In this document: piece by piece, positions 1 through 64,000 of the stretch
How positions within the stretch are numbered: position 1 is the first letter of the stretch
Layout of the letters: every line of letters begins with the position of its first letter
Origin: Nereocystis luetkeana
Taxonomy: Eukaryota > Sar > Phaeophyceae > Laminariales > Laminariaceae
Length of the DNA: 64,000 nucleotides
Direction of reading: 5' to 3'
Assembly (NCBI GenBank): GCA_031213475.1
Contig: JARUPZ010000021.1
Span: forward strand, 3,741,545-3,805,544
Translations under genes and position numbers: made by a program
The notes under the pieces: model-generated
Databases searched by the model: none
What the model was told of the DNA's origin: nothing
Seen by the model: the letters and a program-made list of their open reading frames with translations, nothing else

Positions 1-3000
1 TGTCTTCGAACATGTGGTAAACTAAACTGCTCCAGGCTGCGGTTAAATGAAGGATGCGAGAGCAGTGGAGATGGCGACGGCGGCAGCACCACGGACAGAT
101 ATATCACGAGCTACGTATCTTCTACAGCAGATCCTGTTTTTTGTCGTTAATATATATTCGTTGCTCAAGAGCCGTTGCCCTATTATGTAGATCCCACCCA
201 CCAAAAAAATGTATGCATGATCCGTGTCCTACAGATATATCATGCGGGTCATATAAATCAGGACTATGTCTGCCCTCAAATGTCTAGGTTTTTATGTGGG
301 CGCCTGATTTGTCTTGATGTGGGGGTCGAATTTGTACTCGTGTGGGGATCTGATCTGATCTGATCTGTTCTGAAGTAGGGATGTGATCTGTCTTGGCGTG
401 GCGATCTGATCTGTCCCGGTATGGGGGCCTGATCGGTGCTACTGTAGCTATGTGGGGATATGATCTATTCCATTTTTGTTGAGATTTTTTCTCTGTACTA
501 ACGATGTGAGCATCTAAACTGCCCTGATTATGTGGGAGTCTGATCTATCCTCGTGTAAAGATCTGAACTGTTCTCTGATGTCGGGATCTGATTTGATCCA
601 ATCTTGTCCTAATGTGTGCACTTTGCAGGCTGCCCTTAAGGCTGCGAAGGATGCGCTGGCCGTGGAGACGGCGGCTGCGGCAGGGCTGCGGAAGGAGCTG
701 GGGGGGAGGCCCGCCGCGTCGGAGGTCCGGGCGCTTCGGCAGCAGCTAAGGATGCTGCAGCAGCTGGAGTTTAACGCGGGCGACGATGACGGGGTGAGCG
801 GAGGGGAGTTGATGGTGTTGCTGTTGTTGGTGTTGGATTGGCCTGGATTGGGGGGTTTGTGTTTTCGTAGTGTGGTTTTTGTGTGGTATGGTACGGTGTG
901 TTTTGGTATAGTGTGAAGGAGGGAGGGTTTTACTGAGTCAGCGGTAGGTTTGTACGGGGCCGTACTTCCAAGATTTGGACACACCAGGTCGGGTATTGTT
1001 ATTGTTAATAGTATCAACGCATGTTTTCCTTACTCTGGGGAATGGTACTCAATCGCCAGCTGTTGAGATGGACCAGACTTACACATGTTCTTGTCTCACG
1101 GACATGTTCCATTATTCATCATGCCCGCATAACTCGGCCGCTCGTCGGTAAAAAAGGGAGATGGAGACGGGGCGGCGGCCACCGGTGGAGACGAGCCGCA
1201 CGGCGTTGACCCGGAAGACACCGCGAGCCACGTTGAACGCACGATGGAACAGGTGAACGCTTGCGCCAAAATAGATGCTACTACTGTATATACTTGATGT
1301 GTTATCTTGCTTTTCTATCTCCTTTCGATTTGTTCGGTTTACCTCCATGTGCTTTCCCCTCGGGCCCTGCTGCAAGTAATACGTAAAACGTGTGCAGTGG
1401 CATTCGATACCGCTCTGTCCGGCAATGTAAGGTCCTTTGGGGCACGAACATAAGCACGAAACAGTCCTTCATTTTGCGAACAGAAAGGTACCTAACGTAT
1501 AATGCCCTGATTTCACTCTTTTTTTTTTTTTCGCCTGAGGTGTACCACTATTCTTCAGTTGTGTGTTCAGTCTGAGCCTCGACGTGATTCGTCGAGAAAA
1601 GAGATTCCAACCCCCTAAAATAAGGAGGCCTGTACCGTAGCGGGGAGGGTTAGTGGGGGGAGGGATGTACTCATTGTCATGCATGGCCGTAACTCGTATC
1701 TGCGTGGACCCTCGCATCCCTACAATGCCCGGACAGAGCACGTCGGTTTTTCATCAACCAGACATTTTGTCATTGCTCGCACCTAGCGCGAAGCGCCATG
1801 AGGCGTTCGGCGAGTCGCATGGAGGATTGAGCTGCATCGTACTAAGAACCGTTCATGACACGGATTTTTTTTGCATTGAATGACAGCGTCGAACCAATTC
1901 ATTGGTTTTCTGTTGTGGCCGATTCCTAGCGGGGAGGGGGGGCAGGCGGGTAGGGATCCTGCTTGAGACCCCGGGTCTGACTTACGGCGAAAGGGTGGCA
2001 GGGGTTGGTTTTGTAACCAAAGGCTGCAGTAGTGAGCGACGTAAATTACTAAACGTATTCGCAAAAGTGTCTCAATGTGCCCCCGATGTGTCTGTCTGAC
2101 TGCCTGTCTCTCCCTCCCTCCCTCCCTCCCTCCCGTCGCCCTCGCCCCTTCCCCCCCCCTAAAACAAAAGGTGATCCGCGGCAAGGTGCGCCGTCTGGAA
2201 GCCGACCTAACCTCCTCCCGCCGCCTGGCCGACGAACGCGGCATCGAAAACGCCCGCCTCCAACACGCCCTAGACGCCGCCTCAGCCCTGGCCACCGAAC
2301 GCCTGGACGTAGTAAACCGCCTAGAAGAAGACCTCGCCAGCGCCTTCCACTCGGGCGGCGGCGGCAGTGGTGGTGTTGGTGGTGTTGGTGGTGGTGCTGG
2401 TGGTGTCGAAACGCCTCGTGCGGCAGCGGCGAGAACAGGAGCGGGGGCGGGGTGGGGAGGAGGTGGGGGCGGCGGCAGCGCTGGAGGAAGCGGTGTGGAG
2501 GGCGCCGAAGGTGCTTCCACGCAGGCGTTACGAGAGCTGCTGGGTGTGACGGAAGGCGGTGGGGATGGAGGCGGTGGGGTGGGCGGGGACGGGGGAGGAG
2601 AAGGACTGGGCGGAGGAGCCGGAGGCGGTGGAGGGGGAGTGGATCACGGCGTCCTGGGGATCGTACAGGTGCGTTTACATATTATGGGTTTTTACCGGTA
2701 TCTCGTTAAGGTTTGCGTGATGATATGGGGCATTAGTTTTTTCTGTGCGTAGAGGTTGTGTTGTGTTGTGTTGTGTTTGTGTCGTGCTTTTTCAGTAGCA
2801 TGTTTCGTCCAATCGTCAGGTTGTCGGATACTCCCGCGGAGTTCTCCTGAAATTTCTCGAGGTATTTTCCGCAAGGGGAAAACATCGTTAGAAGAAACCT
2901 TGTAACTTGTTTGAGATCCAGCTTTATTATCTGCCACCGCCGATAAACGTGGCGCGCACGTGGTGGGCCGCCGTATTGTTTTTCGTGCGCCTGATCGATC

Positions 3001-6000
3001 GGCCTTTCCTTCGCCCTGTTGAGGTTGGTCGTACGGATTGAGTCGATATGTTGAGCTGCTTATCACCAGGGGTCATTACCCCAAACACAGCGGGTCGAGT
3101 TCAGAAGGTCTTCAAATTTGAGGGGTTGGGTCGGGTCGGGTCAGGAGATTTTCATCACCTCATGGGCCGGGCGAGGTCGCCCTGACCCGACCCGACCCGA
3201 CCCGTGAGATGTTTTACCTGGCCCGTGAACAGTCCTACTCATTACGTCTTCTCTCCCACCAACCTACGGCGACCTCGATGGACCGCCATTGGGCTGGAAG
3301 ATTTCGCAGCATGCGCCCCCCTGAACCCTTCCACGATACCACCATGCCATGAGCTGCATTCACTTGATCACTGGTGTTCATACGTACGTGTACACGCTCC
3401 TATTACGGGGGGCCTTAATAAACAGGACCTCCACACAAAAACCTATATATTTACACATTTTACTAATAATGTTTGATCCTATTTACGATGGTCCCCCCGC
3501 AACAACGTTTCCGCCCAAAGGGATATACAGCAAAATTGACCCCTTGCTAATTCGAACTGATTTATCCCCAAAAACGTGGGTCCAGTTTTAGACGGGTTAT
3601 AACCCGTGCCCTTGTGGTGGTAATGGTAAGGTTGGGGGATTTTCGGGGGGGGGGGGGGGGGGTGTACTCCTTATTATGCGTGGCCGTAGTCGTATTACCA
3701 TAGACCCTCGAATCCCTACAAAGCCGGGACGGATGTATTTGGGGGGGGGGGTACTCGAGGTTATGCATGGCCGTAGTCGTATGAAGATAGGCCCCCACAT
3801 CCCCACAGTGCCGGGACGGAGCACGTCGGGTTTTCATCGACCAGGTAGACATTGCTTGCACCATGCGCGAAGCGCCATGAGGTGTCGGTCGAGTCGCATG
3901 AAGGGTGAGCTGCATGCTACGAAGAACCGCTTGTGAGGCGGACTTGCTATAGGGACGACGGCTTCAATGAGTTACTTTCATTTCCGATGTGGCCACTTCC
4001 AGATACAGCAATGGGGGTACTATGTTACTGCGTCGTGAGTGCCTCACCATAAACACAGCGTGATGCGATCATTCATTCCTTGTGCGGAGTAAGGGTTCTC
4101 CACCCCGCACAAATGATTTATCTCCATCGCCAGCTGTGACCGACCGCCAAACAACAAAAAAATGGTACCCTGGTTGTCTAGCTCACGGTGTGAACGGCAT
4201 GTTTCATAGTGTCTTTGCCAGCCGACGCCAACCCAACCTATATGAAGTATGTAGGGGGTGTAGGGGGGGGTGGCGGTATTGGGGGTTGGGTAGTGACGGT
4301 GGTGTGGGGTGACTGTGGTGTTGATGTTGGCGTTAGTGTTGGTGTTGGTGTTTATGCTGGTGCTTTCGTTTTGGTGCGCTGGTTGGTGTATTTGTTGGTG
4401 TTTTACTTGGTGTTGGTGTTGGTGCTGGTGTTGACGGCATACACGGTGTTCCTGTCGTCGTCCGCTATGCCCGCCCCCCGCCCCCCCTGCGCATCGAACG
4501 GCACATGTCAGACTGCGCCTTGCTCTGTTGCGCCTGTCACCTCTAAATGCATCGGGGCGAACATACATGGGGGCGATACATTGCACGCCGGGCGGGTTTT
4601 GTTTTCTCGCGAGCGCGTGCTCACAGTGAGTATCGAACGACGGACCGACTGAATCTCTTTTTTTTTCTCTGAAGAATCGAAGCCCCGTGATGTTGTCGTT
4701 CGCGGTTCCCACCGCGACTGCTGCTGCTGCTGCTGCCGCTGCTGCTGCCGCCACTCGCCCCCCTCGTGGCTGTCGGGGGTGCATGGGGATAGAGCTGCCG
4801 AGATGAACATGCGGCCGCCGCCGAGATGTCGTGGTGGTTGTTGGTGTTGGTGATGGTGGTGTTGTTGGTGTTGGTGCTGGTGATGATTGTGATGGTGGTG
4901 TTGGTGTTCGTGATGGTGGTGTTGGGGTGGTGTTGGTGTTGATGGCGGTGGTGGCAGTGTTGGAGTTGGTGTTGGTGGTAATGACGTTGGTGTTGGTGGT
5001 GCAGGTGTTGGTGGTGTTGGTGGTGTTGGTGTTGGTGTTGGTGGTGTTCGTGTTTGTGTTTGTGATGTTGGCGTCGGGGCGGTGTGGATCGCGGTCGCGG
5101 TAGTGTTGGAGTTGGTGTTGGTGGTGATGGCGGTGGTGATGGCGGTGGTGTTGGTGGCGCTGTTGGTGTTGGCGGTGGTTTTTGTAGTACTAGTGTTGGT
5201 GGCGGTGATGGTGGCGGTAGTGGTGACGGTGATGATCGTGGTGTTGGTGGTGTTGGTGGTGTTGGTGTTAGTGGCGATGTTGGTGATGGTGGCATTAGTA
5301 GTTGTTGTGGTGGTGTTGGTGTTGGTGTTGGTGATGGTGCTGTTGTTCGTGGCATTGGTGCTTGTGGTTGTGTAGGTGTCGGTAGTGGTCGGCGGTGTCG
5401 GTGTTGGGGGTGGGGGCGGGGGTGTTAGTAGCGGTGGTGGTTGTTGCCGTTGGTATTGGTGGTGGAAGGGGTAGCGGTTGTGATCGTGGTGGTTTGATGC
5501 TGTTGAAAGTTGATAGTGTTCATGGTGTTGGTAGTGGTGGTGAGGTGTTGTTGGTTGTGTTGTTGGTGGTATTGTTGGTATTAGTGCTGGTGTTGGTGGT
5601 GGTGTAGGTGTGCTGGTGGTGGTGTCGGTGATGGTGTTGTTGGCGGTGGCGTTGGTGGTTGTGGTTGTGTAGGTGGGGGTGGTGCTTGATGGTGGTTGTT
5701 GTGTTGGTTGATGTTGGTGGTGGTGTTTGTGGTGGTGGTACGAGTGGTTGTTGGTGTTGGTGTTCGTGGGGGTGGGAGTTACGGCTGTGGTGGTGGTGGT
5801 TGGTTTTGTTGGTGTTGGTGTTGGTACTGGTGATGGGGTTGTTGTTAGTGTTGATGGTCTTGTTGATGGTGTTAGTGGTGTTGATGATGATGGTATTTGT
5901 GTAGGTGTGGGCGTGGTGGTGTTGGTAGCGTTGCGGCGTTGTTGGTGCTGGTGTTGGTGTCGGTGGTGGTTTTGGCGTTGTTGGTGTTGGTGGTGGTGGT

Positions 6001-9000
6001 GGTCTTGTTGATGGTGTTAGTGGTGTTGATGATGATGGTATTGATGTAGGTGTGGGCGTGGTGGTGTTGGTAGTGTTGCGGCGTTGTTGGTGCTGGTGTT
6101 GGTGTCGGTGGTGGTTTTGGCGTTGTTGGTGTTGGTGGTGGTGGTGGTAGTGGTGTTGTTGGTGGGGGTGGTGTGGTTTATGTTGGCATTGTTGCTCATG
6201 GTGTTGGTGTCGGTGCTAGTGGTGGTACTGTTTGTGTCTGTGTTGGTTGTGTTGGTGCTGGTATTGGTGATGTTGATGGTTTACCAGGTACCAGGGTAGG
6301 TGTTTGCGTTGATGTTATTGTTTTTGGCGGTGCTTTTTTGTTACTGATGTTTCTGTTGTTATTTCGGGTTGTGTGTGTGCTGTAGTGTTCGTGTTTGTGT
6401 TGCTGTTGTTGGTGTTGCTATTTGCTGTTATCTGTCGCTGTTGTTGGTATTGTTGTTGGCCTACTGATAGTAGGTGTTCGTTTCAGTTTTGCTATTGTGG
6501 GTATTGCTATTTGCTGCTGCTGTTACTTATAGCTGTTGTTGGTTTCGTGAATTGTTGCTGTATTTGCTGTTGTAGTTTTTTTGTGGCGGCGTGCTGCTGG
6601 TGTGTGGTAGCGGTGTCGCTGGAGGTGTCGGCGTACCTGGTACCAGGTAGGTGTTTGTGTTGGTTTGGTTGGTGTTGCTATTTGCTGCTGCTGTTATCTA
6701 TTGCTGGTGGTATTTTGGAGTTTTTTTGTGTTGGCGTTGTTGTTGATGCTGTGGGTGAAAATGTCTGTGTTGGTGTTGTTCCACGTGATGCTTTTGGCTG
6801 CTGCTATTGGCTGTCGCTGTCGGTGTTTTGACTTTATTGTCGTTTTTGCGTTGATACCGTGATTTTTTGTGATGTTTCGTGCTGTTGTGGTTGTTGCTGT
6901 TGTTGTTTTTCTTCTCCGAGTAGATGCATTTTGTTGCTGTCGTCGTTTCTGTTATTCACTACCCGGTCTTTGTTTTTGAGGTGTTTTTGAAGTCGCTGTC
7001 GTCACTGTTTTGTGGCAGTTTTTGTCCGTTGTGTCTCCCGTCTCTTGCTCGTCGTTGGCCATCTCTTGCCGTCTAATCTTATCTGTTCTATCAATCGTGT
7101 CATCTAGTCTACAGTTTGCTCATGTGATGTAGCTGCTGCTCTCGTATAGTGTTGGTGGTGTTGTTCTGGTTGTTGCTGTTGGTGTTGTTGTGGTTTTTGC
7201 TGTGGTCTGCGGTTGTTCTTGATACTGTTTTACGAAGTATTAGTGTTGGTGTTGTTGGTGTCATCAATTTTTACTTGTCGTTGCCTTTCTTTTTTTGTCA
7301 CGCTGCTGTGGTTGCCCGCTGTGTTTCGTTATTCTCCCTCCCTCCCTTCGTTGTGCCCCCCCCCTCCCTCCCCCCCCCCCCCCCCTCTTTTGATCGCGCT
7401 ACGAAGCCATATTTTCCCGTCCATCATCCTCTACTACCTTATTACGGGGGCCTCCCTCCCCCCCCCCCCCCTCTTTCGATCGCGCTACGAAGCCGCCATA
7501 TTTTCCCGTATGTCATCCTCTACTACACTATTATGGGGGACCATAGTTAATAGGACCAAATATTGTTAATAAAAATGGCGAAATATATAGGTTTTTGTGT
7601 GTACCGTAGGTCCTATTTAATATGGTCCCCGTAATATCAGTAGTCTCCCCTAGTCCAACCCGATGCCGCCTCACCTCATCTCGTCGCGTCTCCGCTGATG
7701 TCGATGTCGCGCCGCACGTTCCACAAATTTGACGAACACAATCTCCAGATGAATCTTGATGCTATTTTTGCCGCCATGAAATATTGTGCAACATTAGCCG
7801 TAACATCCAGATCCCACCGGACGAAGCATGGGCGCAAGAGCCGTGTCATGCAGACCCAACCCGGCAAAACATCTCTCGCGGGCGATCGGCTGAAAATCCT
7901 TCAGTTAGTTGGATGTTTCTGGGGCTGTTCGCGGGTCATGACTTGACCCGCGGGTCGATTCAGGAGGTCTTCAAAATCTCACATGTTTGGTCGAGTCGGG
8001 TCAAGAGTAAGGAGGTATTAAACATCATCCGGGCGGGTTGCGGTGGCTGCCGTCCCGCTTACGTGGTACCTGGTATGTAACTGTGATCTAAATCGTACGG
8101 AAAAATTACATCAGGGGGGATCTGTTCGCCTCGAAGGACCTACCGTAGCTCATAAATGGGGATCTTATATGATCTGTGATGTGATCTGTGATATGTTTGT
8201 GTTAGGCTCAGCGAGACCGCTTTCGGCGACGAATCAAGGAGCTCGAGGCGGAGAGGGAGGACGAGCAGAGGGAAGCGAGGGGCGCCCAGACGGTGATGGA
8301 GAGCCTCCAGAGAGACAACCTACAGCTTTACGAGAAGGCAAGTAGGATACTCCCCCCCCCCCCCAATCGAAATTGCGGTCGATGCATGCTTCCTCACCGT
8401 GTGCTTCAGTTGCGGTAGTATCTCTTGGCCAAAACATTCATTTCTGACGTGCGGGGCCCCTCCTTTGAAGCGTAAAGCGTACCACTCATCCGAGAAAATT
8501 GTTTACACAACACTGTGCGGGAAACGAATAGAATTAACCCTATACCCGTAACCCTAAGCCAATCAGACCAATCCTAACCCTGACCCTAAGCCTATCTGAC
8601 CAAATCTCGAACAACTTCTAGGCTCTACTGCCTCAACGGAGGAAGTACCCAACATGGTGAACCCAGCTGAGGAACTACCCAGTACCACGTATGGTAAACC
8701 TACTCGCTCCACTCTGTCTGCGCTGACTGCGTCGAGTAGAAGAGTTTATCCCCTTTGCCCAACAGAACACAAAGTCGTGTTTTGCGTGCTATTCGCTTTT
8801 TTGTTCTTGTTTGTTTGTTTTTCTCCATCCTACTCGTCATCCTTGCGCTTCTCTCCCGCCCCCTCACGGTAGTAGAGGTCACATAGCGGGCGTTCATCAC
8901 CCTCCCCAGTACGGTACACGCCTTGAGTTTTATCGGGGGGGGGGGGGGGGGGATTCAGCATTTCTCCCCCCTTCGACTCGCGTTGTTTTACATGCTGTAG

Positions 9001-12000
9001 GCCATCGGGCTGCACTTTCATTGTTTTCTGAAAAGTCATTTTGTGGATGAGGCACATTAGAGCTCCTTAAGAGTGAGTTGAGCCCCAGAAAAACGTAGGT
9101 CACCCCCTATCCTATCGTAACCCGTGGTTTTCTCGTCTTTGTTACTGATGTCTCTGCCGCGTCGTCGTCGTCGTCTCGTTGTCATCTCCGTTTTCGTTGT
9201 TGTTACGTAGTGTGTGTGTGTGTTTTTTTTTGTAAGTGCGTCAGGTTTGCTGCTGTGAATTCGCGATCAAGTTGGTCGATGCTGCTTTATAGCTTTGCAA
9301 GAGGCCTGGTGTCGTTCGTTCGTTCGTTCGTTCCTTCCTTCCTTCATTCATTCATTCATTCATTCATTCATTCATTCATGCATTCATTCATTCATTCATT
9401 CCTTCCTTCCTTCTATATCTCAGACAGATCATGATCTACATTGTTAACCATCTACTGGTAACTCTTCACCTGTCGTCGCGAGAGGTTGTGTAGATCTGCG
9501 TATACTAGTACGTACAGATCCAACCCAAGAAACACGCGCTTGGTAGATCGTGCGGATTGTACGGCTCCCACCCGGCAACATGGGCTGAAACCATACGAAC
9601 ACAAGATCGATAACAGATCTGCCTTAAATGATCTAGGCCATAGAGGGGGAATCGATGATATAACCGAGGTGTGAATCGCTCGTTCGTTCATTCATTCGTT
9701 CGATCATTTTTTTGTTTTCGGTTTCATTATACCAACCAACGGGCGTACTCACAAGCAAACGCGACGTGATGTCGTGTACACGATTCTCCCACTCCGCCCA
9801 ACCCCACCCCTCCCCAATGAAACCCTACAATCAACGAATCAGGTCCGTTTTCTTCAGAGCTATCAGAGAAATGCCCCCGGGGTTGGCGACACAAGCCGGC
9901 GGCCATCGGAAGACATTGAGGCCGCAACAGGCGGCGGGGCTGGCGTTAGTGGCGGAGGTGTAGGCGGTGGCGGTGGCGGGGGGCAGGGGGCGCGGGCGTC
10001 GTCAAGCCCAACTGAAGCTAGGTGAGCACGAGGCGAAAACCCTTGCCGGCCAGGGGTTGGTAGTGTGGTGTGGGGTGGGGGTGGGGTGGGGTGGACGGGG
10101 ATGGGTAGATTGGCTTGTGGGCTTCTCACGTTCAGCTTAAACCAGCCCATAGTTCTAATACACATATCGTGCCTCGGATCTGGTACCCATACCGTACGTG
10201 CGGCTGCTGCAAGAAATAATTGGCCAACTCTTGTTTTCTTGCTCTGTTTACTCTGTATGCTTGTTTCTCTCCTTCTTTACAAATTCATATCCCGAATATA
10301 CGGCATTATTTGTAGTTTTGTCTTGAAATCATTGCCCTCTTGTAACTGGCGGGGGCGGGGGAGGGGTGGGTCTGGGATCAAGAATCAGTGCGAGCACTGC
10401 GTGTGTCGTTGGCGTTGGGTAGACAAAACGTTTCAAATATGAAGAGGGCAGCACAACACCGAGCGAGGTCGTTACCCGACTTGAAAAGCTTTTGTAGGCG
10501 GGATACGTCGGTTCACATTACCGTGTGGGCCGTGGCCCTGGGGCGTGATGCAAGGGATGCGCGCCTCGTACAGCTGTTCTCTACTCGTTTACTGCCCTCC
10601 TTTGGTTTGTTTGAAACACTATGCGTATGTTTTATATACGAAGCCAAAACATGCTCTTCTTATTCACCAACAAGTTTGTCTTCCAAGTTGTGTTTCAAGT
10701 TTGTCTCTTTTTTGCCTCTTTTTTTCTGTTCTCTCTTTTTTCTTATCATCTTTTTTGTTGTGTTTTTTCGTCTTCGCATCTGGCTTTTTCTTTTCTTTTT
10801 TGTTTCGGCGCGAGGGCTCAGGTACGGGCAGCTGTACGAGGCGCGCATTAACCCTTTCACGCAGTTCTCCCAGAAGGAGAAGCAGCGCAAGTACCGGGAG
10901 CTGTCTGTGGCTGAGAAGATTACCCTGAACACCACACGCATGTTTCTCGGCAACAAGTTCGCCCGGTGGGTTCATGAGTGTGTTCGTGCTTAAAACGTGT
11001 CATTTGTGTTTATGATTATTCTTGTATATATACGAGCTGGCCCAAGCAATATGTCGCCACAAATTTCGTCAGCCACGAATACCGCGTGCAAGAGCAACTC
11101 AAATATCGCATATTTGATGTCAGACTGACCGCCATGAATTGTGGAAGTAGAGGGCGACAAAGCCAGTTTGTTTTTTCAAGGGAATAATAAAACATACCGG
11201 GTATGTGTCAATTTTCAGGGCCCATGTATCTTCCGAAAACGGCACGGACATTGGACTCTTGAAGAATTGGGGGCGGTAAACTTGAATCAGCCTGTATGTA
11301 TGTGTCATACGTTTGTTTTTTTCTGTTCGTATTGCTTCTTATTCCGTTCGTGTGACACCAGGTACCTGGTGTATGTGTATGTTTCGATCGTAGTTTTCTT
11401 TGTTTGTGTTTATGCTTCGTTGCGTTATCAATAGTATGCTTTGTTGTGTGTTTGTGTCTGTTTTATGTTCGGCCAGTGTTTGTGGGTCTCATGTGTTTAG
11501 TCTGTTTGTGGATGATTATTTTGAATAGACAATACCGGGTGACGTGATTTTGATTTTTCGCTTTTCCCTCTCAACGCCGAAAGGGGATAATAACCCTTCA
11601 CGCCTCGATATACCTCGGATAGATAGGTAATCCATCCCCACTTGGTGGTGTAGACCTTTCGAGGCAGATATATTCCCGTTCTTGGATATCTAGCTCATGT
11701 TTGTTGCCGGGTAGGACCCGCATGATCTGCACGGTCTATTTACGGGGGGCCATAGTGGTAGAAAGGACCTACGGTATACACAAAAAACTCTATATTTCCC
11801 TATTTTACTAACACTATTTGGCCCTATTTACTGTGGCTCCCCGTAAGTAGCACAAGTTTCTTGGGTTGGATCTGTACTGTACAGGTCCTGCGCAACCTCT
11901 CACAACGGCAGATGAGGAACTAGATGATCTATGGATTGATAAATAAATAGATAGATATATTATGATTTATCTGCCAGAGGTGTGAACCCTTTTGTTGTAC

Positions 12001-14737
12001 CACTGTACTGCACATACATAACACACATACCTTATTTTACCTTCAAGTACTCTGTCCCCGAAAAGGAAGAGCAGTCCTTAGGGGCCAATTCAGCCTTGGA
12101 AAGTGCGAATTTCAAATGCACAACATTACATGCGCGCGTACGCCACCACCTGGGCCTCGCCTGCCACGTTGTTGCTGCTGTTGTATTTCTTCTGAATTAT
12201 TTGATGTTGCGTGAAATATTATTCTTTGTTCTTGTTCTTGTTATTGTTTACTTTATTGTTGTTGTTGCTGCTGTTGAGGTCGCTGTTGTTGATGATAATA
12301 TTGGTGAATGATGGTGATCTTATAAAGAGATGCACCAGATGTACATATATATTTTTTTTTATGCTAATGTTATTGCTGTCGTTGATGTTGATGTTGATGT
12401 CGTTGTTAATGTTGATGTTGATGTTGCTGTTGATGATGTTGCTGCTGTTGAAGCTGCGTTGATTTTATGCTATTAATAGTGTTTATTTTCTACGTTGTTT
12501 CCGTTGGCTCTTTGTTTGTTTGTAGCTGTTGCATGTTGATGTAATGGTGTTATAGACGTTGCGGGTGCTGATTTGTCGCTCTCTGGTTGTTTGTGATGTG
12601 GCGGCTGGCTTTAGTTTTTGGGTGGTTGATCATGATGTACAGTAGTTGTGTCGTTGGTGCTTCGTGTGATTATAGTTGTTGCTGTTGCTGTTGTTAACTG
12701 TTGTTGTTGCTGTTGCTGTTGTTTGCTGGTACTGTTGCTGTCGCTTCTGCGGTTGCGGTATTAATTGCTGGTGCTGGTGCTGCCCATGCCACTGCCGTTT
12801 GCTGGTGCTGTTGCTTCGCTGCTGCTGGCGCTGTTGTTTGCTGCTACTGCCGCTGTGGCAGCTGCTACTGTTTTCGGTTGGTTGATGTTATTTTCTTGTG
12901 GCTGTCCCCCTCGGCTGTCTAAATCTCGTCGCATGAGCGTTGCAGACAGCCTTTTTTCGGTTTCATGGAAATAAAGCACAATCGCATAGTACCAGGTACA
13001 GTACCTGGTATACAATACTGGTACGAACCTGGTTTTGATGGCATTTCATAGGTGCGTTTTGAACGAAAACTGTCAGAATGTGTAGACCACTATACCAATT
13101 ACAGACCCCGTACGATAGTGCGCGCGATCGAAGTATCACACACGGCTGTTTTTTTTTGCGTTATCAAACAACGTCAAGTGGCAAGTAGCAAGTCGACCCT
13201 CAGTCCCTATTACGCCGCATGACAGTTACATACCGCGTTCTCGTTCGCCTAGAATTCTAGTGATGTACACCAGGGAGTAAAATAGTATAACGGCAAGTAG
13301 CAAGTCCGCCGTGCTAATTCCGCCGCATGAGCGTTACAGGCCGTTTTCTCGTTTCGCTAAATGCTACCAGGTATCAAACAACAAGTCGGCGCGCCGTCTT
13401 GATTGCGCCGCATGAGCGTTACAGACCGTTTCATGTTTTTCGCAGGATAATAGGATGATACCAAGTAGCAGGTCGACCTGCCGTTAATCGCGCCGCATGA
13501 GCGTTACAGACCTTTTCCCCATTTTTTCATGAGCTTGCAAAGTTGAGTTTGAACCACTCCATCGGTCGTACTCACAGCTGACGCATTTGTCACTTTTTTG
13601 TATAACGATGAACAAACACCTTGCGCGCCCGATGTATCTCTTAGTTTGCAAAGTTGAGTACCAACCATTCAATCAGTCGAACTCACACGTAACCCTGGCG
13701 TATTTGTAATACTGTTAGCAACACTAGTCTCTGGTTCTCTTGCGCGGCGGCGGTGGTGTGCAGTGTACCTACCACCATATCTATGCGTGCTCCTGTTTCC
13801 ATCTCTATCAGTATATTAGTCGGTAAATATAGGCGTTCAGCCCTCCCTCCCGTCTCGAAAATAAGAGATACCTGGTAGTAAATTAGAAGGGAACGACTAA
13901 AAGACCCGAATTTACCAACATGCTTGGCTACCTACGTTTTCTACCAAAAAGAGAACAATGAACACAAGTGAAAACAGAAATAGTACAGTAGCCAGCAATC
14001 CCCCGCAGCCCCCCCGTGTCTGCCTGGTCGGTGAAAACCCGACGTGGTCCGTTCTGGTATTGTGCAAATGCGGGGAGGGTCTAAGGCCATATGAATTCGG
14101 CCATGCATGACATGAGCACACCTCCACCCTTCGCCCTGCTCCCCCCAACAGGCGCGGTGTAAGGTGTTCACCAGAATTACTGTTGAATTGTACCTGGTAT
14201 AACATCAGTCTCCGACGTAAAACGAACTAACGATTCCTGGAAAGGGCATCGGTATCTCATCAACTCAACCGCTCCCCCCCGTCCCTCGCTAACTCTCCCT
14301 CTCACGGACGCGCGTTTTGCCTTTGATTTTCTCCCCCGGGCCGCTCTCACTGCCTCAACGACGACATCCGCAATCGGGAACAACGACAATCAACAACGGC
14401 AACTACTGCTGCCACCACCGCCCCACAATTACCACCACCACCACCATCATCACCACCACCAACACCACCACCACCACCACTCCCACCACCACCACCACCA
14501 CCACCACCACCACCACCACCACCACCACTCCCACCAACACCCCACCACCGTCACCACCAACCACCATAACGAACCACCACCACAACTACCACCGCGGACA
14601 GAAATTTCGTGTTTTTCTACGTTGTGACCCTGCACTTGGTGGTGTTCTTCACCCTCAACTACTGGAGCCACTCCCACAACGCTAACTGTGGGGACGGCGA
14701 TACCCCCGACGCTGTTATGAAGCCGAATCCGTGGTAG
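1..14737 (+). CDS. CASP: CASP-type Golgi coiled-coil membrane protein (3' part, 7 exons)
   Basis: Exons read 629-793, 1157-1252, 2171-2668, 8206-8337, 9843-10021, 10822-10965 and 14602-14737; all junction phases agree and give about 449 residues to the stop. The order matches CASP, the Golgi product of CUX1/CDP-like loci: coiled coil with an LRQQLRMLQ-LEFN block, an RLEEDL block, AQRDRFRRRIKELE, an RFLQSY block, the YEARINPFTQFSQKEKQRKY block, and a C-terminal anchor with the family's Tyr and His (FFYVVTLHLVVFF). CASP proteins are tail-anchored in Golgi membranes, project a coiled coil into the cytosol and take part in golgin-84/COPI vesicle tethering (family knowledge). The N-terminal half lies upstream of the window. 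Oddities: a Gly-rich stretch in exon 3, a GC-AG intron after exon 4, and a 3.6 kb last intron. Identity is strong; exon 2 is the least certain. Confidence 0.9.
35..100 (+). pseudogene. Degenerate partial copy of the CASP exon at 629
   Basis: The run from GGCTGCGGTTAAATGAAGG to GACGGCGGCAGCACCACGG follows the 5' half of the exon at 629 almost base for base, with gaps (GGCTGCCCTTAAGG...GAAGGATGCG...GTGGAGACGGCGG). In the matching frame TGA interrupts it. It lies about 600 bp upstream on the same strand, as expected for a local exon duplication that decayed. Confidence 0.5.
300..620. repeat. Diverged tandem GTGGGGATCTGATCTG repeats
   Basis: Repeats of about 35-40 bp built on TGTGGGGATCTGATCTGTCC, with many substitutions, fill the sequence up to the CASP exon at 629. 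Confidence 0.6.
629..793 (+). CDS. CASP: CASP exon a: coiled coil, LRQQLRMLQ-LEFN block
   Basis: Acceptor TTTGCAG|GC, donor GGG|GTGAGC, 55 codons, phase 0 at both ends. Ala-rich coiled coil ends in EVRALRQQLRMLQQLEFN, a block found in plant and animal CASP before an acidic linker. First exon fully inside the window. Confidence 0.85.
1157..1252 (+). CDS. CASP: CASP exon b: acidic linker (probable)
   Basis: The stretch opens in frame with 32 codons, starting Gly-Asp rich and ending SHVERTMEQ before a CAG|GTGAAC donor. Length 96 keeps phase 0 between the exons at 793 and 2171. The acceptor (AAAAAAG|GG) lacks a good pyrimidine tract, so the 5' edge could be wrong or the exon optional. The acidic linker position fits CASP. 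Confidence 0.55.
1640..1895 (+). repeat. Dispersed repeat family C, copy 1
   Basis: Contains ATGCATGGCCGTA, CCCTCGCATCCCTACAAT, GAGCACGTCGGTTTTTCATC, GCGCGAAGCGCCATGAGG and ATGACAGCGTCGAA in fixed order, as do the copies at 3650, 15835 and (reverse) 13985, 39370 and 45205. A G-run usually precedes it. About 250-300 bp, no coding capacity seen. Confidence 0.7.
2171..2668 (+). CDS. CASP: CASP exon c: coiled coil plus Gly-rich insert
   Basis: 166 codons, phase 0, acceptor AAAAG|GTG, donor CAG|GTGCGT. The first ~65 residues are heptad-like and end in VNRLEEDLASAF, the CASP RLE-DL block. About 90 Gly/Ala-rich residues follow, partly encoded by GGTGGT/GGTGTT repeats like those in the next intron. 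The exon ends DHGVLGIVQ, which joins directly to AQRDRF as in CASP. Confidence 0.85.
3122..3215. repeat. GGGTC/GACCC pentamer palindrome
   Basis: GGGTTGGGTCGGGTCGGGTC then, in reverse, GACCCGACCCGACCCGACCC form an inverted arrangement around TCATCACCTCATGGGCCGGG. Related to the blocks at about 7930, 24060, 53085 and 56205. Confidence 0.65.
3401..3504. mobile_element. MITE family B, copy at 3.4 kb
   Basis: Terminal inverted repeats TATTACGGGGGRCC / GGTCCCCCCGC enclose the family core with CCTATATATTTAC. This copy is in the reverse core orientation and is diverged. Confidence 0.7.
3645..3965 (+). repeat. Dispersed repeat family C, copy 2 (internally duplicated head)
   Basis: Two successive heads (TTATGCGTGGCCGTAGTCGT and TTATGCATGGCCGTAGTCGT) each follow a G-run of 10 or more, then the common body with GGGTTTTCATCGACCAGG and GCGCGAAGCGCCATGAGG. 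Confidence 0.7.
4310..6300. repeat. 2-kb GGTGTT/GTTGGT hexamer array in CASP intron
   Basis: Almost only G and T on the plus strand, built on GTTGGTGTTGGTGGT with drift. A 145-bp block at 5856-6000 is repeated at 6001-6145. Long open frames through it (Val/Gly on plus, His/Thr/Asn on minus) are artefacts of the repeat. TACCAGGTA motifs sit at its 3' side. Confidence 0.85.
6300..7320. repeat. T/G-rich low-complexity tract (TGTTGCTGTTGTTGG)
   Basis: Continues the GT-rich asymmetry with TTGCTG/TTGTTG units and T-runs up to a C-rich boundary near 7330. No exon seen. Confidence 0.6.
7529..7636. mobile_element. MITE family B, copy at 7.5 kb
   Basis: TATTATGGGGGACCATAG ... GGTCCCCGTAATA with a nearly consensus core. 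A lone TIR fragment (TTATTACGGGGGCC) lies about 90 bp upstream at 7438. Confidence 0.85.
8206..8337 (+). CDS. CASP: CASP exon d: AQRDRF coiled-coil block
   Basis: 44 codons, phase 0. AQRDRFRRRIKELEAE then MESLQRDNLQLYEK match the conserved CASP segment before the RFLQSY block. Acceptor GTTAG|GCT. The only donor that keeps the frame is AAG|GCAAGT, a GC-type 5' splice site; the GT four bases later would shift the frame. Confidence 0.9.
9312..9416. repeat. (TTCG)n/(TTCA)n microsatellite
   Basis: GTTCGTTCG passes into TTCCTTCC, then about 17 TTCA units and again TTCC. In the CASP intron before exon e. Confidence 0.9.
9440..9680 (-). repeat. Dispersed repeat family D (reverse copy)
   Basis: Carries GTGTAGATCTGCGTA, GATCCAACCCAAGAAACACG, CGGCTCCCACCCGGCAACAT and AATGATCTAGGCC, the complement of the D copies at 11690 and 20560. 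Confidence 0.55.
9843..10021 (+). CDS. CASP: CASP exon e: RFLQSY block and Gly-rich linker
   Basis: Starts VRFLQSYQRN, a CASP signature, then a poorly conserved Gly/Ala/Ser linker. Acceptor AATCAG|GTC, donor GCTAG|GTGAGC. It ends in phase 2 and its last two bases complete an Arg codon with the exon at 10822. Confidence 0.88.
10822..10965 (+). CDS. CASP: CASP exon f: YEARINPF...NKFAR block
   Basis: Spliced reading is RYGQLYEARINPFTQFSQKE onward to FLGNKFAR, the most conserved CASP segment (animal version YEERLDPFSSFSKRERQRKY). Acceptor GGCTCAG|G, donor GCCCG|GTGGGT, phase 2. The next intron is 3636 bp. Confidence 0.93.
11690..11965 (+). repeat. Dispersed repeat family D with nested MITE
   Basis: Left part ATATCTAGCTCATGTTTGTT to ACCCGCATGATCTGC, right part TTGGATCTGTACTGTACAGG to GATGAGGAACTAGATGATCT. 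A family B MITE (11737-11848) splits them. Confidence 0.6.
11737..11848. mobile_element. MITE family B inside repeat D
   Basis: TATTTACGGGGGGCCATAG to CTGTGGCTCCCCGTAA with the reverse-oriented core (GGTATACACAAAAAACTC). Confidence 0.8.
12170..12890. repeat. TTG/TGCTGT low-complexity tracts in last CASP intron
   Basis: GTTGATGTTGATGTTGATGT at 12376-12450 and TTGTTGCTGTTGCTGTTG runs at 12670-12890. No exon detected between exon f and the terminal exon. Confidence 0.6.
12920..13520. repeat. Diverged tandem repeat, CGCCGCATGAGCGTTACAGA unit
   Basis: About five units of 110-120 bp share CAAGTAGCAAGTCG and CGCCGCATGAGCGTTACAGA. One unit has TACCAGGTA exactly where a sibling reads TA. A second short duplication (TTTGCAAAGTTGAGT) follows at 13534 and 13650. 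Confidence 0.7.
13985..14165 (-). repeat. Dispersed repeat family C (reverse copy)
   Basis: CTGCCTGGTCGGTGAAAACC, then CCGACGTGGTCCG, GGGGAGGGTCTAAGGCCATA and GGCCATGCATGACATGAGCA are the complement of the family C body and head. Confidence 0.7.
14428..14585. repeat. (CCA)n tract before the last CASP exon
   Basis: About 150 bp of CCACCACCACC with CCATCA and CTCCCA variants end only 17 bp before the CASP terminal acceptor. It replaces a normal pyrimidine tract. Confidence 0.9.
14602..14737 (+). CDS. CASP: CASP terminal exon: membrane anchor and stop
   Basis: Acceptor CGGACAG|A completes the split Arg codon and gives NFVFFYVVTLHLVVFFTLNYW, the tail anchor of CASP with its conserved Tyr and His, then a short tail ending KPNPW and TAG at 14735-14737. 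The exon is hidden behind a (CCA)n tract and is open in a frame that other readings obscure; phase and homology make it firm. Confidence 0.93.
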
Positions 14738-14869
14738 GTAGGCAAGCGTTAAACAGCAGGTGCGGAGGCGTTGGACCAAGGGGGGGGAAAGCACCAGCCG
14801 GGACTCCGTTGTTGGCAAAGACTGGGGTGTGCTTCACCCGCGAGCAAGGATGCTACCGTAGAAGACCGG

Positions 14870-15810
14870 TCTTTTTTTTTTTTAAGGCATCAAGGCGTCT
14901 TTGGGCCCTAATATACTAGATATAGTGTGGGGGGGCGGTCAGTCAAGGATGCTAGGAGACCTGTTTTTTGTTTACGCGTCATGGCGTTAATGAAGTAGAT
15001 ATAGGGTAGGGGGGCGGTCAGTCAAGGGACCGAATGGCAGTCTCCTGCATGCAAAGATGTTGGGACACGGGCGGTCCGGGACGCGTCAAGGTGTCTTTTT
15101 TGGCCTTATGTACTAGATTTAGTGTAGGGGGCGGTCAGTCAAGGGGTCGAACCGCGATTTCGTACGATAAACTATACGTTGGACCCGCCAAGGCATCTTT
15201 TGGCCCTTATACACTAGATTTAGTGTAGGGTGCGGTCTTTCAAGGGATCAACCCGCGGTCTCTGCGAGCAAAGATGCTGGGAGACCGGTCTTTGCCAAGG
15301 CGTCTTTTGGCCTTCACCCTTTTAGAACCGCAGTTCCGTTTGGGGGACAAAGCACTCAAATTTCAAGTAGTTTGTCCCCAAAACGGGACTGCGGTTCTAA
15401 AGGGGTTAATACACTATACTTAGTGTAGGGGGTCGGTCAGTCAAGGGAACAAACCGCGGCCTCCTGCGAGCAAAAATGTCTGGGAGACGTTTTGTTTTGG
15501 ACGCGTCAAGGTTTATTTGGCCTAATATACTCGATCTAGCGTAGGGCGGCGGTCAGTCTAACAGTCAACGCGGTCTCGTTCGACCAAACATGCTTGAGAG
15601 ACGGGTCTTTTTCAAGGCGTCTTGTGGCCTTGGTATACTATATTTGGTGTGGGGGTGAAGTCAAGGGACCAAACCGCTGTCTCCTGCGAGCAAACATGCT
15701 ACTATCGGAGACCGGGTGTTTTGAACACCCGTCAAAGCGTATGTTGGCCTTATTGCACTAGATATAGTGTAGGGACGGTCAGCCCAGGCGTCAAATCGCG
15801 TTTGCCTCTC
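14870..15810. repeat. Diverged ~105-120 bp tandem array, ~8 units
   Basis: Each unit has GGCGTCTTTTGGCC, a small palindrome of the form CACTAGATATAGTG, GGGGGCGGTCAGTCAAGGG, and TCTCCTGCGAGCAAAGATGC with GGGAGACCGG. The anchor GGTCAGTC recurs about every 80-120 bp. A family A element interrupts the array at 15313-15409. It lies directly 3' of the CASP stop. Confidence 0.8.
15313..15409. mobile_element. TTAA element family A nested in the tandem array
   Basis: CACCCTTTTAGAACCGCAG to CTGCGGTTCTAAAGGGGTTAA, inverted ends over about 45 bp. It splits the unit GGCCTT|TACACTAT of the array, so it came after the array formed. Confidence 0.85.
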
Positions 15811-15834
15811 AACGAAAGAGCGCGATGACAATCC

Positions 15835-16150
15835 TTGTGGTGGCGGCGGCGGCGCGGTTTATGTGTCTGGGGGGGTGTACTATGTCACGCATGACCGTAG
15901 TCGAATCATCACAGGCCCTCGCATCCCTACAATACCGGGACGGAGCACCTCGGGTTTCTACGCCGGCCGGGCAGACATTGATTTTGCTTGCACCAAGCGC
16001 GAAGCGAAACGTGAGGTGTTGGGTGAGTCGAATGATTGGTGCGAAGCGACCCTGGGGTGCTTGTTGGGCGAGCCACATGAAGGGTGAGCTGCATCCTGCC
16101 ACGAACTGCTTGTGAGGCAGACGTTTCTCTTATATGGATGACAGCGTCGA
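15835..16150 (+). repeat. Dispersed repeat family C, copy at 15.8 kb
   Basis: Full set of C blocks with the tail GTGAGCTGCATCCTGCCACG and TGGATGACAGCGTCGAAGG. Partial heads follow at 16340-16410 and 16480-16570, each next to a G-run. Confidence 0.7.
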
Positions 16151-16635
16151 AGGTATGGTCTTGTTTTCTGGTGTGGTCATGGGGGGGGGGTGGTGGGAAA
16201 GGAAAGGGCTGGGGGGGGGGGGGGGGGGGCGTGGTGGAGGGGGTGGGGGTGGTGGTAGGGAGGGTGGGAGGGGGGGGAAGGTTGAGTTCAGAGTTCATGC
16301 CTCATCGACCATGTCATCGGTGCGGGTTCTGTCGTTCTTGGAGGCCTGTGTTTGGGGGGGCGGGGGGCGATGTACTATTGTTCATGCATGGCCCGAGTGC
16401 GGGGGGGGAGGAAGGCGTACTCACTTGTTGACTGCCCTAGTCATTTGACCTTTGACCACGCATCCCTTTCGAGACGGAGGGGTGGGGGGGTACTCACGTC
16501 ATGCATGGCCGTAGTCGCATGACCATAAACCCTCGTATCCCTACAAGACCGGGACGGGGGGAAGCGATACGGAGGGTCGCGGATTGAATTATTTAGGCAT
16601 GATAACAGAATCGACATCATTGAACTGTGCCGTAG

Positions 16636-17032
16636 GTGGTCCGCCGCCTTCAACGTTTGGAAGAGACGGGGACGAATTTTTCATTTGGTTTGTTTCGCGC
16701 TCTTAGTGTTTTGGCGGTTTTTCGTGAAGAAGTAGAGGTACGTCATAAGTCTGAGATTGATCCCCCGAGCTTGCTTGTTTATATATTTTTTGCTTTGCTA
16801 ATTTTCGGAGGCTGCGCGTGAGCTGATTGCGCCCCCCCTCTCGAAGCTAAATTCCGTGCGCAAGCATATGTGCGCGCAGGACAACACTAAAACGAAACGC
16901 GAGATGCGGAGGCGGAGGGCGGTCGGTATTGTCGCCCGAGATATATTTACCGAGGTGGAGGACCGTCCGTATCAGAGTCTTGCCGAAAGTTGCGATGGCG
17001 GGGGGGGCGTCGGTAATTTCGGGAACAGCTGA
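16636..17032 (+). CDS. Unidentified two-exon coding-like fragment
   Basis: An open frame from CCGTAG|GTGGTC (16636) to VFREEVE with donor GAG|GTACGT at 16738, a possible 73-bp intron with T-rich end, then 74 codons from 16811 (AARELIAPPLSKLNSVRK onward) to TGA at 17030-17032. The residues look protein-like (charged, with KREMRRRRAVGIVARDIFTE). A loose resemblance to the C-terminal part of HOP2/TBPIP-type proteins was considered but is not convincing. No further exons were found, so it may be a gene relic or part of an undetected gene. Confidence 0.28.
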
Positions 17033-17219
17033 CCCGGGTAGATTTGCTGTATCTACATTTTTCGGGGACAAGGCCGTTAAGTGATACCTGGTATATACCC
17101 TGGATGTTTTTAATTGAAATATAGGTGGTCAATGTCTACAACAGGGTATGTACAGTAGTACGTACTCGAACAAAAACCAAAAGGGTTCACATCCCGGACA
17201 GAGCATATAATTCCACTTG

Positions 17220-17490
17220 ACGATCTAGATATTCCAGGACAGACAGATCAGACAGATCCCTGATCTGTATGATCTATGAATAGCGCACGTTTCCGCGTAG
17301 GAGCTGTATATTATGCGTAGTCTGGGGCGTGTTTTTTAGGGGTTGCATCTGTACTTGCACAGACCCTGCACAGCTCCTCAGAGCGGCAGGTTAGGATATA
17401 TCGATAATCTATCTGATCCATCTGTAGATGGTCCATCTGTCCGGGGTGTGTGATTCGGTTGAGACCTTGTCGGTCGGCGGACAGTAAGCA
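17220..17490 (+). repeat. Dispersed repeat family D, copy at 17.2 kb
   Basis: Contains CTGTATGATCTATGAATAGC, TTGCATCTGTACTTGCACAG, CCCTGCACAGCTCCTCAGAG and GATCCATCTGTAGATG, matching other D copies. Confidence 0.55.
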
Positions 17491-17964
17491 GTCGGGCATC
17501 ACGCACTCCTGCCACCTTGCCCAAGCGTTTGCTACAGTAGTAGGTGCAGGCCCTCTATTCCCTAGGTTTACGTAGGGTAATCTAAATCGGAAATCCGAAA
17601 CCTGTCTGCCTGACTCCCCTCACCAGGAAACTCAGATCCTCGCAGAAGCTGGTCCCAAGCCGCTCCCGACGTTGACGTGTACCAGGTATACCGCGCTGAT
17701 CGATAGCCGACACATACAAGCAACGGAGCCCTGCGCCTTGAGCTATGTACGCGACCCAGCAATCCCAAGGCCTATTTCCCTAGGGGCCATTCTACGACTC
17801 CATATCACACTAGCCCACCCTCGATAGTCGTATATGCAGACCAAACGACGGTCGATGGATGATAGCGGAGTTGTCCGAAAATACCGGAAAAGGAGGTTGA
17901 CCATGCGGATATTCGAACGTCAAAAGGAGGCTATAGATTTCCCCACACCTTGTAGTGAGGCCAC

Positions 17965-18070
17965 TTACGGGGGACCATAGTTAATAGCACCAAATCTTGT
18001 TGGTAAAAATGGTTGAATATATAGAGTTTATGTATACCATAGGTCCTATTAACTATGGTCCCCCGTAATA
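17965..18070. mobile_element. MITE family B, copy at 18.0 kb
   Basis: TTACGGGGGACCATAG to CTATGGTCCCCCGTAATA, near-consensus core. Confidence 0.88.
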
Positions 18071-18615
18071 GGCGTCACGACGATGCCAAGTGCAGTAGAA
18101 CCCGAGTATCGTGGCAAGGGAATGGAATAGGGGAAATTAAGAGCCCTGGGAATACTCTTCGGGTGTTACAGGGCTTTGACACCACGGCTATCCGACGACC
18201 ATTCTATCTTCCGATACTACTCCGTACCACAAGTCTCGTCGAGCGAGACGTCCGGTCTGAGCCAAACCCCACCTACCTGCTGGGGTGCCGTCTGTATGTC
18301 ATCACTCTGACCAACTCCAGATGAGACTCCGAAAAAAAGAAGACACAACAGCCAACTGAGAACAGCGCTCGGACGCATTCCATTCAGGGCAACAAGAAGT
18401 ATCACGAAACACGAAATCATAGTGGCGTACCTGCCATACGGAAGGCATGCCTTGTTAGGTAGTTCCGTATCACACAACTAAAATATAGTAATTCCAGCGA
18501 TACGTGAGGCACATGCCTTTCCTCAGCCTGTCCCAGTGACGGTTTGTCGGGGTCAACAAGTGCTATTCTACTATATTAATATACCGCCCCTAATATATCA
18601 AGGCGTCACGTGTTC

Positions 18616-18732
18616 TATTACGGGAGACCTTATTAAATACCTGGTAGGACCTACGGTACACACTTCAACCTATATATTTTACCTATTTTTACTAAATGTG
18701 TTTGGTCTTATTTACTATGCCCCCCCGCAACA
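18616..18732. mobile_element. MITE family B with TACCTGGTA insertion
   Basis: TATTACGGGAGACC to GCCCCCCCGCAA. The family sequence TTAAATAGGACC reads TTAAATACCTGGTAGGACC here, an exact 7-bp gain at TA (18638-18646). Confidence 0.82.
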
Positions 18733-19010
18733 GGGTTGAGTTCCTCGTGAGAGGCTCTTTCTTATGACATGACTATATCATGAGAGAAGAGAGAGTAAGA
18801 GGATCCTTCGGCTCACACGGCTTTTTTTCTGAAAATCTACGTATGTATTTATGACGCCTGCTCGCTAATAGAAAAAAAGTGCTGTAGCGCGGTTTGTTTG
18901 TCACGCCCCCGACATACTCGACGGGGGCAGATTAAGCTGCAGCAGTAGTGGTCCTTCTATTGTGACGCCCCTCGCACAGGGTAGGTCGAGCCACAGTAGT
19001 TGTGGTCATG

Positions 19011-19175
19011 GTCCCTCTACAGTGCCGGTTGGGCAGAATAGTGCCGGCTGCCCACTACAATAATAGTGTCTGTGAAATCGCGTGGCACAGGTGGGATTGA
19101 CCAGCGTGCGTGGCAGTGTGCGGTGCATATAGTGCCGGTTGCCGGTACATATAGTGTCGGTATCGCTGGCTTGAG
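19011..19175. mobile_element. Repeat family M (GTCCCTCTATAGTGCCGG ends), copy 1
   Basis: GGTCCCTCTACAGTGCCGG head, then GTGCCGGCTGCCCACTAC and CATATAGTGCCGGTTGCCGG. The same blocks recur at 40843, 57817 and 59772. Confidence 0.6.
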
Positions 19176-19382
19176 AAACTAATGTGTTGGCGCAGTGTGT
19201 TTCAAACGGTCCGACATGTGGTGGTGCCTATATATCGCCTAAAAATAAATGTTAATAGACAAGGTTTGAAGAAGACTGCGAAAGGCAGAAATATGCGTAC
19301 CGTATCCTAGTCACTCATCCGAGTGGCTCAGAAATCGCCCGACAATACCTGTACAGCAGTATATACTTCGTACGATCTTAAG

Positions 19383-19479
19383 CAAACCCTTTAAGGGCTA
19401 CAGTCTCATGATGGGGACAGCACGCTCGAAAGTTAATTAGTGGGTCCTCAAAACGGGACTGCAGGCCTAATAGGGTTAA
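19383..19479. mobile_element. TTAA element family A, diverged copy
   Basis: AAACCCTTTAAGGGCTACAG to AAAACGGGACTGCAGGCC and TAGGGTTAA. The left end is degraded. Confidence 0.6.
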
Positions 19480-19484
19480 CATGA

Positions 19485-19690
19485 CCCCCCCCCTCACTGT
19501 AGTGAGGGGACAACTCGTGCGCCGGGTGGTGCACCGCTCGACCTTGCCATGAGGCGCGGGAGAAAAAGAAGAGGTGGTGTTGCGAAGTAAGCGGGGGGGG
19601 ACCACTCGTGCGCTGGGTGGTGCGCCGCTCGACCTTTCCATGAGGCGCGCGAGCGAAAGAAGAGATGGTGTTGCGAAGTTTCAATTAAGG
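19485..19690. repeat. Two-unit tandem duplication (~100 bp)
   Basis: ACTCGTGCGCYGGGTGGTGC followed by CGCTCGACCTTKCCATGAGG and GGTGTTGCGAAGT occurs twice in succession. Confidence 0.8.
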
Positions 19691-19916
19691 TTGTGGTCCA
19701 GTTGTTGACTGAGGTCAAGAGGCTTCTCATCCCTCTTCCCCGTGACCCTGGGCAATCATCCAAACATGTTTTTATGCAGCCCATTCGGGAAAGTACAAAA
19801 CCCACCGAATATTACAACATGCAGCCCGTACATAAATCACACCAATCAGCCGATCAGAATGCATCAGACATTTGCGCGACTATGAATAACTGCTGTGCCT
19901 GACACGTAACACCAGT

Positions 19917-19918
19917 AT

Positions 19919-19977
<59 letters not shown>

Positions 19978-19978
19978 T

Positions 19979-20010
<32 letters not shown>

Positions 20011-20055
20011 ATAGTAGTAGTAGCAGTAGTAGCAGTAGTATTATAGTAGTAGTAG
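19917..20055. repeat. (TAG)n microsatellite
   Basis: About 45 TAG units with a few TAT, TAA and CAG interruptions, in the gap between the CASP and Josephin genes. Confidence 0.95.
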
Positions 20056-20559
20056 TGCTTGGTGGGCCCTGCCGGCGGCGGCCACTGAATATGCCCCCAG
20101 GGGCGGCTCCTGAGGACGGCTCAGGCCCAAGGGGGATCAGGGTGGCAGGCGGAAGGAGCAGAGGATGTCAACTGCTGCTATATCTAACCCTGGATTTTGG
20201 TCGGCGGTGGGGTCACTTCAGGAGTAGTAAGCAGCGCTTGGTGGGCCCTGTCGCCCGGTGGCTCACTGATTCGTCGGCTTGAAGGGCTTTCACCACGTCC
20301 AAGTTGAAACAGCGTGCACCACGGGCCGGGGGGGGGGGGAGGGCAGGATGCCAACACGTGTGTGCTGGCGTGTGTAAAACCAAATGAAGTATTCTCCAAA
20401 TAAGTGGCAGTGTCTATTAATAGTCCCTATATATACACCCTACCGGGGGATTCGCTGAGACGAAGCTTGTCGTGCGGCCGTTGAATCCATCACGTCCAAC
20501 CCCTCTCCCAACCATTTCTATTTCACGCCTCGGACAAACCCTCCATCCCCACTTGAATA

Positions 20560-20785
20560 TGTCCAGAGGTTGATACTTTTCAGGGCAGTTCTTTTCCCGA
20601 TCTTGTCATGTCTGGCTCATGCTGCCAGGTGGGACCCGTATGATCTGGCAAATCTACTGTACCCATTACTAGCACATGTTTCGACGCAGACCATGCACAA
20701 TCTCGCGGAACGGCAAATGAGGAACGAGATGATCTATGAATATGTAGATAAATCACGAGCTGTCTGTGCGAGGCGTGAAGAATAT
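20560..20785 (+). repeat. Dispersed repeat family D, copy at 20.6 kb
   Basis: Most complete D copy: TCTGGCTCATGCTGCCAGGT, GGGACCCGTATGATCTGG, CGGCAAATGAGGAACGAGATG, ATCTATGAATATGTAGATAA. Confidence 0.6.
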
Positions 20786-20850
20786 GCCATCAGGTATCAT
20801 AGAAAGAAGACCGGCCATTTCGAGCGCGCGCGCCAAGGCCTCCCGTGGCC

Positions 20851-21115
20851 TTAAGTCGTGCCGACTCACAACTCCACAACAAAAAGAGGATTTTTTTTAA
20901 TATGTTCATTATGTGGCTTTCCGCCAATTTTCAGCATATAAACGTCGTCGATTACACGCAATACCAAGCCGAGGAAATAGTGCCTTTAAGTCGTGCCGAC
21001 TCGTAGCTCTACAAAAAATAAAGGGTTTAATATGATCATGATGGCTTTCTGCCAATGCCCAGGGTAAGCGTCGTCGATCACACACAGACCAACGCCAAGA
21101 CGAAGAAGAAAAGCT
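20851..21115. repeat. Two-unit tandem duplication (~130 bp)
   Basis: TTAAGTCGTGCCGACTC, then GGCTTTCYGCCAAT and GCGTCGTCGATYACACRCA appear twice, end to end. Confidence 0.8.
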
Positions 21116-22553
21116 TAAACCAAGAGTAGGTACGTAGTGGTTGTATTCCCATCGTGTTGATGGCGGTACATAACGGCTCCCGAAACCAAGGTACACGCCC
21201 ATCCCCATGTCGTCCGCTTGGCGATAACCCTCTCAGCTACCGTCTACTGCCCAAACGAAAAGCTAGTGGGGGTAGGAACCACGCCATCAAATGGTACAGC
21301 AGTGCACAGCAGTGTACAGCAGTGCACTTCGCAGCAGCCCAATGATCATATCGATGGTGCGGACTAATGGTACATTATTATACTATTTACGTGCAGTATA
21401 GCAGTCTATGACAGCACGGACTACCGGAGTGGTACAGCAGTACGTGTACAATACAGCAGCCAATGGCAATACCTACAGCGGTGGACACAGCATCCCGGAG
21501 GTAACACCTTTTCTAGCAGCCCTCGCGATACGCTACGACGGGCCTGGGCACGCACACGCAAACGAAACAAGCGAGCCAAAACGCTGAGGCTCGCCTTCTT
21601 CGGGACACTATTAACGGGCAACGTGGATTAAAAAATCGTCCAAATATTAACATTTCGCCCCACAAGCGCTACCCCAATATCGCGATCACCGCACGCAGAC
21701 GTCCACACTCCTCTCATCCCCCTCCCCACCGTCCCCGCCTCATGTTTTCTCCTCCCCAGACCCCCCTTGAGCTCGCCGAATATCATGGCATCACCGATCG
21801 CTGAGGGATCAGCGACATCAAACGAGCCACCTGTTGTCGCTACCACACGGGAACCGCTCGCGCCGCGGCTCGCACCGCATCGTAGGCACGGCCGCCGCTG
21901 GTGTCGCTCGACCCAGCAGTTTACGCGAGGGGGGGAAACACCCATCCATCCCGCTCTCACCCACTCACCCAGGCCACCTGCCCACCTCTCCCCACCCCCT
22001 GCTTTTCCCACCCACGCCCCTGAAACACAACACAACACAACACCCCGTATGCTCTTACCAAAATACACCGAACAGAGCTGATGTCACCGCTGTATACATC
22101 GTACGGTATTGACCTTTGGGACCTGTCGGGAACGATACTAAGTTGTCGCTTTGTACGAGAAAAGGCTGGTACATACATGGCCATGTTTCTCAAGAGAAAG
22201 CCGGTAAAATGTGTGATTCTCTTTCGAGTAACTGGTATATAGCGTAACTACACGTGTTCTCTATACATGGAGAAGGACCTGTTCAATTTACCCCTACCAA
22301 TAATTACCCTAACAAGGCGTTTGGAGTGACCTACCGGTAATGTTAACCGCTCAACCGGGGTGCCTTTGAAGCATCCCCGGGGGGGGGGGGGGGTGAGGGG
22401 CGTGACAACCACCGGGGGGGGGGGGGGGGGGAAGGGTGACCGGCGATGCTCTTAAACCATCCCCCCGGGGGGCGAGAGGGGGGGGTATTTTAATCATCCC
22501 CAGGGTAAATAATGCCCTGTGTGGTGCTGTAAAGGGCGTGCTGAAACCCTACA
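21116..22553. other. Gene-poor flank 3' of the Josephin gene
   Basis: Short GTACAGCAGTGCACAGCAGT repeats (21290-21480), an open but unrecognised minus-strand stretch (21628-22068), and G-runs at 22379-22432. No supported gene. Confidence 0.4.
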
Positions 22554-23108
22554 CTACCCTGCGACCATCTCGTCGGAAGCGGCCACAGGCTCTTCGCCGT
22601 TGCCATCCGACACCACGAACACGTGTCCCTGGTTCTCGCGGGCCTCCATGCCCAGGTGGAGCGCGAGCTCCGCCGCCCCTCCGATGATCTCAGCGTGGGG
22701 CGACTTCGAGTCCACGACGAACCACGCCTTGTCTCCGGCCGGGTCTGCCCCCCCCCCTCCTCCTGCTGCTCCGGCTCCGGCCGCCGCTGCCGCCGCCGCA
22801 GTCGCCGCCACCGCCGCCGCCGCGGCCGCGGCTTGCGCAACCGCGGCAGTGGTTTCCATATCATCGGGTGTGCCCCCCGCCTCCGCCGTCGGGGGGGGAA
22901 GAGCGGCAGCCGTGCCAGCCGCGGCCACCGCGCCGGCAGCGGCGTTGCTGGTGCGGTAAGACTTGCTCCAGGGAACGATTGCGTAGAAGTGGTGGCTGGT
23001 GTAGAGCCCCCCGAGCAGAGACTTGCTGACGCGGTTGACGACGATGCCGCGCACGCCTTCGCCGTTGGGGTCGAGAGTTTCCAGAGACCTGGCTACGGCG
23101 TGCGGGTC
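22554..23108 (-). CDS. Josephin gene exon 3: catalytic His and Asp, Ala-rich insert, stop
   Basis: Acceptor AAAAACAG|GAC, phase 0, TAG at 22556-22554. [20 protein letters not shown] leads to HHFYAIVPW, then the low-complexity insert, then [20 protein letters not shown] and [10 protein letters not shown]. Confidence 0.87.
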   Translation of the reverse strand, partial: DPHAVARSLETLDPNGEGVRGIVVNRVSKSLLGGLYTSHHFYAIVPWSKSYRTSNAAAGAVAAAGTAAALPPPTAEAGGTPDDMETTAAVAQAAAAAAAVAATAAAAAAAGAGAAGGGGGADPAGDKAWFVVDSKSPHAEIIGGAAELALHLGMEARENQGHVFVVSDGNGEEPVAASDEMVAG

Positions 23109-26100
23109 CTGTTTTTTTTTTCATGTATTTCGCGTTTGGTTCGAGCCAAAAGAAGAAGACAAAGAAGGAAAACACGAAAAAAGGAGGGGGGAAACGCGAA
23201 CTGGGCGTGTAAGTGTTGAAAGCCGTCGTGGAGTGCCTGGTATTTGCCATGGAATGGAGACTTTGGAATTCGGGGTGCACGTTCTGGGTTTCGTTGGCGT
23301 TACCATTTTGGCGAATGGTTTTACTATTAATAAGCGTTGGGGGGAATGAGGTGGGTAACGGAGGTAAATAAATAGCTGACAACGGTAGCGGTACCCGGTA
23401 GCGGTAGCGGTAACGGTACCGGGAAACATATTTGGTCTCGGTAACGGTAACGGTAATGACAACCGGTAACGGTAACGTTACCGGTAATGTCGGCGTTACG
23501 GCGTTACGGCGTTACAGTTTGTCAAATCGTTACAAAGCGTTATAGGGGCAATGAGGTGGGCAACGCCAGTAAATATAAAGCACACAACGGTAGCGGTAGC
23601 GGTAACGGCAACGGTTAACGGGAAAAGTACTTGGTCTTGGTACCGGCGACGGTAATGAAAACCGGTAATGGTAACGTTACCAGTAATGTCGGCGTTACAG
23701 TTTGTTGAACCGTTACAAAGCGTTATAAGGGGTATGAGGTGGGTAACAGTAGTAATAGCCGACAACGGTAGCGGCGACGGTAACGGTAGCCGTAATGGTA
23801 GCGGTAGCGGGAATGGTAGCGGAAAAAGTAACGGCAATGGCAACGGTAACAGTAACGGTAACGGTAACCGTCACGGCAACCATAAGCGTAAGCGTCACCG
23901 TAACCGTCATCGTCACCGTGATCCGTACGTACGGCAACGGTAATGGTTCCGGTAATGGTACCGAATCGTAAAGGGGAAGCGCGAGCTTGGGGTTTGTTTA
24001 CGTCTTGCTGGGGTTTCGTTTTCTGCCATGTCTGGAAACGAAATTTACGCACGTCCGGGCGACAAAATATTCAGGGCTATTTCACGGTTCGGGTCAAACC
24101 TCGCACCTCCAGATCGGGTCGGGTCGACTCGGGCAAGGGAAACCCGACCTGACCCGTCAAAGAATTTGAAACCTTCCTGACTCGACCCGACTAGTGATAG
24201 TTTTCTTACTCGACCCGGCGGGTCGGGGCATGACCCTTGCAGAGCCCTGTAAAATATGGTTGCGTAGTAAGGGGGGAGAGCAGAGGCATGGTGGGACGAG
24301 ACACATTGGACGAAACCGTATCCATGGATGCTTTGAGCATGAACGGGTGCCAAAAAAAGGAAAAACATGGAAACGTATGTGGTCGAAACTCCAATAGCGG
24401 AACGGGTTTACTTATTCGAATATTTTGTGCGTGGCTCGAGGGCGGTTTTCGAGTTTTTTCTTTTTTTGTCGCGGTGTGTACCCAAAAGTGGACAAACGTT
24501 GAGGGAGGGGTCTACTCTACGAACACACGGCTCGAGTTTTTTTTTTTCAGTCTTTTGTTTCGTCTTGGCCGTATACCCCGCCTTCGAGCCGTGTATTACC
24601 AAGGGCGTGTGCTGCTGCAGATGAACTGGTGGAGGAGGAATTCGACGGTCTGTCACGACGCATGCCGTGCGGTTGTCACGATAACAAGTTTTTGCTCCGT
24701 CTCCCGCTGGCTAGAATATCACCCCTTTGATTGGTCGAAACATCATCTTGTTTTTCTTTTCCTTTCTTTTTCCCTTTTCTTTTTTCTCGGGTGGACATAG
24801 GACTACCTAGTACAATACCATGGATATGTCGCTACAGTAGTAGTGTTATTTGGTTGTAAGTGGTACGGGATGGTATACCACAGCTCCTTAGTACCGTTTC
24901 CCTTACGGACTGGTATGGTGCAGCCTGTTTTTGCGACCACGGGCAGGATTTCAGCGGAATCAGCCGATGTGAGAACACCATCATGACTTTGATTGACCGA
25001 AAAATCACCATTCCCTCTTATGGGTCGAAATATCATCACTCCTCTGATTGGTCAAAACATCACCCGTCTGATTGGTCGAAACATCAAGCCCTCTGATTGG
25101 TCGAAAAATCACCATCCCATTGAAATTCCGAGGAGTCCGTACGACGCCCAACACCGTCATTTGTTTACAGTTTTTGTTCGCTTTTCTGTAGTACGCAGAG
25201 AGCAGAGAGACCATGGGGGATGATCGTTCGACGGGTTATGAGCGTGCGTACCCTTTCACCTGCCACGGTGATCGAGCGATCGAATTTGTTTTGTTCGGAA
25301 AGCTCTCCTCCCTCTCGACCATAAATATATATTTCTGAATGCCTTGTTGTTTGGCACCGGCAAGCTTAACCCTTTCAGGACTGTTAAGACCGCAGTCCCG
25401 TTTCGGGGACAAACTACTTAAAAATTGAGTGGATTATGTCCAGAACGGGACTGCACTTCTAAAAGGGTTGAGCCTTTCCGTATTAGAAAAAAAAACGAGC
25501 GCCGACAAAAACGACCCGCAACCCCCCGGGCCAACTCGACGCTCAGCAAGAAAGGCCTCTGTTCGGTGGAAGCAACGTATTTGTACTATTACCACGAAAT
25601 TACGAGGGGACCATAGTAAATAGGACCAAATATTGTTAGACAAAATAGAGAAATATACAGGTTTTTGTGCGTACCGTAGGTCCTATTTAATATGGCCCCC
25701 CGCAAATGGCGCATACATACGTACGTACGTAGGGTTGACCTGTCGCCGGCATTCGTGCTGACAATAATAAACCAGATCATCATCGAACGGATCGTCATCG
25801 ATTTTCACAAAAAATCATCTTGATACATAGATTGCTTCTCAAACCAGAGGAACTCATCGATCTGTATGATCTATCTGTAGCGCTCATCTTTACAGGTGGG
25901 GGGAGCCGTATATACACATGTATCTATACCCTGCACGAATCTACAGGGTACCTTCCCTGAACTGGATCTGCACTGTCGCATGAAGCGTGAGGTGCATCCT
26001 ACCAAGAGCCGCTTGTCGGGTGGAATTTCTTGCATATGGATGACAGGGGGTTGGGGATTAGGGTCGGGGATTAGGGCTGGGGTTGGGGTGGGGGTTGGGG

Positions 26101-29100
26101 TGGGGCTGGGGTGGGGGCTGGGGTTAGGGTTGGGGGGGGGGGGGGAGGTGGGGTTGGGGATTGGAGTTGAGGTTGGGGTGGGGGCTGGGGTAGGGGCTGC
26201 GGTTGGGGTGGTGGTCGGAGTTGGCGTGTTGGGGTGGCGGTTAGGGTGGGGATTAGATTGGTGGGGTGTTCGACCAGGAGATGCACCGAGAGTAAAAAGT
26301 TACTCACCGCTTTAGCTTTCCTATTGGTCGCCTGGTTCTGTGGCGACCTCCTGATTGGTCGAAAAACGCCTACAGCAGTAGCAGGCTTGACCTTGTGGCG
26401 TTAGTTGGACGCATCATCTACAGGTCATTCCCACATAATGATCTATGCCTTACTGATCTTTCAGGGAATATGTACTCCCGATCGTGTATGATATTAGCTC
26501 ACGTTGCCAGGTGGGAGCCGTATAAATCTGGATGACCTACGAGTAGGGGAAAAATTCCTGCGCTGGATCTACAGACTAGACAGATCCGCCACGATATCTC
26601 ACACCGGAACGTTAGGATCTACGTAGATGATCTTCTATCTGTATATTTGTGATCTATCTGCAGATGATCTGTTCGACGTCTACATGTAAATGCGTCCCCC
26701 TTTCTTGCGTGTACGAAAGGGTTTATCCGCCGGCTGCGAAGGGTGTCTGCATATGATACAGAGCTACTGCTAAACGCGTGGGGGTTTTGCTGTGCACGTG
26801 GCGAAGCCCAAGAGTTCCGAAGGGTGGGGATGCTAGCGAAGGGAAATCGGAGGCGGGGCGTGGGGGGGGGGGGGGGGGCGACGGGGCATTCGACCACAGG
26901 CTACAGAAAAAGAGGTGTAAGGGTATAGCGCCCCCGCCGCTTTCTCTTGGTCGCCAGTTCAAAAATGCTTTCTTCTATTAAAAAATGATCGAAAACAAAA
27001 TGGGGCTGGCCCGTGCATTCAACATTTCTGTTCGTGCTCCCCCTGTTCTCCCTCCATGATACGAGTTCACTCGCACGCGCACCATGCAGACAGGGCTTGG
27101 CTTGCACAGCGTAGCGAACAGAGATACTGCTGACTGCATGGGCTTTGCCTGAGCCGGGCCAGGCCCGGGAAATTCGATCATTTTGCTGGGGGGGAAGGTG
27201 TAAAAAAACCACTGTACGTATCACGAAACAGCTGCAGGGGACATGTTTCACACAAACAAATGGAACTACGTACGCCAGCCCAGTCGGCTGCCGTGGCGCC
27301 GCGCTACGTACAGAGTCTTTGAGTCGAGCCCCTTGTGCACTCGTAAGCCTTATGGAATCTACCCGAGCTCGAGTTCCACCGTGGGGATGTATTGAGTTTA
27401 TTTGCGAAAATAAATAGAAAAACGGAATCAACTGCTGAGAGCGTCCATCACAGCAGTAGCGCGGATATAGGCGGACTTTTCTAGGTCGCCATTTTTTATT
27501 TTTTTTTTGTGGTTTATTTGCCTCATTAGAGGGCCGTTTTTTTTTTTTCGTTCGCAATCAATCGCGAAAACATAATAATCAAATAGAAGATTATAGCGTG
27601 TTGATAGTATCGCACCTTTCTTGCCGCGATTTCCAACACTGCTTGATTGAGGAGGTTTAGGCTGAGATTTCCATGAGTTTTTGTTTTTTCGTTTTTTGCA
27701 GACAAATATTTTTGGGCTCAGCGAGGGACGCAACTCTGAGTCCTACGTAACAGCCTTCATGAGCCTGTGCTCGACGTTGAACACCACGATAAGCCGCGAG
27801 CCTTAGCCAACGCAGGAGATTATCAACCGCTCTCGCGTGCTATTACGGGGGGGCACATTAAATAGGACCTACGGTACACGCAAAAATCTGTATATTTCGC
27901 TATTTTTACGAACACTATTTGGCCCTGAGGCGTTCTACGATATAGAGGTTCACCCTAGTGTTCTGAGGCTCCTCACTTGAGGAGCTCCATACCCCACCTA
28001 AAAACTGACTTTAGTCAAAATGAATTTGAACCCCGATGAACAATCCCATTAGCCCAAGTATACAAAATTATATTTTTCGAAACAAGATTGGTATTGCGTC
28101 AATTTTCGGTTAAGAAGCCCCGTCACTCGGAAAACAAATATCGGAAATGTGCTGCCTCTATCGTAGAACGCGTCTCCTATTTACTGGTTCCCCGCAATAA
28201 ACTCCCTACGTCCAACATCACAAACCTTGGGATTGAAGACCGCGTGGAGGCTGACATGGCACTCCTTGAGCTTCAGGGCCTCGATGAGGACGTTGATGTC
28301 GTAGTACCCCACCTGGGGTACCAGCGACTTGTACGGGTTGACCCACATGCGTCCCATGCCGGACTCTTGCCGCATGGCGGCCTCGCGGTCGAACCTGCGT
28401 CGCCGTCGAAAGCACCCAGGGCGTGTCAGTGTACGCAAAGGAGGGGGTGCTACTTTTACATCTTGTAATACTCGTACATCGTACACTTACGAATTGGTAT
28501 TGCTGCAGCAACCCCTCTTCGAGACTTGGCAAGGAAAATAGTGGAAGACAGATGACGATTACGGTAGCCCCGGCGTTCCGCTGTTGATGCGTACCAGGTA
28601 CCGGTAGTGGTTATCCTTGAACGCTGCTATCAGTAGCATTGTTACCCGACGCCGAGCCCCACCGTGGCGATATTTTGACTTTTCTTTTGAAAACAAAAAC
28701 AAAGGGAACCGGGGGATGAGATCGCCTTCCTATTGCGGGAGGCCATTGTAAATGGGACCAGATATTGTCAGTAAAAAGAGCAATATATATATATATATGT
28801 TTTTGTGTGTACCGTAGGTCCTATTTAATGTGGTCCCCCGTAGTAGCGTGTGGGTAGGCGCAATTAGAGGCGAGTCGACGAGGGGGGAAAAGGGCTACGA
28901 ACGGTCTTCTCGCGATAAAAATGCCTTCCAAGGCACGAGCCGTAGTGAGGAGACTCGTATGTGACCCCGGATACGAGTTACCACTACCTGCGGGAGGGAG
29001 CAGAGGAATCAGGACCAAATATTTATTGCCCTCGTACAAAATACTGGAATATGTAGGTTTTTGTTTATACGATGGCTCCTGCAAAATGTTGTACCCCCGT

Positions 29101-31560
29101 GATAGGATCTAGAGAGAAAAGAAGGGTAAAGATAAGCAAATGGAACGGAGAAAAATAATGAGAAAAAAAAAAAAATACCTGGAATCGGGCTCAGGCTGAC
29201 TTTCTTATTCTTGGAGCGCGCGAAAGCACATTCTGATACTCGTACGTTTTCTTATTTCCCTTCCCGAGAAGAAGGTATTTCCACGATTCGAATGGTGGCA
29301 CACAACTTATCGTGCCTCGGGCCCAGGTGAGCTGCAGGAAGTGGTCAACTTTCTCCGAGCTCAGGCCCTGGTTAGGCGAGCTGGGTTCACCACTGGGTAG
29401 GAAGAGATCATTTTCCATGTCCAGGAATATTCTTATGCTCTGTATATGCCTGTACGTACACGTACTGCGACTACAAATAGCCTAAAAATAACGTGGAGGG
29501 GGTGGGGGGGTGGAGGGTGATATACAGGAGGTGATATAGCTCCGCGGTCTCTGGTGCAGCACCATGATTTTTATGCAGGGGCGTATTTTGTTTCCCCGAT
29601 TTTATGGAGAATATTCCCAGAAACGTTTTCATCTACAGCTTGGAGAACTCTACTGGATTAGGCTTTTTCAACTTTTCAGGCTGAGTTTCGTGCGAGTTAC
29701 TTTTTTATGAGCGAAACAACCTTGGCATATTGCGACAAAAATGCAGACCAGCCCAGGCGGGGGGGGTTGGGGGGGGGGGCGATAACACGCGCGCAGCTTG
29801 ATTATACTCGAACTGATAAAGCAGCGCTTCTCGTTTTTCTGGTGGCTATTGGCTATGTATATAACTTGGTCCCAAAAGGACTATTAATAGTAGTATTGAG
29901 GGACACCATAGTAATCAGGCCCAATCACACACAAACATATATGAGATATACCAGGTATATATTTTTACCACGATAAACATATTTGGTGTTGATTACTATC
30001 TTCCCCCGTAGTAGTAGCATTACGGGGGGCCATAGTTAATAGGACCTATGGTATACATAAAAACCTATATACTTAACCATTTTTACGAACAACATTTGGT
30101 CCTATTAACTATGGCCCCCCGTAACAGCATGGTATCGTACTAAAAGTCACGTATCGTTCACAATCCTGTTCATTTTTTCCCCATTTTTTTTTTTTTTGCG
30201 ATGAGACAATCGTTCGCATTCCTTTTTTTACCTAACTAAACGCGTGAGAGCGCGCGTTGGAAACTTTCCACGAACACCGACGAGCACTCCAGGTACAGAG
30301 AGAATGTTGAACGCTACGCGCGATAACGCGGAAGGCAGGCGCAGAGTGGCTTTGGCCCTGAAGGTTGGAGCTGAGGGTATCTAACCCCACCTTCACCAGC
30401 CGACCTTGGAAATTACTACTATACGTGTTTTGCCTAACGAAGAGCAACAACATTTATTTCTCGACGACACGAACAAGCACATACCTGGTAGTATTATATA
30501 CCTGTACCAGGTAATACGACGAGTACCAGAAGAAGTACGCATCGGTTGTGAGAGTTCCTGACTGACGATACTCAACAGCTACACTGACCGCGGGTGGGTG
30601 CGCGCCACAAATGGAGCTGTGGCACGCGTGCGTGTCGTCGCATCAAAAGACTCCGCTACGAGTATAAACCGCGAGATCCAAACCGCAATGAATGATAACA
30701 AAACACAAATTTCAGCCTGCATTTGCAAATTTGCAAATAAATCTATCGTACTCGTAAACTAACAGGTTTCGCCCTGACGGCTACAAGTACGTAGCTTCTG
30801 ACCGACTGCGTGCTGGCTGGCGCTAAGCGTTGAGCAGAGGTAGACTATCACACGCAGAACCTGTCTGCCGTTCGCGTTCAGACCGACGCTTGTGTCGTGT
30901 CTCACTCATGGTTGTTTGTTCACCCAAAATATATATATTTGATTCATCCGACACTTCCAGCTACAGCGGTGTACGCGTATACATCGCTTGATGGAAACCT
31001 AAAATAGTTCATAACAGTAGTTGCCGGCATCTCTCTGCGACGAGATTGATTGACAGCACCAACCAGCAGTGTTTACGATGAAATCTCTCTCTCTCTCGCG
31101 CGCCCCCAACCAAAAAAAAACTCTGAAGGTGTGCCCGACGCTTCAAATGTCACCGGCCACCAGCCAGTCGCGGGGATAAAGTGGAAAACACACGCGAACG
31201 GATATCACGTACATCACATACCTTGCGAAGCAGAGCTTCGACCAATCGGTTGAACGCACAGCTTACGAGTACGAAATTTCTATTTATAGTTTTTTTTTTT
31301 CAATGAAATGGGGGCGCGGTCAACGCTGGAAATTGAGCAACAAACACTAAGGTACAGCAGTAGTGGCTTATAAAGTGCATGGTGTGTCACGAGCTAAACA
31401 TTCAAGGGGGTACTCACAGCTCTGTCGCGATGTCCTCCATGAGAGACGCGGTAGCCCACGGCTCCTGGAAGAGGTTGTTGAGCGTGTGCACTGCGCAGTG
31501 CATCAGGTACTGCTTCTCGTGGTACATTGTGGTCCCAGCCGTCGCTTCCAGTGCAGCCAT
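22554..31560 (-). CDS. Josephin-domain deubiquitinase, JOSD type (3 exons, complete)
   Basis: Minus-strand exons 31560-31418, 28394-28226 and 23108-22554 join in phase to about 288 residues. Josephin proteases (JOSD1/2, ataxin-3) are cysteine proteases that remove ubiquitin. Visible motifs: MYHEKQ then [12 protein letters not shown] with catalytic Cys22; [22 protein letters not shown] (family NPH-S-LG-GNYDVNV); HHFYAI with the catalytic His at about 144; [10 protein letters not shown] with Asp237 where JOSD1/2 have YNLDSK; and HVFVVSD near the end. About 70 Ala/Gly/Pro residues (about 158-228) are inserted between the His and Asp segments. JOSD1/2 are about 190-200 residues, so the excess is this insert plus a short tail. 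Met1 and Met12 are both possible starts; an in-frame stop lies upstream. Confidence 0.88.
23380..23965. repeat. GGTAACG/GGTAGCG array in Josephin intron 2
   Basis: About 580 bp of the hexamer GGTAAC/GGTAGC with drift, in two larger blocks that share CGTTACAAAGCGTTATAGGG. Confidence 0.9.
24060..24250. repeat. GGGTC/GACCC dispersed block
   Basis: GATCGGGTCGGGTCGACTCG, then ACCCGACCTGACCCGTC and GCGGGTCGGGGCATGACCC with the tail CAGAGCCCTGT. Confidence 0.65.
24551..24730 (+). CDS. Unidentified exon-like open stretch
   Basis: After a strong acceptor (TTTTTTTTTCAG) the frame is open for 59 codons, including [20 protein letters not shown] and [13 protein letters not shown], to TGA at 24728. Plus strand, inside the minus-strand Josephin intron. 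No partner exon or family recognised. Confidence 0.2.
   Translation, partial: SFVSSWPYTPPSSRVLPRACAAADELVEEEFDGLSRRMPCGCHDNKFLLRLPLARISPL
24710..25130. repeat. CTGATTGGTCGAAACATCA repeats
   Basis: About seven copies of a 20-30 bp unit CTGATTGGTCGAAAMATCAYC, clustered at 24985-25125 with outliers at 24725 and 26336. Confidence 0.75.
25366..25471. mobile_element. TTAA element family A, copy at 25.4 kb
   Basis: TTAACCCTTTCAGGACTG to CGGGACTGCACTTCTAAAAG and GGTTGA. The left TTAA is intact, the right is mutated. Confidence 0.8.
25599..25705. mobile_element. MITE family B, copy at 25.6 kb
   Basis: ATTACGAGGGGACCATAG to ATATGGCCCCCCGCAA with a consensus-like core. Confidence 0.85.
25785..26680. 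repeat. Family D copies flanking a TTGGGG-rich tract
   Basis: D-type blocks at 25785-25990 (with a family C tail to 26045) and 26440-26680 flank 26048-26260, a degenerate GGGGTTGGGGTGGGGGTT tract with strong G-quadruplex potential on the plus strand. Confidence 0.6.
27702..27806 (+). CDS. Unidentified exon-like open stretch
   Basis: Acceptor CGTTTTTTGCAG, then 34 codons ([20 protein letters not shown] and on) to TAG at 27804. It looks like a C-terminal exon, but no upstream partner exon is identified and it opposes the Josephin gene. Confidence 0.2.
   Translation, partial: TNIFGLSEGRNSESYVTAFMSLCSTLNTTISREP
27841..27927. mobile_element. MITE family B, truncated
   Basis: Left TIR and core present (TATTACGGGGGGGC), lost after TTTGGCCCT. 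Confidence 0.75.
28226..28394 (-). CDS. Josephin gene exon 2: NPYKS...[11 protein letters not shown]
   Basis: Acceptor GACGCAG|G, donor CCCAAG|GTTTGT, 56 codons plus the split base. Contains [20 protein letters not shown], the second conserved Josephin block. Confidence 0.88.
28731..28846. mobile_element. MITE family B, copy at 28.7 kb
   Basis: TATTGCGGGAGGCCATTG to TGTGGTCCCCCGTAGTA. The core carries an expanded (AT)n. Confidence 0.82.
29893..30014. mobile_element. MITE family B-like variant (AATCAGG type)
   Basis: GGGACACCATAGTAATCAGG to GTTGATTACTATCTTCCCCC. The AATCAGG variant also occurs at 29013-29100 and 56707-56785. Contains TACCAGGTA. Confidence 0.6.
30018..30126. mobile_element. 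MITE family B, copy at 30.0 kb
   Basis: ATTACGGGGGGCCATAG to CTATGGCCCCCCGTAA, good inverted repeats, a few bp from the variant copy before it. Confidence 0.87.
31418..31560 (-). CDS. Josephin gene exon 1: start and catalytic Cys
   Basis: ATG at 31560-31558. Reads [17 protein letters not shown] and on through [12 protein letters not shown] to the end of the ATEL motif, with donor GTGAGTA. It ends in phase 2 (CT), which becomes a Leu codon with the G of exon 2. Confidence 0.88.
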
Positions 31561-32635
31561 ATCGTCCAGACGCGGTGTCCCGTACAGGGTTTAGGTGGGG
31601 TAGTGCTTTACGAGGTATGCGCTTGCGAGGGAGATAGGGAGGAAGGGAGTGAGAGAGGGTGCTGTGGCGAGGACCGAGGCGCTGGAGAGGAGTGAACAGC
31701 GGGGTGGTGAAATTCCCCCCAATCGGCACGAGAGGCTTCGGTGTCTCATCGTCATCACCAAGGTCTTCGCGGCACAGTCTGGGTACGTACTCAATCCCGA
31801 TTTTAGGAGGAGAACATGCGGTAAAAAGAAGGCCACCGAGGACCTCGTGCACGTTTGGACTTTGTAATTTTGGAAGGGAACGCAATCCTTACGGTTCGCG
31901 CGCTGCTGTGGTTTTGGTTTTCGTGTATCCTCCTGACTATCTGTATCTTTGATTCACGATCTTGTCTACACCTACAGCAGCAGTGGTAGCACAGCCTCTG
32001 CCTGGTGTGTGATTTAGATAGAGCCCTCGCACTCGAAGAACTCCTTTTGTCTCCATGACATGTGCAGTATGTGCGCTCGCATTACCATATAGCCAATCAA
32101 CGCTATGCACAGCGCTCGGAGCGCCTTTTGAGGTCCGCACGAGTAGCATGTAGCACATGCGCGTATGCGCACATATACATCTCATAAAAGCCGGTACAAC
32201 ATCGTATCATAAAGACCCGACGACGGAAGCAACCCCATCTCCGAATCATGTCAATGGATACACAACGCTCGTGCGGTAAAAGCGTACAGCATTGCGGAAA
32301 CGTCAGCAGATTTCCCCGGTGATGTCGCACAAGCAAGGAGTTCAGAGTCCACAGGCACACGTAGCCAGGGGAGGGGGGAGTCGGTTGCACTCGGGCACTC
32401 GTCAGTCAAAACAACGAGTAAAACAATAAATGAAACCGTCAAAAATGTGATGACTGGGAGTTCAAGCAATTTCAAGAGGCGTTATTTAAATTACCGTTGA
32501 TCGTTTTCATTGTTCATTCTGTGCCTGCGTTCAGTTTTCTCGAGAGAAAGCACGCACGAACCGGAGCGCTACCGGAGTCTGCAGCTGAGAAAAGAAAGTC
32601 GATCTTCTGGGTGTGGAACAGGTGGATTCACGGCT
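31561..32635. promoter_or_regulatory. Divergent intergenic gap between Josephin gene and kinesin
   Basis: The two start codons face away from each other across 1,075 bp, so both promoters and 5' UTRs should lie here. I see no clear TATA box, only an AT-rich stretch (GTTATTTAAATTACC) near 32480, and no MITE insertion, in contrast to the repeat-dense surroundings. Promoter position within the gap is not resolved. Confidence 0.4.
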
Positions 32636-32863
32636 ATGGCGGAGTCCGCTAAGGTCCGGGTAGGCGTCCGGGTGCGACCGCTGCTCCCTCGCGAGGCGGC
32701 GCAAGATGTGCCTCCAGTAATCTCTCACCCTTCCGAGAAGCAGGTGCTTGTTGACGGCAACGCTGCGCACCGCTTCACCTATGACCACGTCTTCCCGGTG
32801 CACGCGAGCCAGAGGGACCTGTATGCGAGCACGGCAGCGCAGATGCTGCAGCCCTTCCTCGAT
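32636..32863 (+). CDS. Kinesin exon 1: motor N-terminus
   Basis: 76 codons, donor [25 protein letters not shown] is kinesin strand beta-1, and [19 protein letters not shown] is the conserved F-YD-VF segment. A 5.0 kb intron follows. Confidence 0.9.
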
Positions 32864-35800
32864 GTGAGTTTGGAGAGTGCGGAATACATAGGCGAGAAAT
32901 GCAGGCTTTGCCTCAGATTTGATCATTTTTTTGCTGCATTTTTGTACTGCCGTACCCCCGCCCGTCTTCCCGTTCAAACTGCACTCTGCGCTGCTGCTGC
33001 TGCGCCTGCTGTTGCTGTGTGCTAGCAGGCTAGTGTGTCTCCTCGTGCCCTGTCATGGCCTTTGCTCGTGCTCGAACATCAAGCATCTAGGATATGTTTT
33101 GTCGCACAACCGGGCAGAGGACGTAAACCTGGGGTATCTGTATACCAGGTATGCACTACCCCCGATGACTCTACACACTATACACTGCTGTTTGCTGCTG
33201 TACCACAGGTATACAAACGATATCAGCTGTACGAACGAATACATACAGCATAGCAGTACACTTCTCTCTCGTGACGTTTTGCTTTGGTCGGACATAGACC
33301 ATCGAGCTCCGAGCGTTGACCTTGTCCCTCTGCTTGTGTGGCAGAGAAACACAACAGCCAGATGGCTCTCGTTGCAGTCGATCGAACCGTGTAGTTTCCG
33401 TACTCGACTCGCGGCGCGGGGTGGGCAACCCTCGCCCCCATTGTTGATGGCCTAGCCAAGGCCGCGGCTCCTCCCATGTTCTACTCTATTCTGCCTTGTT
33501 CGTGGATGTAAATCTCACTGCTCTTTCTACGTATCTACGTATCTACTGCTGCTGGTGTACGTATAGTACGTACGATGAGTACACAGCCTGTGCTGCTGCT
33601 GTAGGTAGGTGATGCTACGAGTATTTATTCGCGTAGTACTGTTATTTACGGGGGACCATAGTTAATAGGAACTGTGGTATACATAAAAACCTATATATTT
33701 AACCATTTCTACTAACAACATTTGGTCCTGTTAACTATGGTCCCCCGTAGCAATACTATTAGTACGTGTATCATATCACATGATACATACACACAGCTAC
33801 TGTTTGTGAGCAGAGGTGGGGAGAGAGAGAGAAGTGTGGTGCGGGTACTCGCGCGGGCTCGCGCGTGGCGGAAAACCAGATGGGAGGAGAGAGGAGAGGT
33901 TTGGATCAGATACAGACACCTTCAAAACACACTCACCAGGTACTTACTTTTATGTATGCTGTACCAGGTATGCAGGAATGCTGCTGCTTTAATCCTTCTA
34001 GTGTTGCAGTCCTGTTGTGGGGACAGATTTCTGTAATTCCCAAGTGTTTTGTACCCAAAACGGGACTGCGGCCCTAAAAGTTAAGCGCCATACGGTATGG
34101 CACGTTCGAGTATACCTGGTACATGACATGTTACCCGTATCACATGCCAACGTCTCTCACCCTTTTCAAGTTTCAGCTCTCAACTCTCAACCCCTCTCAA
34201 CGATGACATGATGACCAGCAACCAACACCAACTAGCCTGAGCTCTGATGTTCAATCTTCCTTTTTCATCATGTTCGTATTCATCACAAACGTGATGCTCT
34301 CCGCGAGCACGAGTATACGTGCTGCTGTTACGCTGAAAGATGTCAGGAGGCATGTCAAGGCACGTTAAATGTGCCGTGTGCCGTGTGAAGGGCCTAGTGT
34401 TCCACACTACGAGTAAAACCTCGTAGTTTGCTGTCAATTCAAGGCATGTCAAGGCAAAGTTGCTGTCTTTTCAGGGGGTGAAAGTGCTGTCTCCTGACGT
34501 CTTTGGTTACACTGCTGTTTGTTGCGCTGTTGTACAGCAGTACGTATAACGCCACCAGAACGAGATACCTGGTACCGATCACCGGTAATGAATTCCTTAC
34601 ATACGTACGAATGAGGTTTTGTCTTTTTTTGCGTCAACCCTTTTAGGACCCCAGTGCCGTTTTGGGGACAAACTACTTATAATTAGAGTGTTTTGTCCCC
34701 ACATATGGGAGTGCGGTGCTAAAAGGGTTAAGGGCCGGTCCTAACGGGGGCAAATAAACGGGGAAAAAAGCGAAATAAGAAACGAAGAGCACACCTAAAG
34801 GGCACGTGAGTTTTATTGGTCAAATTAAAAAAATCGAAGTAGAGGTCCCGATACCTCCGTTTTCAAATTTCGTGTTTTTAAAGTCCCAGTGGACTTCAAA
34901 AAAACGAAATGGGAGCCAAATAAACGAAATATGGGATACTCAGGGTCGAAGAGGAACATAGGACGAGCTCGAAGCGTTGGGAGTTGGGATGAAGTTCCGA
35001 TAAAGTGTTTACGCCCGGTTGGCAAGCGCACGATGGCCGAGGTAGGGCGTGTGTGGCTGCCACGCGGCTTGTCTCCTGACGGCGCGAGCACATATGGGTA
35101 GGGAATCACCATGAGGTGCCCTCGCAAGAAACCGGGGGATCAGGAAGTGGCTGTGGGGGTATTCTTTTCGACGTGAGTGCCACTCAACATTTAAACATCT
35201 GCCATCGAGCAGCGATGGCCGATACACAAGTTCTACGTAGAGCATTCCGGAGGGAGCGGGTTGGACCACGAGAACCGCCTGCTGTGGGGGGTGCCTCACG
35301 TGTGCCGAGTTGTGTCTATCCACCGTCGCTGTCGAGCGCTATCGCCGGGAATCACGTGCTGTGGCGGTTGAGTCATTTTGAAAAATTGCACCGCGTAAAA
35401 ATCCGACCCGGCTTCTTCTGGTTTAGTTTAGTTTTTTTTTTTCGTTTTGTTTTTCTCGTTAGGACTCAACCTGCTGTTTGTTGCGAAAAACGTAAGTCTG
35501 TTCGTTTATACTTCGTTTTTTTTTTTCGTTTTTTTTTCCCCAGTTAGGACCAGCCCTAACGAGGAAAAAAAACGACATGAAAATACAAACTTCTTAAAAA
35601 AAACAAGGAGCAAGACTGAAGAGCACGTGTGATTTTTATCGGTCAAAATTAAAAAAAAATGACGCGGAGATCCCGATACGTACCGCACCTCCGTTTTTCA
35701 CATTTTGTTTTCTTCAAGTCCCAAACCACTTACTTTTTACGAAAACGGTGTCAAATATGCGAAAAACCAGTACGGTTTAGGGGCGAAAAATAACATAGAA

Positions 35801-38800
35801 GGAGCTTGGAGCGTTGGGATGAACTCCGATATTCTTTCTAGAACCGAGCGCACGATGCCCGAGGTAGTGCATGTCATGTGGCTGCCAAGCGGCTTGTCTG
35901 CTGACGGCGCGAGCACATCATGTATGGGTAGAACATCACCAAGGGGTGCCCTCGCAAGAAACCGGGGGATGAGGAAGTAGCTGTGGGGGTATTCTTTTCG
36001 ACGTGAGTGCCACTCAAAACATCCACATGTCTGCCGTTGAACAGCGATGGCCGATACACAACTTCTACTATAGAGCAATGCCGGAGGGAGGAGGTTGGAT
36101 CAAGAGAAATTGCCTGCTGTCCAGGGTGCCTCGCGTGTGCGAGTTGTGTCTACCCACCGTCGTTGTCGAGCGGTATCGCCGGGAATCACGTGCTGTGGTG
36201 GTTGAGTCTTTCTGAAAAATTACACGGAGTACAAATTCGACTCGTCTTCTTTCTTCTTTTAGTTTAATTTCTCCGTTTCTTACCCGTTAAGACTCAACCT
36301 GCTGCTTTTTACTGTACGAAAAGGCGAAAGTCTGTTCGTTTATTTCGTTTGTGGTTTCGCGTTTTTTCCAGCCCATTTTGGTTTTTGAAAAGTTCCCTCA
36401 AGTAAAAAACGCCTCCACCTACACTGGAAACCTCCGTACTTAATGTTTCTCGTTGGCTGTAGCCCTCTATAAAGCTAGTGACGCAAAACAGAGGTTATTT
36501 TGTGTTAGGTAGGGATGTCGAAGATCAACCTTGAACGGCGAAGACAAGGATGCATCCCCTGAAGTTCAAAGCCTTGCGGTATTTCCGGTAGCGATAATGG
36601 CGAGCGGTAATGATTTTCAACTACTACCGGTGATTACCGGTTGCCGGGACGTCACAACCCTGAATTGAATTGCGTCAGAACTACCGTCCCTGGTATATCA
36701 TACGAGGGTGCATACACTTTTTTGTATTACGTCGTTCAGTGTGGATACCAGGCCCCTTCCCCTGGACAGTACCGCCTCATTACACACAAAATTGAAGGTC
36801 ACCAGAGGCCCTCCACTCCGTTCCGTGAAGACCCGAAGCAATAACCCACCTCGGTGTGTCCTCCACACCACCACCACCACCACCACATAAGAGAGAGACT
36901 GCCCGCGGCTCCGCCCCAGAGCAGGCTGGGTTGGCGATTCTAATTTCAGCTGTACAGTATTGACAGTTGTATGTGTTTCATACAACCGGTACTGCTGTAC
37001 TCGTACAGCAGTACTGGAAGGTGGCAGTCAACCAACCTACAGCTCGGCCCTATTTAATTGTAGTCCTCGCTCTTTTCGTCACTTTGGTTTGACCCCCGAG
37101 AGGTCAAAGGGGCTGAGGATGTACTGGTATCCTGCAGTAGCCGACTGGCAGCAGTAGCATCCGCGGCACCGTTCGTGTTGTCGGTTTGAGCGGCTGAGGT
37201 TTGGCAAGATGATGCGGAAATGCCATGTGGACTCTACGTACGATAAATACCACGTAGTAACTGGCACTTGGTAATAGTACAGCGTAAATCTAACATTATT
37301 TTTTTTAATTGTTTCCACCCCATTCATTATACCCGACCTTCTTTTTTTTATCCCCCCCCCCCCCCCCATTGACAGTCGTAACTCAGACCCGTGGCCACCT
37401 AGCAGGCTCTTCTCCCACCTCCCCACGACTGCTCGACGTACTGTTCGTGCCTTGCCTTTTTTTTCGCGAGGAGACTTGAACCCTTTATTTCGTCGACGAC
37501 TCTATTTACACACGAGTGTCTTGTACCAATAGGCGCTCGTATGCTATGTACACGTTTTTGTGTACCGACATAAAACACCAGCACGTAGAGTCAAAGATGT
37601 CAGGAGACAGCATTTTCACTCCTTGACAGACAACAACTTTTGCCTTGACATGCCGTGACTGACACCAAACTACTAGGTTTTAGTGTGGAACACTCGGCCG
37701 TACACCCTTGACAGCGCATATTTTGCCTTGCTTGACATGTCTTCTGACATCTCTGCGTAGAGAGAGGTACGGCTGCTGTACCTGGTAAGTCTCTGTGGCC
37801 TAACTTCACAGTCGGTACGTATTTATTGCCCCGGCCTCTCCGCGAAACCCGTCCCCTCTCTTCTTCCTCTCCTGCGCCTGCAGGGCTACAATGTGACCAT
37901 CCTAGCGTACGGACAGACTGGGTCGGGAAAGACGTACACGATGGGGTCTGAGTGCGGAACGACGGACAAGTACGATGACGAACGGCGAGGTCTAATCCCC
38001 AGGTGCTCATAACGGTAGCGATGGCGGTGTCGTTAAGGGTAAAAGTAATGAGAATGGTAACGGTGTCGGTGACGGTACTGGTAACCGAAACGCTAATGGG
38101 AGCGGTAACATTTACGGGAACCGCAGCGGTAGCGATATCTCTATTTATTACGGTAGAGGTAACACAAAACGTAACTGTAAGTGTTCACTGGGAGTTGTAA
38201 CGGCAACGGTAACGGTAGCGTCAAGGGGGACGGTAGTGACGGTAAAAATAACGGTATTGGCGACGGTAAACGTAACGGTTAAGGTAACAGCGGTAATAGT
38301 AGCGGTAACGATAACAGCGACGGTGGCGGTACCACTCTATTAATAATGGTGTCTCTAAATGTATCGCTAAAGGTAACCGTGGCGGCTACTGTGACGTTAC
38401 CGGCATCGTTCAAGCGTGACGAAGGTGATGCCAATGGTCACGGGAACGATAAAGATAACCGCCAATATAGAAGCATATGTAACTGGAAAAAAGGGCAAAT
38501 GTAACGGTTGGGGTAATGGTAATGGAAACGCTACAGGCGGTTTAGGTAGCTATAGTTGTAACGGCGGTAGTGGGTGCCGTTGGTGACCGTAGGTGTATCG
38601 GTATTGATTGATAATTACCGGCAAAGGTAACAGAAACGGTACCGGTAACTGTAGCAGCAACACGGTAACTGATAGCGGTAACCTCTGGTGTAATCGTAAT
38701 TTTGGCTGTGGGCAGATCAACACACGCATTCGTCTTCCGCGTCCATGAATATCGATATATATACCATGTATGCATTTTGTAGGGTTGTTCGACTTCCGCC

Positions 38801-39990
38801 TGTTTGTGACCGGGCGTGCCTGTTGACTATTACGGGGGACCATAGTAAATAGGGCCAAATATTGCTAGTAAAAATAGGTTAATTTAGTTTTTTTGTGTGT
38901 ACCGTAGGTCCTGTTTACTGTGGTCTCTGCCCTTTTGGGACTGTGGTCCCGTCTTTGGGCATAAGCCAATTAAGCTATCAGTAGGTTGTCTCCGAAAGGA
39001 GACCGCCGTTCAAAAAGTATGGTCCTACGTACCGCTCTTAAATCTCCCCCTCTCTATATATTCCGCTTTCAAATCCCCCCCCTTTTCTATATAGGTTGGG
39101 TTGGTGTCGGTTGACGGCGACACTGTGAAACACGCCTCTCACTGCGTGAGTTAGACAACCAGGGTATCGCTCATTTATTTGTTATTTTTTTGGCGGTCAC
39201 CATGGCTGGCGGTCGAGTTACTGTATACTGAAGAATCAATTTTGTGCCGGGAGATAACTGGGCACAAGGGGGATGATCGTATCACGTGGTGTGTGTATGT
39301 TAAGGCACCCACGAGGCAGTTACGTGGTAAACCTTTTGCTGTCTCTGGAAGTCGGCACACCATAAATTTAATCAGTTCATTGACGCTGTCATCTATGTGC
39401 ATGAAAATCCGCCTAAATAAACGGTTCTTGGTAGGATGCAGTTCACTCCTCATGCGAATCGCCCAACACCTCACGGCGCTTCGCGCTTGGTGCAAGCAAT
39501 GTCTGCCTGGTCGGTGAAAACCTGACCGTCTCCGTCCCGGCGTTGTGGGTATGCGAGGGTCTATGGTCATACGACTACGACCATGCACATGATAACCCCC
39601 CTCACCCCCCCCCCTATGGCCATTAGACCACGGCGATGCATGACACGAGTTCACCCCCCGTCTTCCCTGCTCTCCTGCCCCCCCCCCCCCCCCCCCGCCC
39701 CTCTCCACCCCCGCCTCCAAAGGTTTTTGTACGACATGTTTATGAACCTTAACGCCGACGTGTCTCACCGGCTGGAGGCTAGCACGATGGCCAGCTTTCT
39801 AGAGATCTATGGAGAGGACGTGTTCGATCTGCTTAGCGATGGCCACGCGCCGGGCACGAAGCGAGCGTCTCTTCAGGTGAGCCGGTTCCAGTGGCAACGC
39901 GGGGAGGTGGGCCTGGGCCTGATCCGATCTATGTCTGGGTTTGAGGTTGGGTTTGGATTTAGTTTCTGGGTGAGGGGTGTAGGTTTAGAT

Positions 39991-40025
<35 letters not shown>

Positions 40026-43000
40026 ATTGTTGTTGTCGGGGTTTGGCTTCTGGACGGAGTTGGGTTTGGATTTGCGGTGGCGGTGAGGGGCGGGGGGGGG
40101 GCGGCTTTGGGTCCGGGTTTGGGTTTTGAGTGCGGTGTTAGTTCACATTTTATGGGTTACGGCTGGGCTGGTATTTGGCATGGCGGCGGCAGTGGCAGCG
40201 GCGACTTTGAGCTTGGATAAGGTCGTCGCCTTGGGGTGGGGAGATAAGTTTCGGGGTTGTTATTTGTTTTTGCATCGGGTCTGGCTTTTTGCCGGGGTTT
40301 GGAGTTGGGCGTGCTGTTGGGGTTGGTATTGGGAGTGGGTACGAGCTCGGGGTTGGGTTCAGGATTGGATTTGGGATTTTGATTGGTGGTGACGGTGTAG
40401 GTTTGGCGATGCGGTTAGGACTGGGGTTGAGGTTGGATGCGGGATTGGGTTGCAGTGTGTGGGTCGGGTGTGGGTTGGGTTTTCGTGGTTTGTTCGGCGT
40501 TGGCGTCGAGTTTTTGTTTCCGGTTCGGTTCGCGCATGAGGTCAGGGTTGAGGTCGGAGATAGTGTTGGAGTTGGAATCGTGTTTTTGGGTTGGGGTTGG
40601 TGTTGGTTTGATACTGGGGTTGGAGTTGGGGTTATACTATTAATATGTACTATTACGGGCGACCATAGTAAATAGGACCAAATATTGTTAGTAAAAATAG
40701 CGAAATATGTAGGTTTTCGTGTGTACCGTAGGTCCTATTAACTATGGTCCCCCGCAATATAATATATTTATATTGGGGGTGGCGTTGTGGTTCTGCTCGG
40801 GTTGGGGGTTAGGGTTAGATTGTGTTGAGGTTGGGGTACAGCATTGGTCCCTCTAGATATGGTGCCGGTATGCTCCAGCTGACAACATCAAGTTTATGTA
40901 GCGACAACCAGCACTGCTGCTCACACTGCCACAGGGAAAAGCGTAATTGTACCATGCAAAACGACAGTAGTACCGATTATTTTCGCACGGTACATCAACA
41001 TCACCGAAATGTGGACGCATTGTGTTGCCTGCCGTTGTTCGCAATTACAATTTTGCGCGCGTTTTCCATTTGACGCCATTTTTCTCAATTTAGAAGAAGA
41101 CTCCTCCCCCAACGCCACCGGGTTTGACCTGTTTACGACTTGGCCGAGCTTCGATCAAATGGTTGATGTTCAACACTATTAATCCCTTTCTCTCTCCTAC
41201 TCGTAGAAACTTCCGAGATATTTCCCAGGCTGTCTTGGTTAGTTTGGGGTTGTAGTGTTGGAACTGTTTTTTTGTTTTTGTGCGTCAAAGATGTATTTCA
41301 GTCGTTTGTTTTCTGAAGCTGTATTAAGGCCGAAACTTAACTTCCATACACTACGTATGCAGTCATTACCGTTTGGCCAACGCTACCGCTGCCATTATGT
41401 GCGAGTACTCGGAGCGCCGTAGTTTGCCCCAAAAACCAGACGTCCCCCTGTGTGTTTTGGACGACGTTTGGCTCTGATTATTGTACCCTTCCTAATGCGG
41501 GGGACCATAGTAAATAGGACCAAATATTGTTAGTAAAAATTGGTTAATATATACCCTGGTAGGTTTTTGCGTGTACCGTAGGTCCTGTTCACTATGGTCC
41601 CCCGTAGTAGTTTTATCCCCAACCATAGTAGGTTCTGACTGCTGCTGTGTTCCCCCGTAATAGGTGCTGGAAGACAAGAAGGGGGTGTTCGTGAACGGGC
41701 TCAGCCAAGTCCCTGTGCTGGGCTGGGAGGCGGCGCTTGATGTGCTGAGCCAGGGGGTGCTCAATCGAACTACCGCCTCCACGCTCATGAACACCGTCAG
41801 CAGCCGCTCGCACGCCGTCTTCACGATCACCCTTACCCAGACCATCAAGGATGACGCCGACCCGGATGGAGACCCTCAGGTGTTTAGAACATAATGTCGA
41901 GCGTTTTGGCGCTGTTTTTGTTTGCTCGTTTTGGTAACCGAAGAGTCGGTTCGCTGCTATTAATACATACCTGGTTCAGCACAACCCCTCCCTCCCGGCA
42001 GTCCTCTCTCCCTTCCTCCCACGGCAACTCCCTCTTCCCCCCCCCTCCCCCACCACCCCGTTCCTACTCTCGTCACCCCTCGGCAACGTCTCCCTCTCCC
42101 CCCCCCCCGCTCGACCCTTCACCCCTCCCTCTCTCCCACCCCCCCTTCCCTACTTTTTACAAAATGCCTCCGTCGATTGCTTTTTCCCCTCAGACCGTTA
42201 CATCCAAGCTGACGTTTGTGGACCTTGCCGGAAGCGAGCGTCTCGGGCGGACTGGGGCGGAGGGGCAGCGGAAGCGGGAAGGCATTCAGATCAACCAGGT
42301 TCGTTTGCCGCCGTTTTCGTCGTTCGTAAAAGGTTGCGGTTGTTGGCTCTTTTGCTTCGTGACGGTAATCCGTCAAGGCGCCTTGCCGGACAGCCGTCAA
42401 GAAATACGTCACACAACTGGTATACTCCGGGTCTGAAGAGGCCTTGACGCGACGGTATTCTTGCCTTTTGTCTGACAGCCGTGAAGACTGCTTGTCGCAC
42501 AACCGTCAAAGAAGCCCTGGCATTTTTAATTTGCATACTCGGCCTGAAGCGGTCTTGACGTGTCGGTTGACGTTACCTCTGCCCCTTGATGAACAACCGA
42601 TGAATATTGACGGACAGCTGCAAAAAGACTCCCTCCGCTCAAAGTACAGTAGGTTTAGGCAATAGATGCTTCGACGTGTAGGTTGACGGCAATTCAGCCT
42701 TTTGACAGACGGGCGTCTAATAATCCCTGCACTGAAGCAGTTTACATGGTCGATGGATGTCTTGACGTGTCGGTTGACGGGAATTTAGCCCCTTGATGGA
42801 CAGCCGTCGAATATTTCCTCGCGCTAAAAACAGTAGGTTCAGTCTTAAGAGGCCGTGGCGTGTCGTTTTGACGGCATTTTTGCCTCTTGGTAGACAGTCG
42901 TCCAGGAAGTATCCACACTAAAACTAGTATGTTCAGTCTACATACGTCTTGGCCTTTCCGTTGACGGCACTCTCGTACCTTGACGGACAGCCGTTCAGGA

Positions 43001-46000
43001 AATATCCACGCTGAAACTAGTATATTTAGTCTAAATACGTCTTGGCGTGTCCGTTGGCGGCACTCTTGTACCTTGACGGACAGCCGAAAAAAGCTTAGGC
43101 TGCCTTGACGTGTCGATTGACGGCATTTTGTCCCCTTGACGGATAGCCGTGAACGAACTTTCCGCACTCAAATTAGCATATTTACTTCAGATATTCCCTA
43201 ACGCTGTCGGTTGATGGCACTCTTGCCTCTTGACCGACATCCGCCATCGAAGATATCCACACTAAACTACAGCAGCAGGATAATATAGTATAGATGTCAC
43301 TAGGATCTTGCGTAGCAGGATATTCATTACTGTCGTCAACTAGTGTGCGTCGGTGGTATAACAGAAACATAACATGGTGTGCGTTGATGGAGATCTGCCG
43401 CCAAGTAGAGAAGGCTGGTAGTGAAAAGCCAAAAATCGGTATACCTTGGGAGTGTGACGGCATACGGCCTACCAGGTACGTGTCAAAAATCTCGAAACGG
43501 GTCCGTCCCTATGTACGTACGGTCAACAAGTTTGTGGATTTGTGAAAAGTATAAAAATACGGTAAACTTTGAGAGTGTGAAGGTGTACGGCGTGCGTACT
43601 CGAAAAGAAACTTTGAGACGGGTCCCTCCCTATGTAAGGTGAACGATGTTGTGGATTCGTCACAAATACCGAAACAACGGTGTACCCTGAGAGTGTGGCG
43701 GTGTACGGCATACGCGACTGAACACTTGAAACGGGCCCCCTGTGAAAAAAAAAATGTGGGTTTGTGAAAAACGCCTGAAAACGGTATACCTCCAGAATGT
43801 GACGGGGTACGGCGTACCTGGTACGCACGCGAAGAAAGTCGGGTCTCTGAAAACAGGCGCCGGTAAAAATTGAAACTCGCACACGCTCGTGATTAATGTC
43901 TACGGAGGCCTTGACGGTCAGCCTAGTCCGTCAATCGAACTACATATGTCGCCGTGTTATATCGTCGAACGGGAATGGGGCTTCTGTCTCCGGCGTTTCA
44001 GGCGGATGGTTTCGAACCGGGAGTTTTTGACGGCGTTGTTTGCCGTATGTCGCGGAGGGTGGGCCGTGGGTAGGCAGTGGGAGGTGAGGGCGGGGGGGGG
44101 GGAAGGGGGCTTTCCGTGTAGGGCACTCGACAGCAGTGGGAGTAGGAGTAGCGGCGGCGGCGGTAGCGGCAGCAGCAGCACTAGCGACAGTAGCAAGACA
44201 GCATCAGCCGCGACCGCAACTACAGCTGCAGCAGCATCGGCTGATTCATGGCTGCCACTTACAGCATCGTAAGCGACCAGCTTTAAACCCGTGTCATACG
44301 CGGTCACGGCAGGCTGTTAAGCTGTTTTGAGATTTTATCAGGAATGTGGCTTGGGTGAGCAGTTTTGATTCTCGTGTGCGTGTGCGTGTGTGCGTATGTG
44401 TTTTTTTTTTTCTCTTCCTTCATTTGGCAGGGTCTTCTCGCCCTCGGCAACGTGGTGAACGCCCTCGGAGACGACCGCGCGGAGAAGAAAAGTGCCCACG
44501 TTCCTTACCGCCAGTCCAAGCTCACGCGCCTGCTTCAGGTATGACATCCAAACGTATACATGCCTCGAACAGATCACGATCTATCTATATATCTGCTCGT
44601 ATATCATCTAGTTCCTCACCTGGTAAATCATAGTCACAGTTGGCTGAATTGGCTGGGTGTGTCACTTACACGCTAAGCGGTGCCTTAGCGGTACCAATGA
44701 TCCGACTATTTGGGTTCACTCGTGTGCAGGAAGGCTTGTCTGATTTACAACGTACTTTGTGTGCGTAAACTGTTACCGAATGACGCAATGTTGGGCTGCC
44801 TCAGGAGGTGCCTCCGGCAGGCCCTCTGGCGTCACTCTGGCGTCGCTCTCGCCCTCCCGGGGGTAAAAGAGTGTGTCTCCATGGTCTGGCAGTTGTTTTC
44901 ATGTTCTCCTTTCTTCCCCCGACTAATGTGTTTTGTTGTTGTTCTTGTTGTTCTTGTTGTGATTTCAGGATGCGCTCGGGGGCAACAGCCAGACCCTGTT
45001 CATCGCGTGTGTAAGCCCAGCCGCTGACTCGATCAACGAGACAGTCGCGGCCCTCCACTACGCCAACCGCGCCCGCAACATCAAGAACAAAGTGGTGAGT
45101 GATCGCGTCAATGGGGTGGGGGTGGGGGGCCTCCGCTCTACATGCCGTTCTTTTTCTTGGTTTCCTTTCCCATCCTAACCCCACCCCCCTTTTCTCTCTT
45201 CACGTTTCGTTTCGCGATTGGTGCAAGCAATGTATGTCAGCCTGGTCGGCGAAGACTCGACGTGCTCCGTCCCGGCATTGCATGTGGCGAATGCCAGGGT
45301 CTACGGGCAAAATACTACGGCGATGCACGGCATTAGTATACCCCCCGCCCCCCCTATCTTCCTCGTCCCTCCCCACTCTCCCCTATCCCCTCCTCTGTCG
45401 CCCTTTCCCCCACCCCCTCTGTTTCTCACCCCCTTCGCCCCCCCCCCCCCCCCCTCCTGTCACCCTCTATGCCCCCCTCCCTCCCGCGCGTTTATTCCAT
45501 GTGATGTATGGGAACGACGTAATGAGCGCCGAAATGTTGGAGGTGTCTATATTATGAGTAAGAACGGTGCTTTGTCTCGGAAGGAATGCGTGGTCCATGG
45601 TCAAATAGCTGAGGCAAGCAACAAATGAGTACCCCTCCCCCCCCCCCCCCCTCACCCCCTGAGGCCATACGACTACGGCCATACATGAGATTGGATACAC
45701 ATTCCCTATCGAGTACGCCCCCCCCCTGCCCCCTGAAATAATTGTGGTATCGTAGATTTGACCAAATGAAGGACGTCCTGTAGATGTATGTAACGTGTCT
45801 GTTACATGTCTGTGATGTTTCTTTTTTATAATGGGTAGTGCATATGTCTTAAATATTTTATCTATCCGTCATTTATCTGTGATATGATTGATCTATCTGT
45901 GCTATACCTTTTTTTCATCCGAAATGTATCCTTTGGATATATATATATTTATGTGTGTGTTTTCCTGCAACGTTTCTGTGCTTTGTGGTTTTTCTTAACC

Positions 46001-49000
46001 GGTCTGAGTTGTGTCTGATGTAAATGTTCCGTGGTTTCGTCTGAATATATCTGCAATTTATCTGCGATGCATCTGTGGTTTATCTGATGTTTTTTGCAAG
46101 GTGTCTTTGAGACATCTTTGATTCATCCTAATTTTTCCTCGGTATTTATCTGCGGTGTGTGGAACAGGTGAAGAACACGGACGGTGCGAAGGAGGAGCTC
46201 AGGAGGCTCCGAAACACCACGGCCGCGCTCCAGCTGGAGCTGGTTTGGGAGCACTTTCGCCTAGGGGGCGGAGGGTGAGATGGCTACGTCGGACGATCGG
46301 TCGGTCGGTCGCTATGCCTACTATATTACCTCATATTACGGGGGCCATAGTAAATAGGACCAAATGTTGTGGGGTAAAAATAGGTAAATGTATCGAGGTT
46401 TTTGCGTGTACCGTAGGTCGTAATAACTATGGTCCTATTTTGCTACATTGACTGTGTAGTAAATTTCTGCGTACGGCGTCATAAATACGACTGTGTGTGT
46501 TTGGATATATATATATATATTTTCGTGATCTTATGATGTTTGCGAAACATGCTGTTAGTAATATGGAAGGGCATCATGCTTTTTTAGGTTTTTTGCTTCA
46601 ATATGCTCTCTGCTATTAGAGTGAGTAAAAAGCTGATTTTAAAGAAAAGTCAAAAGTGCAGCCCGATGAACAATCTCATGCCGTAGGTGAGCAAAAAAAA
46701 ATCCTCAAACTAGAAAAAAATGACTCTTACTACGATTTTGGGTAGAAGAAGCCCCGTCATTCAGAAACTATTGTAGCCAAGAAGCGCCACCACTATCGGA
46801 ACTCGCGCTTTTAGTGTGTGTTTTAGTGTGTTGTTGTGGTATTCACCTGGGCGGAAAAGGGTGAGAGGGGTGCCTTCGGTCGATCGATCTGTCTGTCAAT
46901 ATTTCGGTCGGTGTCCCCCCGCCCCGCCCCCTCCTCTCCTCCTTACCCCCCCTCCCTTCCTCCCACCGAACCTACAGCGGCTGCTTGGTGGGACCGATGC
47001 TTTAGTCCCTTAACCCTTTTAGGACTGCAGTCTCGTTTTGGGGACAATTGGAGACAAATTACTCATAATTTGAGTGGCTTGTCCCCAAAACGGGACTGGA
47101 GTTCTGAAAGGGTTAAGGGCAGCACATCCGTCAGGGGAAAAATTGCGTTGAGTAAGCGTTGGATGGGTGTAGGGCTGGTCACTGGCTGACTCAGTCATTG
47201 TAGCGATTATACTGTCGTCAATGATCAACCAGTTTACTGGATTGCGGCAGTTTGTACTGTCTGCTCGCTCTTCTCTCTTCTCCGCATTCGGTGGGTTTCA
47301 GTGCTATGATATGGCGTGTAACTTGGGCGTGCGTGAGGTGTAATGCACGGGTGAGTGTATTGGCTGGGTTCTTTCAGGAGGTTGCTACGGTCAGAACATA
47401 CTGCGCCAGTCAGTGCCCGGCCCTCCGTACGTGGATATTTTTTTCATGTACGGTACAAGTGCCGTCCTGACGGGGTGGGCAATCATTTTTTTTGTTACGC
47501 GTTTTCCCTTGTGTGTTCAAATCGAGTTATTAGTATTAATAGTATCCCCTTCCCCCCTCATTAGGCTATTGCCGTTTACCACAGGGGCGCACACCAAAAA
47601 AGACAAAAACGGCGAGCAACGCCACACTCATCATGAAAAAAGCAAAAACATGTGCTCATAGTGGCATAGCGGGGGAGAGATTTCTGGAAGCTTTCAAGTA
47701 ATTTTTATTCACCGATATATATATATATATATATTATATACGAAAAGCGATTATTTTTTTTTTGAAGTTTTATTTTGCTTGGTTTTAGTTGGGTGTATAC
47801 CCGCTTCTCTCTGGGTCTCGAACTGGAGATGCGGTGGGGTGTCCGATTTTGTTTTTACCTGCATCCTTGTATGGCCCTTAACCCCTTTAAAACGCAGTCC
47901 CGTTTTGGGGATAAACTACTTAAATTTTGGCTGGTTTGTCCCCAAAATGGGACTGTGGTTCTAAAGGGGTTAAGGTAGCACGACTCCTTGGCCGTTTTTT
48001 TTTAGTCGACGGGTATTTTCAGTTCACAACAGGATGGGGTGCAAACGCCGACCGACTTACGTGTTATATCCGAAGATACCTCGACAAGACTTTTTGCAAA
48101 GCCATGGTCGTTTTCGTTGTCTGTCTGTCCCAGTTTTGGAGAAAAGTCGTCTCCGAAAAGTCGTCTCGGGGGGAGGTGTGTTATCTGATCACCCGTGTGA
48201 TACGGAAGTGTTGTGTTATCGCCCATGTGATGCGGTAGTGCTATGTTATCACTCGTGTGATGCCGTAGTGTTGTGTTATCACCCGTGTGATATGGTAGTG
48301 CTATATTGTCACCTGTGTGATATGGCATATTAGTGTTATATTGTCACCCGTGTGATGCGTTAGGGTTATATCATCACCCGTGTGATGTGGTAGTGTTATA
48401 TCATCACCCGTGTGATGCGTTAGTGCTATGTTATCACTCGTGTGATGCCGTAGTTTTATGTTATCACCCGTGTGATATGGTAGTGCTATATTGTCACCCG
48501 TGTGATATGGCATAATAGTGTTATATTGTCACCCGTGCGATGCGTTAGGGTTATATCATTACCCGTGTGATGCGGTAGTGTTATATCATCACCAGTGTGA
48601 TACGATGGTGTTATCTTATCACCCGTGTGATACGGCGGTGGTAAGTTATCGCCCGTATGATATCGTAGTGTTATCTTATCACCCGTTTGATATGGTGGTG
48701 TCATATTGTCACCTTTGTGATTTGATATAATAGTGTTATATTGTCACCCGTGTGATACGTTGGTGCTATATTATCACCCGAGAGATACGGTAGTGATATA
48801 TCATCTCTCCCGTGTGATGCGGTAGTTATATTATCACCCGTGTGATACGTCGGTGCTATATCATCACCCGTATGATACGGTAGTGTTATATTACCACCCG
48901 TGTGATAAGCTAGTTTGGTGGTATCTGGGTAGTCTTCAATCAATGTGTAGCACTATTTACACTTTACAGTGCAGCCACTTTTTCGGAGATGAATCACTTG

Positions 49001-49614
49001 AACATGAGCGACCAGATTTGTTTTTGTTCAGGCCCATATTTCTGTGGTGCAGTATAGTAGACGTGCGCGTATGCTGTAGCAAAATCTGTTCTGATGGTGA
49101 ATCTCTCTGGCATTTTCTGAAATATGCATGTTTTTTTCTGTTTTTACTCTCTCCCCACCCCCCTGATTTTCCAGGCCAAACGCTCAGGCGAGCCAGGAAA
49201 GTGGAAACCCCGAGGCCACCGGCGGGGAAGAGGAAGCGGGCTCGTGCCCGGATGCTCAGGCCGAGGAGGTCCTGGGGAGGGATGATGTGAAAGCGTACCT
49301 CAAGGCGGTCAAGGTGAGGGAGTGATGAGATGGAAATAGAGGGGCTGGAATGGAAATCGAGGGGTTGGAGGGCGGAGTGCGGGATTTTTCGGCGAGATGG
49401 TGGTGGGTTTGCACAGGGGGGGGCGGGAGGGAGATGTATTTTTGTTTTTGAGATGGGCGATGCATTGGGAGGGGTGGAGAAGAAGACGGTAGGGGAAACG
49501 CGGGGTTGACAGGTGCTGGTTTTGGCTTTCAAACCGAGGGTCGGGATGGAGGGCGGCGGAGGTTGGCGGGGGGTTAAGGGGGGAAGCTTCAGATGGCGTT
49601 TTCGATGCTCTTCG

Positions 49615-49646
<32 letters not shown>

Positions 49647-52600
49647 TTGTTTCCGTTTATGTTCTATCCTCGGACCGCACCGCGATGATATTATATTAAA
49701 CGAAAAGCGCAATCAAGTAAAGTGCCAAGCCACGCCAAATAGAATTGAACCAAAGCAAAACCGAACCAGCGCAAACCAAACCAACCAAACCAAACCAGAC
49801 GAGACCAAAATATATAGTACACCGAACCCAACCTAGCCAAACAAAAAATCCAAAGAGACGGTGACTCCCGCTCCCCCCTCCCCGCTATGTTCATACGGCT
49901 ACGGCCGTGCATGGCATGATTATTGCCACTACTTCTCCTCCTACTACTACTACGACTACCACTACCACTCCTGCTTTTGAGAATACCCCGCCCGCCCCGT
50001 CCCTCCATTGTCCTCTATGGTCGCATGATATTAACCTTCCGTCCCCCCACCCCTCCGCCCCCACTCAGGCCAGGGTGGCGGATCTCGTCCGCAAGCGACA
50101 GGTCGGCGGCGCCCCGCTCCTCCTCGGCGCTAGCCTAGCGACGGATCCCGATACCACCGCTTCGGCCTCAGCTACTGCCGGGATAATCGGTGGCGCGAGT
50201 GGGAACGCCGGCGCGCGTAGCGCTGGCGCTGGTCGGCGGATTCTGTGCGACAGCAAGGGGGGCGCGGGAGCTCCGGATGGAGAGGGGCGGCTTCGTGGGG
50301 AAGGAGTTGTCGGAGGAGAGGGTGCGGCGGGGGCTGGGGCGGGGTCGGGGACGGAGTGTGGTGTTCCGGAGGCGTTCGGGGATGATGAGGTGGGGGGGGA
50401 ATGGGGAATGTCAGCTTCCTTGTTGGTGTTGGGTACCGTATCGGAAGTTTTGATATGTCGAAATATCGAGCGTTCGACAGGTCTAGTATCGGACTTGGTT
50501 TGTGCCGTCCGTCTCCTGGCACCCCCCAGGGTATTTTTTGCAGATGCTGAACTGAAAGTTCCATGGTATAAAATATCGAATTTCGTACGCTGCAGGTGTC
50601 GAGTAGTTTTTGTTTTGTTTATCCAGTGGGTACGGTGGTGGTGTTGGCCCTGTGTGATATAAATCTGCGGTATGTTTGTTTTCAGCTCCAACTAATGCAA
50701 GCAGTTTGTATGTTTGTACCGTGAACTTTGGGTTTTAAGTTATGAGGGAGGGGGGGGGAGTTATTCAACACGTGCGGGCTTTGTTGCTGCTGCGCTTTTG
50801 CGTGTCCCGTGTTCGGTGTTCCGTGTTCCGTGCTCGCCGCCCCGTTTTCACGTTTCCCTATCCCGCGCCCTTTTTTACCTGTTCCCCCTCACCTTTTCAC
50901 AGCAGATGTTAACCCTTTTAGGACTGCAGTCTCGTTTTGGGGACAATTGGAGACAAATTACTTGGAATTTGAGTGGCTTGTCCCCAAACGGGACTGGAGT
51001 TCTAAAAGGGTTAAAGAGTTTCGCACGAGTTTAATAGTACTTATATTTGGCAGGCATCGTTTTCCCGTGTCCCTTGACCGATTTGCATGCGCCCCATCTA
51101 CGGTTTTCCATGTTCCCCGTCCTTTTTCACGTGTCCTGCGTCCCGTTTCTCACACATCTTCACTATTTTCCCGCGTTCCGTGTCCCGTTTACGGCGTTCC
51201 GTTTCCCCCTTTGCGGTTTCCGTTTCCCGGATCGCTTGACCCGTTTCCCGTGTACCGTTTGCCGTTTTACCGCGTTCTGTTTCCCGGGACCCGTTGCCGT
51301 GTGTTGTAGCTGGACCACGACCCGGAGGAGGAGCTGGCGGTCCTGGACCAGCTGATTGAATGGCAGCGTCAGACCGGAGAGTACGGCGACGCGGCCAAGT
51401 GAGTAATCTTCGTTCATGTTTGTTGTTGTTGTTGTTGTTGTTGGTGTTGGTGTTGGTGTTAATGTTGTTGGTGTTGTGAGTTGGATAATTCAACAGTTCG
51501 ATAGTTAGAAACTTCCTGTACGATATACAGCACTAAGATCGACCTGGCCTGGTTGATAGTCACAGGGTGAACAAATACGGTAGATTCCACACCTCTTGGC
51601 AGGTTCATCGTGTATATATCGCCCCGGTATGCCGCTGCGTTTGGTTTAATCGAGAGGGAAATAATGTTTCTACGTAGCCTATTTCCCACCCGAAAAGCGT
51701 AAAAACTGCTCTGGAAGCTTTTAATAACTTCTGGGAACCACAAGGTTAAAAATACTGTTTTAACACTGCTCCGTAGGTCAATTCGTCTATCATGCGGGAT
51801 CAATGAGACCGCCTGCTACGACCAGCCTGAGACTCCCACCCGGGGTTGCCACTCCCGCGTAGATTCTCTGATTATCAACAATCAACGCGGCACCCCGTCG
51901 CAGAGAGTAGGTACCCTGGTGAAATTTACACTTAGCAAAATTTATGTCGTCGATGCTGTGGACGGTATCCCTAGCTAGCAACGATGGGCGGGCGGGTGGG
52001 ATGGTCTGCTTTCCCTGGCCTGTTTAGACTTCGTCGTGCTGTTGTCGAGCCGCGGTGCTCTCTCAGTACAACAATGAGGCTTTCTCGAAAAGGGGTCCGC
52101 TCTGTTTGTGTCCCCGCCTTTTCTGGATTCAGGTTTCACTCGCGCATCTATATAGGTAGACTACATACGTAGTGAAGGTCTCAATGACGAATTCTTGAGC
52201 AGTCAGATTCGCAGTCAGTTGAAAAAGTCGCTTCCAGCATGTTCCCACGAACTTTTACCCCCGAAAACGTGTGAAGTTAGCATTTCTCACCTCAAAATGG
52301 GTCGAATATTTTCTCTCCAAATTTGTCGAGAGCAGTTTTCTTTTCGATCCTAAGGGTGATCGGAATCGTAATTGGCCTAACTCGTTAAGAAACGTGCTAC
52401 CGCAGATTCCTGCAACTACTCGAGGCGCGGTAAGCTGATTTGGATAGATCTTCGAGAAAACTCCGACCCATTTTGAGCCTATTAATAGCTGACGTGCATT
52501 TTTTTAGTTTCTATTGAAAAACATACTAATTCATCACATTTTGTGGCAAAATAAGCTCGTGCAAAACGTGCTGAAAGCGACTGTTTCAACTGGCTGCAAA

Positions 52601-55600
52601 CCCGACTGCAGAGGAAGTGGCCTGAGAAATGCCGTTGGAAGGTCGGATACCCTTCTTAGATCCCCCTTTTGTAAAAGCCTATAAATATCATGTGGAAACC
52701 CCAATGTAAAATTCCCGGAGACTATATTTTCGAAAACGTTTCCCGGAAACCCGCGTGCTTTAAAAATAGAAAAAAAACACTCGTTTGTAAACGGTAAGCC
52801 CAAACGAAAAAATCGGTGTCGAGCCCTTCGGAAACCTCAACTTCTTCGGAAACCCTTGTGTGTGCGTGCGTGCGTGCGTGTGTGTGTGTTTTTGCGGGGA
52901 CAGGGAGGAAGAAAAGCGTCTGGAGGAGACGGACTCTCAGATCAGGGAGAAGGAGTCGATGCTTCTCAAGGTTCGCGAAACTCTTCAGGGGTATCACCAC
53001 ATGAGGTGCGCCGAGATTCGAGACAGCTGTGTGTGTGTGTTTTTTGTTGTTGTCGCTGTTTTCCCGTTTTGTTTCTGGGCTGTTCACGGGCCACGACCGA
53101 ACAGGAGGTGTTCAAAATGTCGCAGGTCGGGTCGGGTCAGGAAGTTTCCAAAACTTGCTCGGGTCGGGTGGGGTTGGGTCGGGTGGAGTCGGGTGTGATG
53201 GGGTCGGGTCAGGATGTATAAAATAATCTCGTGGGTCGGGTCGGGTCGGGTCGGGTCGGGTCGGGTCGGGTCGGGTCGGGTCAACAGACCCGCTCGACCC
53301 GACTCGACCCGTGGGGTTTGACCAGATCAGTGAACAGCGCTGGTATTTGTTTTTGGCTATATTTCTGCTTCTGGTGCTACTTTTGTGGTATTTTTGTTGT
53401 TTGCTGATGATGCTGTATTTTTATGTATTTTTGTGTTTGGTGGACGTGCAGGGAACGGTTCGACGCGCTTGTGGGGAAGATAGGCGACCTCGAGCAAGAG
53501 AAGCTGACCCTCATCGACACCATGAAGAGCGCCAGCACGGCTAGCGGCTCGTCTAAGGATGGCGGGAAGGGGGGAGTCAAAAACGGGTTGTCCGCGGATG
53601 CCCTCCGAGAAAGGCTTAAGGTCGGCTCGGTAGTTTTTTTCACGGGGTGATACGTTTCACTGAAGGAACCCAAAACCCCCTTTTGAGTTTCAGGTTCGGA
53701 AGGGAATTACTAACGTAGTTGTTCTTTGTTTTGTTGAATTCGTTCAAAGTGCAAGTTTTTTTTCTTCCACAAACATGTTCTTGTACTGATAGCGTTTTTT
53801 TTCAAGTGATTGGTTGATTTCGAAAGGGATTGAAGTTCTAAAATGAATGGAAACAAAAATCAATGCGATTTTTGTTTCGAACTATTTTTGAGGTAACATT
53901 GTTTTATAATTTCAAGGTGTGTTGACGTTTTTACACGGATTGATTTGGAACCGATGCTTTCAAGCCAACGACTGATTTGAAATGGATACGCATCGGCTTC
54001 TAACCGATTGTTTTTAAACCGATTGCTTCTTACAGCTTGCCGCACTTGCTTCCGGCAACCTGTCACCCCCTCTGCGTCTGCTGCTGGTGCCGCCGCCGCG
54101 ACTGCCATTGCATCCGCGCGATGGTTGAAACAAAAATGCCGATGAATTTCGGCGTGGGCAGGGAGTTGAGAGCCAGCTGGCATCCCTCGGGGCCCAAAAA
54201 AAGAAGCAGGAGCGGGCGGTGATGCTTCTTCAGCGAGAGTCGAAAAAGTGCGAGGACCTCCAGGAGGGCCTTGGTCAGCTCAAAAGGCAGAAGGTGCGCT
54301 GTCCCCGGAGTTGTGTTGGAACGTATGCTGTGACCCCGGGGTTTCCGTTTTTTTTAGAGGCGTGTTTTTTGTGGAGGCTATGTTGGATTGTAGCATGTAA
54401 GTAATTATAAGTGCTACCAGCCTGGCGTGAATGTAAGGACCGTTTTCGTATTAATATTCAGTATGAATGGTTGTTATATTTCTGGGACATGTCGGTATGA
54501 ATTTTGATGTCTAGCTCTCTTGCCACTGCACGAATTATTATTCTTCTATCTACTCGTAAATCCAAGGTACCTTTTCCACCGAGACGTGGTTGCCGCTGGT
54601 CCAAAGGGTCTTGAGATGAGGGAGGCGTTTTGCCTCACATCAAAGCGCGAACCTACCGGCGTTGTCGCCAAAGGGGTAATCGTCAGAACCGCGTTCGAGA
54701 ATCGCCACCGCGGCAAGAATCTGCCGTGGGGGATATCAATTTCGGCGTGAAGAATTTCGGAACGTTTGGACGTTAATAGGAACATTGAGCGGTTTTTCTG
54801 TTTTTGCCCGGAGTGGTAGATCGCTGTCCCCGCCTATTATTAATAGTAGCGATAGCACGTACGTAAGAAATGGAAGTTCCCAGCATGTGTATGAAGGCGT
54901 TTCATTTTGTTGGGGCTGTTTTCGAGATCTTGATGAAGCGCATGCATGCATGGCCAGCTGTTGAAATACCCGAAGAAGCGTTGTCTGTTCTCGTGTTCTC
55001 CCGGTCTGCTAGCACCGCCCGTGTGGTGACTCCATCTATCTCGGAGGCCCATATTGAATAGACCCAAAATATCAGAATAAGCCTAAATCCGCCGCTTTTT
55101 TGTGTATAAAATACGCGATCCGAAAATGTCGTCTGTTTTAAGTTCTCGCTTGATGATAGCCTTTCCATCGACGTTACATCTGTATTGCTCATAATACACT
55201 CGAAAGTCGCTCCCGCCCCATTTCAGGGCCTACCAGGTATATATTAGAAGGCCCCCGTGATATTACGGGGGACCAGAGTAAATAGGACCTAACGTTGTGA
55301 GTAGAAATAGGTAAATATGTACCTGGTAGGTTTTTGGGTGTACCATCGGTCCTATTCACTATGGTCCCTCGTGAAAGTAGTTCCACCTATCGATGTGAAA
55401 TGCCGTGCGTGATCTGTAAAACACAGATCCAACCCAGGAAACCTGTCCTAGATCATGCACACTATGCGGCTCCCTCGCGGTAACGTGAGCTAGATAATAC
55501 ATATCACGGATCTATCTATCTCTATATATCTAGCTATCCTGAATGATCTAGATCATCAAGAAGTGGGAATCGAAGATATCTTGGTGGTGCGGACACTTTT

Positions 55601-58600
55601 GAAATCCGCCCAAGGGCGTTTTATATATTCTGTACTTGGGGGCGTTGTGTTACGGGTGTTTTTGGACCATTTCTAATGGTAGGGATCGCCAGACATCGTC
55701 CTTCGTCTGCATGTGATCTTATCCCCGATCGCTCCGTCTTTTTTTTCTTTTTTTCATGGATGATGGTGATTCTTGCAGGTGGTGCTGCAGAAGCGTCAGC
55801 AGGAGGCGGCCAAGCGTCACCGGGAGTACGAGCAGAAAATGTCCCGGGAGATTCAGGTGTGTGCTCTGCTCGTGTAGTGTTGGGAGGCTTTTTTTTCCAA
55901 GGGGGGTGTATGTAGCCCCTGATGATGTTTCGGTTTTGTGGAGATAGGGGTGGTGGTGTTGGTGGTGTTTTGCGGTGTTGGCGTTTTTGTCGGAACGATG
56001 GCGGGGGTTGGGGTGGTGTTGGTGTTGGTGATGTTAGTTTCGGTGGCGTTGGTTGAGGTGGGGGGGTTAGCGTTGGTATTGTTGATTGCTCTCGTCGGGG
56101 GTTCTCTTGTTGTTTATGGCGCTGTCGGTGCTGGTGTGGGTGTCGCCGAAGTATTCATCTGCGTTCGGTTGGAGCTTTTGTCAATTTGTAGGTTTACTCT
56201 CCTCAGATCAAGAGCCGACCCGCCCGACCTGACCCGAGCCGATGCGATCCGACCCGACCTGACCCGACTCGATCCGACCCGACCTGACCAGAACCGACAC
56301 ACGATATTTTGAGGACCTGACCCGACTCGATCCGACCCAACCTGGCCCGACCCGACCTGACCAGAACCGACACACGATATTTTGAGGACCTCTTCTACAA
56401 GGCCCGCGGGTCGGGTCGTTATCCGTGAAAAGCCGTGGAAATATTCACCGTGCGAGTTTTTTTTGTCTGTTTTTTTTTTTTCTTTTTCTTTTTGGCTAGC
56501 GCTGATTGGTCCACTCCACACCTGCTTTTCTCTCCCTCTGCCCAGGCGATGCGAAAGAAGAGCAACAAAGACCTACGGCACATGAGCAAGATGGAGCTGG
56601 AGGTCCGCAGGCAGAAGGCCGCCACAGCGAGGAAGGTCACGCAGGTGCGATGGAAAGCTGGAACCCCAGAGGGAGTCTGTGGGGCGCTTACAAGAAGAGA
56701 GCACAGTAATCAGGACAAAATATGCCTGGTAAAATTGCTGGAATCTATAGGTTTTCGAGTGTATGATGGGTCCTGATTACTAGTAATATGACCCGCGGTG
56801 AGACGTTGAAGTACTCGTATCTGGTAGACATCTCGCCTGATATGTGTTTTGAAATCGATAGTAACAATTTTTTTGCCTGGTACTTGGTATCCGGCATTCC
56901 GTTTTTTCGCCTGGACACAATTTCGACGTATTGTTTTTTTCGTCTTATCTGCCTCGCGACTCACAACCAAAGACGTCAGGAGGCATGTCAAGCCACGCAA
57001 AATGTGCGCCGTCGAGGTCGTCAGGTAGACTGTTCCAGACTAGATAATACCTACCATGGTAGCAGGTTGGTGTCGGTCAGGGCATGCGAAGGCGGAGTTG
57101 CTGTCTGTCAAGGGGAGAAAGTTCTGTCTCCTGACATCTTTGCTGACAACGGGCAGTGGGCACGGTATTTTTTTTTTCCAGTTTCTCTGCTGCTGCAGCC
57201 GCCATAACCGCACCGGCGAATTATTCTGTGCGGACAAACGATAGAAAGTCGGGGGAATTTTTGTGTCGCCCGCGTGTGGTCCCAGGGTTGCGAGGAGGAA
57301 AACCTCGAAACGTGCCCAAAACACCTTTTTAGTCTCTAGCCCTCACCCCGACCCCGCCCCCTACTACCCGTGTGATTGTTTTCCATGATAGATCAGGCGT
57401 TTTTTCGTTGCTGTTGAAAAAGTGGTCAACCGTGCTAAAATTTATATACCTGGTACTTCTATTTATGGAGTATGCCTGGTACCAGGTACCTGGTATGACA
57501 TAAGCTATTCTCCGATTTCCAGGTTTTGTCCTAGGTCCTACTTGACTAGTGCGGCGAAGGCTGCTGCTTTGTGGGATGCAAGACGCGGGACGGACACTGG
57601 GGGTGCTGTTGCCATTGGGTTGAGATGCGGGTATACGTGGAGACGAAACGGCGGTGTTTGTTACGCGGGCGCGGGACCGACGCCGGGTGCGCTGTTTTTC
57701 TCATTGAGCGGGAATATTGTTACACGTGGGAGCGAAACAGCAGTGTTTGTGTGCGTTTGGTATCTATTTTGGAGCATCCGTGATGCTCGGTACATACTTG
57801 CCGGATGGTTAGGTCTACCCTCTATAGTGCCCGTATGCACCAGCCGACAATACCGGCACTATATGTACCGGCAACCGGCACTATATGCTCCGCACACTGC
57901 CACACTGGTTAATTCCATCTGTGCTAAGCAATTTCACAGGCACTATAGCGAGCAGCTCGCACTATTGAATCGGCACTATAGAGGGGCCACTACAGTAGTT
58001 TCTCCTCCCCTTCCCCCTCCTCCACCTTCTTTCCATAACCGGTCCGACCCCTCCCACCCTTATCCCCCCCCCCTCCCTTATCCTCCTCCGCCCCTTCTCA
58101 TCTGCCCGCCCTCGCCTTCCTCCCCCCCTCCCTGTCCCTCTCCCGCCCCCCCCCCCCCCCTCTTTCCCTCCGCTCTCCGTCTTTTCTCTCTCCTGTCCCC
58201 TCTTTCCCTCCGCTCTCCCTTTTCTGTCCCCTCTTCCCCCCCCCCCCCCCCCCCCCCCTCCTAATTCCCACTTCCTCTCCAACTCCCCCAACGTTTTCTA
58301 GGTCGGACGCATGGGCGACAAGCTGAAGAAGACAGAGGAGCACCTCTTGCGCTTGTTGGCGCTGAGGAAGCAGCAGGGAGCTGCTGACCGGGCAAGGACG
58401 CGCGCGGGCAGCCGACGCGGTGCGGCTGCCGCAGTGGCGGCAGCAGCCGGCAAGACTGGAGTTGCTAGTGGTGCTGGCGGTGGTGGTGTTGGCGCCGGTG
58501 GAGGGGGTCCCAGTGGTGAGGCTGGGTTTGGTTTCTTTGTCTGGTTTTGGTTTGGTTTAGTTTTGGTCGGTTTGATTGGATTGGGTTTGGTTCTGTTTGA

Positions 58601-59199
58601 TTGGGTTGGGTTTGGTTCTTTGGGTTTGGTTCTGTTTGATTGGTTGGGTAGCGGTTAGGCAGCGGTCTTGGTGACCCCCTGATATTCGCGTTATCTGTTA
58701 AAAAAATGCCTCCATATTTTATTTCGGTGCCATTCCAAGAGCAAGGATTAGCTAGGAGGTATCTCGTGACGAGAAGTAATCGTGACAGATAGCCTGCTTA
58801 TGATAACATGCTGAAAATGTCACGAATGCTGTTTTTTTTTCATCGAGAACCAAGTTTTTTTTTTTTTTTTTGCAAACAGTGACTTTTTCGTCACGAAAAT
58901 CGTCGATATATACATACCAGGTATATATATATATATATACATATTTGCGTTTGTTAAGAATTTTGTCAAGTCTGTGCTGATTTTGTTTTCCACGTCGGTA
59001 TGAAGGGGGTGGCGGTTACAACCATGTGAGCTAAACATGGCGCCCATCCCGTCTGTTATGGTAAAGAGGGGTAATTGTTGGGCGCTCAAATACCGATTTT
59101 TTGTGACACAAACGCCTACGAACGATGCCATGCGTTTTTGGAAAGGTCACGACTCGCTAATAGTTCCGTCGCGGAGTAGTGGTTGTTTTGGCACGGGTC

Positions 59200-59251
<52 letters not shown>

Positions 59252-62200
59252 TTTTCATGATCATGAATTGTCACCCCTCTTCCCCGTCATTTATTGCACG
59301 TCCTGCACGAATCTTTTGTTTGTTTGTTCGTTTGTTTGATAGGAATAAACTGGCCTCACCTGGCAGTATACACAGGATATCGTAGATCATGATCTGTCTT
59401 GAGGCGTGAAATAGTGTGTACCAACGTGTGTGTGTTTTTTTCTTGTCGCAGGGCGCTTCGACAAGGCGGCGGCGGTAGCGGCGGAGTCAGCGGAGGCTAG
59501 AGTTTTCGCGGCCAAGCACCTCCTCGATAGGGCCGTGGCGCAGAGGGTAGAGCAGGCGGCGCTCAAGCAGACGTTCGCGGCTAAGATTCGTTCGTACGAC
59601 GAACAGACGTCTCTGCAGGTGAGGCCCGGAGAGGGAGCAACGGGCAGAGAATGTAGGAGGGATTCGGTGGGGGGGGGTGGCGATGGGGGACGGCAGGTTT
59701 GTTGCCGCTTCTTCGGGGATATTGTTTAGGGTGACTGCTGGGCACGATAAAAAAATTGAACCACAGCAGCAGGGACCCCTCTAGAATGCCGGTTGAATAT
59801 TGCCGGTGCCAGATGTAATGCCGGTGGAATATATTGACACAGATGGGGTTCACCAGTGTGGTAGTGAGCGGAAATATTAGTGCCGGTGTCCGCTGTATAT
59901 AATGCCGGGGTGTTAGCCTGCCACTTATCGGCACTATAGAGGGACCGCTATTTGCAACCCTAAGCCAACAAGGGTTGATTTTGTTGGCGTACTGCACACG
60001 GCCGTATATTTGTTTTTTCAATTTTATTTCCAGGTGTGCAATATTGGCATGCTGCGGAACTACAGGGCTCAGCTTCGGGAGGTGAAGGAAGGCGCCAAGG
60101 AGTCTGGCGACGGCAGCCGCGCGGAGGCGGAAAACGTGGACCCAGGCGGCGGCGCTCGCTCAGGAAGCAGCGGAAACACGAGGGACGGGCGCCCGGGTAG
60201 GCCATGCGTCTTGTTGATGTTGGGTGCTGAGAGAGGGGGGGGAAGTTGTGCTCTCATATCATAGGTTTATTGTTAGTAACTACCTGGTAGGTATCGGTAG
60301 ACAATTTCACATATCTATCCTACTGTGAGGACAATAGTCTATTGTACCGGTATGTTCGAACCTGTAGGTCGAATACATTGGTATCGATATGCAATACACC
60401 AGCTTATTGAGAGGCGGTGTGGGCGCGGAGGGGAAGGAGAGAAGGGTCGATACTGGAGGGGGGCAGTGAGGGAGGAAGTGAAGCTATGATATGCCGTGCC
60501 TGCTGTGGCCGTCGGATGGGCCATTTTTTTTTTTTTTTGTTTCTGGATACAAAACATATTGGTAGGCCCGGCGTTTCGTAGGTGGTGGTACGGTGCGGTG
60601 GAGGGAGGGAGGGAGGGAGGGAGGGTGTGGATGCGGAGGGAAGGAGGGCGGGAGTGGGAGTGGAGAGAGGGAGGGAGCGAGAGAGGGTGTTTGTATGGTA
60701 TATTCAGTGCCCGCTGTGGCTGCCATATTGGGCTACTCGCTGGGTGGCGAGAGAACCGATAGGTCATGCGTTTAGTTGGTGGTGGTGTGTGTGGGTGGAG
60801 GGAGGGAGGATACGATTCTGCTATAGTGCCTGCTGTCGGCGTCGGATCGGCCTTTTATGTGTGTGTTTTTTTTCTGTGGATGACGCAGGAGACAACGGCG
60901 CGCACGGAATCTTTTTCTCCCTGCTTCTGTAACGACTGCGGTGGCTGTCGGAAACGACCATCCTTTTTACACCAGTCCCTGGATACGAAACAACAGAACA
61001 CTCGCTTCACTGCTGTTCCTATTTTGTTTTTGTCTTCATTTCTTGGGGACGGAACACCCGCCTTTATACGAGCAGTCCCTTTTGTGTTTTTAACGCGGCG
61101 AAAAAAAAAGGCGAGTGAAAGAGGCGGCTTGATTTCCTCAGGAGTGGTTCCTCTATGTTTTCGGTATTTGCCCGGCCAAAACACCGGCACTATGGCTGGC
61201 ACTGGCACTATTTCTTTATACGTAGACGACGAGCGCCTAGACTACATGCGTACCTGGTACTACGTACCAGGTACCTGTTACTTTTTTCTCTTCTTTTTTG
61301 TTCAAGTCTGTGTCAAGGTGCCGCGTTGGTTACGGGTATGTGAACGCGGGGGTGCAAAGCAGTAGCAGTAAGTAGCCCTGAGTGAGAGTCTTGGGCTGAT
61401 CGCGGCTGAGAGGAGCCATCTACCCCAAAATGTTCACGAATTAATGTGACGACGGAATATTATCTGGAGCACATTTCCTATTAATAACAGTTTGTTTTTT
61501 TTTTCGTTCAGGAAAGACCGGTAAATGTTGTAAAATCGCACGTGTCCAGTTTTTGTGTTGTCAACCAATCAATACAGGTCCTACAAGTGTCGGATATATC
61601 CCTCCTTTGAGACTGCTGCACGCACGTTTTTTTTTCGCGTGGGATTTTTTCTGCGGTAGCAAGATAGTAAACGCTGTCCTTGACGCATTCGTTTTGCACA
61701 GGTGTGGGCAGGGGTGGCGATGGGAGTACCAGCAGCGGCGGAGGTGCCACGAGGGGAGCGGGGGGTCGGAAGGCTGTGGTTATGGCGGCCGTGAGGGCGT
61801 CGATCGGAGACGTGGACACTCTGGATGGGCAGCGGGCTGTGCTCGAGGCGCTTGTCCAGGAAACCGAGAAGGTGAGGGCATTGGTCTTCCGAGCGGGGCG
61901 GGATGGGGTTGGGTGAGAGCTGGCTTCGGCCGGGTGGATGCGTCTTTGTCGCTCGAGTTTTGAGCTCGGGTGTCACGTAGGGCAACTTTACCGTGTGCAT
62001 TGGTGCGGTGATCCCTCTGGGGCTGTTGACCATCGTCCTTGGAGAGGCGGAGGGGGCGAAGCGAACCTTGCGTGAATTAACTCTGTACGTGCAGTAGCTG
62101 TAGAGGTGGTTATCGAAACCTATCGTGGGCATTTCGGGAAACAACTTTTTGTTCTGTTTTTGTCGATGCTGGCGCGGGCGCTCTCGCTCGAAGCTATTAA

Positions 62201-64000
62201 TAGCTCGCTCCTGCGCAATCACAAAAATACGCACGCCTCGGTTTTTTCATGGCCGTCCAGGCGGTAGACGAGACGCAGGAGCGGCTGGAGGTGCTGAGCG
62301 GGGAGCTTGACGACATGTGTCGCCGCCTCGGCCTGGGCGACAGCTTCCAGGTGCGCCAGAACGCTCGACGGAACGCTCCTCGAAACGATTCTCAAATCGT
62401 TCCGTTTTGTTTTGCTCGCGTTTTGTTCGTTTTGTTTGTTCGTGTTTCTTTTATCAACTCGTTCCGTTTTTTTGTCATGTTTGGTTTTCTTGTTTACTCT
62501 CGTATATTTATACTTTTGTATATACACAGTTTTTTCAATATCATTGCTCCTGTTTTTTTTTGTTTTTGTTTTTTTTTCGTCGCGGCCGCGGGACAGGGAC
62601 GAAGCGTCGTCACCGACCACAAGGGGGGTTTCGAGTCTTCCGACGACGTTGCCGGGGGGAGCGGGGGGGACAAGGGTGCCGCCGATTCTTCAGGCGATGG
62701 CGCCGGCATGGGCCCCCGGGAGTTCAAGGCTTTGGAGGGGTTGACCCCCGTGGAGGCCAGGCTGCTGGTGACGTCGCTTGTGGACGATGTTACGGCCTCG
62801 GGCATCGGCGAGATGCTGCAGCAGCAGGAGGCGACGAATCAGGTGGGCGGGCCGGCCGGGGCGGGGCGGGGGGCTTCGGTTAGAGCCGTACTTGCTTACG
62901 TTTTACTTACTGTAGCCTCGTAGAGTAATAGTTTAGGGAATGTGCCTGCTGAACTCTGTTTTTGCTGCGTGTTTTTTGTCGTTGTATTTGTTTTTTTTTG
63001 TGTTTTTCAACGTTTGCGCTATATGCCTTGTCGGTCTGTTTTTGTAGTTTTGCGATGTCATGCCGACTTTGCGCCTGCTGCTGCTGGCTGACAATGCTGG
63101 GCGAGTGGCGAATTTCCCTCTATCTCTTACGAATGGAGTCCCAGGTGTATTTGTTTACTTCAGCAGTACGTACATATTTTTCGTTGTACTTGTATCATGG
63201 GTCGCCTCGGAAGTTACATCGCGTTAAGCTGACCTCTTGTTTTCTCACATGCTGTTGCTGCTGTTGTTGCTGTTGCTGCTGCTGCTGCTGCCGCTGATTC
63301 TGACGTGCTGTTGCCGATTCTTCTTCTTCCGCTGCCGCTGCTGGGGATGAGCGTACAGGCGGCGGAAATGCTGGAGCTACGGGAGAAGAACAAGTCGATG
63401 AAGGACGAGCTGTTCCGCCTCAGCCAGAGATACTCCCGGAGGATGTCGATGGTGAGCTGTTGTTTTTATTACGGGGGGCCATAGTTAATAAGAACAAATA
63501 TTTTTATTAAAAATTGTTAAATATATACCGGTAGGTTTTTATGTATACCATAGGTCCTACCTGGTATTAACTGTGGTCCCCCGTAATAGTGCGCGGCGGT
63601 GTGGTGGTTGCTGATGTTGTTGTTGCTGTTGTGAGTTGATTTTCCGTTAACGTTTTCGTTGTTGTTCTTGGTGGTGTTGGAGTGGGTGTCGCTGTTGTTG
63701 CTGCTGTTGCCGGAAACCATCCGAGGTTTCGCGTGACGTATTTGAAGTATCGTAATGTGCAGCATCCCAATCACATCAAAATTAACCCCTTTAGAAGCGC
63801 AGTTCCGTTTTTGGGGACAAACTACCAGAAATTAGAGTGGTTTGTGTTAGCAAAACGGGACTGCGGCTCTAAAAGGGTGAAGTAAGACGCGAGCCTACGA
63901 GGGAAGAACTGGCTAGATTATTCTCGCGACAAAAATGCCTCGCAAGGCAAGAACCGCCCGTAGTGGGGAGGGGGGGGGGGGAGGAGAGAACCTGCTGTGT
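32636..64000 (+). CDS. Kinesin-4/chromokinesin-like motor protein (5' part, 23 exons, runs off window)
   Basis: Exons: 32636-32863, 37884-38002, 39723-39876, 41664-41879, 42194-42298, 44431-44538, 44969-45094, 46168-46274, 49175-49313, 50069-50389, 51310-51398, 52904-53005, 53452-53620, 54162-54293, 55779-55856, 56546-56644, 58302-58515, 59452-59618, 60034-60196, 61702-61871, 62261-62350, 62597-62842, 63359-63451. All phases fit, giving about 1,145 residues. The motor is complete: [11 protein letters not shown]-loop GQTGSGKT (86-93), SSRSH (213-217), DLAGSE (249-254), [20 protein letters not shown] and [11 protein letters not shown]. The N-terminal motor and the downstream coiled coil [17 protein letters not shown] then [13 protein letters not shown] resemble KIF4/KIF21/FRA1, plus-end motors of spindle, cargo or wall-related microtubules. 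Exact subfamily is inference. The MAESAKV start is chosen because the motor's first strand begins at once; an upstream in-frame ATG exists at 32510. Confidence 0.9.
33643..33751. mobile_element. MITE family B, copy at 33.6 kb (kinesin intron 1)
   Basis: TATTTACGGGGGACCATAG to CTATGGTCCCCCGTAG. Confidence 0.87.
33989..34084. mobile_element. TTAA element family A, copy at 34.0 kb
   Basis: TTAATCCTTCTAGTGTTGC to AAACGGGACTGCGGCCCT and AAAAGTTAA. Confidence 0.7.
34336..34504. mobile_element. TIR element family K, copy 1
   Basis: Ends AAAGATGTCAGGAGGCATG and GTGCTGTCTCCTGACGTCTTT are inverted; length 169. Siblings at 37593 and 56969, all in kinesin introns. Confidence 0.75.
34634..34731. mobile_element. 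TTAA element family A, copy at 34.6 kb
   Basis: TCAACCCTTTTAGGACCCC to GTGCTAAAAGGGTTAA. It ends 2 bp before the family N element. Confidence 0.8.
34733..35555. mobile_element. Family N non-autonomous TIR element, copy 1 (~820 bp)
   Basis: Left end GGCCGGTCCTAACGGGGG is the inverse of right end CCCCAGTTAGGACCAGCC (about 16 of 18). The interior has no convincing ORF but contains GCGCACGATGGCCGAGGTAG and TCGCCGGGAATCACGTGCTG, shared with the adjacent copy. Confidence 0.75.
35551..36372. mobile_element. Family N element, copy 2 (direct tandem neighbour)
   Basis: Begins AGCCCTAACGAGG [11 protein letters not shown] after copy 1 and follows it in the same order (GAGCACGTGTGATTTTTATC, GCGCACGATGCCCGAGGTAG, TCGCCGGGAATCACGTGCTG). 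Visibly diverged by substitution; the right end is not clearly recognisable. Confidence 0.7.
37593..37753. mobile_element. TIR element family K, copy 2
   Basis: CAAAGATGTCAGGAGACAG to GACATGTCTTCTGACATCTC, opposite orientation to copy 1. It lies 130 bp before kinesin exon 2. Confidence 0.75.
37884..38002 (+). CDS. Kinesin exon 2: P-loop
   Basis: [20 protein letters not shown] holds the ATP-binding P-loop. RRGLIPR at the end is the kinesin G-IPR motif. Donor CCCAG|GTGCTC, phase 2. The GGTAACG array starts within about 10 bp of the donor. Confidence 0.93.
38010..38700. repeat. GGTAACG/GGTAGCG array in kinesin intron 2
   Basis: Starts about 8 bp after the exon 2 donor. Same hexamer alphabet as the 23.4 kb array (GGTAACGGTAGCGGTAAC) with heavier drift. 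Confidence 0.88.
38826..38927. mobile_element. MITE family B, right end lost next to a family A fragment
   Basis: TATTACGGGGGACCATAG to CTGTTTACTGTGGTC, then directly TGCCCTTTTGGGACTGTGG, which resembles a family A half. Confidence 0.75.
39365..39660 (-). repeat. Dispersed repeat family C (reverse copy) before kinesin exon 3
   Basis: TTGACGCTGTCATCTATGTG, CTCATGCGAATCGCCCAACA, GCGCTTCGCGCTTGGTGCAA and GGGTCTATGGTCATACGACT are the complement of C. A 17-base C-run follows at about 39679. Confidence 0.75.
39723..39876 (+). CDS. Kinesin exon 3: [14 protein letters not shown]
   Basis: Completes the split Arg codon, then reads FLYDMFMNL and [15 protein letters not shown], the kinesin S-LEIYNE--DLL motif. 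Acceptor CCAAAG|G, donor CAG|GTGAGC. Confidence 0.92.
39989..40640. repeat. (TTG)n and degenerate GGGTTTGG/GGTTGGGG tract
   Basis: About 15 TTG units, then a G/T-rich drifted repeat fills most of kinesin intron 3 up to the MITE at 40.65 kb. Confidence 0.75.
40651..40760. mobile_element. MITE family B, copy at 40.7 kb
   Basis: TATTACGGGCGACCATAG to CTATGGTCCCCCGCAATA, near-consensus core. Confidence 0.88.
40843..40945. repeat. Family M partial copy
   Basis: GGTCCCTCTAGATATGGTGC and CTGCTCACACTGCCACAGGG correspond to family M blocks; the right side is not recognisable. Confidence 0.45.
41493..41610. mobile_element. MITE family B with TACCCTGGTA insertion
   Basis: TAATGCGGGGGACC to CTATGGTCCCCCGTAGTAG. 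The core reads ATATACCCTGGTAGG where siblings read ATATAGG. A second end fragment (TTCCCCCGTAATAG) at 41650-41663 supplies the exon 4 acceptor. Confidence 0.85.
41664..41879 (+). CDS. Kinesin exon 4: switch I
   Basis: 72 codons, phase 0. [20 protein letters not shown] is the switch I region. The acceptor AG is the last two bases of a family B MITE-end sequence (CCCCCGTAATAG|GTG). Confidence 0.92.
42194..42298 (+). CDS. Kinesin exon 5: switch II
   Basis: [20 protein letters not shown] is kinesin switch II, and GIQINQ leads into GLLALGNVV of exon 6. Acceptor CCCTCAG|ACC, donor CAG|GTTCGT. Confidence 0.93.
42340..43270. repeat. ~95-110 bp tandem repeat with TTGACGGACAGCCGTC
   Basis: Units share CTTGACGGACAGCCGT, CTTGGCGTGTCSGTTGACGG and AAACTAGTATRTTYAGTCT. 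The first 200 bp hold shorter GACAGCCGTCAAG units. Kinesin intron 5. Confidence 0.8.
43410..43890. repeat. ~120 bp tandem repeat, four units
   Basis: Units share GAGAGTGTGACGGYRTACGG, CTCGAAACGGGTCCSTCCC and TTGTGGATTTGTGAAAA. Two units carry TACCWGGTA where siblings read TAC. Confidence 0.8.
44431..44538 (+). CDS. Kinesin exon 6: [12 protein letters not shown]...SKLTRLLQ
   Basis: 36 codons containing [14 protein letters not shown], the conserved microtubule-binding loop and helix of the motor. Acceptor TTTGGCAG|GG, donor CAG|GTATGA. Confidence 0.93.
44969..45094 (+). CDS. Kinesin exon 7: end of motor domain
   Basis: [18 protein letters not shown] and [12 protein letters not shown] close the motor near residue 352. 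The downstream coding is neck and coiled coil. Acceptor TTTCAG|GAT, donor GTG|GTGAGT. Confidence 0.93.
45205..45345 (-). repeat. Dispersed repeat family C (reverse, short)
   Basis: GGTGCAAGCAATGTATGTCA, CGACGTGCTCCGTCCCGGCA and GCGATGCACGGC match C in reverse. C-rich tracts follow to 45660, with a head fragment at 45662-45700. Confidence 0.6.
46168..54293 (+). CDS. Kinesin exons 8-14: neck, Gly/Ala linker and coiled coil
   Basis: Exon 8 (46168-46274) has the post-motor [13 protein letters not shown] helix. A GTTTGG at 46243 could also splice but would run exon 9 into a stop; GTGAGA at 46275 keeps the frame. Exon 9 (49175-49313) is acidic. Exon 10 (50069-50389) is Gly/Ala rich. Exons 11-14 are charged helices ([73 protein letters not shown]). 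Exon 13 may end at 53620 (AAG|GTCGGC) or 53629 (TCG|GTAGTT), both phase 0. A possible extra exon begins at about 54039. Confidence 0.78.
46334..46436. mobile_element. MITE family B, right end degraded
   Basis: TATTACGGGGGCCATAG, good core, right TIR reads ACTATGGTCCTATTTTGC. Confidence 0.8.
46610..46795. repeat. Dispersed repeat family L
   Basis: GCAGCCCGATGAACAATC, GGTAGAAGAAGCCCCGTCA and TATCGGAACTCGCG match 28000-28175 (CCCCGATGAACAATCCCA, TTAAGAAGCCCCGTCACTCG). Two copies, about 170 bp. Confidence 0.6.
47010..47116. mobile_element. TTAA element family A, copy at 47.0 kb
   Basis: TTAACCCTTTTAGGACTGC to GGAGTTCTGAAAGGGTTAA with perfect TTAA flanks and an internal GACAATTGGAGACAA variant shared with the 50.9 kb copy. 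Confidence 0.9.
47878..47973. mobile_element. TTAA element family A, copy at 47.9 kb
   Basis: TTAACCCCTTTAAAACGCAG to GTGGTTCTAAAGGGGTTAA, TTAA on both sides. Confidence 0.9.
48186..48912. repeat. 30-bp minisatellite with higher-order repeat
   Basis: About 24 units of GTGTTATATTATCACCCGTG plus TGATGCGGTA; a five-base-longer unit recurs at 48298 and 48483, giving a 185-bp higher-order period. TCACCCGTGTGA can form a hairpin. Unit length is a multiple of 3, so both strands stay open with 10-residue peptide repeats, but it lies in kinesin intron 8. Confidence 0.92.
49615..49645. repeat. 31-base poly(C) run
   Basis: Uninterrupted C from 49615 to 49645 in a kinesin intron. The longest of many C or G runs in the window. 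Confidence 0.95.
50909..51014. mobile_element. TTAA element family A, copy at 50.9 kb
   Basis: TTAACCCTTTTAGGACTGC to GGAGTTCTAAAAGGGTTAA with TTAA both sides. Closest sibling is the 47.0 kb copy. Followed by drifted CGTTTCCCGTGTCCCG repeats up to kinesin exon 11. Confidence 0.9.
53085..53330. repeat. GGGTC pentamer block in kinesin intron
   Basis: CTGTTCACGGGCCACGACCG, mixed GGGTCGGGT units, a run of about ten GGGTC units at 53235-53283, then CCCGCTCGACCCGACTCGAC in reverse. Confidence 0.8.
55261..55375. mobile_element. MITE family B with TACCTGGTA insertion
   Basis: TATTACGGGGGACCAGAG to CTATGGTCCCTCGTGA. Core ATATGTACCTGGTAGG versus ATATATAGG in siblings. A lone right end (GCCCCCGTGA) abuts its left end. 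Confidence 0.85.
55385..55570 (-). repeat. Dispersed repeat family D (reverse copy)
   Basis: CGTGATCTGTAAAACACAG, CCAACCCAGGAAACCTG and GCTCCCTCGCGGTAACGTG, complement of D blocks. Confidence 0.55.
55779..63451 (+). CDS. Kinesin exons 15-23: C-terminal coiled coil
   Basis: Exons 15 ([20 protein letters not shown]) and 16 ([18 protein letters not shown]) follow LKRQK of exon 14 and parallel the QKVxLQRKIKQE to RQKMVLQRKTEEA coiled coil of KIF4-type kinesins. Exon 17 continues with [19 protein letters not shown] and a Gly/Ala tail. Exons 18-23 are helical with acidic/Gly linkers, including [20 protein letters not shown] and [20 protein letters not shown]. All nine exons have consensus splice sites and matching phases. 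The last donor in view is ATG|GTGAGC at 63452; the next exon is not visible. Confidence 0.78.
56205..56425. repeat. GACCC pentamer block, internally duplicated
   Basis: ACCCGACCTGACCCGACTCG units; AACCGACACACGATATTTTG occurs twice 80 bp apart. Ends GCCCGCGGGTCGGGTCG. Confidence 0.8.
56969..57141. mobile_element. TIR element family K, copy 3
   Basis: AAAGACGTCAGGAGGCATG to CTGTCTCCTGACATCTTT, same orientation as copy 1. Confidence 0.75.
57817..57988. mobile_element. Family M element, copy 3 (complete ends)
   Basis: CCCTCTATAGTGCCCG and CGGCACTATAGAGGGG are inverted ends about 170 bp apart. The interior has CCGGCACTATATG repeats. Confidence 0.75.
59203..59257. repeat. (GT)n followed by T-run
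   Basis: About 17 TG units, then roughly 22 T, in a kinesin intron. Confidence 0.95.
59772..59949. mobile_element. Family M element, copy 4
   Basis: GGACCCCTCTAGAATGCCGG to ATCGGCACTATAGAGGGACC, inverted ends. Confidence 0.7.
60590..60690. repeat. GGGAGGGA-rich purine tract
   Basis: GAGGGAGGGAGGGAGGGAGG and related purine-only sequence, kinesin intron 19. T-runs of 14-15 lie nearby. Confidence 0.8.
63467..63588. mobile_element. MITE family B with two insertions, just after kinesin exon 23
   Basis: TATTACGGGGGGCCATAG to CTGTGGTCCCCCGTAATA begins 16 bp after the exon 23 donor. It holds ATATACCGGTAGG and GTCCTACCTGGTATTAAC, both extra relative to siblings. Confidence 0.87.
63782..63881. mobile_element. 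TTAA element family A, copy at 63.8 kb
   Basis: TTAACCCCTTTAGAAGCGCA to CGGGACTGCGGCTCTAAAAG and GGTGAA. Left TTAA intact. Confidence 0.8.

Follow-up and report, generated by a model that had tools for sequence, protein, structure and literature searches.

TACCWGGTA in the genome of Nereocystis luetkeana, a probable excision footprint of a TA-targeting transposon

Abundance of the motif in the window and in the genome

Within a stretch of 64,000 nucleotides of the Nereocystis luetkeana genome (the window; contig JARUPZ010000021.1), the motif TACCWGGTA is present exactly 33 times, as 18 copies of TACCTGGTA and 15 copies of TACCAGGTA on the forward strand. An earlier note, made from the sequence alone, had counted about 33 by eye and expected about 0.5 by chance, and both figures held up: the expectation for the window is 0.43 according to dinucleotide shuffles (with a maximum of 3 among 100 shuffles), and 0.64 under an order-3 Markov model. 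Most of the coordinates in that note were correct as well, although seven were displaced by 1-4 bases (14190 for 14191, 17081 for 17085, 28593 for 28592, 30503 for 30505, 34564 for 34566, 58914 for 58915, and 61252 for 61251), and its 28 examples lacked the sites at 13869, 17680, 29949, 33143, and 61265. The sites, with the associated length variants, are as follows; no strand is assigned, and footprints without a further remark come from the motif count.

6282..6290, putative footprint TACCAGGTA
6289..6298, 6-bp variant TACCAGGGTA, TA in common with the footprint at 6282
6634..6642, putative footprint TACCTGGTA, TA in common with the footprint at 6641
6641..6649, putative footprint TACCAGGTA
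8067..8075, putative footprint TACCTGGTA
12990..12998, putative footprint TACCAGGTA
13002..13010, putative footprint TACCTGGTA
13365..13373, putative footprint TACCAGGTA, plain TA in the sibling near 13162
13869..13877, putative footprint TACCTGGTA
14191..14199, putative footprint TACCTGGTA
17085..17093, putative footprint TACCTGGTA
17680..17688, putative footprint TACCAGGTA
18638..18646, putative footprint TACCTGGTA, MITE B copy, consensus TA-85
28592..28600, putative footprint TACCAGGTA
28599..28606, 4-bp variant TACCGGTA, TA in common with the footprint at 28592
29949..29957, putative footprint TACCAGGTA
30482..30490, putative footprint TACCTGGTA
30505..30513, putative footprint TACCAGGTA
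33143..33151, putative footprint TACCAGGTA
33962..33970, putative footprint TACCAGGTA
34113..34121, putative footprint TACCTGGTA
34566..34574, putative footprint TACCTGGTA
37779..37787, putative footprint TACCTGGTA
41552..41561, 6-bp variant TACCCTGGTA, MITE B copy, hot TA-59
43470..43478, putative footprint TACCAGGTA, tandem array
43815..43823, putative footprint TACCTGGTA, same tandem array as 43470
55231..55239, putative footprint TACCAGGTA
55320..55328, putative footprint TACCTGGTA, MITE B copy, hot TA-59
57052..57061, TACCATGGTA, a possible 3+3 product that may be due to chance
57447..57455, putative footprint TACCTGGTA
57480..57488, putative footprint TACCAGGTA, TA in common with the footprint at 57487
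57487..57495, putative footprint TACCTGGTA
58915..58923, putative footprint TACCAGGTA
60281..60289, putative footprint TACCTGGTA
61251..61259, putative footprint TACCTGGTA
61265..61273, putative footprint TACCAGGTA
63526..63533, 4-bp variant TACCGGTA, MITE B copy, hot TA-59
63558..63566, putative footprint TACCTGGTA, TA-85 of the MITE B copy that also carries the 63526 variant

Besides the one at 28599, six more copies of TACCGGTA are found in the window; these include 63526, and the others may be due to chance. Among the 260 TA-N5-TA words of the window, CCWGG ranks first (33) by a wide margin, followed by GGWCC (11). TAGGWCCTA, with 11 copies in the window and 49 in 264 kb, was considered as a second footprint family and rejected, since nearly every copy is a word from the interior of MITE B; the copy at position 57532 looks separate from MITE B. 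Across the genome (465 Mb), we counted 182,395 occurrences of TACCWGGTA, i.e., one per 2.55 kb, compared to 1,744 of the reversed control pattern; thus, the genome count near expectation that the earlier note had named as grounds for abandoning the motif was not observed. In the portion of the literature covered by our search, the papers that contain TACCTGGTA or TACCAGGTA do not deal with transposons as judged by their titles and abstracts, and no description of the motif was recognised.

Insertion at TA dinucleotides

MITE B, a repeat family unrelated to the scar, carries 13 footprint-like inserts in 11 of its 86 copies. All nine inserts that can be aligned are located exactly on a TA of the consensus, whereas four cannot be placed on it. 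The sites at 18638, 55320, and 63558, for which a plain TA had been reported in siblings, lie on consensus TAs. A single position, TA-59, bears five inserts, namely two CCAGG, CCTGG, CCGG, and CCCTGG. Outside MITE B, the sibling of 13365 near 13162 has the plain TA that had been claimed for it (the sibling reads ...TTATCAAACAAC), and the corresponding claim for the array with 43470 and 43815 holds as well, with TA in one sibling unit and TG in another. In the empty-site test, which took sites having ungapped relatives, the empty state was in the majority at 16 of 22 footprint sites compared to 50 of 346 control TA-N5-TA sites (Fisher p 7e-9). The MITE alignments, the empty-site relatives, and the control agree with the proposal that TA became TA-CCWGG-TA; TACCWGGTA is a derived insertion at TA. 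The reverse scenario, in which the repeats had the motif from the start and lost it via 7-bp deletions, was recognised at the outset as fatal to this proposal. It could draw on the five of the 22 sites at which filled relatives are in the majority; however, the relatives sum to 443 empty versus 23 filled, the contents differ at a single TA, and the alignments already contradict such losses, which we regard as next to inconceivable.

Length variants, target sites, and the search for a source

The main scar is 5 bp long, and the 4- and 6-bp scars are minor forms. The 6-bp form TACCWGGGTA is found at 13,000 places genome-wide (control 771). Among the first 100 of these 13,000 places, there are 93 CCAGGG and 7 CCTGGG; when one local cluster is counted once, the ratio is 86:7, compared to a composition background of 63:37 (p 5e-11). 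Such an excess of CCAGGG is predicted because the ends of the scar source would begin with CCAGG. The polarity of the ends was also sought in CCATGG, which is predicted to exceed CCTAGG and does so (35:5 of 50 places), but composition alone predicts 78:22, and the argument was discarded because the difference is not significant (p 0.11). The target logo, with both sides pooled, gains 0.163, 0.131, and 0.137 bits at positions -7, -6, and -1, compared to a maximum of 0.062 bits in 1000 random TA sets. This signature reaches about 8 bp on both flanks. It is of similar strength on the two, which bear it independently of each other (122 sites), and removal of the sites that contain MITE B words does not abolish it (115 sites). 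The excess of single-mutant TACCWGGTA is about 64, and the ratio of decay between the TA flank and the C/G core is 2.9; the range for MITE B is 1.9 (all A/T versus C/G sites) to 2.9 (TA versus CC/GG), a coarse comparison with small counts in which subfamilies may inflate the MITE B figure. The decay of the scar is compatible with neutral ageing.

The earlier note had proposed a search for a full-length, TA-duplicating transposon with CCWGG or CC termini, and the search ended without one: neither the 264 kb examined nor the MITE B site, which holds 1,783 canonical scars, revealed a recognisable full-length element with CCAGG-type ends. Comparison of TACCWGG ends without a following TA (95 in 264 kb, 111 including the DDE_1 loci) revealed no recurrent inward end in these sequences; of the seven most alike end pairs, five also match in the outer flank or are MITE B copies, and two are borderline (17/30 letters). 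In these five, the motif lies within a repeat or a duplicated unit. Candidate TIR pairs starting with TACC were rejected, as they belong to a longer dispersed repeat, to MITE B, or, by eye, to tRNA-like genes. The reading of 112 non-canonical places at the MITE B site (81 + 31; controls 30 and 8) relied on two patterns that both demanded a last letter other than A, so that roughly one quarter of the places fall outside. A recurrent GGCRACA... start at five places of the MITE B site looks like an unrelated repeat when compared with the 264 kb. Viral contigs contain nine stretches of TACCWGGTACCWGGTA and none of the MITE B arm, which we attribute to chance. Profile searches of the genome gave no matches for PF13358 and none for PF01359 (likewise none in the control genomes), 28 matches for PF03184, 57 for PF13359, and 24 for NF033545, the last all under the curated cut-off (best E 4e-7) and with open frames of up to 599 aa. 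The leading, although unproven, suspect for the source is an IS630/Tc1-like family of which this genome holds multiple copies, among them C10:3953063-3954226, C13:368989-370152, and C2:6045860-6047026.

Excision, rival explanations, and known systems

TACCWGGTA is probably what remains after excision of a cut-and-paste transposon that duplicates TA and has TIRs starting with 5'-CCAGG. Such a transposon would insert at TA, duplicating it, and the transposase would cut one strand at the tip of the element and the other strand 5 nt inside, a presumed 5-nt 3' stagger that would leave a 3' overhang CCAGG on each flank. The two identical overhangs could pair via CC/GG around a putative A:A mismatch, the repair of which would result in CCAGG or CCTGG between two TAs, and imperfect processing may produce the minor forms, chiefly CCGG and CCAGGG. 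The length spectrum at one TA, the 6-bp polarity, the two-sided logo, the neutral-like decay, and the scars nested on a shared TA all fit excision. Counting against this model are the failure to recognise a full-length element in 264 kb or among the scars of the MITE B site, the lack of PF13358 and PF01359 matches, and a scar longer than the published 2-4 bp; two features are not explained by it, namely a rather high number of central C/G forms of the scar (11 versus 1.6) and a 67:33 preference for CCAGG at the MITE B site. Of the explanations offered in the earlier note, a TA-targeting transposon with CC...GG ends that leaves footprints on excision is well supported, whereas a real ultra-short inserting unit is not supported.

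An ultra-short unit, i.e., a palindrome of 5 to 9 bp that is itself copied into TA sites, would account for a nearly constant insert in so many copies and for the failure to recognise a longer element in the DNA examined. It is unsupported and unnecessary, because inserts of 4, 5, and 6 bp occur at one and the same TA, which is not expected of a fixed unit; in addition, the 6-bp polarity is what two CCAGG ends would give after trimming, no enzyme is known to us that mobilises a DNA of 5 bp, and we consider such a unit very improbable. Breaks by a TA-specific nuclease, filled during repair with a fixed templated CCWGG and involving no mobile element, would be consistent with the failure to recognise an element in the DNA examined, and the target-site preference could just as well be that of a nuclease; however, the polarity of the 6-bp product together with TA on both sides is what two CCAGG ends give, and a separate source of CCAGG would be needed, which makes this scenario unlikely.

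Programmed elimination, in which germline elements are excised from the sequenced tissue and the assembly keeps the scars alone, would be in line with scars vastly more numerous than recognisable elements and with TA flanks that look more decayed than the core. The flank/core ratio is nonetheless inside the MITE B range, and the ageing of the core therefore seems to be that of ordinary inherited DNA; this coarse comparison speaks mildly against elimination, we know of no nuclear dimorphism in brown algae, and we would give this reading very little credence. Scars common to duplicated units fit the elimination and inherited readings alike. The motif is palindromic and enriched, as would be expected of a palindrome that selection maintains for regulation or protein binding, but its origin in MITEs and arrays as an exact insertion flanked on each side by TA and its decay, which is compatible with neutrality, render selection extremely improbable.

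For the excision footprint, we tentatively suggest, with about as much doubt as confidence and somewhat more of the former, that one long-lived, TA-specific cut-and-paste lineage with a 5-nt stagger stayed at a few hundred copies at most while its jumps produced the ~180,000 heritable scars. If so, there are at least several hundred scars for each element, and the scars are now the main record of the transposon. The usual excision scars are too short to count, whereas a 5-bp palindromic scar is countable well above background, so that the genome would provide a tally of transposon jumps, rather than copies, over time. Such a number of events offers a target-site logo, a spectrum of repair outcomes, and an age distribution, and the tally would test the persistence of cut-and-paste elements without multiplication. 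A 5-bp scar changes the length by 7 bp and would therefore cause a frameshift in a coding exon.

Sleeping Beauty and other members of the IS630-Tc1-mariner group target and duplicate TA, as do all nine alignable inserts (of 13) here. The Sleeping Beauty scar TAC(A/T)GTA arises from a central mismatch with a stagger of 3 nt; the same logic, carried over, gives TACC(A/T)GGTA with a stagger of 5 nt, which would be an addition for TA-targeting transposases. The pogo/Tigger-like (DDE_1) elements also target TA, and the pogo-like family of this genome has a TIR of TA followed by CAGTACCGGCCCGCTAGTAAGAAA and an expected scar TACWGTA, unlike TACCWGGTA. TACWGTA is the most enriched TA-N3-TA word (92 versus 36.5 expected), and the CCWGG target logo at -7/-6 is not seen around it. 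The pogo ends start with CAGTACCGG (L031, L034, L044, L046) and not with CCAGG, as read in the one family with readable TIRs; most other DDE_1 loci had no clear TIR within 1.5 kb. piggyBac, which targets TTAA and excises seamlessly, was rejected as the source, the target here being TA and a scar being left. PIF/Harbinger was discarded as a candidate on account of its 3-bp duplication (TNA or ANT, with mostly precise excision; PMC12477816, PMC4561436), compared to the 2-bp TA and 5-bp scar in this genome. The main scar is outside the 2-4 bp footprints given for Tc1/mariner in PMC7913693; for Passer, footprints of 0-4 bp are given in PMC9976928. Excision of Stowaway MITEs and mariner-like elements often keeps the TSDs and bits of the element (PMC4561436), leftovers that resemble TACCWGGTA; the 264 kb yielded no recognisable MITE with CCWGG ends. 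The TA-bounded IESs of the ciliates Paramecium and Blepharisma are removed in very large numbers (PMC9942856); the scars described here are likewise bounded by TA, but decay much like inherited DNA.

Abundance of TACCWGGTA and its insertion at TA

TACCWGGTA (W = A or T) occurs 33 times in the window, compared to 0.43 on average and never more than 3 in 100 dinucleotide shuffles of the 64,000 bases, and CCWGG fills TA-N5-TA words far more often than any other sequence (33 of 260). Across the assembly (465 Mb, 1,987 contigs), the motif was found at 182,395 places versus 1,744 for the reversed pattern, i.e., one per 2.55 kb and approximately 105 times the reversed control. The enrichment claimed in the earlier note is thus real, and its scale goes far beyond what the window reveals. 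Another contig holds 112 copies in 200 kb (C5:1.0-1.2 Mb); this stretch and the window make up the 264-kb sample used below.

A MITE family unrelated to the motif served as an insertion trap and as the source of a mutation spectrum:

MITE B: approximately 110 bp, TA-flanked, with long inverted repeats TTACGGGGGACCATAG... and represented by 86 long copies in the 264-kb sample
MITE B in the window: 16 long copies, e.g., 25591-25730, 40644-40782 and 63460-63604 (10-base margins included)

In the alignment of the 86 long copies, 11 carry a total of 13 footprint-like inserts. Four could not be placed on the consensus (three of these lie at or beyond the element end), and all nine that could be placed are exactly on a TA. 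The TA at position 59 received five inserts (CCAGG twice, CCTGG, CCGG and CCCTGG), indicating that the same TA was targeted repeatedly, with differing outcomes.

In the empty-site test, the insert was deleted in silico and ungapped relatives were sought in the 264 kb. Such relatives exist for 23 of 145 scar sites, and 387 of 504 alignments have a plain TA at the scar site (ten commonest classes listed). Under a stricter count, in which each relative was used once and the empty site had to read TA, CA or TG, 22 sites had relatives of either form: 16 with an empty majority, five with a filled majority and one tie (443 empty versus 23 filled relatives, the empty ones often being MITE B copies and hence non-independent). 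Among control TA-N5-TA words, 346 of 1,202 have relatives and 50 of these 346 show an empty majority (559 empty and 11,886 filled relatives); the excess for scars is significant (p 7e-9). Examples of empty relatives outside MITE B include those in the C5 stretch, in arrays near 157.4-158.0 kb, and those at window position 43815. Together, the alignment and the test bear out the proposal of the earlier note that TA became TA-CCWGG-TA, and its sibling comparisons in tandem arrays hold as well: TACCWGGTA is a derived insertion at TA.

Several other features of repeats and genes were observed. On contig C1, MITE-B scars (GGTCCTACCWGGTA) number 3 in the first 15 Mb versus 52 between 15.1 and 21.8 Mb, even though the first 276 kb are rich in TACCWGGTA itself; this contrast in MITE-B scar numbers is a large-scale difference in repeat make-up. 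Seven TACCAGGGTA at an exact spacing of 528 bp (C1:1305185-1308362) form a satellite with one scar per unit. The window contains a 30-bp tandem array at 48188-48925, whose consensus unit holds ATCACCCGTGTGAT, a near-perfect inverted repeat, and, at about 32.5-42.4 kb, exons that by eye read like a kinesin-type gene with introns of several kb. The EsV-1-7 domain, described as having proliferated in brown algae (PMC12477816), gave 150 scored matches among 1,718 candidates in the genome, where its motifs fall in long tandem frames that are open for up to 1,739 aa and form clusters on C1, C12, C13, C14, C25 and C26. The abundance of this domain points to a brown alga.

Target-site signature and probable excision outcomes

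Read outward from the TA with both sides pooled, the flanks of scars favour W (-7), A (-6) and R rather than T (-1), with information gains of 0.163, 0.131 and 0.137 bits, respectively, compared to a maximum of 0.062 in 1,000 random TA-site sets. In 122 sites without a shared TA, the signature letters are about equally frequent on both sides and the sides are independent; therefore, the signature is a property of both sides, not of one. It persists in 115 sites free of MITE B words, and we read it as the mark of a transposase. Two scars share a TA in 11 cases, as expected if the TAs of the scar itself are good targets. In 10 further cases, scars lie within 50 bp of each other (mean 4.4, maximum 11 in 500 simulations); this surplus would be compatible with local hopping, yet falls within the simulated range.

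The spectrum of fillings suggests transposon ends beginning CCAGG. Each junction would then consist of a left piece of CCAGG and a right piece of CCTGG. CCWGG would form when two CCAGG 3' overhangs anneal (C:G, C:G, A:A, G:C, G:C) and the mismatch is repaired; if such an end is cut to leave 2 to 5 nt, the 5-nt overhang alone would be self-complementary in this way. The minor products predicted from CCAGG ends are CCGG, CCAGGG and CCATGG, and those from CCTGG ends are CCGG, CCTGGG and CCTAGG. In the 264 kb, we observed (expected) 21 (3.6) CCGG, 8 (0.7) CCAGGG and 2 (0.5) CCATGG, versus 0 (0.4) CCTGGG and 0 (0.1) CCTAGG.

Slippage in GG would yield CCAGGG and CCTGGG alike. Genome-wide, TACCWGGGTA has 13,000 places (control 771), and the first 100 listed comprise 93 CCAGGG and 7 CCTGGG. 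Eight of the 93 fall in one cluster, seven of them at exact 528-bp spacing; with the cluster counted once, the ratio is 86:7, where base composition would give 63:37 (p 5e-11). The 6-bp form at the MITE B site is likewise CCAGGG in 26 cases, three of which are identical over all 35 letters and may be one locus copied, and CCTGGG in one (p ~1e-4). TACCWWGGTA has 5,159 places (control 1,529), and the first 50 distinct places comprise 35 CCATGG, 5 CCTAGG and 10 CCAAGG/CCTTGG; as support for polarity, the preference for CCATGG over CCTAGG is not significant, composition alone giving 78:22 (p 0.11). At the MITE B site, CCAGG outnumbers CCTGG by 67 to 33 among the first 100 canonical scars, read relative to the MITE (p 0.0009), a bias that has no explanation here.

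Candidate sources, numbers and age of scars

The 264 kb hold 95 TACCWGG ends without a following TA. Their inward sequences are not shared, apart from two borderline pairs and from repeats or duplicated units in which the outer flank matches as well. The MITE B site filled as GGTCC-TACCWGG-TA has 1,783 places in the genome (control 0), and GGTCC-TACCWGG followed by something other than TA has 81 + 31 places (30 and 8 for the controls). The latter represent minor or nested scars, mutated TAs, one unrelated repeat, or chance. In the approximately three quarters of places covered (the last letter of the pattern excludes the other quarter), no recurrent transposon-linked end was seen, so that elements with a shared end in this trap would be rarer than about 0.2-0.3% of the scars.

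Genome searches with transposase profiles gave no matches for DDE_3 (PF13358) or for mariner (PF01359), the latter profile being silent in controls too. There were 28 matches for DDE_1 (PF03184), among them one family with ends CAGTACCGG..., 57 for DDE_Tnp_4 (PF13359), including ten with near-equal scores and a 294-aa open frame, and 24, below the cut-off, for the IS630 model (NF033545).

Pogo-like family (DDE_1): approximately 2 kb, terminal inverted repeat CAGTACCGGCCCGCTAGTAAGAAA; L031, L034, L044, L046 and, in part, L037
Harbinger-type set (DDE_Tnp_4): C10:1013897, C12:5719694, C13:273115 and seven others; probably recently active
IS630-like family: ten places of equal C-terminal score, open frames 437-515 aa

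We suspect the IS630-like family as a candidate source of the scars; by score alone, its ten equal places may be near-identical and recently active. For Ectocarpus, 17 Tc1-mariner families are reported, and introns and low conservation are stated to hamper detection of such transposase genes (PMC12477816). One pogo-like copy (L044) occupies the TA of a TACCAGGTA scar. Of all TA-N3-TA words in the pooled 264 kb, TACAGTA shows the strongest enrichment (92 versus 36.5 expected), which is what scars of the pogo-like family (ends CAGTACC) would produce. Around TACAGTA, the CCWGG target logo is missing, and C is seen at -1.

If scars are neutral, a lineage would gain them as fast as jumps occur per genome and generation. 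Over about 10^7 generations, a reading of the few-per-cent mean decay under an assumed mutation rate, 180,000 scars would correspond to about 0.02 jumps per genome in each generation. This is within reach of a few tens of copies, so a low copy number is compatible with the huge scar count.

The 264 kb contain 145 intact scars and about 64 single-mutant forms above expectation. Transitions exceed expectation by approximately 32 at the four TA positions taken together and by 11 at the four C/G positions (ratio 2.9, with wide error). In MITE B copies, transitions reach 10.6% at TA, a figure that subfamilies may inflate, versus 3.1-4.2% at CC/GG (ratio 2.9); the overall rates are 5.6% for A/T and 2.9% for C/G sites (ratio 1.9). 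MITE B itself has an unusual T>C/A>G bias, with A/T sites changing about twice as often as C/G sites, to which subfamilies may add. The resemblance suggests that scars age approximately like ordinary inherited DNA and that many are not recent; this weighs slightly against their de novo formation in the tissue that was sequenced.

Comparison with known transposons

The earlier note offered two readings: an excision footprint and an ultra-short inserting unit. Insertion at TA, the target signature and the outcome spectrum make TACCWGGTA a well-supported excision footprint of a putative transposon, and an inserting unit is not needed. Excision of mariner-like elements often retains target-site duplications and bits of the element (PMC4561436), and the Sleeping Beauty scar is identical to its 3-nt 3' overhangs (PMC7827188). 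TACCWGGTA would follow the same logic, but with a 5-nt stagger. Published scars are 2-4 bp for Tc1/mariner (PMC7913693) and 0-4 bp for Passer (PMC9976928); the footprint described here shares the TA with Tc1/mariner, whereas its 5 bp exceed the 2-4 bp of that class. Tc1/mariner is a candidate class for the source.
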